From Halicephalobus mephisto (Eukaryota; Nematoda; Chromadorea; Rhabditida; Panagrolaimidae), in NCBI GenBank assembly GCA_009193035.1, contig SWDT01000075.1, forward strand, positions 35,761 to 99,760: a stretch of 64,000 nt of DNA, written 5' to 3'. The notes beneath the pieces are model-generated. The model was not told the DNA's origin. It ran no database searches and saw nothing but the letters and a program-made list of their open reading frames with translations. Positions 1-64,000 of the stretch are shown here, in pieces (position 1 is the first letter of the stretch; every line of letters begins with the position of its first letter). A program made the position numbers and the translations under genes.

Positions 1-234
1 ACAGGTTCTCAAGGACCCCCAGGCGTCAAAGGTCCCGATGGTTTCGACGGAGCCCCAGGAAGACAAGGTCGACAAGGGTTCCAAGGAAGAAAAGGAGACA
101 TCGGCCCCAGAGGGTTCCCCGGCCAAAAAGGAGATCCAGGAACACACGGCCGGCCAGGTCCTGATGCCCAATACTGTCCCTGTCCCCAAAGAAGTTTCAT
201 TTTCGAAGGACCTCTGGAATCTTATAGTCATTGA
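1..234 (+). CDS. Cuticle-type collagen, C-terminal end (partial)
   Basis: Frame 1 is open from the first base and ends at TGA 232-234, giving 77 residues. About the first 54 residues are Gly-X-Y triplets (for example [16 protein letters not shown]) with Gly at every third position, followed by DAQYCPCP with two Cys. A short non-collagenous tail ends in LESYSH. Gly-X-Y blocks closed by a D-A-x-Y-C-x-C segment are the usual end of nematode cuticle collagens, which trimerise through the Gly-X-Y rods and are crosslinked by cysteines and tyrosines in the cuticle. The start, signal region and N-terminal Cys clusters lie outside the window. The stretch is much more GC-rich than the spacer after it. 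Other open frames over it are shadows. Confidence 0.9.
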
Positions 235-571
235 AATAACTTTCGAAATAAAAGATAATTTTGAAAAAGTGACGTCATCAAATAACAATCAGTCAAAAAA
301 AAAATCATCATAATTTTCGATTTTTTAAGTTTTAAATTTTCGGATAAAATTAATTTTAAATAAATTCAAAGTTCAATTTTTGGATTTAAATTAATTTAAA
401 AATAAAAAATCAAAATTATTCATTTTTAAAATTTAAGAATTTAAATTTGTTAAAAAATAAGTTAAAAATAAAACATCAAATTAAAAAATTTTCGAATTTA
501 AATTATTTAATTGAAATTCAATTTTTTTTGAAATTAAAATTTTTAAAAAATTAAAAATATTTATTTTTTTT

Positions 572-696
572 TTAAATTTAAAATTTTTTATTTTTTTAAA
601 ATTTAAAATTTTTTATTTTTTTAAAATTTAAAATTTTTTATTTTTTTAAAATTTAAAATTTTTTATTTTTTTAAAATTTAAAATTTTTTATTTTTA
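572..696. repeat. 25-bp AT minisatellite
   Basis: A nearly perfect unit ATTTAAAATTTTTT plus ATTTTTTTAAA recurs every 25 bp (starts near 601, 626, 651 and 676) for about 4-5 copies. It is pure A/T and has no coding potential. Confidence 0.8.
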
Positions 697-1014
697 ATTA
701 ATTTAAAATCGATTCAAAACTCGAAATCAACAACTTTGATAAACATCGATTTCTTGAACCCTTGTTGTTCAGAAATAAAATTTAAAATGATAAAGTTTGT
801 TTGTTCAGTTTATGGATTCTCGATCACGACGATGGTTATTAGTCACTATATACATTGAAAGTGAATTGTGAGTAGTTTTTTTGGTAATTAAGTTCTTGAA
901 AAAAATTAATTTAATTTCAAATATTTTAAATATTATTTTGAAATTTATAAAATATTTTAAAATTTCTATTTTCTGCAAAAAAATCTTTGAAATAAGGGAA
1001 TCCAAAAAACGTGT

Positions 1015-1390
1015 ATGTTTTTATATATAAACTATTGAAACCGTGTGTAATTTTATATATTAACTATTAAAAACATATTTTCATATATAAACTATTGAAA
1101 CCGTGTGTAATTTTATGTATTATTTATTAAAAACATATATTTTCATATATGAATAAGTTGAAAAAGTGTGTAATTTTATATATTAATTATCAAAAATGTG
1201 TGTAATTTTATGTATTATTTATTGAAAACATATTTTTATATGTGAATAAGTTAAAAACGTGTGTAATTTTACATATTAATTATCAAATATGTATGTAATT
1301 TTATATATTAATTATCAAAAACGTGTGTATTTCCATGTATGAACAAGTTGAAAACGTGTATATTTCCATATATGAACTATTAAAAACATT
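1015..1390. repeat. Degenerate array of CATATATRAA / TGTGTAATTTTATATATTA units
   Basis: Alternating blocks of TGTGTAATTTTATATATTA and TTCATATATAAACTATT recur at irregular spacing of about 60 bp through this stretch. The CATATAT core is shared with the arrays at 5260-5850 and 18000-18410. Confidence 0.6.
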
Positions 1391-1749
1391 AAAGATCACT
1401 CGTGAATGTCAGAATTCTATTTCGAGATTGTTTTTCTTATTTTCATCATCTTTAATATTTTTCTATATTTTTATAGGAATTTCGAATTAATTGTAAGTAC
1501 CTAATTATTTTTTTGAAAAATGAACCAAAAAATATTAAAAGTTAAAAAAATTGAAAATCAAATTTTTTGAATTCTATTCAGAATTATTAATTTTAATTTT
1601 ATTAATTTCTTTCGTAAGAAAAAGTTTCAATTATTTAATTTTTAAATTTAATTAAAAACATCGAAATTTAATTTTCCATATATCAACACACAAAAAGCGT
1701 AATTTTCGATTTCGTAACAATTGCGAAATGTAACAAAAATTCAACAAAA

Positions 1750-2045
1750 TTATCGCTTTTTCATTAATATTTAGCATTTGTGACGAAAATCCAACAAAAT
1801 CGTTACTTTTTTCATTAATATTTAGCATTTGTGACGAAAATCCAACAAAATCGTTACTTTTTTTCATTAATATTTAGCATTTGTAACGAAAATCCAACAC
1901 AATCATCACATTTTTATGAATATTTAGCATTTGTGACGAAAATTCAACACAATCATCACATTTTTTCATTAATATTTAGTATTTGTGACGAAAATCCAAC
2001 AAAATCGTTACTTTTTCATTAATATTTAGCATTTGTGACGAAAAT
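1750..2045. repeat. 51-bp minisatellite
   Basis: The block TTAATATTTAGCATTTGTGA followed by CGAAAATCCAACAAAATC recurs with TGTGACGAAAAT anchors near 1779, 1830, 1882, 1932, 1984 and 2034, a period of 50-52 bp and six copies. Because the period is a multiple of three it produces repetitive short open frames on both strands; I regard these as incidental. Confidence 0.85.
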
Positions 2046-2379
2046 TAGAACTTAATAGTGACGATTTCCTTTTGTTACTAAACTAAAAGTTACTTTTTTT
2101 TATGAACAGTTACGAAACAGAAAATTATTATTTTGATTTTTAAACTTTATTTTTAAAACTGTTTTAATTTCGTCATTTTTAATCACTTGTTTCGCAATTT
2201 AAAAACTTTCAAAATAATTTGAATCATTTGATTTTTTAAAAATGAATCAAAAAAGTCAAAAATCATTTGTTACATATCAACAATAAAGGAACTTAAGAGA
2301 TCGCCGTTTGATATTTGCACTTAATTTTTAAATTCATTTTTTATTTTTACTTTATCGATTTGGGTAATTCTGTTTTTGT

Positions 2380-2760
2380 AGTTTTGGACAGTGACTGGGA
2401 GTGATAAATAACAGGCAAAAATGAACACTATCCAAAATTGGTTCCGTTGACTTTCTTAAAGGTGACGAAATTCGAATAGTGTCCATTTTTGAAATTATTT
2501 TTTAAATCACTGCTCAATATTGCTTTTTTCAGTTTTGGACAGTGACTGGGAGTGATAAATAGTAGTCAAAAATGAGCACTATCCAAAATTGGTTCCGTTG
2601 ACTTTTTAAGTTGACGAAATTCGAATAGTGTCCATTTTTTAAATCATTTTTTATTATTTCAATAATTATCCAAATAATATCTTCTTTTGTAGTTTTAGAT
2701 AGTGACTGAGGGTGATAAATAACAGGCAAAAATGAACACTATCCAAAATTGGTTTTCTGC
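2380..2760. repeat. Three copies of a ~155-bp unit
   Basis: AGTTTTGGACAGTGACTGGG starts at 2380 and 2531, and a diverged copy (AGTTTTAGATAGTGACTGAG) starts at 2691. Each is followed by GTGATAAATA, then AAAATGARCACTATCC and AAAATTGGTT. Spacing is 151 and 160 bp. Confidence 0.8.
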
Positions 2761-2876
2761 AAAAATAAGAACTATATTTGGATATTGTTCGATGTTTTCT
2801 GTAGTTGCTATCTTGATAGTTTTTTTCACTTTTCCCTTTTAATTGTCTAATTTCGACTTCCTGGAAATCAAAACCC

Positions 2877-3170
2877 ATGGAAAGCCCTCATCGAATCCAC
2901 TCGTGTGAAATCTGTCCTCCGATCGGAAGCGCCAAGAGCACTCGACTCCTGGGAATCGACTCAATTTCCTCTGATTTGAAAGTAAACAATTTTGAACTTT
3001 GTTTGCCCAATTTTCCGAGGTACTTTACAAAACATATTTTACTTTTTGGACTTCAGGCACCAGATTTGCGTGCGAAATTGGGACGGCGGAATTTATTAAC
3101 AGTTTTCAAGACAATAAAGACAGCCTTGAAGCAAAGTGGTGTGAGAAAGGAGGCGCAGGAGAAGTTGTGA
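2877..3170 (+). CDS. Possible small two-exon gene, unrecognised
   Basis: Exon 1 2877-2981 (35 codons from ATG) and exon 2 3057-3170 (37 codons plus TGA) join in phase 0 across a 75-nt intron with a GTAAAC donor and a TTTTTGGACTTCAG acceptor, giving 72 aa. The second half is basic (LRAKLGRRNLLTVFKTIK), and the stretch is less AT-rich than its surroundings. I do not recognise the protein. The exon 2 frame could equally be the last exon of a longer gene whose upstream exons I cannot find, and a different first-exon frame is also open. No flanking gene helps, so this is a weak call. Confidence 0.33.
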   Translation: MESPHRIHSCEICPPIGSAKSTRLLGIDSISSDLKVNNFELCLPNFPRYFTKHILLFGLQAPDLRAKLGRRNLLTVFKTIKTALKQSGVRKEAQEKL

Positions 3171-3260
3171 CCGTTAGCAGGGCTTTGTTGACATAAAATT
3201 ATGCAGTAGAAAAGTAAAAAATAATATTGGACATATGACTAAAAAGTATGCCGTCCATTT

Positions 3261-3340
3261 TGGCATGTTGGCGCAGTGGTTTAGAACCTCTCGCGACTCC
3301 GGTGTGTCTGAGTACGTGGGTTCGAGCCTCTTGGCTTTTA
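3261..3340 (+). other. tRNA-like Pol III promoter pair (tRNA pseudogene or SINE head)
   Basis: TGGCGCAGTGG at 3269-3279 matches the tRNA A box and GGTTCGAGCC at 3319-3328 matches the B box, 50 nt apart start to start. A proper cloverleaf does not fold: the T-arm 3' strand (CTCTT) does not pair with GTGGG and the acceptor ends do not match. It is therefore a decayed tRNA or the head of a tRNA-derived SINE, not a working tRNA. Confidence 0.5.
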
Positions 3341-3889
3341 GCTAAATTTCGACGACTTCTTCCTAACCGTTGACCTCAGACTCTATTTTTAAACTTTTTT
3401 GTTTTACTTATTTCTTATAACTTGTTATCACTTGACATCCACTCAAGTTTTCAATACGATCCCTCTTAACCATCCACAGTTCCAAATTTTCCGAACCCAG
3501 ACCGAAGTTTCAAGTCTCCCTATCATCTGTCTTTCGTAATTGTAAAACCTGGCTGATGATGGCGCGATAAGCCGCACAAATGAGAAACAAGACGGTCCGG
3601 CGCCTTGACCGGTCAACTGCCTTCTTATCTCTTGCGGCCAGTCCTCGGTCGGATCTTCTTCTCATTAATTTTCATTGACGACCGTGCAATTTTCTTTTTA
3701 ATTATAATCTTATAGAATTTTATGTAATATTATTGAAGTTTTTTAAATATCGTGAAATTTTAAAGATTTTACAAAAATCTAAAATTTTGCGAAATTTCAG
3801 AAAATTTTAGTTTTAAAAAATTTTATAAATGTTTTTATATTTTGGAATTTTCAAAAACCTCAGATATTTCTGAAAATCCAAAAAATTAA

Positions 3890-4195
3890 AATCAAAAAAA
3901 TTGAAATATTTGTTTTTAGAGAAATTAAAAAATAAAAATATTTGTTTTTAAATAAATTAAAAAATTAAAATATTTGTTTTTAGAAAAATTAAAAAAATAA
4001 AAATATTTGTTTTTAGAAAAATTAAAAAATTGAAATATTTGTTTTTAAATAAATTAAAAAATTAAAACATTTGTTTTTAGAGAAATTAAAAAAATTAAAA
4101 TATTTGTTTTTAGAAAATTAAAAAATTAAAATATTTGTTTTTAGAAAAATTAAAAAATTGAAATATTTGTTTCTAAAAATTTTTTTAAAATACTT
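3890..4195. repeat. ~33-bp minisatellite (AAATATTTGTTTTTAGA)
   Basis: AAATATTTGTTTTTAGA followed by AAATTAAAAAATT recurs roughly every 30-34 bp, about nine times, with small length changes. Confidence 0.8.
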
Positions 4196-5259
4196 TTTTA
4201 AATTTTTCAACGATATGATTATTAATTCCAACTTGTCCTCAATTTCAAAGCGGATTTGTGTTACATAACTTGACTAGTTCGTTCCTTATTTGGAAGCCAC
4301 TCAAATCGGCAAACAAATCGTTTTCGCTAAAAGGAAGCCGATTTTCGCGTCGACTGAAATCGACTCTTGTCCTTTTCAGAATGTACAAATAAAACTTTTC
4401 CTTCTTTAACGTCGACTTCTGTTTATGAAAAAGATCATAATCGTGGGAAATCAGATTCCTCGAGAATAATTTTAATCCGATTTTATTAATTATAATACGA
4501 TAAAATTAATTTAATAAAAATAAAAAATCGAATTTTTATAAAAACTTTAATTTAAAAAAAATAAAAAATAGAAAAAATTTATATTTTTATAAAAATAAAA
4601 AAAAATATAAAAAATTTAATTTTTGTAAAAAAATAAAAAATTAAGTTTTATAAAAAAACTGAAAAAATTTATATTTTTATAAAAAAACTGAAAAAATTTA
4701 TATTTTTATAGAAAATGTTTTTCAATTTTTAAAAATAAAAATCCATGTTTATTAAATTAGTATCTTATTTTATATCTCGACTTTGGCATTCCATATTACT
4801 CACTAATTCAATTAATTTCGTATTTTCGACGAATAACTGGCCAAAAACAAATTCGTTTTTTTTCCATTCCAGAAAATTGCTTATTTCTCAATGTCCTTAA
4901 AAACCAAAGGTCGAAGATGATTCACTTTTGGATTGGTCATTTCTGGCTCCCGATCCGAAAATTTCTTCCATCTTTGGTTTAAAAAAATTAAACAATTATA
5001 TTTCTAGAAATTCTGAAAAACGAATCTGTTTCTAAGATGAAATTCATTGTTCAGGACAGAGAAAAAAATTTTACAAATTTTCGAAGAACAAAAGTGTTTT
5101 TTTTTCAGATCGAAAGCGATCGAAGACGGATAGGAATTGTGTAATAAGGTTATAGGATGGATACTAGATGAAAATATAAAAAATTCGAAGGATCGTTTAT
5201 AAAATATATAATAATAAGTAGAAAATAATGGGAATTTGAATCTAGATCAGAAATTTCCA

Positions 5260-5850
5260 TATATTAGGAATTATAAAGTATATTATATTATTTATTTTAA
5301 TATATCAGAATTCTGTTTTTATATGATGAGTTTTCATATATCAACAATATGTAATAAAATATACTTTGTAATTATTCATATATGAAACTTTACTTTGATA
5401 TGATGAGTTTTCATGTATCAACAATATGTAGTAGAATACTTTGTAATTATTCATATATGAAACTTTGTTTTGAAATGATGAGTTTTCATGTATCAACAAT
5501 ATGTAATAGAACATATTTGATAACTGTTTATATATGAAACTTTGTTTTGATATGATGAGTCGTCATATATGAACACCTATCCAATATGCTCTATTACATG
5601 TTTGTGATATATGAATTCTTATATTGAATCAAAAGGTTTCCATATATGAACACCCGTCAAACATGTTATATGCGATTTTTTTGAGATATAAAAACTTCTT
5701 ATATTGAATCAAAAGGTTTCCATATATGAGCCCCATTAAACATGTTATATGCGATTTTTTCGATATATAAAGACTTTTTATATTGAATCAAAAGGTTTCC
5801 ATATATGAGCCCCATCACATATGTTATATATGATTTTTTTGAGATATTAA
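5260..5850. repeat. Two adjoining arrays, 76-bp and 80-bp units
   Basis: GATGAGTTTTCAT anchors occur at about 5325, 5402, 5477 and 5554 (period 75-77). From 5600 the unit changes to TTGAATCAAAAGGTTTCCAT with anchors near 5625, 5705 and 5784 (period about 80). Both unit types contain CATATATGAA-like cores, so one array may derive from the other. Confidence 0.75.
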
Positions 5851-6339
5851 TTCTTCTTTTCCATTAAAATTCCACCTTCTCTCGATTCCTCTCATGTAGA
5901 TTAAAAATCCATTTCTATATTTCCATTTCCAACTTAGTATCCTTTCAACAAGAAATCTGATGCGTGTCTTTGAAAAACATCCTCTTGTTCATTGTCGTTT
6001 CTTGCCCATATTTGGTTTATTTGCGCAACTGTGAAAAAACCACCTTATCCCATTTTCGTTGATTAATCTATTCATCTTGCTTGTTCGAACAAGCCCTCGA
6101 TAGTCATCTAATTTCCCGATCAATCCAATTGAAATCAATTTTGCTTTGAGAAATGACCGCGCCTGTTCGCGAAATTCATCTTGAAGAAATCTTTTCTGTT
6201 TATTTTCCGTTGTTTTTGTTTCATTTTCGATTTTCCCAAAATATAGTTTTTTTTCGCGAAAAAATACAGTTTCATTGTTATAGGACTACAATTCCGTGAA
6301 AAGTTGTACAATCTTTAATCATACAGTAGAAGTTCCTGA

Positions 6340-6640
6340 AGTTTTTAGGAAGTTCATAGGTGCTTCTGAAGACTTATAGAATCCTATAGAAGCTTCTGAA
6401 ATTTTCTAGAATTTTGTAGAGGCTTCTGAAAGCTTTTAGAATCCTGTAGAAGCTTTTGAAATTTTCTAGAATCCTATAGAAGCTTCTGAAACCTTTTAGA
6501 ATCCTGTAGAAGCTTTTGAAATCTTCTAGAATCTTGTAGAAGTTTCTGAAATTTTCTAGAATCTTGTAGAAACTTCTGAAACCTTTTAGAATCCTATAGA
6601 AACTTCTGAAATCTTCTAGAATCTTCTATCTCGTTAAAAA
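6340..6640. repeat. 30-bp minisatellite (TAGAAGCTTCTGAAA)
   Basis: A unit of TAGAATCCTATAGAAGCTTC followed by TGAAATTTTC repeats every 30 bp for about ten copies. Each copy contains the short palindrome GAAGCTTC, and diverged half-units trail to about 6870. Confidence 0.8.
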
Positions 6641-7075
6641 TCTCTAAACTTTCTAAATCCTCAGGATCTTCCAAAATCTAGTGAGAACTTCTGAAATTTT
6701 TAACGATTTCAAAGAATCTTCCATATTCCTCTGTCATCAATCAGAACCTTCTGAAACTTTCCAAAATTTCGTATAATTTTCTGAAACTCTAAAATGTTGT
6801 ATAATCTTCTGAAATTTCATATACTTTTCTAAAATTTTGTATAATCTTTTGAAATTTTCTAGAATGCCATAAACTTCCAGAACTTTCAAAAGTTCAATAA
6901 AAATGTCTAAAACCGAAAATTCAGAAACCTAAAAAATCAAAAAAAGTCATTTCGAGACAATTCTCTAATAACTTTTAATCTTTATAAAAGTACAATTACA
7001 AGTCGACCAAAACCGGATCGGTAACCTGGCTTCAGAATCGGTCATTTCCGTCAAAGTTTGGAGTTGGAATTAAAG

Positions 7076-7421
7076 TACAGTGGAACCTCGATATAAGTAA
7101 CTCTAAGGGACGGCAGAAATGTTGTTTTTACAGAGGAGTTCTCTTTATCGAGGGGTTTACTAGGGGAAAATCCACAGTAGGGATCGGAACCGAGTTGTCT
7201 TTAAAGAAGGGTTTACTAGGGGGAGAATCCACAGTAGGGATCGGGACCGAGTTGTCTTTATCGAGGGGTTTACTAGGGGGAAAATCCACAATAGGGATAG
7301 GAACCGAGTTGTCTTTATCGAGGAATTTACTAGGGGAAAATCCACAGTAGGGATCGGAACCGAGTTGTCTTTAAAGAGGATTTGCTCTTATCGAGGGTGT
7401 TTATATCGAGTTTTCACTGTA
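7076..7421. mobile_element. Non-autonomous Tc1/mariner- or pogo-like element (MITE)
   Basis: The left end CAGTGGAACCTCGATATAA (from 7078) and the reverse complement of the right end, CAGTGAAAACTCGATATAA (from 7419), match at 17 of 19 positions. TA lies immediately outside both ends (7076-7077 and 7420-7421), as expected for a TA target duplication. The interior of 342 bp has no transposase frame. CAGTG...ACCTCG ends are typical of pogo/Tigger and related IS630-Tc1-mariner elements (family knowledge). Confidence 0.75.
7150..7380. repeat. 57-bp minisatellite inside the MITE
   Basis: Four copies of a unit containing TTTACTAGGGGAAAATCCAC and GGATCGGAACCGAGTTGTCT, with anchors at 7181, 7238, 7295 and 7351. 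They fill most of the element interior. The unit ends with TTATCGAG, resembling part of the terminal repeat, so the array may have grown out of a terminal segment. Confidence 0.85.
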
Positions 7422-7734
7422 GTTTTATTTGCGAAAAACCATGGGGTTTAGCATTGTTGTCTTTTATCATTTTTCGATCGTTTGACGAGTTTTTGTCTCA
7501 GCCAAAGTTTGATTTACGACTTCCGTCCGTGCTATTGCACAGGAAGGGGTGAAAATTATTTTTTTAATTTTCACCTTTGGAGATTACCTGGGGGATTTTA
7601 TTGGTTATGTGACAGTACCCTTGGAGGAATAGAACAGTGTTGTCGAGTGTAAGATGCCCGAGGGGACGTGGCGATATTCGATAGCGGGCGATTAGATAAA
7701 AGATATGTTAGGTCTCGAGGGATAATTGGAGGTA

Positions 7735-8245
7735 CTTTAGTTAATAGTCAAAATTTCGAAAATTAATAAAAATTATTTTTAAAAAAATTTGAAATTATTA
7801 CGAAATAATCTCGACGCGAATTTTTGGAACTTTTTAGAAAATCCTAAAATTCAAAATTTTATATATTAATTTTAGAAGATTTTATTCAATTTTAGAAAAT
7901 TCTACAAAATATTATTTTTATAAAAGTTAGAAATTATTACGAAATAATTTCAACACGAATTTTTGGAACTTTTTAGAAAATCCTAAAATTCAGAATTTTA
8001 TATATTAATTTTAGAAGATTTTATTCAATTTTAGAAAATTCTGCAAAATATTGTTTTTATAAACGTTAAAAATTATTATGAAATAATCTCGATGCGAATT
8101 TTTGGAACTTTTTAGAAAATCCTAAAATTCAGAATTTTATATTAGTTTCGAATGATTTTATTCCATTTTAGTAAATTCTATAAAATATTGTTTTTATAAA
8201 AAATAAAAGCAAATTTTTTTACAAAATAATCTTGATGCGAGTTTT
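7735..8245. repeat. ~140-bp repeat, 3.5 copies
   Basis: GCGAATTTTTGGAACTTTTT anchors at about 7817, 7956, 8095 and (diverged) 8238. Each is followed by TAGAAAATCCTAAAATTC and a long A/T tail. Confidence 0.8.
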
Positions 8246-9064
8246 TAAAAGTTTGAAATTTTAAATGTTAAATCTAAAAGTTTTTATTAGATAATGAAAG
8301 ATTCTAGACATTTTTACGAGGTTCTGAGAAGCTCCAGAACCTGTTATTGGGCAGTAAAAGCCGTCATCAGAATCTGCAGTTTTTGATGAATTTTTAAAGA
8401 ATTCTAAAATTTTCTTCTGAATTCTTGATGATTTTACAAATTTTTATAAAATTTTCAGATTTTAGAAATCTATAAAAATTTCAAAAATTCAAGTTTTCAA
8501 TTGGATTCTGGAAGATTCCATGAAATCTTAAAAGTATTAATCAGGTTCTGAAAATCTCTAGATTCTGCTGAATTTTATAAAATTAAGAATTTTAGAAATC
8601 TTATAAAATTAAGAATTTTTTGGAATTTTATAAAATTTAAAATTTTATAAAATTGAGAATTTTTTGAAATTTTATAAAATTTAGAATTTTTAGAAATTTT
8701 ATAAAATTTAGAATTTTTTTAATTTTAGAAATTCTTTAAAATTTTATTTTTGAATATTTTCTTCGTTGATTTTTAAAATTTGAATTTTTCCAGATTCCTC
8801 GACCCCTTAAATTTCATCAGATGTTTGTTTTCAAACGATCACGTACTTTTTTAGTCAGTTGATTCCTTTGATTCTGGCGCCGATCGGAAAGACTTTTCGA
8901 AAGCAAAGAACAGCAGGACCTTTTTCTGCTTGTTTCGATTGAATCTGAATCAATCAAGCCGACAATGAAGTTCTTTGTTCTGAATCGAAAACCAATCAAA
9001 GAGTTCATTTTGTCTATGCCGAGGTCTATAAAGAGGTCGACATCAAAATAAAATAAAATTTTCG
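8246..9064. other. Spacer, nothing recognised
   Basis: A/T-rich with diverged TTTTATAAAATTTAGAATTT blocks near 8560-8740. The minus-strand open frame around 8817-9107 has no recognisable content and ends inside the next array. Confidence 0.5.
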
Positions 9065-9415
9065 AGTAATAATTAGGTAGACCAATTTGCCACAACATTG
9101 CGGGCATATTGCAGATTTTAATTCAATTTTGAAATCTTTATAAATATAAAAATAAGAACCTCCCCAATTTGCTACAATGTTGCGGGCATATTGCAGATTT
9201 TAGTTCAATTTCGAAATCTTTATAAATATAAAAATAAAAACTTTCCCAATTTGCTACAATGTTGCGGGCATGTTGCAGATTTTAGTTCAATTTCGAAATC
9301 TTCCCGATTCGCCACAATATTGCGGGCATATTGCAAATTTTAGTTCAATTTCGAAATCTTTATAAATATAAAAATAAGTACCTCCCCGATTTGCCACAAT
9401 GTTGCGGGCATGTTT
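9065..9415. repeat. 82-bp minisatellite (TTGCGGGCATATTGCA)
   Basis: TTGCGGGCAT anchors at about 9099, 9181, 9263, 9321 and 9403. Four intervals are 82 bp and one is 58 bp, a copy lacking 24 bp. Each unit has the segment ATCTTTATAAATATAAAAAT. Confidence 0.85.
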
Positions 9416-10734
9416 CAGTTTTTGCTTTTAGTTTGATGTCGACCTCTTTATGGACCTTGGTACCGATCGAACATGAGTGCCCTCTTTTGTGAAAAATAAC
9501 CATGAGAGGTTTACCTGCAAATCCGGCCTTGTCCATGACCCTTGTAAGATCCGACTAAAATTTCCTTTTCGATGAGGCCAGATTATCTTTTTTTAACGCA
9601 TTGAAGCCTCAAACGCTCTTTTGTTTTTCAAATCCCATTCAAAAATGGCCAAGTGGCTAATTACCGTTTTCGAAGGGAAATGGCTGGAAATAATTACTAC
9701 TACTCTGGTGCTTGTCAAAATCCAAAGTCCGAGATTGTGACAGAAGCTTCGAAAAATCAGGATAATCCACTTTTGGGACTTCCTGGACGATTTTCAATAT
9801 TTTCATTTTTTTCCCTTAGCTGACATCTGGGGACGGGGGTTTGCCTCGGGGCCAGTACGTTGCTGTGGGTACCGTACAATTTCGGATTCTTCTTCTGACG
9901 TCCTTCCAGGCTTCTCGGTCCTTGGCTGCGTCTGTGCCGGGGTCCTAGGTCTTCTGTCACTTTTTTACCCATGTCTTCTTTGGGACCGTTTCAATAACTA
10001 ATATTCTCACTAGTCCGGTTTATCGCCACAGGTGGTTCCAAATCTCAATGCCTATTTTCACTAGATTTACGGAGCAACTTCTGGAATGTCCCTAAATCCA
10101 CCAAGAAGATTTTAGAAATCTTTAAAGTTACTGTAGAAGTTTTTAGAATTGGATGCAAAATTCTAAAATTTTCGGAAATTTTATATTTCAGAAATACGCT
10201 GCCCAATTTTCGAAGTTTTCAGAATTCTATGGACGTTTTTGAAATTTTTAGAATTTTACAGAAATTTTTTAAATTTTATAAAATCTCTAAAATTTCAAAA
10301 TTCAACAAAAATTTATAAAATCGACGATTTTAGAACTTTCTAGAGCTTAGAAATCCGTATCAAGACAATTTCATAACAACTTTGGTTTCTTATTTTGTAA
10401 TCGAATGATATTTTTCTCAACTTTGTTTTCTAAGAAGAAAAAAAATCAATCGGCGTCAGTTTTAATTTGATTATTCCCTGTCCCTTGTTTGAACTAAATT
10501 TGTTCGAAAATCCATTTTTTACGACTAGCACTCTATTGAAGCCAATTGGATAGGTTCGGATTTGTTTATTGTATTGCGCAGAATCGCCAGAGGTCACTTT
10601 TGTTCCTCGACAGAACAGTTGCTTTAGTTAAATGCCATTCTTCCTTCATTCGGCTTTTAATTCCAGTTTTTGGCTAAAATTGTTCTTAGAGTTTAAATAA
10701 ACATAGGCATTAGGAGTTTTTAGTTTCGAAAATG
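9416..10734. other. Spacer, no supported gene
   Basis: Locally higher GC at 9420-9970 gives a minus-strand frame of 71 codons (9757-9972) without any recognisable motif or flanking splice context. The rest is A/T-rich. No feature is called. Confidence 0.45.
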
Positions 10735-11345
10735 TTCTAGGATTGTAGTGTAGGATGTCAAGGTAGAGTAGGATTCACGAAGGTAGTAAACACTAGACGG
10801 GGAATTTGAAGAATTCTAACGTGTTGTAACTATAAATAGAAACAGTCGAAGTGTATTGTAATGCGTCAAGGTAGAGTAAGATTCACAAAGTTAGTAGATG
10901 TTAAGTAAAATTTTAAAACTTTTATAGTATTGTAAATATAAATAGAAAATTATTATAATTTTATTGTAATGCATCAAGGTAGAGTAGGATTCACGAAGGT
11001 AATAGAGGTTAAATAAAATCTTAAAAATTTTATAGTATTGTAACTATGAATAGAAAATTATTATAATTGTAGTGTGATATGTCAAGGTAGAGTAAGATTC
11101 ACGAAGGTAATAGAGGTTACATAAAATGTTTAAAATTTTACAGTGTTGTAAATATAATTGAAAATATCTTATGGATTGTAGTGTGATATATCAAGGCAGA
11201 ATAAGATTCGTAGGGGTAGTAAACGTTAAGGAGAAAAGTTTAAAAATCCCCAGGTATTTTAACTATAATCAGAAATATCTTAGGGTTGTAATATAGGATT
11301 TTAGGGTATAATAGGATTCATGGATATGTAAATATTAAAGAAAAG
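10735..11345. repeat. 108-bp minisatellite (TCAAGGTAGAGTAGGATTCA)
   Basis: TCAAGGTAGAGTA anchors at about 10758, 10866, 10974, 11082 and 11191, and a diverged sixth near 11297, give a very regular 108-bp period. The copies diverge toward the right. Confidence 0.9.
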
Positions 11346-11519
11346 AAAATTTGAAGGATTTTAAAATTCTATGTTTGATACAGAGAAAACTTCATATTTT
11401 CATGCTATAAGGATCCAGAATATTCTAAAATTCCTATGTAACTATGATATTCTGATGTTTGCGAAGAAATTTTAGAATCTTCTGGATTTCTATGACACGA
11501 AACCACAAAGTTTCCTCTG

Positions 11520-11800
11520 TATTAACTCGGTTGTGAGACTTCAAATTCCCTCAAATCTTCTTACGCTTGTCCTCTACTACAATTATGAATCCAATTCTCT
11601 TTCGGCATCCTACACTACAGTCCTAAAATGGTCCTAATTATAGTTACGACACTGAAATTTAAAAATTTTTCCTTTTGTATTTTATTTGTGAACTTAATTT
11701 CTCCAATATCATGTTCTAAATTTAAATCTTTTCTACTATGGTTACGATCTTTAAAATCTGCAAATTTCCTTCCTCTTCTTCTGTATTATGTCCATGAATC
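11520..11800 (-). repeat. Inverted, diverged copies of the 108-bp unit
   Basis: Read on the minus strand, 11640-11520 gives TTAGGACTGTAGTGTAGGAT and GAATTGGATTCATAATTGTA, matching the start of the forward array (TAGGATTGTAGTGTAGGAT). A second inverted copy follows at about 11800-11690 (ATTGGATTCATGGACATAAT). Together with 10735-11345 they form a long imperfect inverted repeat. Confidence 0.6.
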
Positions 11801-12059
11801 CAATTTCGGCTCATTTGCGGCTCCCAGAAGCTAACCCCATGTGCGCGAAACCGCTCGACCGCCTCTTGACTAATCTCATCGAACCGAAATATATATATGC
11901 CAGCATCTTTTTTCTCGGTCCATTTATAATTTTTGTTCTTCGTTTTTCTTTGTAATCCCTTGTCCGACATCTCCAGATTGGACCCTCGTTAATCATTAAA
12001 ATTTGCAAATGAGTATTTTTCGGCTACTGTAAGGAATCCAATTATTTCAAGAAGATTAT

Positions 12060-12660
12060 TGAAAAAATTTGCGCAGTTAAAACAAGTTTATATAAAGTGA
12101 ATTTTGCAAAGTTAAAGTGAATTTTGCGTAATTAAAACGATTTTAGCAAAATTATAGCGATTTTCGCGTAACTGAAGCGAATTTGTACAACTAAAGCGAA
12201 CTTCACTCCAAAAAAACTTTCCAAAGTTAAATCGAACTTCGTGTAATCAAAGCGAATTTATATAACTGAAGCGACTTTCGCTTAACTCAAGCGAACTTTA
12301 TTCAAAATAATTTTGTAGAGTTAAAGCAACTTTCGCTTAACTCAAGCGAACTTTGCTCAAAACACCTTTGTAGAGTTAAAGCAACTTTCGATTAATTCAA
12401 GCGAACTTCGTGTAATCAAAGCGAATTTATATAACTAAAGCGATTTTCGCTTAACTCAAGCGAACCTTGCTCAAAACACCTTTGTAGAGTTAAAGCAACT
12501 TTCGCTTAACTCGAGCGAACTTCGCTCAAAACACCTTTACAGAGTTAAAGCGATTTTCTCTTAACTCAAGCGAACTTCGCTCAAAACATCTTTACAGAGT
12601 TAAAGCGATTTTCTCTTAACTCGAGCGAACTTCGCTTATCTCGAACGACTTTCGTTTATT
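12060..12660. repeat. ~55-bp array with internal hairpin TTCGCTT/AAGCGAA
   Basis: Units such as GAGTTAAAGCAACTTTCGCT followed by TAACTCAAGCGAACTT recur with GTAGAG/ACAGAG anchors near 12315, 12370, 12484, 12539 and 12596. In most units TTCGCTT and AAGCGAA form a 7-bp stem with a 5-base loop (AACTC). A looser series of AAGCGA motifs precedes it from 12060. Confidence 0.8.
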
Positions 12661-13042
12661 TAAAGCGACTTTTTCATGTTTACAGCCATTTTCACACTGT
12701 TAAAGGGAATTCCGCTCAGATACAATGATTTTTGTGCAGCTAAAAAGAAATCACTACTTTCATAGTGGGCGTGGTTGCGCGGAGTCGAAGACAAGCTGGC
12801 ACTCGTTCCAATACAGCCCGTTTTTCCTTCAAAGATTCGACACAACGGTCACTCATTCTCCCGCGTTTTTCTTTTAAAAAATCTCCCGCTGACAGGGAAT
12901 GGCACACTTTTACCTTGTTTTTCGTATTCCATTCCCTGAGGTCATTTTGTCGAGAATTATTTATTTTAAAAAATGTTTAATTTAATTTTTTTCAGATGTT
13001 ATATTACTAGTATATTTGTTGAAAAAGATTCATTAAAAAACA
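12661..13042 (+). promoter_or_regulatory. Probable 5' region of the semaphorin gene
   Basis: The 380 bases before the semaphorin start rise sharply in GC (12765-12920, with GTGGGCGTGG at 12764-12773) compared with the arrays before and the intron after. No TATA box or trans-splice site is convincing. It is called a promoter region only by position and composition. Confidence 0.35.
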
Positions 13043-16000
13043 ATGATTCTTAGATTTATTTTTATTTTCATTTTAATTATCCACACTGAATCCGTGAATC
13101 TGAATCTGAAGCCGAGACAGATCATCGATGAAGGTCAGTTTTTTTAAATTTAAAAATTAAAAATTTGAATTTTTTCAAATTCTGAAATTTTTGGAGGTTT
13201 TTAGAATTTTCTAAAATTTAGAATTTTTTAAAATTTTGAAATTTTCTAAATCCTGAATTTTCTAAAATTTTGAATTTTCTAAAATTTTTCGGAATCTTTT
13301 GGAGGTTTTTAGAATTTAATAAAATTTTGAAATTTTCTAAAATCTTCTGAAGTCCTTTAGGATCTTGTAAAAATGTCTAGAATCTTTTTAAATCATCTAA
13401 AACATTGAATTTTTATAATTTTTTAAAATCTAAAAAAATTTATTTTTAATTTTCATAGTTGTTTAAAATTCAAAAAATTTATTTTTAATTTTTATAATTT
13501 TTTAAAAGTCAAAAAATTTATTTTTAATTTTCATAATTTTTTAAAATTCAAAAAATTTATTTTTAATTTCCATAGTTGTTTAAAATTCAAAAAATTTATT
13601 TTTAATTTTCATAATTGTTTAATTTGAAATTTAAAAAATGTCATTTATCTTTTTTCGTTATGTGTTACTCAGCCGAATTGCCCAAAAAGTACTTTCCGAT
13701 CGATTTTTGAAAAAACAATCTGCGCAATTTTCTTCAATGAGCCAGAAATAAAAAAGAAAAAAAGTTTAAATTTTTTTAAAATCGAAATCCACTAAATCAC
13801 CTGCAAAAGAATAATTTATTTCTTTTGTTTGCGATTTTTTGTGAAAAAGCAATTTTGAAGAGTTTTCGCGAATGATCATCTTCAACGAGAATTATTTGGA
13901 TTTGAACGAGATCGGATTTCTGCGCAAATGACCGAAGCCAAACCTACTTGAAAACCAGAAACACGTATAGTATACCTTTTAAACAACAAAGTTCAAGTGG
14001 TCCAAGTTTCTGAAATAAATTCAAAGCAGATATAACAATGAAAATCCACATTTTCTTCTTCTTCTTTTTCTACCCATGTTTTCCCGACTAAAGTCAGGGT
14101 TGGGTCCCCCAGCCCCTGATCTATCCGGGTTCTGAATCCCAATGGACCGCTACTGTGGGCATTCTGTGAGAATGTGACTCATAGTTGGGGGAAGTCGTGG
14201 TTCGTTACATCACTACCCTGAATTCCTCAACCCCAATGGACCGTCACTGTGGGCATTCTGTGAAAATGTGACTCATAGTTGGGGGAAGTCGTGGTTCGTT
14301 ACGTCACTATCCTGAATTCCTCAACCCCCTGGATTCGGATGGATCTGCTGGCACCGGAAGTCGAACTTGGGATCCTTTGTGTTTGCTGGGGCCACGGTGC
14401 TGTCTGAAAATCCATATTTTCTATTGAATTAAAATCAAGTACTTGTTCAGGAAATTTAATCCATGCTTTTTGAAAACTTGTCGGAAATAGTTTTGATTGC
14501 GTAATTTTAAAACAAAATTACTCCATTGTTATACAAATTCCCTATTGTCAAGAAACTCAAAGTCAATTCCCGCGGCGATGCCCCTGATGACCATGAGAGC
14601 TTGCTCATTTACCAGTTCGAGTTAAATTCGGTCAAAAACCAACGTGGAAAAAGAATAAAATTCTCAACACGAAAGTTTTTCATAATTATAAAAAAAATAA
14701 ATTATTTACTATTCTTAAGTAAACCATGATCATCATTCTTGAATATCTGAGTTCAATTATCGCTTGAAGGGTCATATTCTGACATCAATGTTTCGTATTG
14801 TCAAAGTTCAAAATCAAAATTTAAATTTAAATTTAAAATTAAAATTAAAATTTAAAATTAAAGTTCAAAATCAAAATTTAAATTAAAAATCAAAGTTCAA
14901 AATCAAAATCAAAGTTCAAAATCAAAATTTAAATTTAAATTTAAAATTAAAGTTCAAAATTTAAATTTAAATTTAAAATTAAATTTCAAAATCAAATTTA
15001 TACTTTTCGTGTTAAAACACAACTTATGGGTTATGTTTGAATTAAAAATCAAGTTAATGTTCAACTATCAATTTAGATGAAATAGATTTTTAAAATTCGA
15101 AAAATTTATGTTTTTTAACATGAAAAGTTCAAATTTGAACTTCAGATTCAGAATTCCTATTTTGATTTTTAAAATTTAGTGTTTCGTATTATCGAAGTTA
15201 AAAATCAAATTTTCACTTTTCGTGCTGAGACAACATTTACAAATTTTTTTGAAAAATTTATTTTAAATTGATAAAACTCGATATCCGGATTTCCTAATCC
15301 AAACATGATCTGCGAGTGTGTCCTAGCACGAAAAGTCCAAATTTGAACTTCAGATTCAGAATCCCAATTTCGATAAAAATAAAACAAAAATTTCTGTTCT
15401 AATGTAAGACAAACATTTAAAAACCAAATTTATTTTCGGAAAACACGGTATTGCGCAATTGTTTTATCTGCCAAATCTCTTGATAGAGAACACCCAGCAT
15501 GACGTCGTGTTATCTTGTCATCTTGTCATCTACTGGACATTGACCATGGTTTGGAAAAACGATATGAGGTCCCCAAAAGAAGCCATTATGCACTCGAATG
15601 CCTTTTGCTTCTTTCTGAAAAGCGAAAATTCCCCGAGCGAGACTCATCATTGCCAAACTTACACGATTTTTGAGCTCCGTTGACAAATGTTTCTTCCAAG
15701 CTTTCTTTAAAAGTCGTATAAAAATCCCACTTAGGGATTTAAATTTTGAAATAATAAAAAAAAAGTTATATGAAAATTCCTCTTTTGGACTATTTGATCC
15801 TTTTTAAATTTTTGAATTTTATTAATTTTTAAATTTTTGAATAATTTTTTCTTGATAGATATTCTAGGGCAATACAGTAAGAAAAAAATTGATCTAAAAA
15901 AATTCAAAATCAATGAAATTTGAAAAAATAAATTGTGTAGTAAATTTTCTGTTTTTAAAGCAGTAGTTTTTGAAAATTTTGTTGATTTATTACGGTAATT

Positions 16001-19000
16001 TAATAATAAAAATTTTATTTGAAAACGAAAAAAATAAGTATTACGAAATCAAAGGAATGTTTTACAGTATATTTTTCTATTTTTAAAGTAGTAATTTTCG
16101 AATATTTTATTGATTTATTACGGTAATTTAGTAAAAATTTTATTTAAAAAAAATTACGAAATCAAAGAAAGAGTATTTTACAGTATATTTTTCTATTTTT
16201 AAAGTAGTAATTTTCGAATATTTTATTGATTTATTACGGTAATTTAGTAAAAATTTTTATTTAAAAAAGATTACGAAATCAAAGAAAGAATGTTTTACAG
16301 TATATTTTCCTGTTTTTAAAGTAGTAATTTTCGAATATTTTATTGATTTATTACGGTAATTTACTAGCAAAAATTTTGTCTAATAACGAAAAAATAAGTA
16401 TTACGAAATAAAAAAAATTGTGTAGAAGAGGAAATATCGCAAGGGACGAAATACTGTAAGAGAACAAATACCATAATGGAGTAATTTTCACAAGGACCAA
16501 ATACCCCAGGGAGTAATTGCCTCAGGAAACCGAAAGTTCCAAAAAAACTATCTCAGGGGATCAAATATTTCAAAAAAGTGAATACTATAGAAGATCAACT
16601 ATCCTAAAAGATAATATTTGGAGGGGACCAAATACCCCAGGGGATCAAATATTTCAGGAGATTAAATATTTCAAAGGATTAAATATTCCAGGGGATCAAA
16701 TATCTCAGGGGACCAAATATTTCAGGGGATCAAATACCGCAAAGAAGAAACTGTCGTTCAACCTAAAAAGACGATAATTAGACAAAATTGCGATTTTTCT
16801 GGCCGTTGACCTTGTTCCTATTGTCCTAACCAAAAACACGAGCTAAACAAGCAAACGGGACCTGACAAAACAATGAGGAAACGGAGATGCGCAAATTGGA
16901 AACTGTCAAAGTACGAGACCGTGAAATTGCCAAATTGCGAATCTGGACTAGAAAATAAAAAATTCTAACCAATCCAAAAATAGCGAAATTAAATTATTTG
17001 GAAAATTCGAAAGGGATTTTTAAAATTTAAAAATTTCAAATTTTTCTAAAAAAATTGAAAATTCCGTAAGATTCCAAAGATTTGCACAATTTTAAAATTT
17101 TTTAAAAATTTCTTAAAATTCAGAAAATTTTTACAGAATTCTAAAAAATCCCAAGGTTCTGTAAGATTCCAAAGATTTGCACAATTTTAAAAACTTCAAA
17201 AAATTTCTTAAAAATTCAGAAAATTCAGAGATTCTGGAGATTTTTGTGGAATTTTAAAGAATTTCAAAAAATTTAAGAATTTTAGAAGATTCTGAAAAAT
17301 TTTTACAGAATTTTAAAAAGTTTCAAAAAAATTAAGAAATTCTAAAAGATTTTACAAAATTCAGAAGATTTTTATAGAATTCTAAAAAATTTTTAAAGAT
17401 TTGCACAATTTTAAAAATTTAAAAAAATTTTTACAGAATTCTAAAAACTTCAAAAAAATTTTTTAAAACTTCAGAAAATTCAGAGATTCTGAAAACTTAC
17501 AGAATTCTAAAAAAATCTCAAAAAATTTCTTAAAAATTCAAAAACCATAAAATTCTAAAATTTTCCAAAAACTTCTACAAAGTAACTGTAAAAATCAAAT
17601 TACAGTATATTTTTTAATTTTCGCGATAGAATAAATTATTTCTATTTTTGTTGCAAAATTAATTTTTATTTCTTACATTTTGACAAATTTTTAATTTTTG
17701 CGAAAATTAAAAATTTTTCTGGTTTTTTTGTTTGAACAGGAAATTACCCGCAAATACTCGTTCCGGCGTGTGTGGAAGAGCGGGATTATCGACGCCTTGA
17801 GGTTCGGATTCGGTTTACCTGAAAAAAGAAAAAAATTTAGATGTAGTTTCCAGAGCGGAAAAAGCAAAGCAAGATCGGACGCGTCAACAGGGAACCGAAA
17901 ATCCCTTTGGCAAATACGGCAAATTGGCGATTTTTGATTTGACTGGTCCGATCGAAAAATAAAAAAGCAAAAAGGAATCAGCTGATCTAGAAAAATTTTC
18001 GGGGATTTCATATATAGAAAACAAGATTTCATATATCAATATTGAAATCTCATATGTCAGAATTACATTTTTATCAAGTCAATTTGTAAAAATAAAGTTC
18101 ATATATCAGTTTACCTTAAAAATTGCTTTTCATATATCAAAATTTGTTTTTCATATATCAATATTGAAATCTCATATATCAGGATTACATTTTTACCAAG
18201 TTAATTTGTAAAAATAAAGTTCATATATCAGTTTACATTAAAAATCATTTTTCATATATCAATATTGAAAGTTCATATATTAAAATGATATTTTTTCACT
18301 GATTTGAGTGAAAATGACGAAATTTATGTCAATTTTTTGTTAAAAACTAATTTTCATATATCAAAGCTTATTTTTCATATATTGACTTTTAAATTTTATG
18401 TATTAAAATTCCTTGATCTTTAAATTTTGTATTTCAGTGAGCACTAGGAAACTTTTCTGGACCCCATCCAAGGACGGCGATGAGTTTCGTCTGATCGACG
18501 TCACTGAAGACGCCGTGATAATCGGTGCCAAGTACGTTTTTATTTTTATTAGTTTCCTTTTTACGATCATGAATGCCTGTCAGTTCTCAAATCTCAAGAG
18601 CAACATGACTGGCGGCATATTCTTTGATTTACAAAGGAGGCTTCGAAGATAGGATTGCAGTCGGATTATCCGTTTTCTCAGTAGGGATCCATTTTAATGT
18701 CAACAATTTTAGGAATCACGTTTATCAACTTACTCACAACACCCTGACTCCGAGGGATACGATAGAATGGCCTACAAAAGGTCAAGTAGTTGAGGAATGC
18801 CAAGCCAAAGGAAGACCGCTTTCTGAATGCCATAATTTCATCAGAGTAGTGGCCAAAAGGAAAAACGACCATTTGCTAGTCTGTGGAACCCATGCTTTTT
18901 CGCCTCAATGTAGGGAATACGAGTACATCCAGAGGGAAGGGGGCTACAGAAGCAGGAGGGACTTCAACGGGAAAGCCCTTTCCCCCTACCACCCCAGGGC

Positions 19001-21346
19001 CAATTTTACATATTTCTACTCCACTGAAACGAATGAAATCTTCGTAGCTACAGTATCAGATTTTAATGGAAATGATCCACTTATCTACAAAAAGAAAATC
19101 CCCGTGGGGGAAAGTCTGAGAACACAGAAAGACGACCTCAGAGTCCTGGATCATCCGGACTTTGTTGGATCATTCAGCTTCAAAGATTACCTCTATGTGT
19201 TCTTCCGAGAAAGAGCTTCAGAATCCTCTGACCAACAGATCTACTCGAGAGTTGGAAGGATGTGCAAAAACGACAGAGGAGGTCCAGGAATGACTCAAGA
19301 TAGATGGTCAAGTTTCTTGAAAGCTAGGTTGAACTGCTCTGTTCCTGCCGATGTACCTTTTTATTTCAATGAATTACGTAAGCTTTTGAAAATTAAAAAA
19401 AAAATAAAATTTAAAAAAAAAATAAAATTTAAAAAAAGTAAAATTTAAAAATCGTAAAAAGGAAATTTCTGAAAAATTTGACTTCAGAATCCGATGTTGC
19501 GAAATTTTTTTTATAATTTTGAACTTAAAACTTTTTGGAAAATTTCAAAAATGATTTTTGAAAATACTTCAAAAGTTTTTACAGCAGATTTTTTGTCAGA
19601 AAAATATCTAGGATAAAAAATGTAAAAAATTCAATAATTTCGAAAAATTTATATTAATAATTTTTAAAATTTATTTGTTTTTAAATTTTCAGAATCTGTT
19701 TCTTCTCCTGTTCTTCAAGAAAATGGAGATTATTTTGTCTATGCTGTTTTTTCTACATCTCGTTCAGCAGTTCTTATGAATGCCGTCTGTGCTTTCAAAA
19801 TGTCGGACATCGATAATGTTTTCAACACCGGCCACTTCAAGGCCACAAAAGCGGCTTTTCCTCATTCTCATCGACATCAGAAATTGATCAACATGGATTA
19901 TCAACCGGGGAAGTGTGTCGAAGATTCGAGGAAACTTCCTGATGTTTCTTTCATCTTGAAGAATCCTTTGTTGTCCGATTTGGTCAACGCTGTAGATCAG
20001 CCGATCATCGTCGAAGGCCCTTCTAAGCCTGATTTGACCAACATTGCCGTTATCGGAATGGTCAAATCTGCAGACAGAATGAATGTTACTTATGACGTCA
20101 TTTTCATCGGAAGAAACGACGGACATATCCTCAAAGCCATCAAAATCCCCGGTCATGGATCAGTTATCATCGAAGTTGTAAAAGTTTTCGATAATCCTCC
20201 TACAGTAATCCAAGCAATTAGACCAATGGAGGAGAGAAATGAGTTGATCGTGGTGGGATCGGACAGAGTGGCTAAGATTCCCATCTATCACTGCGGGAAA
20301 CAGTCCTCTTGCAGTAAATGCGTGGGTTTAAGGGACCCCCACTGTGCCTGGGACACGGACAACCTCATCTGCACTCATTCATCCGATTGGAGTTCTGGTA
20401 GTTTTGTTCAAAATATTGCAAAAGGTATTTCTGCACAATGCCCTGAGGGAATTTTAAACGATGATCCTGGATATGCAATTAATATGCCAGCCATGAATGG
20501 AGAAACTTCAACTGACAGTTTCAATCAGTTGATGGAAGCGAACAAAGATGCAGGATTCTCTGGGACTACGATTTCAATGTTGATTATCCTGGCTGTTCTG
20601 TTAGCAACAGGAATGGGATTTGTGGTGGGTATTTTTTAAAATACATTTAAAAAAACAAAAAATTAGTTTTTGTTAATTTTATTCGAAATGGAATTTTTGA
20701 AAAATTTTGAATTTTTTTAGAATTTTATAGAAATTTCAAAATTCAATAAAAATTTCCGAAATTATTTAAAATTAAAAATTCGAAAAGTTTCTAAAAAATT
20801 TTGGAAATTCTGTGCTTAGACAATTTCGCAAAAAAATCTGTATTTTTTTAATGAATTAATTGTTGATTTTTTTTATCTTTGAAAATTTATTTTATTTTAC
20901 AAAATTTTATATTAATTGTTAAATTTCAGATTGGTTACCGTCTTTCTAGAAAGCGTTTCTTGAGTGAACTTCAAGCCGCTCATTCTAGCGGATCTTCTTC
21001 CAACGGCTCTGATTACGATTCTTTCGGAAGAGCCAGATTGACTCGACATGACTCTCTTACGACAACTTCCAAGATAGGAAATGATATGTACTCTCTTCCT
21101 CATCACAAAGTTTCTGATACTGTATCTCTCGTACTCGCTCAAGGACAGCACATCCCAGTCCTCACTGCTTCCATCTCCAACGCCAACAGCGGGTACACGA
21201 CCCCCCATCATCGGCTGGAACACACGGCGATGTTGATCAACAACGGGAGTACAGGGGGAGGGAGTGCGGGCAGTGGAAGTGCCGCTTCCCACGCCCCCAG
21301 TTGTACTCTCCCCAGGGACTACAGAGTAAGGAAAGTCTATCTGTAG
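13043..21346 (+). CDS. Class 1 transmembrane semaphorin (SMP-1/Sema-1a type)
   Basis: Five exons join in frame: 13043-13133, 18438-18531, 18713-19377, 19693-20624 and 20930-21346, giving 732 aa. Residues 1-17 are a hydrophobic signal peptide (MILRFIFIFILIIHTES). A sema domain follows, with the Cys-bearing CGTHAFSPQCREY, DHPDFVGSFSFKDYLYVFF and YSRVGRMCKNDRGGP. A PSI domain lies near residues 480-510 (SSCSKCVGLRDPHCAWD). There is no Ig domain. One membrane helix (about 573-596) precedes a Ser/Gly-rich cytoplasmic tail ending VRKVYL. This order is that of invertebrate class 1 semaphorins, membrane guidance cues that signal through plexins. The last exon contains a donor-like CAGA|GTAAGG at 21323-21332, so a longer isoform is possible. 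Intron 1 is 5.3 kb; the others are 181-315 nt. Confidence 0.92.
13400..13640. repeat. ~40-bp AT minisatellite
   Basis: TTCAAAAAATTTATTTTTAA followed by TTTTCATAGTTGTTTAAAA recurs about five times with a period near 40 bp. Confidence 0.75.
14055..14410 (-). mobile_element. SINE-like element with tRNA-related head
   Basis: On the minus strand the head contains TGGCCCCAGC (A-box-like) and AGTTCGACTTCC (B-box-like, about 30 nt on). GCACCG and CGGTGC flank this as a 6-bp stem. The body is GC-richer than all surrounding intron sequence, includes a 94-bp tandem duplication (14141-14234 and 14235-14330, sharing CTGTGGGCATTCTGTGA), and ends at the far side in an A/G-rich tail (AGAAAAAGAAGAAGAAGAAA). 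A Pol III-like head, unrelated body and simple tail are the layout of a SINE. I do not recognise the family. Confidence 0.5.
14800..15000. repeat. AAAATCAAAATTTAAATT low-complexity array
   Basis: Irregular alternation of AAAGTTCAAAATCAAAATTT and TTAAATTTAAAATTAAA. It is low-complexity expansion, not a regular satellite. Confidence 0.6.
15930..16410. repeat. ~117-bp repeat, four copies
   Basis: ATTGATTTATTACGGTAATTT anchors near 15990, 16118, 16234 and 16351 (spacing 128, 116, 117). Each is preceded by TTTTAAAGTAGTAATTTTCG and followed by ATTACGAAATCAAAG. Confidence 0.85.
16430..16745. repeat. Short-period CAGGGGACCAAATA array
   Basis: Blocks of GGGGATCAAATATTTCAG and GGGGACCAAATACC repeat about every 15-20 bp with substitutions. 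A plus-strand frame of 86 codons crosses it but its translation is only this repeat. Confidence 0.65.
18000..18410. repeat. CATATATCAATATTGAAATC array
   Basis: CATATATCA-type cores recur at least ten times, in places as a unit of about 125 bp (copies near 18030 and 18160 sharing ATCTCATATRTCAG and CAAGTYAATTTGTAAAAAT). The array ends just before semaphorin exon 2. Confidence 0.7.
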
Positions 21347-22659
21347 TTCCTAGGGAATCCGAAAAGCCGGTGTTAATCTCAAAATACAAATCTTCTCAGG
21401 GTACGATCTCGCCTTATTTTCTGTCAAATGTTCAAAGTTTATCATCGAAAATAAAATTTACACTTTTTGTTGAAATTAAAAAATAGAACATTTTTTATTA
21501 TTCTGTCTGAATTCGCACAAAATATGGAATTATTAGAATTTAAAATTAGGACATTTAAAACAACATTTTTGAAGAAGTAACTGACGGAAAAATTTTCAAC
21601 TTTCAAAAATGGAATTTATTTTAGAAATTTTTTTCGTTTTTAATAATTTATCAATTATATTTGGAAAAATTTTTGTAAATACATTTCTTATTTCTGATAC
21701 GAACTCAAATTTCAACAAATTTCGGAAAAAATTATTATTAATTTAATAACAAATAGTTAAAGTCCTTCAAAATAGTTACATAAAAATAATCAAAATCCAT
21801 TTTTAATGTTTTCAAAAAACTAAACGAGATTTAGAAAACTATGTTAAATAACGTTTTAAAAAGTTTTTATGAAAATTTAATCTTTTTCTTAAAAAAAATT
21901 TTCGAAAATAAAAAATTGAAGTCAATAAATTCAGAATCTCATGTTTTCAAAAAACATTTATTAATTAAATACTTTCTAATCGCATATTGCAGTATTCTAA
22001 GTACTGTATTAATGATGCCGAATTGATTACAGTACAGAAATAAAAATATCCTCAAGCTCTTGATGTGAAAGGGTAATCACAGATCTTGTGAATAAAACGA
22101 GCACCATATTTGTAAGCAGTTTTTGATAAAAGATCAGTGAAATAAATTTTGTTTTAAAGCTCTATATTTACATTTGTAAAATAAGATTCCCGTTATTTAT
22201 TAACTGTTCTGGAAGGCAAATAAACGGAAAACGACTTAATAGGGAGTGGAATGTACAGAAAGCAACGTTTTAAGACTTTTACCATTAGTGTTAGAGCTGT
22301 TTATTCTGTTTTACTGCTATTTTTGGGTGCGTCTGCATAAAAAATACAAAATTATTTTCTTTCCTTATGTGTCGATCCCTCATCAACAAAGTTTTCGCTG
22401 TCTTTGCTGGGAAAGATGATTAAAGATATCTACAATGCGGAGCGAGAAACCGTAGTCGAATAGTTTTAATTTTGAATCTCTCTCAGTCAACTTCATATCA
22501 CTTGTTTAATTTTTTAATAAATCGTTTAGTGATACGATATTGTGGATTACGTGATGTTCATATCGTAATCTGTAGATACTCAATTAATATACTGTTCGGA
22601 ACCATTGTATATTTGTTCACTTAGTCACTAGCACGTTTTACAATTAATCATACTTTAGG
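21347..22659 (+). other. Semaphorin 3' region and 5' flank of GTP1
   Basis: The semaphorin 3' UTR probably runs to near the AATAAA at about 21451. The stretch 22040-22360 is a diverged duplicate of 27090-27370, the flank of GTP2: both contain TTCTGTTTTA near GTGCGTCTG. No coding region is supported, and 21500-22000 is plain A/T-rich sequence. Confidence 0.55.
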
Positions 22660-25483
22660 ATGAATGTTAATACTGTCATTGGATATCGAGAATCTGCGAA
22701 TTCTATGCCACCATTTACATTTTTCTTTTACGGTCGAAAGCCAGAGGCCATGTTGTACAAAACCGATATAATCTCGACAAAAATGTACTTACTAACAGAT
22801 CCCCGGGAGGAAACTATCTATCATTATCATGAAAAAGAAGTGGAGTATAATAATGTGGCAGAATTCTTTCGTATCTCAAAAGCAGGATTTGTATGTTTCT
22901 AATTGAAGACTATTAAGTACAACTTATGATATTTTCAGATTGAACTACTTGTTAGCGAGCACAGCCAATTATTCCAAGCCTATGAATTTTGCAAAGAAAA
23001 AAAATCAGCGATAATAGAAATTGAAATTACTAAGTATTGGCAGAAAATTCGTGTTAATATGGATTGCTCGAGTGAAAGAAGCCTTATTCCTGAGAACATA
23101 TACACAGGGTATCATGTTTTCATCAAAGTAAATAAGGAACACGGGGAAAATGTAAGATACGATTTCCAAATAAGTACTATAATTCTTTTTTCAGGTTTGG
23201 AGGTCTTTAGTGGATCGACAAATGCACGAAGATTTAAACAATGTGAAATGGCTGGAAAACTATGGAAACCAAAAAGAAGGAACGCTTGAGGATCTAATAG
23301 AAAGGATAAATGAATTAGAAAATGGTAAGGAAATAGGAGTTACATACAAGGTGGAATGCTACAAGAATACAATAGAAGATCAGATAAAGAAATTAGACTT
23401 TATATTGGATATCAGGAAATCTTATGGTTATCAAAAAAATAAGAAAATTCATGATGAACAAGACGTTATGAAAGGTTTGATCGGGAAAATTGACGTTACC
23501 TACAACCAACTAAACCCAAAGAATGACCTACAAAAAGAAGATGAAGTATCGGAACTACTGTCAGCAATTCGAAGTAAATGGACGAAAGTAATGCATGGTA
23601 GCAGATCACTTGATGACAAAGAGTCCAAGAATATCGATACACAATTAAATAGGAAAAGAAAGCCATCTCATAATATTTCAAAGTTTTATCGAGATGACGT
23701 TTCCGAGAGATCTATGGTAAATTCAGCTCACACCAATATCCCTGCAATAGGACATGAACTGTCTGGAACTTCACACTTCTGCAGTATCTGTAAAAGTCAA
23801 ATGATTTGTCTGAAGTGTAGCAGGAGAAGATCATGCAGTACAGACAGCGCACGGGAAAGAATTCAATACCAAAGAAGTCAAGAAGAAAATGTTAAGGAAT
23901 CGAAGACATTGATTCCATTATCGCAAAAGAATAATAATATAGTTGAAAATCAATCGGATAAAGATACAAAAGAGAAAACAGATCAAGAATCATCAGCAAC
24001 TAAGGCTGGAGAAGAAAAAGTATCCGTTGATAACCAGGAATTTACGTCCAACAAATCTTCAACGAATAATAGTAATATCGAGAAAGAACAACCTGAAAAT
24101 AAGAATCTTCAGATTGAATTAAATTCCTCTCATTCGTCCCAAGACAATAATCAATCGAGTAGACAAGCAATTGATTCCTCTAACCACACACAACAGAAGA
24201 TCTTACCTGAATATTCAGAAACCAAACCAAACTCCGATGATGATAGCAATTTACCTACTTCCCAAACTACAACAACCCATGAATCTCAACCATCAAAAAA
24301 CAAAAGTTACGAAGAAGTAAAGTCAAAATCTTTTTCTCTTCCACTTCCAGAACCTCAAGAATTCACAGTAATTTTCCTTGGAGAATCAGGTGTGGGTAAA
24401 TCAACTCTGATCAGCGGTCTCGCCAATTATCTGAACTGGCCAACTTTCACGGAAGCAAAAACAAACGAAATGCAAGTCTGTATTCCTCTCCAATTCAAAG
24501 TCCAGAGAAAAGGAGAAGACAACAAAATCATAGAGACAATAGTAACAGCTGGGAATTCAGAGGAAAACGAAAACTTTAATGACATTGGACAATCAGCCAC
24601 TCAGAAACCAAAAATTCATTATTTTACATTCCAAGGGAACATGGTCAAAGTCATCGATACTCCTGGTCTCTCCGACTCCAGAGGAGTTGAGCAGGATAAG
24701 GAAAATCTCAGACTAATCAGAGAATGCATTCACAACCAGAAGGAGATCCACGCCATCTGCATTGTGTTAAAGTCACACGATAGAATATTTAGACCAGAGT
24801 TTGAGCTAGCTGTTCGTAAATTTCTTTCCTTATTTCCCAAATTAGCTCTAAAGAATTTGTTTTTCTTCTTTACTCATGCTAACGGAAACGTCTTCGGGAT
24901 CGGAGATTCAACCGGACCAGTCAAAGAGATGCAGAAGAAGATCCAGGATTCTCATGAGGAAACATATTCCTTCGAGGGGGAGAACACCTGTGCCGTCGAT
25001 TCAGAGTCCTTCAAATTCCTACTCTGTGAAGAGCGTGGAGTGAAGTACAGTAACCGTCCAAAAGAGGATTTCGACTTTTGTTGGAATGAGAGTGCTGCTC
25101 AAGTCAAGAACTTTCTCACTTTCGTTAGAACAGTGAAACCTGTCGAAAGAGAGGTTATTATAGCAGTTCATGACTTGGCTACTACTGCTCTCAATTTAGA
25201 AAAATTCATAAGAACAAATGACCAATTGACTCCAAAAAGCAGACAAAACCTTGAAAGTGAATCAAAAGTGATTTTGTGTGCAGCAAAAAAGTACTCTATG
25301 GTTACCAAATATCATAGATTGATCACCGATATAGAAGAGTGGGAAATGGATGAATTTCGCCGAGCCTGTGAAAACTGTGGAAAAATTTTAAAAGATGTTC
25401 AAAGCAACTTCTCTGAAGATGTATTTAGACGTGCTGAAGAAGCTGCCAATCTTTTAAAACCACGGAATGAATCAAATACTTAA
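22660..25483 (+). CDS. GTP1: large P-loop GTPase with FYGR-type N-terminus
   Basis: Three exons (22660-22890, 22939-23151, 23195-25483) join in phase 0 across introns of 48 and 43 nt, giving 910 aa. ATG follows an acceptor-like ACTTTAG|G. The N-terminal module starts FFFYGRKPEAMLYK and contains IYTGYHVFIKVNKEHGEN. A Cys cluster lies near residue 341 (CSICKSQMICLKC), then a Ser/Asn/Gln-rich linker. The GTPase domain starts near residue 535: P-loop GESGVGKS (about 544), DTPGLSDSRGVEQD, HNQKEIHAICIVLKSH, then FFFFTHAN where an NKxD/TKxD motif would be expected, and VDSESFKFLLC. A helical C-terminus contains YSMVTKYHRLITDIEEW. It lacks the 28-residue repeat found in its relatives. The open frames are undamaged. 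The role is unknown; nucleotide binding is inferred from the P-loop. Confidence 0.85.
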
Positions 25484-25535
25484 CTTTCTGATTAGTAATC
25501 CTTTGGAATTGCATAATTGTGATTAATTACTATAA

Positions 25536-25541
25536 AATAAA
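25536..25541 (+). terminator. Polyadenylation signal of GTP1
   Basis: AATAAA lies 53 nt after the GTP1 stop codon. Confidence 0.55.
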
Positions 25542-25599
25542 AATGTTTTTTTGAAATTGTATTTGTTATTTAGCTTTTATAATGATGCTGATTAGATCT

Positions 25600-26930
25600 T
25601 CCTGAAAGTTTTCGTTTTTTGGCATTATTAAAATATTCTCACTTGGCAATAATAATTTCCTCTGTGACATTGGGATCATTAACAAGATCTGATGAAGATT
25701 CACTTTTAGAAGAACTCTGTTCGGGATTTGATTGAACTGGATTATTCTGGTGGCAGTTATCTACAGTTTTCTTCTTTCAATTGTTAGTTATTTCTTGAAT
25801 TAAGGAAATTAATTCCTTATCTTCTGTCTTTTCCGGATACGTTGTAAATTTTTCATTGGGACCAATTTCCATGAACTTCTTTATCATATTTCCGAGTCGA
25901 AGAAGCGATTGTCCATCAGTTAGTTTGTTCTTTTAAGGTTACTGACCTCGTTTGGTATCTGCATCTCGTAGATTCCTGTATTCACATGGAATTTCTTCGT
26001 CAGTTCCTTCTAATCCTTCTGTAGCTCTATCAAAAACTCGACCATTTTAATAGACCGTTGAGTATTAATATATAATTCTTCGATCTCTAAGTGAGCAATC
26101 ACAGTAACACTATTATTTCCGTTTTTGTGTTCATTAAACTTATCCAAGAGATTTTGAATTCTACCATGTTGTATATGGTCTTTAAAATCTATCAAGTAAG
26201 AACATTCGAAATCGACAACATTGGAAGCTATCATTAAGATTCTCGAAAGTAAATATAGATATCTCGTTCAAACTCTTTCAATCTATAACTTTCTATTTTT
26301 CACTATTAAATATACACTTTTACTAACCTGTAATTTTTTATGAAATTAGTCTTGACATCCAAAAGATAATGATGACCATACTTTACTTTCCAAAAACACG
26401 GTGCATCTTTCTGAGGAATTTCTCATTTCACTTATTTTTTTATTATGATGATTGAAAAGATCGTACCTGGACCTTCTAGTTCATTGAAGAATTCCAAAAT
26501 CCGCAGCAATGCTTCATTTTTTCCACAATCAGACAGATCTGAAATTTTCCGTCTAATTAATCTCATGTCCTCAAAGAAAAATTAACCTTATCAATGTTGT
26601 GTTTTATTGCTAGATGAGTTCCTTGATAAAAGGCTTACCACATCGTCTGTTGACAACTTGAATAAAATAAAGAACTTCAGGTAATTTTTGATAATCTTCG
26701 AAGAATTGATTTCAATAGAAAAAAGCTTTATTGTATCTCTGATTTTTGCTTGTTTTGGGTTATAGGCGAAGATAAGATTTCCAGAAGTCCAGTCATAACC
26801 TATTGGAATTCTTTGTCATTTTGGAGAAAAAAAAGCTAAATCTCTTACACACTGAAATCTTTTTTTATCAATCAAATAAAGTAAATCAGCTTGTCAATTG
26901 ATGTTTTATTGACGGCAACAACATTTGGCA
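25600..26930 (-). pseudogene. Decayed N-terminal part of a GTP5/GTP6-type gene
   Basis: On the minus strand three blocks align with successive exons of GTP6. Around 26810-26640, KNYLKFFILFKLSTDDV matches DYIKFFTLLKLRTLDV. Around 26550-26460, GKNEALLRILEFFNELEG matches GERNESFMRMLDYFQSLD. Around 26390-26340 there is the counterpart of YGHHYFLILNQ. Around 26234-26010, a frame of 74 codons (GRIQNLLDKFNEHKNGNNS) matches HGLWNAFINHKTENNY. Stops and frame changes separate the blocks, and no GTPase domain follows. It lies head to head with GTP2, mirroring the GTP6/GTP7 pair. Confidence 0.7.
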
Positions 26931-27315
26931 TAAAAGTTATCTAGTGACATTTCGATTAATAACTAAAATAGAAATATTAATCAATGAAACATTTTTTGAC
27001 TAAGTACTTCAATCTTCTGCGTACTATATTGAATATATCAATTTAAAAAATACGCGAAAAAAGTATCAATACTCCTAGGTTCTTGATGAAAGCAACCAGT
27101 TCCAAACTTTGGAAGTACAGTAACAGGTTTTGTGATTACTTCAGACCAACAACAGAGTTAAGTCGGTAGTGCTTTGAAATTTTATCCTCACATTTATAAA
27201 TTAAAATAAAACTTATTTTATTGTTGAATTGTTCTGAAAACAAAGAAGATAGAAAGTGATTTGATAAGGGGTATAATATGCATTCAACAACGCTGCATGG
27301 ATTTTATCAGTCATA

Positions 27316-27422
27316 TTAAGACTCGCTTGTTCTGTTTTATTGGGATCCTTTGTGCGTCTGAATGAAAAAGCCGAAAAGTTTCTTCTTGTATATTTTTAAT
27401 TTTTTGATTTCTTTGGTTTCAG
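27316..27422 (+). promoter_or_regulatory. 5' region and trans-splice-like acceptor of GTP2
   Basis: TTGTTCTGTTTTATTGGGAT and GTGCGTCTGAATGAAAAA match the equivalent region before GTP1 (22305-22345). TTTCTTTGGTTTCAG ends at 27422, immediately before ATG. This would be a spliced-leader acceptor, or the acceptor of a 5' UTR intron. Confidence 0.5.
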
Positions 27423-30400
27423 ATGCCGAAAAGATACTTCTTTGGTAGGGAGAAGATATCCTGTAATGGGCTTAAAATATTAGCCAATGATGGGATAGAG
27501 ATAGATCCAGTGAGGAAAAGAGATGTTGAAGTCAGTGCAACTTTAGTGAGAGATCCTGTAGATGCCTTTTGTAAACTATTCAATATCGCGCCGGTTGATA
27601 TGGTAAGCCCATTTTTAATCATTTTATCGATAGATCTATGTTCAATTATAGCTAGAACTATGTCTCAGTCCATCAACGAAGTTTATGCAATTACTGACAT
27701 TTGTCGTTGAAAATAATAAGAACCATAACGTTGTAGTCAACGTACTATTAGACACCGTTATGAAACATTTTCATGGAGGTATTAAATATTATGGAAACCA
27801 TGTCGTGTTACTTGTTCGTGAGCCAAATCATCAAATATCTCTGGAAGATATAGAACAGGAAGTAGATTTTAACTAGGTGATGTTTCTCGAATAATTTTCC
27901 TATATTGTAGGTGAAGGAACTATTCGCTAATGGAAAAGCTCAGAAGTTTGACTGTTTGGACTTCAAAGCTATGTTTAACTACGAAATACTTGAAGTACAG
28001 CCTATTGGTGGATGTTTAACACAAATTGATGAATGTCGACAACACTCAAATATTCCACTTTATTTTGTTCTCTCCAATGATATTGAAAATTCAAATTTGA
28101 TAATTTCTGAAACAGAACGCACTTACTGCTATTTATCACAGCTTGTTGTGCAGATTTTTATTCTTTTGAAACACTATTACGAAAGTGAAGACTACAAAAT
28201 AGACAATATTAATGATTGTCATCATTTGTCTGACTTGTTGGATGTGCTAACAAACGATGGGAAGAAATTCGTTGCTAATCTTTCTAAAAGTCCTATTCAT
28301 AAAATGCAAAAACAAATCGACGATTTTTGTATCATGAATATGTGGTTAGAGTATCTAATAAGATTAGCAATCCAGCAAAAGAACTCAGAAATGTTCTGGG
28401 ATCACAATGAACACATCACAAATTACACAGATGTCTTGACTCGATTAAATAACCAAGATGTATTCCCATCGAAAAGACAATGGGAATTTACAGAGAACGA
28501 CAGACCTATCATGGTCGGAGATCCGAGAAATTGGATAAGACAAATGATCGTGTCAACCGATGCTTTCCCGATGTTATATCGATATTATGAAGAAGGAGAA
28601 CTAAGTCAATTCACTTGGATTCTAAATAGACACAATGATAAGGAGTCGTTTGTCCAAGTCGATGGACAGAAATACTATCTTGGCTTTACAGAAATCCTAC
28701 CAGAATTACGACATTATTTGGAAACCAGAGCTGTGACTGTCTTCACAATTATGAAAAACAACAAACTAGCAATTAAACATTGTCTTGGATGCTCCAAATC
28801 ATGTACATGGATTTGTCGAACATGTGGATATCTTCTTCGAAATGACGATTTGACATCTGTCATATGTAATTGTGGGACAATCCTGTGGAAAAGTTTGCGC
28901 TTGTATTGTTATGATTGCAGTGTCGCAGCTAAAACTACGTACGAAATATTCAGTAAACCAGTAAATACGAAGAATTCGAGCCACAGAGTATCACACAAGT
29001 CAAATGGTTATATGAATAACGACCAAGATCATAAAAAATCTCACAGTCCACCAACCAGCAACAAAATTGTAATACCAGATGAGGACGAAAGCTCAAAACC
29101 AATAGACACAACTAATAGCCCAATTCCCACGCCAAACATACATCTGACAACATTGCCAGCACCGTCATCTTCAGTGGAATGGGATGCCAATATAACAATC
29201 TACACAGAACATGAGACAATTCCATTCATAGTAGTTCCTCGCTCCCGTTCAGTAATAGCAGAAGAATGGGATAAGAACATAACTACCTACACAGAACATG
29301 AAACAATCTCGTTCAAGGCAGAACCTACGCCTCTTTCAGTTGCAAGGGAAGAGCGGGATGACGATATAATAGTGAACACAGAGGATCAGATGAATCCATT
29401 AACATCAGATGATTCACCGACACTGGAAGAGTGGGATAAGAACATAACAATCTACACAGAACACGAGTCGATTCCATTCCAAGCAGTTCCTCAGCCTCCC
29501 CCAGCAGTCACAGAAGAATGGAACAAGATAAGTATAGTGTATATGGAACATCAAAAGATTCCACTTATAATAATTCCTTCTCCTCCAACAGTCACAGCAG
29601 AGTGGGACAACATTATAACAGAATACAAAGAACATCAAAAGATTCCGCTTATAATAGTTCCTTCTCCTCCAGCAATCACAGCAGAGTGGAACAAAATCAT
29701 CACAGTGCATACTGAGTACGAGACCATCCCACTTTTAATAGTTCCCTCTCCTCCAGCAGTAACAGCAGAGTGGGACAACAATATAACAGTCTATATGGAA
29801 CATCAAAAGATTCCACTTATAATAGTTCCTTCTCCTCCAACAGTCACAGCAGAGTGGAGTAACAATACAACACATTACACAGAACATGAAACACTTCCAT
29901 TCACAGTTGTTTATCCACTTTCTTCAGAATTAACAGAGGAATCCAACAAAAACACATCATTTCACAAACAACATGAGATACTTTCATTTAAGGAACATTC
30001 TCCAGTGGCATCAGAAGAATGGGACGAAAGTTTAACAGAACACAATGAACATGAAACACTTCCATTCAAAGCTGATCCTCCAGCAGTCACAGCAGAGTGG
30101 GACAACATGATCACAGTGTACACTGAACACGACAATATTCCATTCATAGTAGTTCCCCCATCCCCACCACAAGAGTTCACAGTAATTTTCCTGGGTGAAA
30201 GTGGAGTTGGAAAATCGACACTGATCAGTGGTCTCGGTAACTACCTGAATTGGCCCACTTTCGAGGAAGCAAAGAAGAACCAAATGCAAGTGTGTATACC
30301 ATTACAATTCAAAGTCCAACGGAGAGGAGCTGATAAAAAGATCATAGAGACAATAGTGACGGCTGGAGACTCTGAAGACAACGAGAACTTTAATGACATT

Positions 30401-33339
30401 GGACAGTCGGTCACTCAGAAGCCAAAAATTCATCAATTCACTTTTCAAGGAAACACAGTGAAGGTCATCGACACTCCCGGTCTCTCCGACTCCAGAGGAG
30501 CTGAACAGGACAAGAAGAATCTCGAACTGATCAGAGAGTGCATTCACAACCAGAAGGAGATCCACGCCATCTGCATCGTTCTCAAGTCGAACGACGCGAG
30601 ACTGAGACCGGAGTTTGAGTTGGCCCTCCGAGACCTCCTCTCTCTCTTCCCCAAACCGGCTCTCAAAAACGTCTTCTTCTTCTTCACCTACGCGAGTGGA
30701 ACCTTCTTTCGGATCGGAGATTCAACCGGACCAGTCAAAGAGATGCAGAAAGAGATCCAGGATTCTCATGAGGAAACATATTCCTTCGAGGGGAGAACAC
30801 CTGTGCTGTCGATTCAGAGTCCTTCAAATTCCTACTCTGTGAAGAGCGTGGAGTGAAGTACAGCAACCGTCCAGAAGAGGATTTCGACTTTTGTTGGAAT
30901 GAGAGTGCTGCTCAAGTCAAAGATTTCCTTACCTTCATCAAGACAGTCAAACCGATTGAAAAGAAAACTACTCTCGCTGTCCATTACTTGGCCACCGCTG
31001 CTCTTAATTTGGAAGAGTTCATAAGAAATAGTGATCAACTGACTCCAGAAGAGAAGGAAAAGTTCAAAAGAGAGGCGAAAATATTCATCTCTGCAGCCAG
31101 AAAGTACTCCATGGTTACTGAGTATCACAGATTGAAAACTGATGTAGAGCACTGGGACGTGGATGAATTTTGGGGCTCTTGCGAAAACTGTGAAAAAATC
31201 TTGAAATGTTTCAAAAGCAATTTTAATTTAGAAATAGTTACACATTTTAAAGAGGCGTGTGATTCTTTAAGATCGCAGAATTCTACACAGAACTTGCTTC
31301 TTAAACAGGAGGAAGATATAGATTCTTCTTTCGAAATTAGAGAAGAAACTAATGACGAAATTAAGAAGACAGATGATTCCACATTAGATGAACATAATTT
31401 GGGTAAATCATTTTGCTTTAAATATTGAAAATAATAAATTTCAGAGACGACCATACTAACTGCCGAAAATGTAGATGCTGAAAGTGATAAACCATCAGTA
31501 GAAATCGATGATGAGAAAGATGAGACGATTATTCCAGTTGTTAAACAGAACAAAGAATTAACATCATCTGTATCGACTACGGAATCAACACCAGCAATCC
31601 TGAAATTCGAAAGTCGTGAACTTGAATCGCATCCTTCAGCAGTGGGTCCACCTACAACAAGTCCTCCAGCCATACCGGAGGAATGGAATAACAACGTAAT
31701 AACATACGCAGAACATCAGACGATTCCATTAAAAACTGTTTGCATACTTCCGCCTGCAATTACAAAGGAATGGGATAACAGTAAAACAATTTATACAGAG
31801 CATCAAACAATCCCATTCACAGCAGTTCCCTCATCTCCAGCACCAGAGCCCCAAGAATTCACGGTAATTTTTCTTGGAGAGAATGGTGTTGGAAAATCCA
31901 CTCTCATCAATAGTCTTGGCAACTACCTCAGCTGGCTCACGTTAGAGGAGGCCAAAAAGAACCAAATGAAAATTTGTATTCCTTTAAAGTTTAAAGCTCA
32001 ACGAAAAAAAGCCAACGGCAAGGTCATGGAGACAATTGTGACGGTCGGAGATCTAGAAGAAAACGAGAATCCCAACAATATCAAGCAATCGGCTACTCAC
32101 AACCCAAAAGTTAGTCAATTTACCTTCAAAGGAGACAAAATCAGGGTTATCGACACCTTGGAGCTCTTTAATTCCAAAGAATTTGAGCAAGAAAAGAAGA
32201 ATCTCGAACTGATCAGGGAATGTGTTCACAACCAAAAAGAGATCCATGCTATCTGTATTGTCCTCAAGTCGAATGATGTGGACCTCAGACCAGAATTTGA
32301 ACAAACGCTCTGGAATTTCCTCTCCATATTTCCCAAAGTAGCCCTCAATAATGTATTCTTCTTCTTTACTAATGCCAGTCAGACCTTCTTTAAGATCGGA
32401 AATGCAACCGAAGCGGTCAAAGAGATGCAGAAGAAGATCGAGGATTTCCATGAAGCTACATATTCCTTTGAAAGTAGAAATACCTGCACTGTTGACTTAA
32501 AACCCTTCAAATTCCTACTATGCAAAGAACGCGGAATCAAGTACGGCAAGTGTTCAGAAGAAGAATTCAAATACTACTGGAAGAAGAGTGCTGCTCAAGT
32601 CAGCAACTTCCTTAACTTCATCAAGACAGTCAAACCAATTGAAAAGAAAACTACTCTCGCTGTCCATTACTTGGCCACTGCTGCTCTCCGATTGGAAGAG
32701 TTGATAAGTAATAGTAAACTTACAATTGAAAAGGAGAAACTCGTGAATGAATCGAAAATATTCATCTCTGCAGCCAGAAAATACTCCATGGTTACTGAGT
32801 ACCACAGATTGAAGACTGATGTGGAGCACTGGACCGTTGAAGAATTCTTTGAGTCCTGTGAAAATTGTGAAAGGATCTTAAAAAGTATGGACAGCGACTT
32901 CGATCAACAAATATTTACGCGCTTCAAAGAAGCAAGCAATGCTTTAAGACCACAGAGCCTAGTCGTTAAAAAGGAGCAACATATCCATCATTCTCAGCAT
33001 ATTAACAAAGAATCAAGTCCCCAAGTTAAAAAAACTGAAATTACTCCTAATTGCCAACCTCATCAAGGTAAATCACCTTACTTTAAGCTTCAGAAATAAT
33101 TATAATGTTTAGATACAAACATACCACCTATCAAAAATCTAAATGAAGTTGCAAACCATCAAACATCGAGAAAAATCAATGGTACAACAAATAATGTAGT
33201 TGTTCAACCTTTTGTATACACGAATGACGAAGTTCAGCCTGTCCGAGTGTCTACACTAAAGCTGAAGGCGCTTTCTAATGAACGAAAGGTTCAAACTGTT
33301 GAGAAAAAAAGAAAAAGAGTAAGTTTCAATATAGCCTAG
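27423..33339 (+). CDS. GTP2: double-GTPase protein with two repeat arrays (one frameshift)
   Basis: Exons 27423-27602, 27652-27861, 27911-31402, 31445-33067 and 33113-33339 join with consistent phases across 42-49 nt introns, about 1,910 aa. The N-terminus (MPKRYFFGRE; FNYE; IPLYFV) is the type shared with GTP3, GTP7 and GTP8, followed by a Cys-rich segment (CTWICRTCGY, CNCG, CYDC). Then come 12 copies of the 28-residue repeat, GTPase 1 (GESGVGKS near residue 892; DTPGLSDSRGAEQD) and its helical domain, two repeats, GTPase 2 (GENGVGKS) and a basic tail ending KKRKRVSFNIA. GTPase 2 has DTLELFNSKE in place of DTPG, so it is probably inactive. At about 30791 a run of four G replaces the five seen in GTP1, shifting the frame; the downstream frame reads on normally, so this is either a sequencing error or a recent lesion. 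Confidence 0.78.
29173..30162 (+). repeat. 12-copy 84-bp (28-aa) coding repeat in GTP2
   Basis: Each copy follows the pattern (A/E)EW(D/N)x(N/I)IT-x-Y-x-EH-x-x-IP(F/L), joined by VPSPP-AVT linkers, for example AEWDNIITEYKEHQKIPL. The third copy (EERDDDIIVNTEDQ) and tenth copy (EESNKNTSFHKQHE) are diverged. The period is 84 bp in the regular part. The last copy runs directly into the GTPase domain through VVPPSPPQEFTVIFLG. Two further copies precede the second domain at 31672-31835. Confidence 0.85.
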
Positions 33340-33432
33340 GCTTAGTCAATATATCATCTAGTTCCGAGTAAATCTGAGTCTACATTAACTAGGAGAGGAT
33401 CTCCTGCTCCTTTATGCCTTTAATCACCGTAG

Positions 33433-33438
33433 AATAAA
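33433..33438 (+). terminator. Polyadenylation signal of GTP2
   Basis: AATAAA lies 94 nt after the GTP2 stop codon. Confidence 0.5.
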
Positions 33439-33499
33439 TACAGTATAAATAGTATTTGTAAGCACAGTAGTAATTTGCAATTTTTCCATTTGTAAGAGT

Positions 33500-33920
33500 T
33501 TTAAAACGGACAATCATCATATTTACCACGCTCTCGAAGAATATAAAGAACGAGTAACATCTTCATTGACTTATGATCCACCTTCACTGGAAAAGCAGAA
33601 AAATATCCACCTGATGTGTATTCTTCAGAAGTAGTTTCACCGGAGCTATAATTTAAGAATTTGCGATAATTTTGCTTAGAGAACCAGAAGTGGGTAAACC
33701 AAACTTTATTAATAATTCCATCAATCACCTATATTGATCACATTTCAAGGGAGTCATGGAAAAAATGGAGACCTGTGTATAAAAAAATTCAAGGTTGCAA
33801 AGAGTATTATGAATGCCCGACTTAAAAAGACGATGGTGAGTGGTAGAGATTCAGAAGACAATCTTGAAGAAAAGAGAAATGAATCCTTAACACAAAGGAG
33901 AATCAATATAACATAAGAGT
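33500..33920 (+). pseudogene. Remnant of a further GTPase domain
   Basis: At 33649-33720 the plus strand reads IILLREPEVGKPNFINN, aligning with VIFLGESGVGKSTLISG but with the P-loop Ser/Thr lost. Around 33810-33916 LKKTMVSGRDSEDNLEE aligns with KKIIETIVTAGDSEDNENF. The DTPG and later blocks are missing. It is probably a third unit once attached to, or next to, GTP2. Confidence 0.65.
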
Positions 33921-34015
33921 TTTTCTCATTTCTACTTAAAGGACAACATATCTCTCAGTTTTTACTGAATATTATAAACACTCTTATCGACCGTCACGGT
34001 AAAAAAAAAGAACAA

Positions 34016-34021
34016 TTTATT
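34016..34021 (-). terminator. Polyadenylation signal overlapping the GTP3 stop
   Basis: On the minus strand the end of GTP3 reads CAA TAA ATTG. AATAAA includes the TAA stop codon, implying an extremely short 3' UTR or use of another signal. Confidence 0.45.
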
Positions 34022-37000
34022 GTAAGTTTTCGAAATAATAGATAACTTTCTTTATCTCAGGAATTCTCTCGAGAACTCCTGGTCTGTATTTTTCAATTAC
34101 TGGGGCCATTTCATCCAGATCAGTGAAAAGTTCTTCCATCTTAACATCTTCAGACATAGGGGAGTATCGGGGAGTCACGAGAGAATGCTTCATGATCATG
34201 AATTGAAGTTTGTCCATTCCTTTAGAGATCACTGGTTCATCTTCTGTTTTAATCGGTCCCTGAATGCGGAGCTGTGAATCTGAGGCCTTCAGTTTGTGCA
34301 CATTGATAATCACTTCTTTATTGATCGGTCGGATTGTTGTGATACAATTAAGAAACTTCTGGATTTGGGATGAAGTTTCCTCCCAACAGTAGACAAAATA
34401 CTTTTCCGCACGATTGCTGTATTTGACTCCTTGCTCCTTCGACAAGAGGTATTTGAAGGATTCCGAATCCACTGAGTATGTATTCCATGATTGAAGCTTG
34501 AAGATTTCTCCATAGATATCTTTCAACCTTTGCTGCACCTCCTGCAAAAGTTCAAGAGTGGTTTCAGTTTCAAAGCGGGTTCTGTCAGCATGAGTAAAAA
34601 AGAAGAAGACATTGCTCAGAGCTATTTTAGGGAAGATGGAGAGAAGCCATCTGAGAGTGACAATGTAATGGTTGTTCAAAGTTGATCCATCTGACTTGAG
34701 CGCAATACATATGGCGTGGATGTTTTCTTGTTCGTGGACACAATTTCTAATTAGGTTTAGTTTCTCCTTATCCAAGTCGCTATTTCCATATTCAGAGAGA
34801 CCAGGAGTATCGATGACTTTGATTTTATTGCTTTGAAAGGTGAATTCATGGACTTTAGGTTTCTGGGTAACCGACTGCCCAACGTCATTAAAGTTTTCGT
34901 TTTCCTCTGAATTCCCAGCTGTTACGATTGTCTCTATGATTTTGTTGTCTTCTCCTTTTCTCTGGACTTGGAATTGGAGAGGAATACAGACTTGCATTTG
35001 GTTCTTCTTTGCTTCCTCGAAGGTGGGCCAATTCAGATAGTTACCGAGACCGCTGATTAATGTTGACTTTCCAACACCACTTTCACCCAGGAAAATTACT
35101 GTGAACTCTTGAAGTCTTAGCGAACTAGGTTGAAATTGATGAGAAGATGAGGAAATATTTGACTCTATTTCTTCATCGCCTTTTTTATGCGTTATGGAAA
35201 AATAAAGTGTGTTATCATCTATTTCCTTTGGTTCATTATCATAATCGTTATCTGCAGGATCATGTAAACTGCTAATATTGTTTTTTTCTTGAGAGAGGTT
35301 TTGAGAATATTCAACATGACAAATTTCAGTTTCTGAATGTGATCTCCTTCGATTTTGAAGAAAACTGAATTCTTTGATCATATTGTCTTTGTTTACAGGA
35401 GATAAACTATCTAACAGAACACTCTTATTCTTCTTCTCACATGTTTCTTGTGGAAGTTGTTGTTGAGTATCGGATGCTATGTCGATAGCTTCTTCTTGTT
35501 CAACACTCGATTGATGATCGACGGAACACTGATCCTGGATAGCCTCGTGATTTGGTTCGGGAGGATGTTCTTCTGTATCGACCACTGGTGTTTCATTATC
35601 TGTATTAGAAAATACATCATTGTAGAGGTCCAGAATATTTAGTAAATTTCGTAACGTTCGTATAGCCCCAATTTCATGGTAACATTGCGTTACGCAATTC
35701 TTAAATTTGCTTGTTCCACAATTGCAGATAGTTTCGCCTGTTCCAGAGGCTCTAATCAAACACCAACATTCTCGACATAACCAAACGGTTATATGTTGTG
35801 AAGAATGCAAGCAAGGATGAATGAATAATTTGTCTTCTTTCGGTCTGAGCCAACTTTTGATATTACTTACCATCGAGAGCTTTTTCTTCTCAGGCGTGAT
35901 TTCAATAGTTCCCAAGTGGTAAAAATATTCGTGGATTTTGATTATGGGTCTGGTTATCTCTTCTAGATCCACGAGAACCCATGTGAATTCTTTAAATTCT
36001 CCTTGTTCATAGTACAGTGGTAGATCCATATCATTTGGCCAAATGACGCATTTCTTCCAATTTTCTCTTATTTGAGAAAGGATAGGTTTTGAATTAAATT
36101 TAACCCAAGACTTTAATGGTGGAATAAGGTTTTTGTAAAAGAGTGAACTTAAATCAGTGACGCATTTCTGTAACTCTGGAAGTTTCAACTGTTGTTGAGT
36201 CTTAATGTCGATTGAGTTGCATTTGATTTTTGTAGAATATTCCAATTGAACCAGTTTGATGATAAATTTATGAATTTCTTTTTCAATTTTGTGAACAGGG
36301 CCGTTTTCGAGGTCTGTCATTTTTGTAAGGATGAGAGGAGTAACTTCTTCGACTAATGATGAGAAGTCATTACTATTGAAATGAAATTTCTGCATATAAT
36401 CCTCGGTGCCGAAGTAATCCTCAAGAATCCCAGAAATGAAAATGAGTAATTTCGTGAGTTGACAATGGATTGAATCAACTTCAGGTTTTAGATTCAGTTG
36501 TTTATTTTCTTCAGAACTCATATATGAATAAAGTGGAATTGCTGGATTGTTCTTCCTTTGGTTAATTTCTCCAAAACATACATCGATAACATCAGTAGAA
36601 ACATATTCGTAATCAAACATTAAACTAAACTTCGCCTTAGAGAATTCCCCAGTAATCTGTTCTCCTTTGAGGATGGATTCAATTTTCTTTTTACAGATCT
36701 GCAAATTTTATGTTTATTTTAAAAACGATTTTTATAAACTTACCGAAGGATTTATTTGGGTTTCATCAATAACAACAAGAGCAATATGGCCATGGAAAGA
36801 AGATGGTGACAATAATGAGCTACTGTATACTGTAGAAGTGAACATAATTGTACAAATTAAACTGTTTTTTGAAGCATATCGAAATAAAAACGCCAAAATT
36901 TTATTAAAAGTTTTTGATTCTTGATATAATTCTAGCTGAAATATTCGATTTTAAAAAATTGTAGATCTAAACACTTACAATATCTTCATAATTCATGTGG

Positions 37001-37152
37001 AATATAGATCCCGCTTCTTCAAGAACATTTTTCCTGTCGGCTACTTCAACTATCTGTTCGGAATGAAGATCTATCGTTTTCCCTTCATGTGATCCAACTT
37101 CTAAGTTACCATGCCGCACTTTATCCCGGTTGAAGAAAAATTTTCTGGACAT
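34017..37152 (-). CDS. GTP3: P-loop GTPase with MSxRxFF-type N-terminus
   Basis: Exons 37152-36979, 36935-36744 and 36698-34017 join in phase 0 across 43- and 45-nt introns, giving 1,015 aa. Exons 1 and 2 are 58 and 64 codons, the sizes seen in GTP7 and GTP8. The N-terminus reads MSRKFFFNRD, then LICTIMF, HGHIALVVID, FSLMFDYE and IPLYSYMSSEE. A Cys segment (WLCRECWCL, CNCGTSKF) lies near residues 430-460. A polar linker without the 28-residue repeat leads to the GTPase (GESGVGKS near 658; DTPGLSEYGNSDLD; FFFFTHADRT). THAD is the only copy here retaining an Asp in the G4-like position. The C-terminal helical region is more diverged (KHSLVTPRYSPM). Open frames are intact. The gene converges on GTP2. 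Confidence 0.85.
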
Positions 37153-38608
37153 GAAAATTAAAAAATAAAGCTGTTATTGAATTTTCAGAAAAACGACAAT
37201 CTCTGAGTTTAGTGATAAAAGAAATAAGAAATTTTTTTATTTTATCAGTTATACACAGGAAATCATTGGCTGTTTTGCCAGCAAAAGCATTTTTAAGTCC
37301 AAAATACGATGCATTTTATTAAAAAGGAAAAATTCAAAAAACGAACTTGATAAAGATAATACTTAACGTTATTTATCCATTAAGTACCTGGTTCACTTGC
37401 ATTTTTATTTTCATTATGTTGATCATTTATCCGTATCTTACAGATTGTTTTGGAACTTTTTGATTAAGATCGTGTAGTATGGGTCTTCGGAACTGCGTAG
37501 AATGTTGAGTGTTCGATGATAGTCACGCGGCTCCAAGACTGAGCGGAGGATTGAGGTTCCTATCATAGGTAGTTTGTCAAATAAGTTTGTTCAACGTTAT
37601 CAAGCGAATAGAAGGGGGAAATCTTTTCAGGCTCATCAGTCCGCATCGACCGAGTTCCACAGAAATTCAATAGATTCAGTAGAACAATCTGATTCCCTCT
37701 TTCCGGGGTATTCAGTTTTCCTCACCTTATATTGCGATCTAGTCTCGTCGGCTGATAGGGCGGAGACTCCCTGAGGAAATCGTGTGGTAGTTGGATTTTA
37801 TGTATACTATTTATACCGCAATTGCATTTAATCCTTGATAACTAGCATTTCTAAAAATACTTTCTATGATTCCAGATCCTTCTTTCTACCCGAGTTTAAG
37901 ATCTAATTCCAGTATCTTAAGATGATTTTTAAGTTTCATAACCGGATACAGTAAGTCAGTTCTACATTTCTTAATAAATTAAATAGAAAATGTTTTTTAT
38001 GAATTATTTTGTGTTTTAACTTTGGCATTGAGACCATATGTGACTAAGGATGAAACAACGTCATCCGTTCCCTTAGGTTTCGGGAGATCCAATACTAATC
38101 TTCCTAAGACATTTTTTCCTTTTCAAATCAGATCAATTGGAATTTCGAATTATTGATTTCGATATCATATTGATATAAAAATTAAACAATCTTTTTGTCC
38201 AAAATTGTCTCAATATTAATTCCTAAGATCTAGAAAATTTCAAAATTTCTGTTTTTGGAAATTCGAAATTCTCAAAGGTTCCGGAATTCCTATAAGATTT
38301 TTCAACATTTCAGAATTTTCCATTGGATTCTGGGAAATTCTAAACTTTTTATAAAATTTGAATTTCGAAAAATCTAAAAGTATTTGGGTTTGAATACCGA
38401 AGTGAAGATGTCTGGCCTTTGCTAAGGGAGAAATACCGAAAAATCTGGCAGAAGAAAGAAGACAGTTTCCACCAGCTGGTTGATCGAACAAGGACACAAC
38501 TTTCGGTTGAGAGAACGAACCGCCTTTCATTTCAATTGAATAAGCATATCTTTATTTCACAAAACCTACCCATAGATGTCTAATAATCATACACAAATAA
38601 TAAAAAGA
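37153..38608. other. Spacer between GTP3 and GTP4
   Basis: 37153-37440 is the 5' flank of GTP3. A GC-richer patch at 37460-37800 contains a 66-codon plus-strand frame (37574-37774, starting MSNKFVQRYQANRRGK) that I do not recognise and that has no splice or family support. 38240-38530 resembles the AGAATTCTATAAGATTTT-type degenerate repeats of the left half. Nothing else is called. Confidence 0.45.
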
Positions 38609-41600
38609 TTAACTATTTGACAACTTCTCTGACTGCAAAAGATAACCTGTCTCCTTGACATGTTTAGATACGTCTTCGGAAAGCTTTTCGTCAATAGATT
38701 TTATAATATTTCCACATTGATCACAAGATTCATAAAATTCTTCAATGGTCCAGTGCTCCACATCAGTCTTCAATCTGTGGTACTCAGTAACCATGGAGTA
38801 TTTTCTGGCTGCAGAGATGAATATTTTCGCCTCTCTTTTGAACTTTTCCTTCTCTTCTGGAGTCAGTTGGATTATTTCTTATGAACTCCTCCAATTAAGA
38901 GCAGCGGTGGCCAAGTAATGACAGCGAGAGTAGTTTTCTTTTCAATCGTTTTGACTGTCTTGAAGATGAAGGTAAGGAAATCTTTGACTTGAGCAGCACT
39001 CTCATTCCAACAAAAGTCGAAATCCTCTTCTGGACGGTTACTGTACTTCACTCCACGCTCTTCACAGAGTAGGAATTTGAAGGACTCTGAATCGATAGCA
39101 CAGGTGTTCTCCCCCTCGAAGGAATATGTTTCCTCATGAGAATCCTGGATCTTCTTCTGCATTTCTTTGACTGGTCCGGTTGAATCCCCGATCCCAAAGA
39201 AGGTTCCACTGGCGTAGGTGAAGAAGAAGAAGATGTTTTTGAGAGCCGGTTTGGGGAAGAGAGAGAGGAGGTCTCGGAGGGCCAACTCAAACTCCGGTCT
39301 CAGTCTCGCGTCGTTCGACTTGAGGACGATGCAGATGGCGTGGATCTCCTTCTGGTTGTGAATGCATTCTCTGATTAGTCTGAGATTTTCCTTATCCTGC
39401 TCAGCTCCTCTGGAGTCAGAGAGACCAGGAGTGTCTATGAACTTGATTTTATTGCTTTGAAAGGTGAACTGATGAACTTTAGGCTGTTGAGTGACTGACT
39501 GGCCAGTGTCATTGAAGTTCTCGTTGTCTTCAGGATCTCCAGCCGTCACTATTGTCTCTATGATCTTTTTATCAGTTCCTCTCCGTTGGACTTTGAATTG
39601 TAATGGTATACACACTTGCATTTGGTTCTTCTTTGCTTCCTCGAAGGTGGACCAATTCAGGTAGTTACCGAGACCGCTGATCAGTGTCGATTTGCCAACT
39701 CCACTTTCACCCAGGAAAATTACTGTGAATTCTTTCGGACCTCGAACAGTTAATCTATATGCTCCAGGAACTAATGGAGGTTCAAATTCACTTTCACTTT
39801 TCTCTTTATAAGTCATTTCTTCGGAAGAAAGGTCTATCTCGCCTGATTTAATTTCGAAAGCGAGCTTTATTTTACTTGGAGGGACATCATTCACATCGAA
39901 TTCTCTTTCTAGATCGTTGTAATTAATTCTTACCAAAGTGTTATTTTGAACTCGAGATTGTTCGCCGTCATTATTTCCATCATTTACGTATTCCTCTGAA
40001 GATTCTTGTTGAACTTGATTAGAATCAGCTGAAGTGATATTCGTTTTTTCTGTTGGATCGTTGTTTTCATCATGTTGATTATGAATAGTATTATTATCTG
40101 AAACCAATCTTTCTTCATATGTATGAATGCCATCATTAGGATTCATATTGTCGTTATTTGATTCTTCATTATTTTGTTGTGTGTACTCTGAATTGTTGAA
40201 TTTTGTTGGAGAAATTTCACTTGTTTCCTCATTATGTTCCTGAGAATCCAGTCGGTTATCTTTCTGCCCTGGTTGACAACTTAATGAACACGGGGGAATC
40301 GGTGGCTCTTGAGAACTGGTTGTTTGCATGTTAGAATTATTTTTGTAAAGTTCATCTGTAGGTTCTCTTCGTTGTTGAGCAAACACCTCACTCATCTGGT
40401 TTCCTCTATCTTTTTCATTTAAATCCTCATTAGACTTTTCTTCCGAATCGGGTTTGACTTGGTCTTCATCTTGCTTTCCTTCTTCTTTCTTTGAAGGTGT
40501 AGAATTTTCCATAGTTGAGCTAGATTGTTCCGGCGATTCTTCTCCAATCTTCATGTTTTCGAAGTTGCTATTCTGCGGTAAATCTGAGTTTTCATTTGAC
40601 AGTTGAGTGTTTGGGTTGCAGATTGGATAATTAATTTCGTTTCCACATTTGGGACAAATCAAATGATCAATCAATTCGAATGACTCGTTTGTTGATGTTT
40701 TGTAACTTAAAGGTTCATCCTCTTTTGTCTTGAGTGAATCTATTTCATTGATTTCATAAGTACTTTTTTTCAGAAACGAATAATCTTTTTCTTGCATCTT
40801 AGTCGCAATGATGCTGCAGTCCTTCATATCAAATATCTGCTTTTCCATTTTCACTAAACATTCCCAATCATTTTTGACTAAATTAAAAAATTCTGTAGCT
40901 GCTTCTTGTTCAGAAGTTTTATTCCCATTCTCTCTTGTCATTGATGTTTTAAGTTTTGTAAATGCATCTGTGAAAGCCTGGTCTGTCAATTTTGATGATT
41001 GAGTTGGCTGATTTTGTATAACAGTACAATATCTCCTTGATTCTAATAACAGTTTTGCAAATCTATGATCGGCGGGTGCTTGGTTCTTAGAAAATAGCAT
41101 TTTATACGGTATTCCCACATTATATCCCGTATTCAATTCAGTTAGATACTTGATTCTTTTCAGAAAATCTTTTACTATGCCTTTTTGTGGTTGTTCGTAA
41201 TTTTCTATCCATTCACAAGTTCGTGACGACGAGTTACAGTTCTCCTTCTTATCTGTTTGCAGCGTTTCAGTAATAATGGAATTATATACCTGAAATATCT
41301 CTATATTTGAAAGCATTCGAGATTTTATAAATAACCTCCTTTTGCTCCTTGTTGAATTTGACAAAAATGTGATATCCACTGTAAAGAGACTTCGGAACCA
41401 CCTCCCTGTCTTTTTTGGATGTGATAATTGTTTGCTCTTGTTTGGTAATTTGAATTTCCATAACAGTCATGTCATTTAGCATAACAAATCGATAAACGTT
41501 GAAGAATGTATCATGATCAGAAATTGCCAAGTTGATCTGCAATCGATACAATCTGCTTATTTGATCAACTAATTATGTCATTTTAAATTGAACTTACTAT

Positions 41601-41759
41601 GGATTGTGGCGAAACATGGAAAATTTCCCCTAGATCCTTACTTTTGTCTACTTCTAGGACCGACTTGCCATTCATAAATACTGAATTTCCAGCTGCGTCA
41701 AGTTCATCACTTTTATAAAGTTGATCTTCAGGATTTCTTCCGTAGAGAAATTCATTCAT
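38609..41759 (-). CDS. GTP4: P-loop GTPase, C-terminal domain broken by indels
   Basis: Exons 41759-41598, 41536-41336 and 41289 onward join in phase 0 (introns 61 and 46 nt). Exon 1 may extend to an acceptor near 41787. The N-terminus (MNEFLYGRNPEDQLYK; LYSGYHIFVKFNKEQKE) is the GTP1 type. A Cys pair (LICPKCGNEINYPIC) and a long acidic Asn/Glu-rich linker without the 28-residue repeat precede the GTPase (P-loop GESGVGKS near residue 646; DTPGLSDSRGAEQD; TYASGTFFGIGDST). After EKKTTLAV the frame is lost through small deletions near 38920, 38891 and 38870 compared with GTP2, giving a stop at 38872. The matching helical segment YSMVTEYHRLKTDVEHW is still readable down to 38609. This is either a recent pseudogene or uncorrected consensus error. 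Confidence 0.75.
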
Positions 41760-41999
41760 TACGATGAATCTTCTAACAGGAATGAAACTCTAAATTGTTA
41801 TAATTCGGAACCTTTAAAGTATCAGAAAATATATCAAACTGGTTTTAACAGTTATTTTTTCAAAGTCAACTTATGGATTTAGTGCTTTAATTTTAGACTC
41901 AAAATAACTTAGAAAAAATGGATTTAAACAGTTAAAAGGTGTCTAACAAAAAGGAATTCAAAATCGGTTTCCTGCTGACTTATCAAATCATATTTTGAA

Positions 42000-42900
42000 T
42001 CGTAGATTTTCTTTATCCTTGTTCCAAAATACGACATATTAAGAATATTGGTGACATATTTTTTAAGTTTTTTTATAAATGATTAGATCCTCTAGGTGAA
42101 CATTTACAAAATTTTTAAACTTCTTCATAAGATTCTCATCTTCTTCCAGGACGTGTTAAAACTTCTTGGTGATTTCAAAGTTTTTTGATTGTTACTGTCT
42201 TTGATTCCAATTCTATGTTGAGTCTCTCGATTAAAATAACTTGGATAAATTAAAAGTTTGTTGCGATTGTATTTAATCGTCCAATTAATCTATTTTTAGT
42301 TCAAATGGTCTATGGCGACGTTTCCTAGTTAAATTGATACTATTTGGTAATAGTCCTCCTCATAAGAGTAGCTTCAGTTCTGATTTGAAGCTGGAAATCT
42401 GTCCCTGTCAATCAAATGGAAGACCTTGGTGACTACATTTGAGAAACATAGGATTAAAAAGAATTCAGTTTCTGAAGAATTGTATTTTATACAGTATTTC
42501 TTTGTTCATTGGCAGAAGTAGAGCAGTATTTCTGGAATCAATTTCTTCTTTTTGTCAATTGGTTTTAACTGTCATTGCGAATCTAAAGGACTTAGGATGT
42601 ATTTTATAAATTATTTTAAACAAAAACCTATTATTTCTTTGAAATTTAAGGAATATATGGTGTCCATTGTAGATAGACTACAATTAACCCATATCTTTTG
42701 GAAAGCTCAAGTTTTTGTCGATATTTGGGAATTTCAATTTCCAGAACGATTATGTCATCTGCCGTAATTAAATCACGGAGATAAAAAATCCATTGTATTG
42801 AGAACTTATAATTTAGCTTGAGATTAATGTCGTTTATTTATTAATATAATTCCAAACTAAACTCACATGAAAACAGCTGGGGATATGAAATATGCAATCA
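42000..42900 (-). pseudogene. Decayed relative of the GTP4/GTP1 N-terminal exons
   Basis: At about 42645-42775 the plus strand carries TTGGGAATTTCAATTTCC and AACGATTATGTCATCTGC, matching 41440-41480 inside GTP4 exon 2 (TTGAATTTCCATAACAGTCA), in the same orientation and with the same internal spacing. Frames are interrupted and flanking exons are not recognisable. 42000-42640 is only loosely similar to intron and linker sequence. Confidence 0.45.
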
Positions 42901-43337
42901 AGTGAACTTGGTTTGTCCGTTTTTAGGATTCATATTTTATCTTAAGATATTAGAGATCTTTGGAAATTAATAATATCTTCTTTGACGTTCTATTTTTCCT
43001 CCACAAAAATTCTCAAATAATACTATAACTCAAATAAGAATATTAAACATGGAGTTTTTTATATGGAATCTCATAGTAGTATGAAACAACGTGGTTTTTC
43101 AGATTTTATAATGTGATATCGAATATTTAAAAAAAGAAATAAATCTCACTTCAATCATTAATGGAAGCTAGCTGGAATGAAAGAAGAATAAAAGTGAAAC
43201 GCACCAGTCAAGATTTTCATGAATTATCAGTTGGAAAAGGCGCACGAGTTGTCTCTATTTTTGTCGTTCCAAGTGTGCTCGAATAAAAAAAATAACACCG
43301 TCTCTCCGTTTTCTTTTCTCATTATTTATTAATATTT

Positions 43338-43720
43338 TAGAATATCTTGGAACTATTTCTTTGGTTAACATATAATGTTCTATAACAATTTTGAAATCTC
43401 AGACCATGAAGAATATGGACATGAGTAATATTAAATCAGTAGTCCAAGTTGATCATGGGAGGCATTTCTTAGAGTTGTTAGAGAGCTTTTTCAAATGAGG
43501 TTTATTGATATTGTGGATTTACAGTTTTACAACTGATAATTTGAGATTCTAGTTCAAATATTACGAAGTTTTTAGTAATTTTGTAAAATCTTTAAGTTTA
43601 CTATTTTGAAATGTTTAAAAAGCAGGTCCAATTTATAAAGTCATAGTCAAGCCAAAAATTACCCTTCTAGAGTATTAATGTTTAGTCATAATTATATAAC
43701 AGTAATTGTTATTAAAATAC
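43338..43720 (+). pseudogene. Decayed first two exons of a GTP7/GTP8-type gene
   Basis: TTTATTAATATTTTAGAATA at 43326 onward aligns with the GTP7 and GTP8 start regions, but the start codon is ATA (ATATCTTGGAACTATTTC against ATGTCTTGGAGATACTTT). Further blocks match: GTTGATCATGGGAGGCATTT against GTTGTTCATGGAAAACAGCT, and GAGCTTTTTCAAATGAGGTT at the end of exon 1. Then GAGATTCTAG|TTCAAAT resembles the exon 2 acceptor. Stops and gaps follow. Its upstream side keeps the shared promoter motif. Confidence 0.65.
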
Positions 43721-44459
43721 AGAGACGACTTTGGAACTTGCTTTATCAAACAAATAAATTTAGAAAAATAGAAATATAATTATCTCAATTAATGATGAAG
43801 ATAGTATTTAAAGCATTCTTAGTACAGTAAGATGTCGTCTATTCGTGATTACGAATCTATCGGTATTTTCTCCATCAAGATTTTTTGCTAAAATTCACAG
43901 ACAAAATGGTAAATCAAATAACTTGCCTTTTCCATTGAGCAATACATCCCTAAATCAAATGTTAAATCCCAACTGGATGTTATAAAGAAAGTATCGGTGA
44001 CCTTAAAGGCTCTTTATGTACTGTTATCGTATCTTCTAATGATAGTATTTTCTTAAGATTCTGGATTTTTGGATGGTGGGAGTGGGAAATCATTAAATAA
44101 TTTCGAAACTTCATTCATCTGCAGCTTGGTGAACACTATCATTATTTTAATAAACACCTCAAACTCTGTATCCATTCTGTCAAATCCTTAAATAATGAAC
44201 TACATTGAGTCTTTTGAAAAATTAAAATTTTTTGATTTATAAAGATCAGAAAGATTTGAAACTGTCGCGACTACTCAACTGATAAAAATAAAAAGGACAG
44301 TTTTCAGGATTTGCTTATAAATGCAGTTATCGATTCAGCAATCAATATAGTGTAAACATTATATAAACCTTTTCAATAAAACAAATTTCCATAATTTATA
44401 TTTCTTTATAAATAAATATTACACAATTTTTCTTAATAGAGAAACTTTCATGAGATGAT
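43721..44459. other. Spacer before the GTP5 3' end
   Basis: A/T-rich sequence with no open frame or family match that I can support. It probably includes further decayed remains of the 43338-43720 copy and the 3' UTR of GTP5. Confidence 0.4.
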
Positions 44460-47400
44460 TTAAACACTGATAACAGAAGATTTCCCATTGATCTCGTTAT
44501 AATTCCCTTGAATAAGCGACAAATTAGCCATGAAATTCAAAAGCCCGTCATATACGTTCGAATTTCTCACAATTGAGAGAAGCCCATTTATAAACTTCAT
44601 CTCTTCTTCAAAGTCAAAAGTATTCCTTTCTGTTTTCAATCTGTAATACTCGGAAACCATTAAACATGGTCAGATCCTTAGCTATATAGAAGAGCGGTTC
44701 TGTTTTCTTCCTAAGTAGTTCTCTTGCTCCCTCTGAAAGACCATTTCTCAATGTCTTGTCTGTTCTTAAGAATTCCTCCAACTCTAAGGCAGTTTTCACG
44801 AGTTCATGAGCAGCTTTGATCTTCTCGACATCAACAGGATCGACACTTTTGAGGAAAGCCAGGAAATCCAACACTTGTTTCGCAGTCTCGTTCCAACAAT
44901 ACTCAAATCTCTCCTCCGCACTACTGCTGTATTTGATCCCCTGTTCCTTACAGAGCAGGTATCTGAAGGACTCTGAGTCCACGGGACACATGTTCCTTCC
45001 TTCGAATTCGAAAGTGACTCCATGAGAATCCCTGAACTTCTGTTGGAGTTCCTTCAGGGGATTCAGAATATCCCCGATCCCAAAGTAGGTTCCTCTCGCG
45101 TAGGTGAAGAAGAAGAATACGTTTTTGAGAGCTGACTTAGGGAAGAGAGAGAGGAGGTCCCGAATGGCCAGTTCGAACTGATTTCCGAGTTTGGACTCAT
45201 TGGACTTGAGGACGATGCAGATGGCGTGGATCTCCTTCTGGTTGTGAATGCATTCTCTGATCAGTTCGAGATTCTTCTTGTCCTGTTCAGCTCCCCTGGT
45301 GTCGGAGAGACCAGGAGTATCGATGACTTTGACTGTGTTGTTTTGAAAGGTGAATTCATGAACTTTGGGTTTCTGAGTGACGGACTGTCCAATGTCGTTG
45401 AAGTTTTCGTTGTCTTCAAAGTCTCCAGCTCTCACCGTTGTCTCGTCGAATCCACCCTCTTCAAGCTTCCTCTGTACTTTGAACTCCACCGGGATACAAA
45501 TTTCCATTTGGTTCTTCTTTGCTTCCTCGAAGGTGGGCCAGTTCAAATAGTTACCGAGACCACTGATTAATGTTGACTTTCCAACACCACTTTCACCCAG
45601 GAAAATTACTGTGAACTCTTGCGGTGGGGATGGGGGAACTACTGTGAATGGCATAGTGTCGTGTTCAGTGTACACTGTGATAGTGTTGTCCCACTCTGCT
45701 GTGACTGCTGGAGGAGAGGGAATTATTATTAGTGGAATTGTCTCGTGCTCAGTATACGATGTGATGATTTTGTTCCATTCTTTTGTGACTGTTGGAGGAG
45801 AAGGAATTATTAACAGTGGGATGGTATCGTACTCAGTATATATTGTGACGATCTTATCCCACTCTGCTGTGATTGCTGGAGGATGAGGTTTGAATGGAAG
45901 TGTTTCATGTTCATTATATTCTGTTATAATGTTGTCCCACTCTACTGTGATTGCTGGAGGATAGTAAATTATGATTAATGGAATGGTCTCGTGCTCAGTA
46001 TGCACTGTGATGATTTTGTTCCATTCTGCTGTGATTGCTGGAGGAGAAGGAACTATTATAAGCGGAATCTTTTGATATTCCATATAGACTGTACTTATCT
46101 TGTCCCACTCTACTGTTACTACTGGAGGAGAGGGAACTATTAAAAGTGGGATGGTCTCATGTTCCATATACACTGTATTTATCTTGTTCCATTCTTCTGT
46201 GACTACTGGGGGAGGCTGAGGAACTGCTTGGAATGGAATCGACTCGTGTTCTGTGTAGATTGTTATATTCTTATCCCATTCTGGTATTGCTGAATCAATA
46301 AAAGTGGATAAATGCGTTCTTAAGGAATGTATTGGAGGTGGAGTTATCTCTGGTTTTACCGTTGGTCCTACCGTATCTGGTATCGATGGAGATGGTACTG
46401 AGTTATTGCTTTCTATAATAGCAGTACTTTGATTGGTTTCCATTGCAGAAATTCGTCTTTGCATTGAAAGACATGTCGAGATTTGCAGGTTGTCGACATC
46501 TCCTTTATGAACATCTAAAATTTATCCTCCTTCTAGTAATTCCTAGAATATTATTTACCTTGATGAGGCTGATAATTAGGAGTAATTTCAGTTTTTTTAA
46601 CTTGGGGACTTGATTCTTTGTTAATATGCTGAGAATGATGGATATGTTTCTTCCTTTTTAACGACTAGGCTCTGTGGTCTTAAAGCATTGCTTGCTTCTT
46701 TGAAGCGCGTAAATATTTGTTGATCGAAGTCGCTGTCCATACTTTTTAAGATCCTTTCACAATTTTCACAGGACTCAAAGAATTCTTCAACGGTCCAGTG
46801 CTCCACATCAGTCTTCAATCTGTGGTACTCAGTAACCATGGAGTATTTTCTGGCTGCAGAGATGAATATTTTTGACTCATTCACGAGTTCCTCCTTCTTT
46901 TCAACTGTAAGTTCACTATTTCTTATCAACTCTTCCAATCGGAGAGCAGCAGTAGCCAAATGTTCAATGGCGAGAATAACTTTTGTTTTGATTGGCTGGA
47001 CTGTCTTGATGAATTTGAAGAAGCCTTCAACTTCAGCAGCGCTTTCATTCCAATAGAAGTCCAAATCTTCTTCTAGACGATTGCTGTATTCCACTCCACG
47101 CTCTTTGCAAAGCAGGTATTTCAAGGATTCTGAATCTACGGCACAGATGTTTGCTTCTTCGAAAGCATATGTGGCTCCATGACAATCCTCGATCTTTTTC
47201 TGCATCTCTTTGACTGGTCCGGTTGAATTCCCTATTCTGAAGAAGGACCCACTTGCGTAGGTATAGAAGAAAAACACATTTTTAAGAGCTGATTTAGGGA
47301 AGAGCGAGAAGAAATTCCGTAGTGCTTGCTCAAACTCTGGTCTAAGACTTGCATCATTGGATTTTAACACAATACAGATAGCGTGGATCTCCTTCTGGTT

Positions 47401-50383
47401 GTGAATGCATTCTCTAATCAATTCGAGGTTCTTCTTGTCCTGTTCAGCTCCTCTAGTGTCAGAGAGACCAGGAGTATCGATGACTTTGATTTTATTGCTT
47501 TGAAAAGTAAATTCATGAACTTTGGGTTTCTGAGTAACCGACTGTCCAATGTCGTTGAAGTTTTCGTTATCCTCAGGGTCTCCAACTGTTATAAGAGTTT
47601 CCGCAATCTTGTTGTCTTCTCCTTTTCTCTGAACCTTGAATTGGAGAGGAATACAGACCTGCATTTGGTTCTTCTTCGCTTCCTCGAAGGTGGGCCAATT
47701 CAGATAGTTACCGAGACTGCTAATCAGAGTTGACTTTCCAACCCCGGTTTCCCCTAAGAATAGAATATTAAACTCTTGGGATTGTGATGTTGAGGCGGTA
47801 GAAACCACTGTGGGTGGAATTGTTTGACACTCTGTGGAGGTTACTGTTTTGCTATTCCATTCTTCTGTTATCGCTGAAGGAGGGTGATCAGCTTTAAATG
47901 GAAGTGTCTCATGTTCTGTGTAATGTGTTGTATTGTTACTCCACTCTGCTGTGACTGTTGGAGGAGAAGGAACTATTATAAGTGGAATCTTTTGATGTTC
48001 CATATAGACTGTGATAATGTTGTCCCACTCTGTTGTTACTACTGGAGGAGAGGGAACTATTAAAAGTGGGATGGTCTCGTACTCAGTATGCACTGTGATG
48101 ATTTTGTTCCATTCTTCTGTGACTGTTGGAGGAGAGGGAACTATTAGAAGTGGAATCTTTTGATGTTCCATATACACTATACTTATCTTGTTCCATTCTT
48201 CTGTGACTGCTGGGGGAGGCTGAGGAACTGCTTGGAATGGAATCGACTCGTGTTCTGTGTAGATTGTTATGTTCTTATTCCACTCTTCCAGTGTCGGTGA
48301 ATTATCTAATGTTAATGGATTCATCTGATCCTCTGTGTTCACTATTATTTTGTCATCCCGTTCTTCCCTTGGAACTGGAAGAGACGTAGGTTCTGCCTTG
48401 AACGGAATCGTTTGATGTTCGACATGCACTGTGGTAATCCTATTCCATTCTTCTGCTATTACTGAGAAATCTTCTTGTGGTGCATTTATCTTGTTTTCTG
48501 TGTCCATCGTTGTAGTTTTACTCGGTTGTTCTTTTACAGTTGAACGAGAATGAGCAGTTATTATCAATGGAGTTGTCTGATGTTCCACATTCACTGTGAT
48601 GATCTTGTTCCATTCTTCTATTGTTTCTTGAAGGCTTTGTTCAGGTAAAAGGATTGGCGACGGATGTGATTTATCTGAATCCGTTTCTGATTTCGCAACT
48701 AGTGATGATTTGTGTGACGTATTTTCTTTTTCAATGATACTGCTTGTTTCGTTATTTTGCTCGTTGTCAATTTCCGAATGCATTGAATGAGCTGTTGAAG
48801 TGCGCACTCGGGCAATATCGGTTGTATCTATATCTCAAATTCGTCATTGTTTCTAACAGTCATGAGAAAACAACTTACCTGCATGATGACGATTTGTGAT
48901 GAATATCCGTGTCGTTTTAACATCAGCAATCAATTTCTTCTCTATTCCAGGGGGACAACATATATTTTTGTCTTTGAAATATTGGTAATATTGCGTCACA
49001 AAAGTTTCCATAAGAGCTTTAAGATGAAGTAAATGTTGAATTTTTTCATCATCATTTGAAGCACTTTCAAATCTTTTGACAGCATTCTTGATTCGTTGAT
49101 CATAGAACCAATCATAGTGGGGTCTCACCTCTTCAGTAGATTCAATTCCCGATTCATCGGCTGTTTTCTTTAATTCTATGAGCAATTCAAAAAGGATTTT
49201 CTCTTCGTTTGTATCATTATAAAAAAATGATTTCTTAAGTTTCCCCATGATGGGTTTGTAATTATTTTCTGTTTTGTGATTTGTAAAGGCATTCCAAAGA
49301 CCATGAATGGTTTCATTTTCATGATTCTCTTCAAAATCAATCATGTAGCAACAACTGCAATTAAGAATGTTCTCCTCTGGCTCCTTGTCACTCTTCCATA
49401 TTTGTATAATCTAGAAATTCTTTCTACATACTGACATGACAAGGGGGATACTCACTTTGTTTATATTCTTTTTCTCTATGTTTTGGTTTAGGATAAGGAA
49501 GTAATGATGGCCGTAGTTTACTTTGGAAAAGTATTCAAGTGGTACGTAAGATGTTTCCTTTATTTTAATTTCCGCTTGGATCAACATGATGGAAATTATC
49601 GTGCAAGGAGAATCCAAACTTTGAAAGTAGTCCAACATCCGAATAAATGATTCATCTCTTTCACCAAAAAGTCGAAGCTGGAATTATTTTTTTTACTATC
49701 ATTTCACTTTCTTACGGAATTTTTGCTCGTAGAAAGTTTCGGAAAAATGTTTTGATAAGAAAAGTAATTTCTACTTCAAAGACTTACCACATCTAATGCT
49801 CTGAGTTTGAGCAGTGTGAAAAATTTCATATAATCTTCAATGGATTTATCTCCAGAGATTTCCCTAGATACAATGTAGACTATGGGAGAATATAATGGAC
49901 TCGGCTCAACGGTTTCTAGCGAAGGAACCAGACTATTAGTGACATGGTCAATTCCGACAGGATATGGTTCTTCAAATTTTCGGAAAAAGATCACGTAATC
50001 CCTGACTGGCTAAATTTAAAAACATCAAGTTGGACAATGACAGATTACTTACGACGATGAATGTCGGACCGCCAAAACATTGTTCACGTTTATTACCAAT
50101 CGCTCTGCGTAGGGTCTAAAAACACTTTATTCTTAAAATTAAAAAAAGTACTAACTGAATTGTATACTATGTTGAAAAATATAGAGCATTATATCAATGA
50201 AAAAAGCATATCAGAAACGCAAGGAAATAGAGCAACTAGAAACCTTATTTTTGAATAAGTTTGTCGAATTATATCATAATATTCAGTAAAATTATCTGTA
50301 AAAGTTTGGGAAACTGTTTTCAATTGATTTTCGCCCTTACAGTGGGTAACAGTAATGTGAAAAACAAAGCTTACCTGAGACAT
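44460..50383 (-). CDS. GTP5: double-GTPase gene with several disruptions
   Basis: Exons: 50383-50375, 50335-50189, about 50099-50037, 50009-49788, 49677-49456, 49410-48879, 48827-46559 and 46514-44460. The N-terminal exons (VIFFRKFEEPYPVGID; GERDESFIRMLDYFQSLD; YGHHYFLILNQ; HGLWNAFTNHKTEN) equal those of GTP6. Then come about ten 28-residue repeats, GTPase 1 (GETGVGKS, DTPGLSDTRGAEQD) and its helical domain, a phase-1 intron, eight repeats, GTPase 2 (GESGVGKS, DTPGLSDTRGAEQD) and a C-terminal domain. The layout is that of GTP2. Disruptions: a TAA at 50189-50191 before a likely GTTAGT donor, one extra base near 46648 relative to GTP2, and a 7-bp insertion near 44665. It may be a recent pseudogene; the two GTPase frames themselves are intact. 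Confidence 0.72.
45625..46290 (-). repeat. 8-copy 28-aa repeat before GTP5 domain 2
   Basis: Eight units from PEWDKNITIYTEHESIPF to AEWDNTITVYTEHDTMPF, with VPSPPAVT-type linkers, regular except for one shorter linker (KPHPPAIT). Several units are nearly identical to units of GTP2, GTP6 and GTP7, pointing to exchange between arrays. Confidence 0.85.
47800..48625 (-). repeat. ~10-copy 28-aa repeat before GTP5 domain 1
   Basis: Units run from EEWNKIITVNVEHQTTPL to EEWNSKTVTSTECQTIPP. They include the diverged EERDDKIIVNTEDQMNPL also found at the same place in the GTP2 array, so the order of variants is partly conserved between the two genes. Confidence 0.85.
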
Positions 50384-50971
50384 TTATGGAAAACACTGGA
50401 ATGAAAGAACGATAAAATCGAAAAAGAAGAAATTGAATTCTTACGATTTTTATCAGTTTGACTAAGCATTTTAACTGCTTGCATCTTTCATTGTCGTAGG
50501 TGTGTTTGAAGTAGAAATCAACGGCTGCATATTTAAAGATGCTTCAACATGTGGAAAACTATAGATTCTCAAAATTCTAACAAGTTTCAATCAGTTTATT
50601 TTTTTCACAGTAATAAAAAATGAAAAGGTCATCGTCTAGCCAATGTGTATTTCGATTTATTCGAAATTGCTTAAGGTGCAGATTAAGACTTAAACTGATT
50701 ACACGTTGATTTTTTGTTTAGCTAAACCTTTTGAATTGTCGACTCATTGGACGTTCCTGTATGTTTCTAAAGAAATTAAACTCCGTTCTTCACGCCTCCA
50801 TTTAAACTATTTAAAGCCAAATCACATTTCGTTGTTTATTGATATTGTCCAACAACCTCAGAGTTTGAAATTCAGAAGTAAAAAAGCATTGACAGTACTA
50901 AATAGGTTGTCCAAATTGTTGATGCAAACTCTTCCTTCTTACAAGATGATCTAAGCACAATTCAAAAACGA
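50384..50971. promoter_or_regulatory. Spacer with acceptor of GTP5 and an orphan plus-strand promoter motif
   Basis: On the minus strand TCGTTCTTTCATTCCAG lies just before the GTP5 ATG and looks like a trans-splice acceptor. On the plus strand GCATCTTTCATTGTCGTAGG and TGTGTTTGAAG (50480-50510) match the motif before GTP7 and GTP8, but no plus-strand gene follows, suggesting a lost partner. 50600-50950 has a short unrecognised plus-strand frame and no other signal. Confidence 0.5.
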
Positions 50972-53892
50972 TTACATATTAATACCATTACACTGCTTTT
51001 CAAAGAGCGATAACTTGTTGACAAATTTGGAAAGTCCATCATACACACTTGAATTCTTCACAATAGGCAGAAGTTTATTGATTCCAGCCACCGCTTCCTT
51101 GGAATCAAACCTGATCAAATTTGTTTTCAACCTGTAATACTCGGAAACCATTGTCAGATCTTTGGCAATGAAAAACAACGGCTTCGCCTTTTCATTCAGT
51201 AATTCTCTTGCTTCTTCTGACAGACCGTTCCTCAATGTCTTGTCCGTTCTTAAGAACTCCTCCAACTCCAAGGCAGTTTTCGCAATCTCATGAGCAGCTT
51301 TGATCTTCTCGACATCAACAGGATCGACACTTTTGAGGAAAGCAAGGAAATCCAGCACTTGTTTCGCAGTCTCGTTCCAACAATACTCAAATCTCTCCTC
51401 TGCACTACTGCTGTATTTGATCCCCTGTTCCTTACAGAGCAGGTATCTGAAGGACTCTGAGTCCACGGGACACATGTTCCTTCCTTCGAATTCGAAAGTG
51501 ACTCCATGAGAATCTTTGAACTTCTGTTGGAGTTCCTTCAGGGGATTCAGAATATCCCCGATCCCGAAGTAGGTTCCTCTCGCATAGGTAAAGAAGAAGA
51601 ATACGTTTTTGAGAGCCGACTTAGGGAAGAGAGAGAGGAGGTCTCGAATGGCCAGTTCGAACTGATTTCCGAGTTTGGACTCATTGGACTTGAGAACAAT
51701 GCAGATGGCGTGGATCTCTTTCTGGTTGTGAATGCATTCTCTGATCAATTCGAGGTTCTTCTTGTCCTGTTCAGCTCCTCTAGTGTCAGAGAGACCAGGA
51801 GTATCGATGACCTTGATTTTATTGCTTTGAAAGGTGAATTCATGAACTTTGGGTTTCTGAGTGACCGACTGTCCAACGTCGTTGAAGTTCTCGTTGTCTT
51901 CAAAGTCTCCAGCTCTCACGGTCGTCTCGTCGAATCCACCCTCTTCAAGCTTCCTCTGTACTTTGAACTCCACCGGGATACAAATTTCCATTTGGTTCTT
52001 CTTTGCCTCCTCGAAAGTGGGCCAATTCAGGTAGTTACCGAGACCGCTGATTAATGTAGATTTTCCAACACCACTTTCACCCAGGAAAATTACTGTGAAC
52101 TCTTGTGGTGGGGATGGGGGAACTACTATTAACGGAATAGTGTTGTGCTCAATGTACACTGTGATAATATTGTCCCACTCGGCTGTTACTACTGGAGGAG
52201 AGGGAATTATTAACAGTGGGATGGTCTCGTACTCAGTATATATTGTGACGATCTTATCCCACTCTGCTGTGACTGCTGGAGGATCAGCTTTGAATGGAAG
52301 TGTTTCATGTTCTTTGTATTCTGTTATAATTTTGTTCCATTCTTCTGGTATCACGGGGGGATCAGCTTTGAATGGAAGTGTTTCATGTTCATTGTGTTCT
52401 GTGATGGATATTCGTGTCGTTTTAACATCAGCAATCAATTTCTTCTCTATTCCAGGGGGACAACATATATTTTTGTCTTTGAAATATTGGTAATATTGCG
52501 TCACAAAAGTTTCCATAAGAGCTTTAAGATGAAGTAAATGTTGAATTTTTTCATCATCATTTGAAGCACTTTCAAATCTTTCGACCGCGTTTTTAATATC
52601 TTTTTCATACAATCGATTGTAGTGGTACTTCACATATTCTGTAAATTCAGGTTGGAAATTATCGGATATTTTTTTTAATTCTATGAATAGTTTTACAAAA
52701 ATGTTTTCCTCATACTTATCATCATAAAAAAATGATTTCTTAAGTTTCCCCATAATGGGTTTGTAGTTATTTTCTGTTTTGTGATTTATAAAGGCATTCC
52801 AAAGACCATGAATGGTTTCATTTTCATGATTCTCTTCAAAATCAATCATGTAGGAACAACTGCAATTAAGAATGTTCTCTTCTGGCTCCTTGTCGCTCTT
52901 CCATATTTGTATAATCTAGAAATTCTTTCTACATACTGACATGACAAGGGGGATACTTACTTTGTTTATATTCTTTTTCTCTATGTTTTGGTTTAGGATA
53001 AGGAAGTAATGATGGCCGTAGTTTACTTTGGAAAAGTATTCAAGTGGTACGTAAGATGTTTCCTTTATTTTAATTTCCGCTTGGATCAACATGATAGAAA
53101 TTATCGTACAAGGAGAATCCAAACTTTGAAAGTAGTCCAACATCCGCATAAACGACTCATTTCTCTCACCAAAAAGTCGAATCTAAAATGGTGCCCTTAA
53201 GTTTCTTTCTTCGTCTTCATATTGAAATTGTACTTTTTGATAGTTAAAAGCATTGTTCCAATAAAGATAATTATTGTCAGGAAAACTCACCACATCTAAT
53301 GTTCTGAGTTTGAGTAATGTGAAAAATTTGATATAATCTTCAAAGGATTTTTTTCTGGAGATGTCTCTGGAAACAGTGTAAACTATTGGGGAATACAGTA
53401 GACTTGGTTCAACGCTTTCTAGTGAAGGCGCCAATTGATTTGCAACATCAACTCCAATAGGATATGATTCGCCAACTTTCCAAAAGAAGATCACATAATC
53501 CCTCACTGGCTAAATTCAAAATACTAAATTACAAAATTACGGACAACTTACGGTGATAAATATTGGACCATCGAACCATTGCACAAGTTTATTACCAATT
53601 GCTCTGCATAAATTCTAGAAAACAACTGTATTTTCAAAGTTTAAGGAATTACTCACTGATAAATATGCTGTAATAGACAATACAAACAATAATATTGTAA
53701 CATAGAAACTACATAACAAATATGTTGGTAGATCAGATATAGAATTTATTGTTGAGAGCCCCCATTGAATGATAGCATAATATGCATTGAAATCAACTAC
53801 GGTAGCTTCGGGGAATATTTCCAACTCTGTGCCAGGATCCTGCGGTGAGATATGAGAGATTTACAAAAACAAAGAAACCTTACCCCATTCAT
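50972..53892 (-). CDS. GTP6: membrane-anchored P-loop GTPase
   Basis: Six exons (53892-53884, 53839-53657, 53614-53552, 53509-53291, 53182-52961, 52915-50972) join in phase 0 and encode 879 aa without interruption. Exon 1 encodes only three residues; ATG follows a TTTTTTCTAG acceptor by 11 nt. Residues about 43-63 (YLLCSFYVTILLFVLSITAY) form one predicted membrane helix. Then VIFFWKVGESYPIGVD, GERNESFMRMLDYFQSLD and HGLWNAFINHKTEN. About three and a half 28-residue repeats lead to the GTPase (GESGVGKS near residue 511; DTPGLSDTRGAEQD; TYARGTYFGIGD) and a helical C-terminus (DLTMVSEYYRLKT). The repeats start abruptly after TTRISIT, where GTP5 has an intron. It is divergent with GTP7. The helix suggests the GTPase is tethered to a membrane (inference). 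Confidence 0.85.
52115..52405 (-). repeat. 3.5-copy 28-aa repeat of GTP6
   Basis: A half unit EHNEHETLPF is followed by EEWNKIITEYKEHETLPF, AEWDKIVTIYTEYETIPL and AEWDNIITVYIEHNTIPL, joined to the GTPase by VPPSPPQEF. Confidence 0.8.
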
Positions 53893-54062
53893 TAGCAGAA
53901 AGCGCTAGAAAAAAGATAATACTAGTAAACAACGAATGGAGTTTTACGACTTATCAGGACATATGGCAATTAAATTGCTCGCGTTTTTCATTTCCTAGGT
54001 GTGTCCAACTAAAAGAGAACCAACTCAACTTTTTTCATTGTTTATTAATATTTTCTTTTGAG
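53893..54062. promoter_or_regulatory. 170-bp divergent 5' region shared by GTP6 and GTP7
   Basis: The two start codons are 170 bp apart on opposite strands. The minus-strand acceptor for GTP6 (CTTTTTTCTAG, AG at 53905-53904) and the plus-strand motif GCGTTTTTCATTTCCTAGGT followed by GTGTCC (53980-54005) lie between. The same pair of signals recurs before GTP8 and ahead of the pseudogene at 43338. The AGGTGTGT part could be a 5' UTR splice donor, paired with the AG just before the GTP7 ATG. Confidence 0.6.
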
Positions 54063-57000
54063 ATGTCTTGGAGATACTTTTTTAATCAAAATGCGGTATT
54101 TCATGGAAATTTTAAAGTCTCAGCTTATGAAGGAAATAAAAATACTGACGAAACCAAAAGAGTAATTGAAGTTGTTCATGGAAAACAGCTCTTGGAAGCT
54201 GTTAGACAGCTGTTTCAAATTAGCTTCTCCGACATTGTGAGGTTTTCGCTTTGGTACCTAATAATTTAAGATTTCAGTTCAAACTCTGCAAAACTTCAGA
54301 CACGTTTATAAATCTTGTGACTTTTTTGTATCAACATGCTTCGGATAAATGCCTAGTTTGTAAAATTATGTTTCAACCTGTGTATTACACTTCTAAAGCG
54401 TTCTACACCAGCAGATATGGTCATATCGCTTTAATTGTTATTGACAATACAGATATGAATATATGGGTAATATAGTCGGGCTTTCTCTTTATATACCGAA
54501 TGTATTTAGGAAGCCAAAGATGCAATAACCGATATTCTTGATGGAGGTGCAATTCCGGCTATTTTTGGCGCAACAAGATACAGCCTAATGTTTGATTACG
54601 AGCCTGTTGATATTGATTCTATAGCGAGTTGCTTCACTGCGATTCACCGGCGGAATGAGGAATTGGACATTATTCCTCTTTATTCTTATCATAGCTCACA
54701 ACAATGGATAGATATGTCTGCAGCCGAAAAAGACTCGATCGCTTGTCATTTGACGAAGTTGCTAATTTTTAGTTCTCGCATACTGGTACGTTATTATGGA
54801 TCTAAGATGTACATGAATATGGTTGAAATGAGATACAATCAAGAATTTATGTTGATTGAAGAAGTTGAAAGACAAAGTGCTGACCTAACTTATCGGCTAC
54901 AAAATAAAGCTGTTCACAAGATGAAAAATGAAATCAGAGACTTTATGGATATTTTAGCTCAACTTGAAAAATTAATTAGACGAAAAGAGGTTAGAACAGA
55001 TATTAAAAACGATCAGCATAAGCAATGTGTAAGAAGCCTAGGGATGATATTTTATTTGGACTCAATCCCCAGATCAGATGCATGGATCCCAATTAAAGAG
55101 TCGTTTATTCTTGCTGAAGAATGCAAATACTGGAAGAAACGTGTTATATGGCCATTGGGAGAAGAACTGCTTAGTTGTTACTATCATGGGGAACTCAGTG
55201 AATATTCCTGGGTTCAAGATTCCAAAAATAAAGAAACAGAACCCCGTTTAATCATTAATGGAGAGAAATACTACTTCGGGATAGCTATAGTTGAAGAGGA
55301 AGGATGGAGAGAGAAAATTTCACCAGAACAAATAAAGAAAATTCTGAAACATAAATTTGAAGATACAGTCAAACTATTTCAATCTATTAGTTGTCGGTGT
55401 TCACCAACAAAGTCGAGATTGTGGCTATGCGAACGTTGTCTATGGCTGATGCGAGATTTTGGATCGACTGGAATTTTCTGCAGATGCAGACAAAGTGCAT
55501 TGGAGGAGCTGAAAGTGTGTTGCGGTAAGTGTAAGATTGATGAATTTAAACTCTTAATCAAAGTGAAGGACAAAAAAGAAATGGAAGTAGGTGAGCAGTG
55601 GCAAGTATTGGGCAATATTAAGCCTAATATTGATGGTAATCAGATTCACAATAGAAAAGTGGAAACAAATCCAGCAAATATTATCGAACGAGAGAAAAAG
55701 AAACAAGAAAATATAACTGACGTTCCACCTGCAATTGTCCCACCTGTAAGAACAAGTTCACTCAGCAGCTCACATAAGAATGAGCTGCAATCAACTGTAA
55801 CATCCATGGTTTTTGAGATAAATGAAGTCAACGAGAAGAAAACAGGTAAATCCCTTACAAGAGATGAATTCTGTCCTCAACAACATGCAGAAGAACACGA
55901 ATCACAGAACGAAAACAATATTCAAGACTTCAACAAAATCAATGTGGAGCCCGAAGTTGCGCAACGAACTTCGGGATCTGAATCTAACAGAAGTCAAGAA
56001 GGGTACAAAACAAAAACTCCACCTCCTCCACCTCCCATTGAAAACTACATTTCGCCTAATTTCAAAATTCAAAAGTCAACTCAACCTAGTTCAGAGATCA
56101 AGTCATTCACTGATGATTTGAAAAACACTGTTGACAGAAGACGGCAGTCAGGACCAACAGAAAGCAATGCTTATAAAAGAGAAAATTCGACATCAGATTA
56201 CAATGCAGGAACTCCAAATTCTCGACAATCTCGTTCACCTCTAACAATTAATTTCGAATATGAAAAGCAGATACAATCGTCTCCACTATCACAGGTGTTC
56301 ACTCCAGCATCACCAATATCCGATCAACCACACCAAATGATGAAATTAAAGCCCTCACCTGAGCCATACTCTCCAGCGGAAACAGAGGAATGGGACAAAA
56401 GTTTAACAAAATACAAAGAACATCAAACACCTCCATTCAAAGCTGATTTTCCAGAAGTAACAGCAGAGTGGGACAACATTATAACAGAATACAAAGAACA
56501 TCAAAAGATTCCACTTTTAATAGTTCCCCCTCCTCCAGTAGTAACAGCAGAGTGGGACAACATCATCACAGTGTACACAGAACATGAGACAATTCCATTC
56601 ACAGTTGTTCATCCACTTTCTTCAGAATTAACAGAGGAATTTAACAAGAACACATCATTTCACAAACAAAATAAGGATAATCCGTTTAGCGTTCTAACAA
56701 ATGCCCTCGACCACAGTGAAAACACAGAATTTCTTATAAGAAGTGAAAGTAATTCAGGTAAGTAATTTTACAGAAATAATTGGGAGTAACTAACAATTTG
56801 AATTGTAGATATTATTCCTGCTGAAAATGTAGATAATCGTCACACGCCGATGCAATTTAATGATATTGAAAATGATCAATCTAATTACATTTCCAATCAT
56901 GAGAGAGAACGAGTCGTGTCTCCGCACATATCTCAACCACCGACACCTACCATTAACAGAGAAACATCTCTACTTGATCCAGATCTTTCACAATCACTAT

Positions 57001-58430
57001 CAGTACGGAAACCAACCATATCAGAAGACACAACAGATTCCATAATGCCATTCGAACCAATTCTTTTCCATTCATTTGTATTACCTCCGTCACCACCACT
57101 ATATTCTCCTCCACCTCCTCCTCTTCCATCTCCTCCTCTTCCACCTCCTCCTTCTTCACTTCCTCCTCCTTCACTTCCTCCTTCTTCACTTCCTCCTCTT
57201 TCATCTCCTCCTCCTCCACCTCCTTCTTCACCTCCTCCTCTTCCACCTCTTCCTCTTCCACCTCCTCCTCTTCCACCTCCTCCTCTTCCACCTCTACCGC
57301 AAGAGTTCACAGTAATTTTCCTGGGTGAAAGTGGTGTTGGAAAATCAACTCTAATCAGTGGTCTCGGTAACTATCTGAATTGGCCCACTTTCGAGGAGGC
57401 GAAGAAGAACCAAATGGAAATTTGCATCCCTGTGGAGTTCAAAGTACAGAGGAAGCTTGAAGAGGGTGGATTCGACGAGACGACCGTGAGAGCTGGAGAC
57501 TTTGAAGACAACGAGAACTTTAATGACGTTGGACAGTCGATCACTCAGAAACCCAAAGTTCATGAATCCACCTTTCAAAACAACACAGTCAAAGTCATCG
57601 ATACTCCTGGTCTCTCCGACACCAGGGGAGCTGAACAGGACAAGAAGAACCTCGAACTGATCAGAGAGTGCATTCACAACCAGAAGGAAATCCACGCCAT
57701 CTGCATCGTCCTCAAGTCCAATGAGTCCAAACTCGGAAATCAGTTCGAACTGGCCATTCGGGACCTCCTCTCTCTCTTCCCTAAGTCAGCTCTCAAAAAT
57801 GTATTCTTCTTCTTCACCTACGCGAGAGGAACCTACTTCGGGATCGGGGATATTCTGAATCCCCTGAAGGAACTCCAACAGAAGTTCAGGGATTCTCATG
57901 GAGTCACCTTCGAATTCGAAGGAAAGAACATGTGTCCCGTGGACTCAGAGTCCTTCAGATACCTGCTCTGTAAGGAACAGGGGATCAAATACAGCAGTAG
58001 TGCGGAGGAGAGATTTGAGTATTGTTGGAACGAGACTGCGAAACAAGTGTTGGATTTCCTGGCTTTCCTGAAAGGTGTTGATCCTGTTGATGTCGAGAAG
58101 ATCAAAGCTGCTCATGAGATTGTGAAAACTGCTCTGGAGTTGGAGGAGTTCTTAAGAACGGACAAGACATTGAAGAAGGGTCTGTCAGAAGAAGCAAGAG
58201 AATCACTGAATGAAAAGGCGAAACCGTTGTTTTTCATTGCCAAAGATCTGACAATGGTTTCCGAGTATTACAGGTTGAAAACAAATTTGATCAGGTTTGA
58301 TTCTGCGGAGGCAATAAAGGCAGTGAGTGAACTTCTGTCTGTTGTGAAGAATTCAAGTATATATGATGGACTCTCAGAGTTCATGAACAATTTATCACTG
58401 CTTGAAAGAAACTACGACAGAATTGCTTAA
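54063..58430 (+). CDS. GTP7: P-loop GTPase with repeat block and polyproline tract
   Basis: Exons 54063-54236, 54278-54466, 54510-56757 and 56809-58430 join (phases 0, 0, 1) to give 1,410 aa with no disruption. The N-terminus is the GTP3 type: MSWRYFFNQN, FKLCKTSDTF, HIALIVID, LMFDYEPVD, IPLYSYHSS. A Cys-rich segment follows (CRCSPTKSRLWLCERCLWL, CRCR, CCGKC), then a disordered linker and four 28-residue repeats ending exon 3. Exon 4 starts DIIPAENVD, matching the start of the second unit of GTP2 (TILTAENVD), so GTP7 looks like a GTP2-type gene that lost its first GTPase unit. A 70-residue Pro tract precedes the GTPase (GESGVGKS; DTPGLSDTRGAEQD; TYARGTYFGIGD) and a helical C-terminus (DLTMVSEYYRLKT). 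Confidence 0.88.
56385..56690 (+). repeat. 4-copy 28-aa repeat of GTP7
   Basis: EEWDKSLTKYKEHQTPPF, AEWDNIITEYKEHQKIPL, AEWDNIITVYTEHETIPF and the diverged EEFNKNTSFHKQNKDNPF. The third and fourth, with the linker HPLSSELT between them, match the corresponding copies 9-10 of GTP2. Confidence 0.8.
57085..57298 (+). repeat. Coding CCTCCTCTTCCA polyproline microsatellite in GTP7
   Basis: CCTCCTCTTCCA and CCTCCTTCTTCA blocks repeat in 12- and 15-base steps. They encode PPPPLPSPPLPPPP-type sequence with Ser and Leu spacers, comparable to profilin- or SH3-binding tracts. The tract ends at PPLPQEFTVIFLG, exactly where other genes place the 28-residue repeat. Confidence 0.85.
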
Positions 58431-58503
58431 AAAAGGTTTGCCACTAGTTGTTAGTTCATGTAGTTAAAGTTTTCCGTTGATTAATAGTTCCAGAATTGTT
58501 ATG

Positions 58504-58509
58504 AATAAA
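58504..58509 (+). terminator. Polyadenylation signal of GTP7
   Basis: AATAAA (within GAATAAATAAATGG) lies 74 nt after the GTP7 stop codon. Confidence 0.5.
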
Positions 58510-58699
58510 TAAATGGTAATTTTGTAATTATCTGTAGATGATAGTAATCATACGATAAATTGATTATATCTATCCTTACCTCAATCATGGATTTGAAAAT
58601 AAAAATTTTAATATGTCATTTGTTTTTTATTTTGATCAATCACAGGATCCAAATTTTGTTTAAGAATGTTGTGTGTTTTAAAATCAATAAATTTTTTTA

Positions 58700-59330
58700 G
58701 AAGACTCAATCCAATTCTTTTGATGAATTTCACATATGGAGAGACAGGAGTTCGATGTAATCAACAACTAAAACATTTTTTTGCCACTTGTTAAAATGGA
58801 AAACTTTGAATAAAACTGTTTCCGAAATAAGACTCTAGATCCACTAAATAAATACATAATTACTGAAGTGCAGAGATTTCTTTGTGGATATTTCTTAACG
58901 TTTGTCTGGTTCCTCAAAGAAATTCGAATTAGACTTCAAGTTCAAAGTTTTCTTGGCGTGAATGAAGAAAAAAAATACAAGTCAGATGTAGTTCGGAGAA
59001 AATGAAGAGCGACCACTTGATCACATTATGATTTTACTCAAATTTAGTGTATCTACACTAAGGATAATTCAGATGATGTGGATGTTTTCCTGTTCCCGAA
59101 TGTAGTCTTTGGTGAAATTTAATTTATCTTTATTTAGGTTACTTATGTTTTATACAGTGAGATCGAGGTGTCGATGACGTTAAGCATATTTTCTAAGACA
59201 AACAACTATTAGATCTAAGATTTTTAAATAGCTGACTCTAGTGTTGTTAAAGTTCTGGTTTCCTATCGCAGTTTTGATTAGTACTGCTATTTCTACGTTT
59301 TTAAAGATTCTGAACAATACAGATTTCTGT
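58700..59330 (-). pseudogene. Decayed GTPase domain, minus strand
   Basis: Blocks match GTP3 in order: 58735-58760 against the GTP3 3' coding region; 58960-59010 (GGCGTGAATGAAGAAAAAAA against CAGCATGAGTAAAAAAGAAG); 59075-59130 (GTGGATGTTTTCCTGTTC against GTGGATGTTTTCTTGTTC); and 59165-59185 (GAGGTGTCGATGACGTT against GGAGTATCGATGACTTT, the DTPG region). Reading frames are destroyed throughout and the P-loop is not recognisable. Confidence 0.65.
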
Positions 59331-59689
59331 CCAACTTCCTGTAGACAGCTGTGTTAGTACAGTACTCAATGTACTTCGCAAAATTCTGCAATGTCTCTAA
59401 ATAGATATTTGATTTTAACTTCTTGAACAATATATATATTAAGCAATCAGGCAGCAAAATTAACATCGTCTGAAAAAGATTCAGTTTAACCATTCTAAAT
59501 AGTTTAATATTTTACTACGGTTTTAGTCGTATAAATGATTTGATCAAGAGAGACAATTTCAAAATCCGAACATCTTAATCACCAAATTTCCGTCGTTATT
59601 GTTATATATAAGATTTTTTTACTGATGGCTTGATAAAACGGAATTCATTCCAATTTTGAGCTGTTAATAATGAAAATCTTGATATTCAT

Positions 59690-60064
59690 CTCATCAGCCT
59701 TCTAGTAGTGATGTATTGTCCGTAAATATTGGAAACTTATCGAATGTATTTGAATTTTCCACATTGAGTAAAAGTTGATCTATTGCTTTCGATCCCTCCA
59801 TTAACTCAGAACTATTTGCGTCTGTTTTAACCTATAATACTCGAAAATCATTATATTGGTGAAAATCTGATAAAAGATTGACTTCATTTTTTCTCTCAGA
59901 TTAATCGCTTCGTACCTCATTTTATTCAAGTTGTTAGTTGATGTTCGAAATCGAAATTTAAACTCTTCTAAGACAGCATTTACGGATTTTTCTATTTCAA
60001 AAAACATTTCTTTTTGACTTAAATTAATAGCTAAAGTTTGATATTTGTATCTTATTTTATCCAA
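59690..60064 (-). pseudogene. Decayed C-terminal helical domain, minus strand
   Basis: The minus-strand frame at 60064-59801 includes KMKSIFYQIFTNIMIFEYYR, aligning with KAKPLFFIAKDLTMVSEYYR of GTP6. 59700-59800 continues the match down to the family's C-terminus. Its GTPase part is missing on the expected (higher-coordinate) side, while a separate GTPase remnant lies on the lower side, so at least two broken copies abut here. Confidence 0.65.
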
Positions 60065-60469
60065 GTTGTTAATTGGTGTTCGAAATCAAAATTTAAACTT
60101 TTCTTTCTAAGAAAAAACGAACATCATTCTTCGATTAGGAAAATCCAGATATTGAATTCTAACTATAAATTTACATAAAAGAGAGTGCAGCTTTTTGGAA
60201 CAGAAAAGCTTGCGAATGCTGTCTTATTGAGAAAAGTCCAAATGTCGATTTTCATGTCTGGCCGTCGACGTTGATAAAATAAAACACTGGCGTTCTTTAA
60301 TAGAGATACTTAAATGACATCATAATTCGAATAGAAACATTGGTGCAGATGATACTCTTGGTGTAGTCTCTTCCGCAAATATGACATGATAGTTATGTTT
60401 GGCATTTTAAATCTTACGGTGGGATATCGGATATTTCAAAAAAGAAGTTAACTCTGCATTCTTCATTAA
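60065..60469. other. Spacer, diverged remnants
   Basis: 60060-60110 partly repeats 59930-59965 (AAGTTGTTAGTTGATGTTCG against AAGTTGTTAATTGGTGTTCG). No gene or clear remnant is identifiable in the rest. Confidence 0.4.
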
Positions 60470-60645
60470 GGCAAAGTCCAGAAAGGGAAGATAAAATCAT
60501 TTAATACCAGATGGAATTTTTATGGTTGTTATCAATTGCAGCAAGTGGTTGGATTGTTTGCGTCTTTCATTGTTCCAGGTGTGTCTGAGTAAAAAAAGAC
60601 GAAATTATTTTTCTTCTTCAATATTTACTAATATTTTATTTCAGA
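60470..60645 (+). promoter_or_regulatory. 5' region of GTP8 with conserved motif and acceptor
   Basis: GCGTCTTTCATTGTTCCAGG followed by TGTGTCTGAGTAAAAAAAG (60560-60597) matches the motif before GTP7. TAATATTTTATTTCAG ends at 60644, one base before ATG. CAGAAAGGGAAGATAAAATC at 60479 resembles the reverse acceptor of a minus-strand partner whose ATG is gone. Confidence 0.55.
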
Positions 60646-63600
60646 ATGTCGTGGAGATACTTTTTTGATCAAGATACAGTGATTCACAGCGGTGTTGAAA
60701 TCTCAGCATATAAAGGGAATAGAATTGAAGACAATATTAAAAAAGTAACTGAAGTTGTTCATGGGGAATATGTTATCTCATCTGTTAGACAACTTTTTCA
60801 GATCGACTTTATTGACATGGTGAGTTTTTCAGTTTGATAATTACTGTAATAATGAGATATTTTAGTTCGAGCTTTGTAAGACTTCAGATACATTTAAGAA
60901 ACTCTTGACTTTTCTCTTTCGAACCACTTCCAAAAAAAGTTTAATTTGCAAAATTATATTTCAACCTTTTCATTATACTTCTAACACATATTTTACAACC
61001 AAACATGGTCACATTGCGATAATTGTTATTAATGATATAGACATATCCACACAGGTAATATAATTGAAATTAACTTTTACCAAACATAAATTTAGAATGC
61101 TAATAATGCAATTATAAACATTCTTGACGGATATCCTATTCCAGACATGTTTGATGGGGCGAAATTTAATCTTATATTTGACTATGAGCCCGTTGATACT
61201 GATTCTATTGAGACTTGCTTTGCTGAAATTAATCAAAGAAATGATCAGTTTAACACTATTCCTCTTTATTCTTATCGGTCCTCCTATGAGCGGTTAAATT
61301 TGTTTAAAGTCGGAAAAGATTCAACTGCCAGTCATCTGACAAAGTTACTAATTTTTAGTTCTTACATTCTTGAGAAATATTTTGGATCTAAAAATTACAT
61401 AGATAAAATTGAAATGAAATACGATCGAGAATTTACGTTATTTGAAAACATTAATAAACAATCTAGCAAGCTCATCAGTGATCTTCAAAATAAAGCTGTT
61501 CACAAGATGGAAAACGAAATCAGAAACTTTATGGACCTTTTAACTCAACTTGAGAGATTGATCAGAGAAAAGGAGGTTAGAATGGATATTAAAAACGATC
61601 AGTATAAACAATGTGTAAGAAATTTAGATCAGTTATTTTATTTGGACGTAATTCCGAAATCAGATGCATGGATTCAGATTCAAAATTCTTCGTTTGCTCT
61701 TTCTGAGGAACGAGAAAACTGGAAGAAACGTGTTATATGGCTTTTGAGAAGAGAACTACCTGATTACTATGGTGCTGGAGAATTAAGCACATATTCTTGG
61801 GTTGTAGATTCAAAAACCAAAGAAACAGAACCCCGTCTAATCATTAACGGAGAGAAATATTACTTTGGGATAGCCAGTGTTGAAGAAAAACAAATAAGAA
61901 ACAATATTTCGAAAGACTCACCAAAAAATCTTACGAAATATTCATTCCGAGATAAGGATGAATTATGTAAATCCATTACTTGTCCCTGTTCACCAGCAAA
62001 AAAGAGATTGTGGTTATGCGAACGTTGTTTGTGGTTAGTGCGAATGCATGGACCAACTGAAGTTTCCTGTAGATGCACGAGAAACACATTGGAGAAGATG
62101 AAGGTATACTGCAATGGATGTCAAATTGATGAAGTTGGAACAGAGCCGATTGTGGATAAAGAGACAGAACCAATTGTACAACACCAAATACTGGATGACA
62201 TCAATAGTAATGCTAACAGAAATCAAATTCAAGGTAAGAACGCAGAAGAAGTTCCAAAAACTGCTAAATCAGAAGAGATAAATAACAAAGAAAGTAAACC
62301 TGAATCGGTTTCGACAGTACCTCTCAGAGCTCAAAAAAAGACTGGATTTCTTGCTGAATTAACCGCAGAAAGATTAAAACAAAAGACACCTACTGTCTCT
62401 AAAATTAATGAATACAATGGAACAACTGTCACTGAGTCACAGTCGGAAGATACATGTCTTTCTCACAAAAATACGAAAGACAATCAACTAGAAAAAGAAA
62501 ACACCATCATTCAAAAGTCTGACAAACAGAGTGGAAAATCCACACCTGGTGATCAAACCCGACGATCTGAACCGCAAATGAACCAAAAAGATCACAACAA
62601 TAAACAACCATCTTCAATACCAAATATAGTCATTACTCGGCAAATGAACGACATGACCTCGCAAATAAATTACCAAGAAGTAAAGAACATTAATCCGAGC
62701 TCAATATCATCTTCATCGAAGTGCACTGATTCAATAAACAAAACAAATTACCCCACCAAACACCACATCATAAGAACCGGTAATGATATTCCAGTAGCAG
62801 ATAAAAAAGAAGATCCAAAATCAACGGAAAATTCCGATATTAGAAACGACAACATACAATCAAATTTAGCATCTCCTTTACGTTCTCCCGTAGCGGCGTC
62901 AGAATGTAACCATGATATAACAACATATACAGAATACGAGACAATTCCATTCCAACTAGATCTTCGAGCATTAGCAGAAGAATGGAACAAGATCATCACA
63001 GCGCATACTGAGCATGAGACCATCCCACTTTTAATAGTTCCCTCTCCTCCAGTAGTAACAGCAGAGTGGGACAACATCATCACAGTCTATATAGAACATC
63101 AAAAGATTCCACTAATAATAATTCCCTCTCCTCCAGCAGTCACAGCAGAATGGGACAATATTGTCACAGTGTACATTGAGCACGAGACAACTCCACTAAT
63201 AATAGTTCCCCCATCCCCACCGCAAGAGTGCACAGTAATTTTCCTGGGTGAAAGTGGTGTTGGAAAGTCAACTCTGATTAGCAGTCTCGGTAACTATCTG
63301 AATTGGCCTACTTTCGAGGAAGCAAAGAAGAACCAAATGGAAATTTGTATCCCGGTGGAGTTCAAAGTACAGAAGAAGCTTGAAGAGGGTGGATTCGACG
63401 AGACAACGGTGAGAGCTGGAGACTTTGAAGACAACGAGAACTTCAACGACGTTGGACAGTCGGTCACTCAGAAACCCAAAGTTCATGAATTCACCTTTCA
63501 AAACAACACAGTCAAAGTCATCGATACTCCTGGTCTCTCCGACACCAGGGGAGCTGAACAGGACAAGAAGAACCTCGAACTGATCAGAGAATTCATTCAC

Positions 63601-64000
63601 AACCAGAAGGAGATCCACGCCATCTGCATTGTCCTCAAGTCCAATGAGTCCAAACTCGGAAATCAGTTCGAACTGGCCATTCGAGACCTTCTCTCTCTCT
63701 TCCCTAAATCAGCTCTCAAAAACGTATTCTTCTTCTTCACCTAGCGAGAGGAACCTACTTCGGGATCGGAGATATTCTGAATCCCCTGAAGGAACTCCAA
63801 CAGAAATTCAAAGATTCTCATGGAGTCACCTCGAATTCGAAGGAAGGAACATGTGTCCGTGGACTCAGAGTCCTTCAGATACCTGCTCTGTAAGGAACAG
63901 GGGATCAAATACAGCAGCAGTGCAGAGGAGAGATTTGAGTATTGTTGAACGAGACTGCGAAACAAGTGCTGGATTTCCTTGCTTTCCTGAAAGGTGTCGA
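60646..64000 (+). CDS. GTP8: P-loop GTPase, runs off the window (frameshifts near the end)
   Basis: Exons 60646-60819, 60866-61054 and 61096 to beyond the window join in phase 0 (introns 46 and 41 nt). The N-terminus is the GTP7 type: MSWRYFFDQD, FELCKTSDTF, HIAIIVIN, FNLIFDYEPVDTD, IPLYSYRSS, with a Cys-rich segment CPCSPAKKRLWLCERCLWL. A polar linker and four 28-residue repeats lead to the GTPase (GESGVGKS near residue 839; DTPGLSDTRGAEQD; EFIHNQKEIHAICIVLKSN). Compared with GTP7, one base is missing at about 63743 (creating TAG) and again near 63830, 63857 and 63945, so the frame is lost four times in about 200 bases although similarity remains high. This pattern suggests poor consensus quality near the window end. 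The true end of the gene is outside. Confidence 0.8.
62900..63215 (+). repeat. 4-copy 28-aa repeat of GTP8
   Basis: SECNHDITTYTEYETIPF, EEWNKIITAHTEHETIPL, AEWDNIITVYIEHQKIPL and AEWDNIVTVYIEHETTPL, then VPPSPPQECTVIFLG leading into the GTPase. Confidence 0.8.

What the first reader, a model, noticed from the sequence alone, without database searches (positions are those of the whole stretch)
22660..64000. Tandem cluster of eight large, multidomain P-loop GTPases (ten GTPase domains) plus remnants
Seen: eight genes on both strands share GESGVGKS, DTPGLSD, IHAICIVLKSN and VDSESFKFLLC blocks and a helical C-terminus, but differ in N-terminus, linker and domain number. Known, from memory: similar blocks occur in uncharacterised expanded AIG1/septin-like GTPases of some invertebrates and fungi. 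Inference: a fast-evolving effector or immune-type array comparable in genome behaviour to GIMAP, IRG or GBP clusters.
Basis: partly seen in the sequence, partly recalled or inferred. Interest (0 to 1): 0.87.

Follow-up and report, generated by a model that had tools for sequence, protein, structure and literature searches.

The report
Mix-and-match GTPase gene cluster in worm
Eight neighbouring genes in a roundworm, likely a Halicephalobus species, encode large relatives of immune GTPases, and their front ends and GTPase engines have mismatched histories, so they have likely been swapped between genes, as would suit a fast-changing defence family whose role is still untested.

Summary
In detail: eight genes, ten GTPase domains, both strands, running to the contig end. 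All ten domain-bearing frames pass the Pfam AIG1 cut-off; a confident model (pLDDT 91) lies nearest Toc34 and GIMAPs. GIMAP-type G4 and IAN motifs are absent in 40 of 40 domains. New here: N-terminal modules and GTPase cassettes have different histories. In five of eleven chosen pairs (three independent sets) N-blocks are nearly identical (dS 0.04-0.08) but GTPases old (dS 1.3 to saturated); other genes share 92-97% identical GTPases behind modules only 24-33% alike. Over 11 genes the two are uncorrelated (Mantel p 0.77); halves of each part do correlate (8 genes). GTPases are constrained (median omega 0.19), close N-blocks hardly (0.61-1.21). Best reading: GTP switches with exchangeable recognition modules, plausibly defence. 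Function is inferred; four of eight genes carry frame breaks, and the sharpest mosaics lie outside the window.

The parts
22660..25483 (+). Gene 1: module B (type B3) + AIG1-like GTPase (domain from 24353); three exons read by eye (introns ~22891-22938 and ~23152-23194)
27423..33339 (+). Gene 2: module A with Cys-rich finger + 28-residue repeats (12 scored) + two GTPase domains (30164, 31849); one-base frame break near 30795; 3' end approximate
34017..37152 (-). Gene 3: module A + GTPase (35111-34092); no repeat scored in the linker
38609..41759 (-). Gene 4: module B (type B2) + GTPase (39738-38941) whose C-terminal part loses frame through several small indels
44487..50080 (-). Gene 5: module B (type B1) + two repeat linkers (15 repeats scored) + two GTPase domains (47778, 45627); last C-terminal helices out of frame; 3' end approximate
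50972..53579 (-). Gene 6: module B (type B1, 82% aa to gene 5) + 4 repeats + intact GTPase (52111-50975), used as reference and for the model
54063..58430 (+). Gene 7: module A + repeats (3 scored) and proline-rich linker + intact GTPase (57297-58424)
60646..64000 (+). Gene 8: module A + 4 repeats + GTPase (63217-), cut by the contig end, frame breaks in the last ~260 bases
29177..30178 (+). Array of 84-nt/28-residue repeats (EWDxIITVYTEHExIPLIIVPSPPAVTA type), 10 scored in this frame; further arrays in genes 5, 6, 7, 8
28781..28918 (+). Cys-rich finger at the end of module A in gene 2 (C..C / WxCxxC / CxC / CxxC); the same feature in genes 3 (last pair incomplete), 7 and 8
25932..26222 (-). 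Remnant of a module B1 (30% aa over 103 residues)
59813..60154 (-). Remnant of a GTPase C-terminal part (28% aa over 115 columns)

Best explanation
This is a tandem cluster of eight AIG1-like GTPase genes in a nematode, likely a Halicephalobus species, in which N-terminal modules and GTPase cassettes of the same gene have different histories, so the two parts have likely been exchanged between genes by ectopic recombination, and the proteins would act as GTP-driven switches that carry interchangeable recognition modules, probably in cell-intrinsic defence. Shown: the gene layout; the AIG1/Toc34/GIMAP-type fold of the model; the P-loop and switch threonine; mosaic histories with junctions at or shortly before the first strand of the GTPase domain and, in one tested pair, at the stop codon; strong constraint on the GTPase and weak constraint on recently copied N-blocks. 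Inferred: that GTP binding drives dimerisation across the G interface as in GIMAPs, Toc34 and septins; that the N-modules (a helical part plus a Cys-rich finger in type A) bind the variable target; that the 28-residue repeats are an extendable linker; that exchange is favoured because targets change, as in defence against microbes or parasites.
For: Mosaic: C324a-A and C128-A share an N-block of 1620 nt at 96.4% that ends ~70 nt before the GTPase in C324a (~800 nt before it in C128), and their GTPases are 52% alike; the same C324a GTPase is 92.8% nt identical over 1103 nt to that of C255-A, whose module is 28% alike. Of eleven pairs chosen for similar N-blocks, five (three independent sets) have N dS 0.040-0.077 and GTPase dS 1.33 to saturated. 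With window genes: gene 2 and C128-A, module 24%, GTPase 97% (over the 211 residues before gene 2's frame break); gene 3 and C324a-A, 33% and 92%; genes 5 and 6, N dS 0.31, first GTPase dS 2.16; gene 6 (module B) and gene 7 (module A), GTPase dS 0.26. Module vs GTPase similarity over 11 module-A genes (55 pairs): rho -0.12, Mantel p 0.77. Control on 8 of them: module halves rho 0.83 (p 0.0008), GTPase halves 0.46 (p 0.016), module vs GTPase -0.17 (p 0.82). Past the stop codon C324a-A and C255-A are no more alike than shuffled sequence (0.47 against 0.48). Constraint: GTPase omega median 0.19, range 0.07-0.39, 231 of 780 pairs; N-block omega 0.61-1.21 in the eight pairs with dS under 0.1. Fold. 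Motifs: 40/40 P-loop, 40/40 G2 Thr, 38/40 DxxG.
Against: No expression, infection or biochemical data. The published RNA-seq finds no heat response of the set and speculates about abiotic stress. N-block omega near 1 also fits relaxed constraint: in the closest pair coding and noncoding divergence are equal (pN 0.034, pS 0.040, noncoding 0.040; 0 stops against 3.2 expected). The three N-block pairs that include window genes (4, 5, 6) have omega 0.32-0.55 at dS 0.31-0.47, which is ordinary. Some genes are congruent: C233-B/C162-B 90% and 95%, C324a-B/C233-B 92% and 83%, C128-A/C16-A 66% and 88%. Past the stop codon gene 3 is at the upper edge of shuffled values against C324a-A (0.59, shuffle maximum 0.58) and C255-A (0.57, maximum 0.59) over 110 nt, so the sharp end at the stop is shown for one pair only. 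Four of eight window genes carry frame breaks. The G4 motif is not canonical, so GTP specificity is unproven. The sharpest mosaic pairs lie on the rest of the contig and on other contigs, not in the window.
Confidence: 0.5

Rival explanations
1. A stress or physiology family: the GTPases serve abiotic stress survival (hypoxia, other subsurface stress) and were amplified for dosage; recombination is a by-product of tandem duplication with no adaptive role.
For: Weinstein 2019 proposes hypoxia or other nonthermal stress for the H. mephisto AIG1 genes; Hsp70 is expanded in the same genome.
Against: Dosage selection would keep whole proteins alike; here modules are only 24-33% alike between genes that share a 92-97% identical GTPase, and recently copied N-blocks change with far weaker constraint than the GTPase.
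Confidence: 0.25
2. Neutral mosaic: ordinary ectopic gene conversion copies stretches between similar genes while N-blocks drift under weak constraint; the cluster is partly a graveyard.
For: N-block coding change equals noncoding change in the closest pair; several frame breaks and remnants; junctions sit at conserved sequence.
Against: The most recent copies are N-blocks, not the conserved GTPase (dS 0.04-0.08 against 0.198 or more); the compared N-block frames stay open; the finger of module A and part of module B have relatives in Panagrolaimus proteins, so they are kept over long times.
Confidence: 0.35
3. Assembly artefact: the mosaics are chimeras of a repetitive family.
For: The family is repetitive, and contig C324 ends inside it with poor sequence.
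Against: Shared segments differ by about 4-13% from their partners, above the 1.15% heterozygosity published for H. mephisto, and mosaics occur in several independent sets on at least six contigs (C324, C128, C255, C1, C233, C16).
Confidence: 0.08

Closest known systems
H. mephisto AIG1 expansion (Weinstein et al. 2019, PMC6872716)
   Same: Same Pfam domain, genome size within 3%, joint AIG1 and Hsp70 expansion, nematode; 63 loci and 84 domains there, 59 matches here.
   Different: The abstract, the passages returned and the whole AIG1 section describe copy number, trees, proposed transfer from a fungus and no heat response; they do not describe N-terminal modules, the 28-residue repeats or exchange of parts. 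The rest of the paper was not read.
GIMAP/AIG1 family of vertebrates, plants and molluscs
   Same: P-loop, switch threonine, DTPG, Pfam AIG1 score, fold; tandem arrays and added domains also in Biomphalaria (passages).
   Different: No NKxD or T[RK]x[DE] G4 (0 of 40) and no RxxxF[ND]N IAN motif (0 of 40); long N-terminal modules; a C-terminal helical part in the model.
Toc34/Toc33 plastid import GTPases
   Different: No plastid in animals; about 15% identity; other architecture.
Panagrolaimus AIG1-type proteins
   Same: GTPase 36-48% identical in the named full hits; module A finger (P0018, hhalign E 5e-7); module B (P0022, BLASTP E 8e-13).
   Different: The window's domains form a clade with other own rows, apart from Panagrolaimus, in the tree; in Panagrolaimus davidi the GTPase is fused to Hsp70.

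Membership tests
AIG1/GIMAP | Pfam AIG1 (PF04548) above curated cut-off | tested here: met
   10 of 10 domain-bearing window frames over 27 bits; 57 of 59 genome matches, 5 of them only with their neighbours in the frame
AIG1/GIMAP | G1 GxxxxGK[ST], G2 threonine, G3 DxPG | tested here: met
   40/40, 40/40, 38/40 (scored as DxxG) of stop-free domains
AIG1/GIMAP | G4 NKxD or T[RK]x[DE] type | tested here: not met
   0 of 40; TYAR 12, TYAS 11, THAD 4, others 13; molluscs and corals vary here too, TxGD and TxCD/E (passage)
AIG1/GIMAP | conserved box of the GPHAxLLV type between G3 and G4 | tested here: not met
   0 of 40 by the strict pattern; a different box, IHAICIVLKSN, sits there (22 of 40 exactly)
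AIG1/GIMAP | G5/IAN motif RxxxF[ND]N | tested here: not met
   0 of 40; a few of the 40 end at residue 205-225 and may not reach it
AIG1/GIMAP | GIMAP/Toc34-type fold | tested here: met
AIG1/GIMAP | coiled coil or membrane anchor at the C-terminus | not tested
   helices predicted; no coiled-coil or membrane program run
Septin | Pfam Septin (PF00735) above cut-off | tested here: not met
   best 20.5 bits against 26.2
IRG/GBP | IRG- or GBP-type domain | tested here: inconclusive
   weak matches to Irgb10 and other IRGs around the P-loop only; no IRG or GBP profile listed at E 0.1
H. mephisto AIG1 expansion | genome of H. mephisto | tested here: inconclusive
   size and two expansions fit; nearest module relative found is Halicephalobus sp. 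NKZ332 at 57%; the rRNA search did not complete

The most novel reading that the evidence does not exclude
An invertebrate repertoire built like receptors by evolutionary segment exchange: one conserved GTPase engine cassette and several families of fast-changing recognition blocks are continually re-paired by recombination at a fixed junction, giving a nematode a renewable set of intracellular sensors or effectors.
Probability: 0.3. Interest if true: 0.82.

Novelty: new variant of a known kind. Interest (0 to 1): 0.56.

Why it matters
C. elegans has no such family (0 AIG1 domains against 84 in H. mephisto; one distant MTG1-type match at relaxed stringency), and what AIG genes do in invertebrates is described as uncertain (abstract listing). 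Showing that engine and front end are separate, exchangeable evolutionary units turns that into a testable question: which part carries specificity, and against what. It also warns that trees built on the GTPase domain alone do not describe the history of the genes.

Full report
What is there. The window is bases 35,761-99,760 of a 99,760-base contig (C324) of a 59.9-Mb, 331-contig assembly. It is an animal by its semaphorin gene and a nematode by its short introns ending TTTTCAG (that this is the nematode style is recalled) and by the kinship of its GTPases. It is most likely a Halicephalobus: AIG1-type GTPases (59 matches) and Hsp70 (74 exon-wise matches, only 73 of 210 candidates scored) are both numerous, as published for H. 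mephisto (61.4 Mb, 63 AIG1 loci, 84 domains; passages), and the only protein that the homology search returned for module A is from Halicephalobus sp. NKZ332, 57% identical over 40% of the query (that search misses distant relatives, see below). The species is not proven: the rRNA search did not complete. H. gingivalis, a horse parasite (passage), is not excluded.

Genes. Tblastn finds ten GTPase domains in eight genes. Starts and introns were read by eye. Genes 2 and 5 carry two GTPases joined across a short intron. N-terminal parts fall into module A (genes 2, 3, 7, 8) and module B of three subtypes (gene 1 B3, gene 4 B2, genes 5 and 6 B1). Module A ends in a Cys-rich finger with five invariant and two nearly invariant cysteines over 13 sequences. 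Between module and GTPase five genes have an 84-nt/28-residue repeat, 38 copies scored in seven window frames; none was scored in genes 1, 3, 4. The first exons of genes 7 and 8 begin MSWRYFF and show no signal peptide by eye; no secretion program was run. Four genes carry frame breaks (gene 2 near 30795; gene 4 between about 38,990 and 38,860; end of gene 5; gene 8 in the last 260 bases of the contig). Those of gene 8 look like contig-end sequence error; the others may be error or decay.

The new result: parts with different histories. For 11 module-A genes (4 in the window, 7 elsewhere) module identity and GTPase identity are uncorrelated (55 pairs, rho -0.12, Mantel p 0.77). The method sees congruence where it exists: on 8 of these genes halves of module A correlate (rho 0.83, p 0.0008) and so do the first and second hundred columns of the GTPase (0.46, p 0.016). 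Extreme cases run both ways. Same module, different GTPase: C324a-A/C128-A 92% and 52%; C233-A/C255-A 93% and 55%; C255-A/C1-A 88% and 48%; C16-B/C233-C 88% and 62%; genes 5/6 82% and 63%. Same GTPase, diverged module: gene 2/C128-A 97% (over 211 residues) and 24%; gene 3/C324a-A 92% and 33%; C324a-A/C255-A 92% and 28%. Gene 6 carries module B and gene 7 module A, yet their GTPases are at dS 0.26. At the DNA level the C324a-A/C128-A N-block is 1620 nt, 96.4% identical without a gap, starts 135 nt before the ATG and stops about 70 nt before the GTPase in C324a and about 800 nt before it in C128. The C324a-A/C255-A GTPase cassette is 1103 nt at 92.8%, starts at or just before the first strand and ends at the stop codon, beyond which the two are as unlike as shuffled sequence (0.47 against 0.48). 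Against gene 3 the same flanks sit at the upper edge of the shuffles (0.59 and 0.57 over 110 nt), so a short shared 3' flank is possible there. Not every pair is incongruent: C233-B/C162-B agree along 3000 nt at 95% (90% and 95% aa), C324a-B/C233-B are 92% and 83%, C128-A/C16-A 66% and 88%, genes 7/8 60% and 84%.

Rates. GTPase omega: median 0.19, 0.07-0.39 in 231 of 780 pairs with dS 0.05-1.5. N-blocks: of 11 pairs computed, chosen for similarity, 8 have dS under 0.1 with omega 0.61-1.21, and 3 (all with window genes) have dS 0.31-0.47 with omega 0.32-0.55. Five of the 11 join N dS 0.040-0.077 to GTPase dS 1.33 or more; they make three independent sets. In the closest pair, 465 codons give pN 0.034, pS 0.040, noncoding 9 of 224; no stop where 3.2 are expected. 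So recently copied N-blocks evolve with little constraint but open frames; diversifying selection is possible but not shown, and relaxed constraint is a live rival.

Wider family. The GTPase has relatives in Panagrolaimus, bdelloid rotifers, a mite, a beetle, a sea urchin and several fungi (120 of 262 listed). In a 43-row tree the nematode rows, except five divergent own rows, form one group of 25 (98/97), the window's domains belong to a group of seven own rows (99/98), and the three fungal rows fall outside the 25. Module A's finger recurs in a Panagrolaimus superbus protein and more weakly in an unnamed metagenome protein, and module B in Panagrolaimus sp. JU765, so parts of this layout are likely older than the expansion.

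How it likely works (inferred). GTP binding drives dimerisation of the GTPase heads; the linker repeats set reach; the N-module recognises the target; exchange of blocks gives new pairings without losing the engine. Defence is a natural selective setting for a conserved engine with fast, exchanged front ends, and AIG genes answer immune challenge in a snail (abstract passage), but nothing here tests it. The published hypothesis is nonthermal abiotic stress.

Verdict. The expansion is known; the architecture and the exchange of cassettes are, within the papers searched, not described. New variant of a known kind.

Noticed in passing
P0013, P0015 (Panagrolaimus davidi): The same AIG1-like GTPase is fused to an Hsp70 domain in one protein; AIG1-like GTPases and Hsp70 are also the two families expanded together in H. 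mephisto, which hints at a functional link.
   Followed up: partly
window 18609-21346 +: Semaphorin gene (Sema and PSI domains) directly upstream of the cluster.
   Followed up: no
window 1-18600: Stretch full of tandem repeats, largely AT-rich, with no gene recognised; its frames were not searched against any library.
   Followed up: no
window 38243-38551 -: Short frame with a GGNCLLS stretch between genes 3 and 4; resembles the start of an OTU-type protease by recall only.
   Followed up: no
P0121 (Halicephalobus sp. NKZ332): Module A is joined there to a DUF8206-type (PF26633) Cys/His region without a GTPase in the deposited partial protein; may be another module pairing or an annotation gap.
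   Followed up: no
C233 and C258 (L024-L027): A second, divergent type of GTPase domain (32-35% identical) follows a cluster-type domain on the same strand in three places.
   Followed up: partly
L033 2005-3051 -: A module A with no GTPase found in the 2.0 kb fetched downstream.
   Followed up: no
window 60504-61107 + and L017: The 5' part of gene 8 (flank, first exons) is about 75% identical over ~600 nt to that of C324a-A and C128-A.
   Followed up: partly
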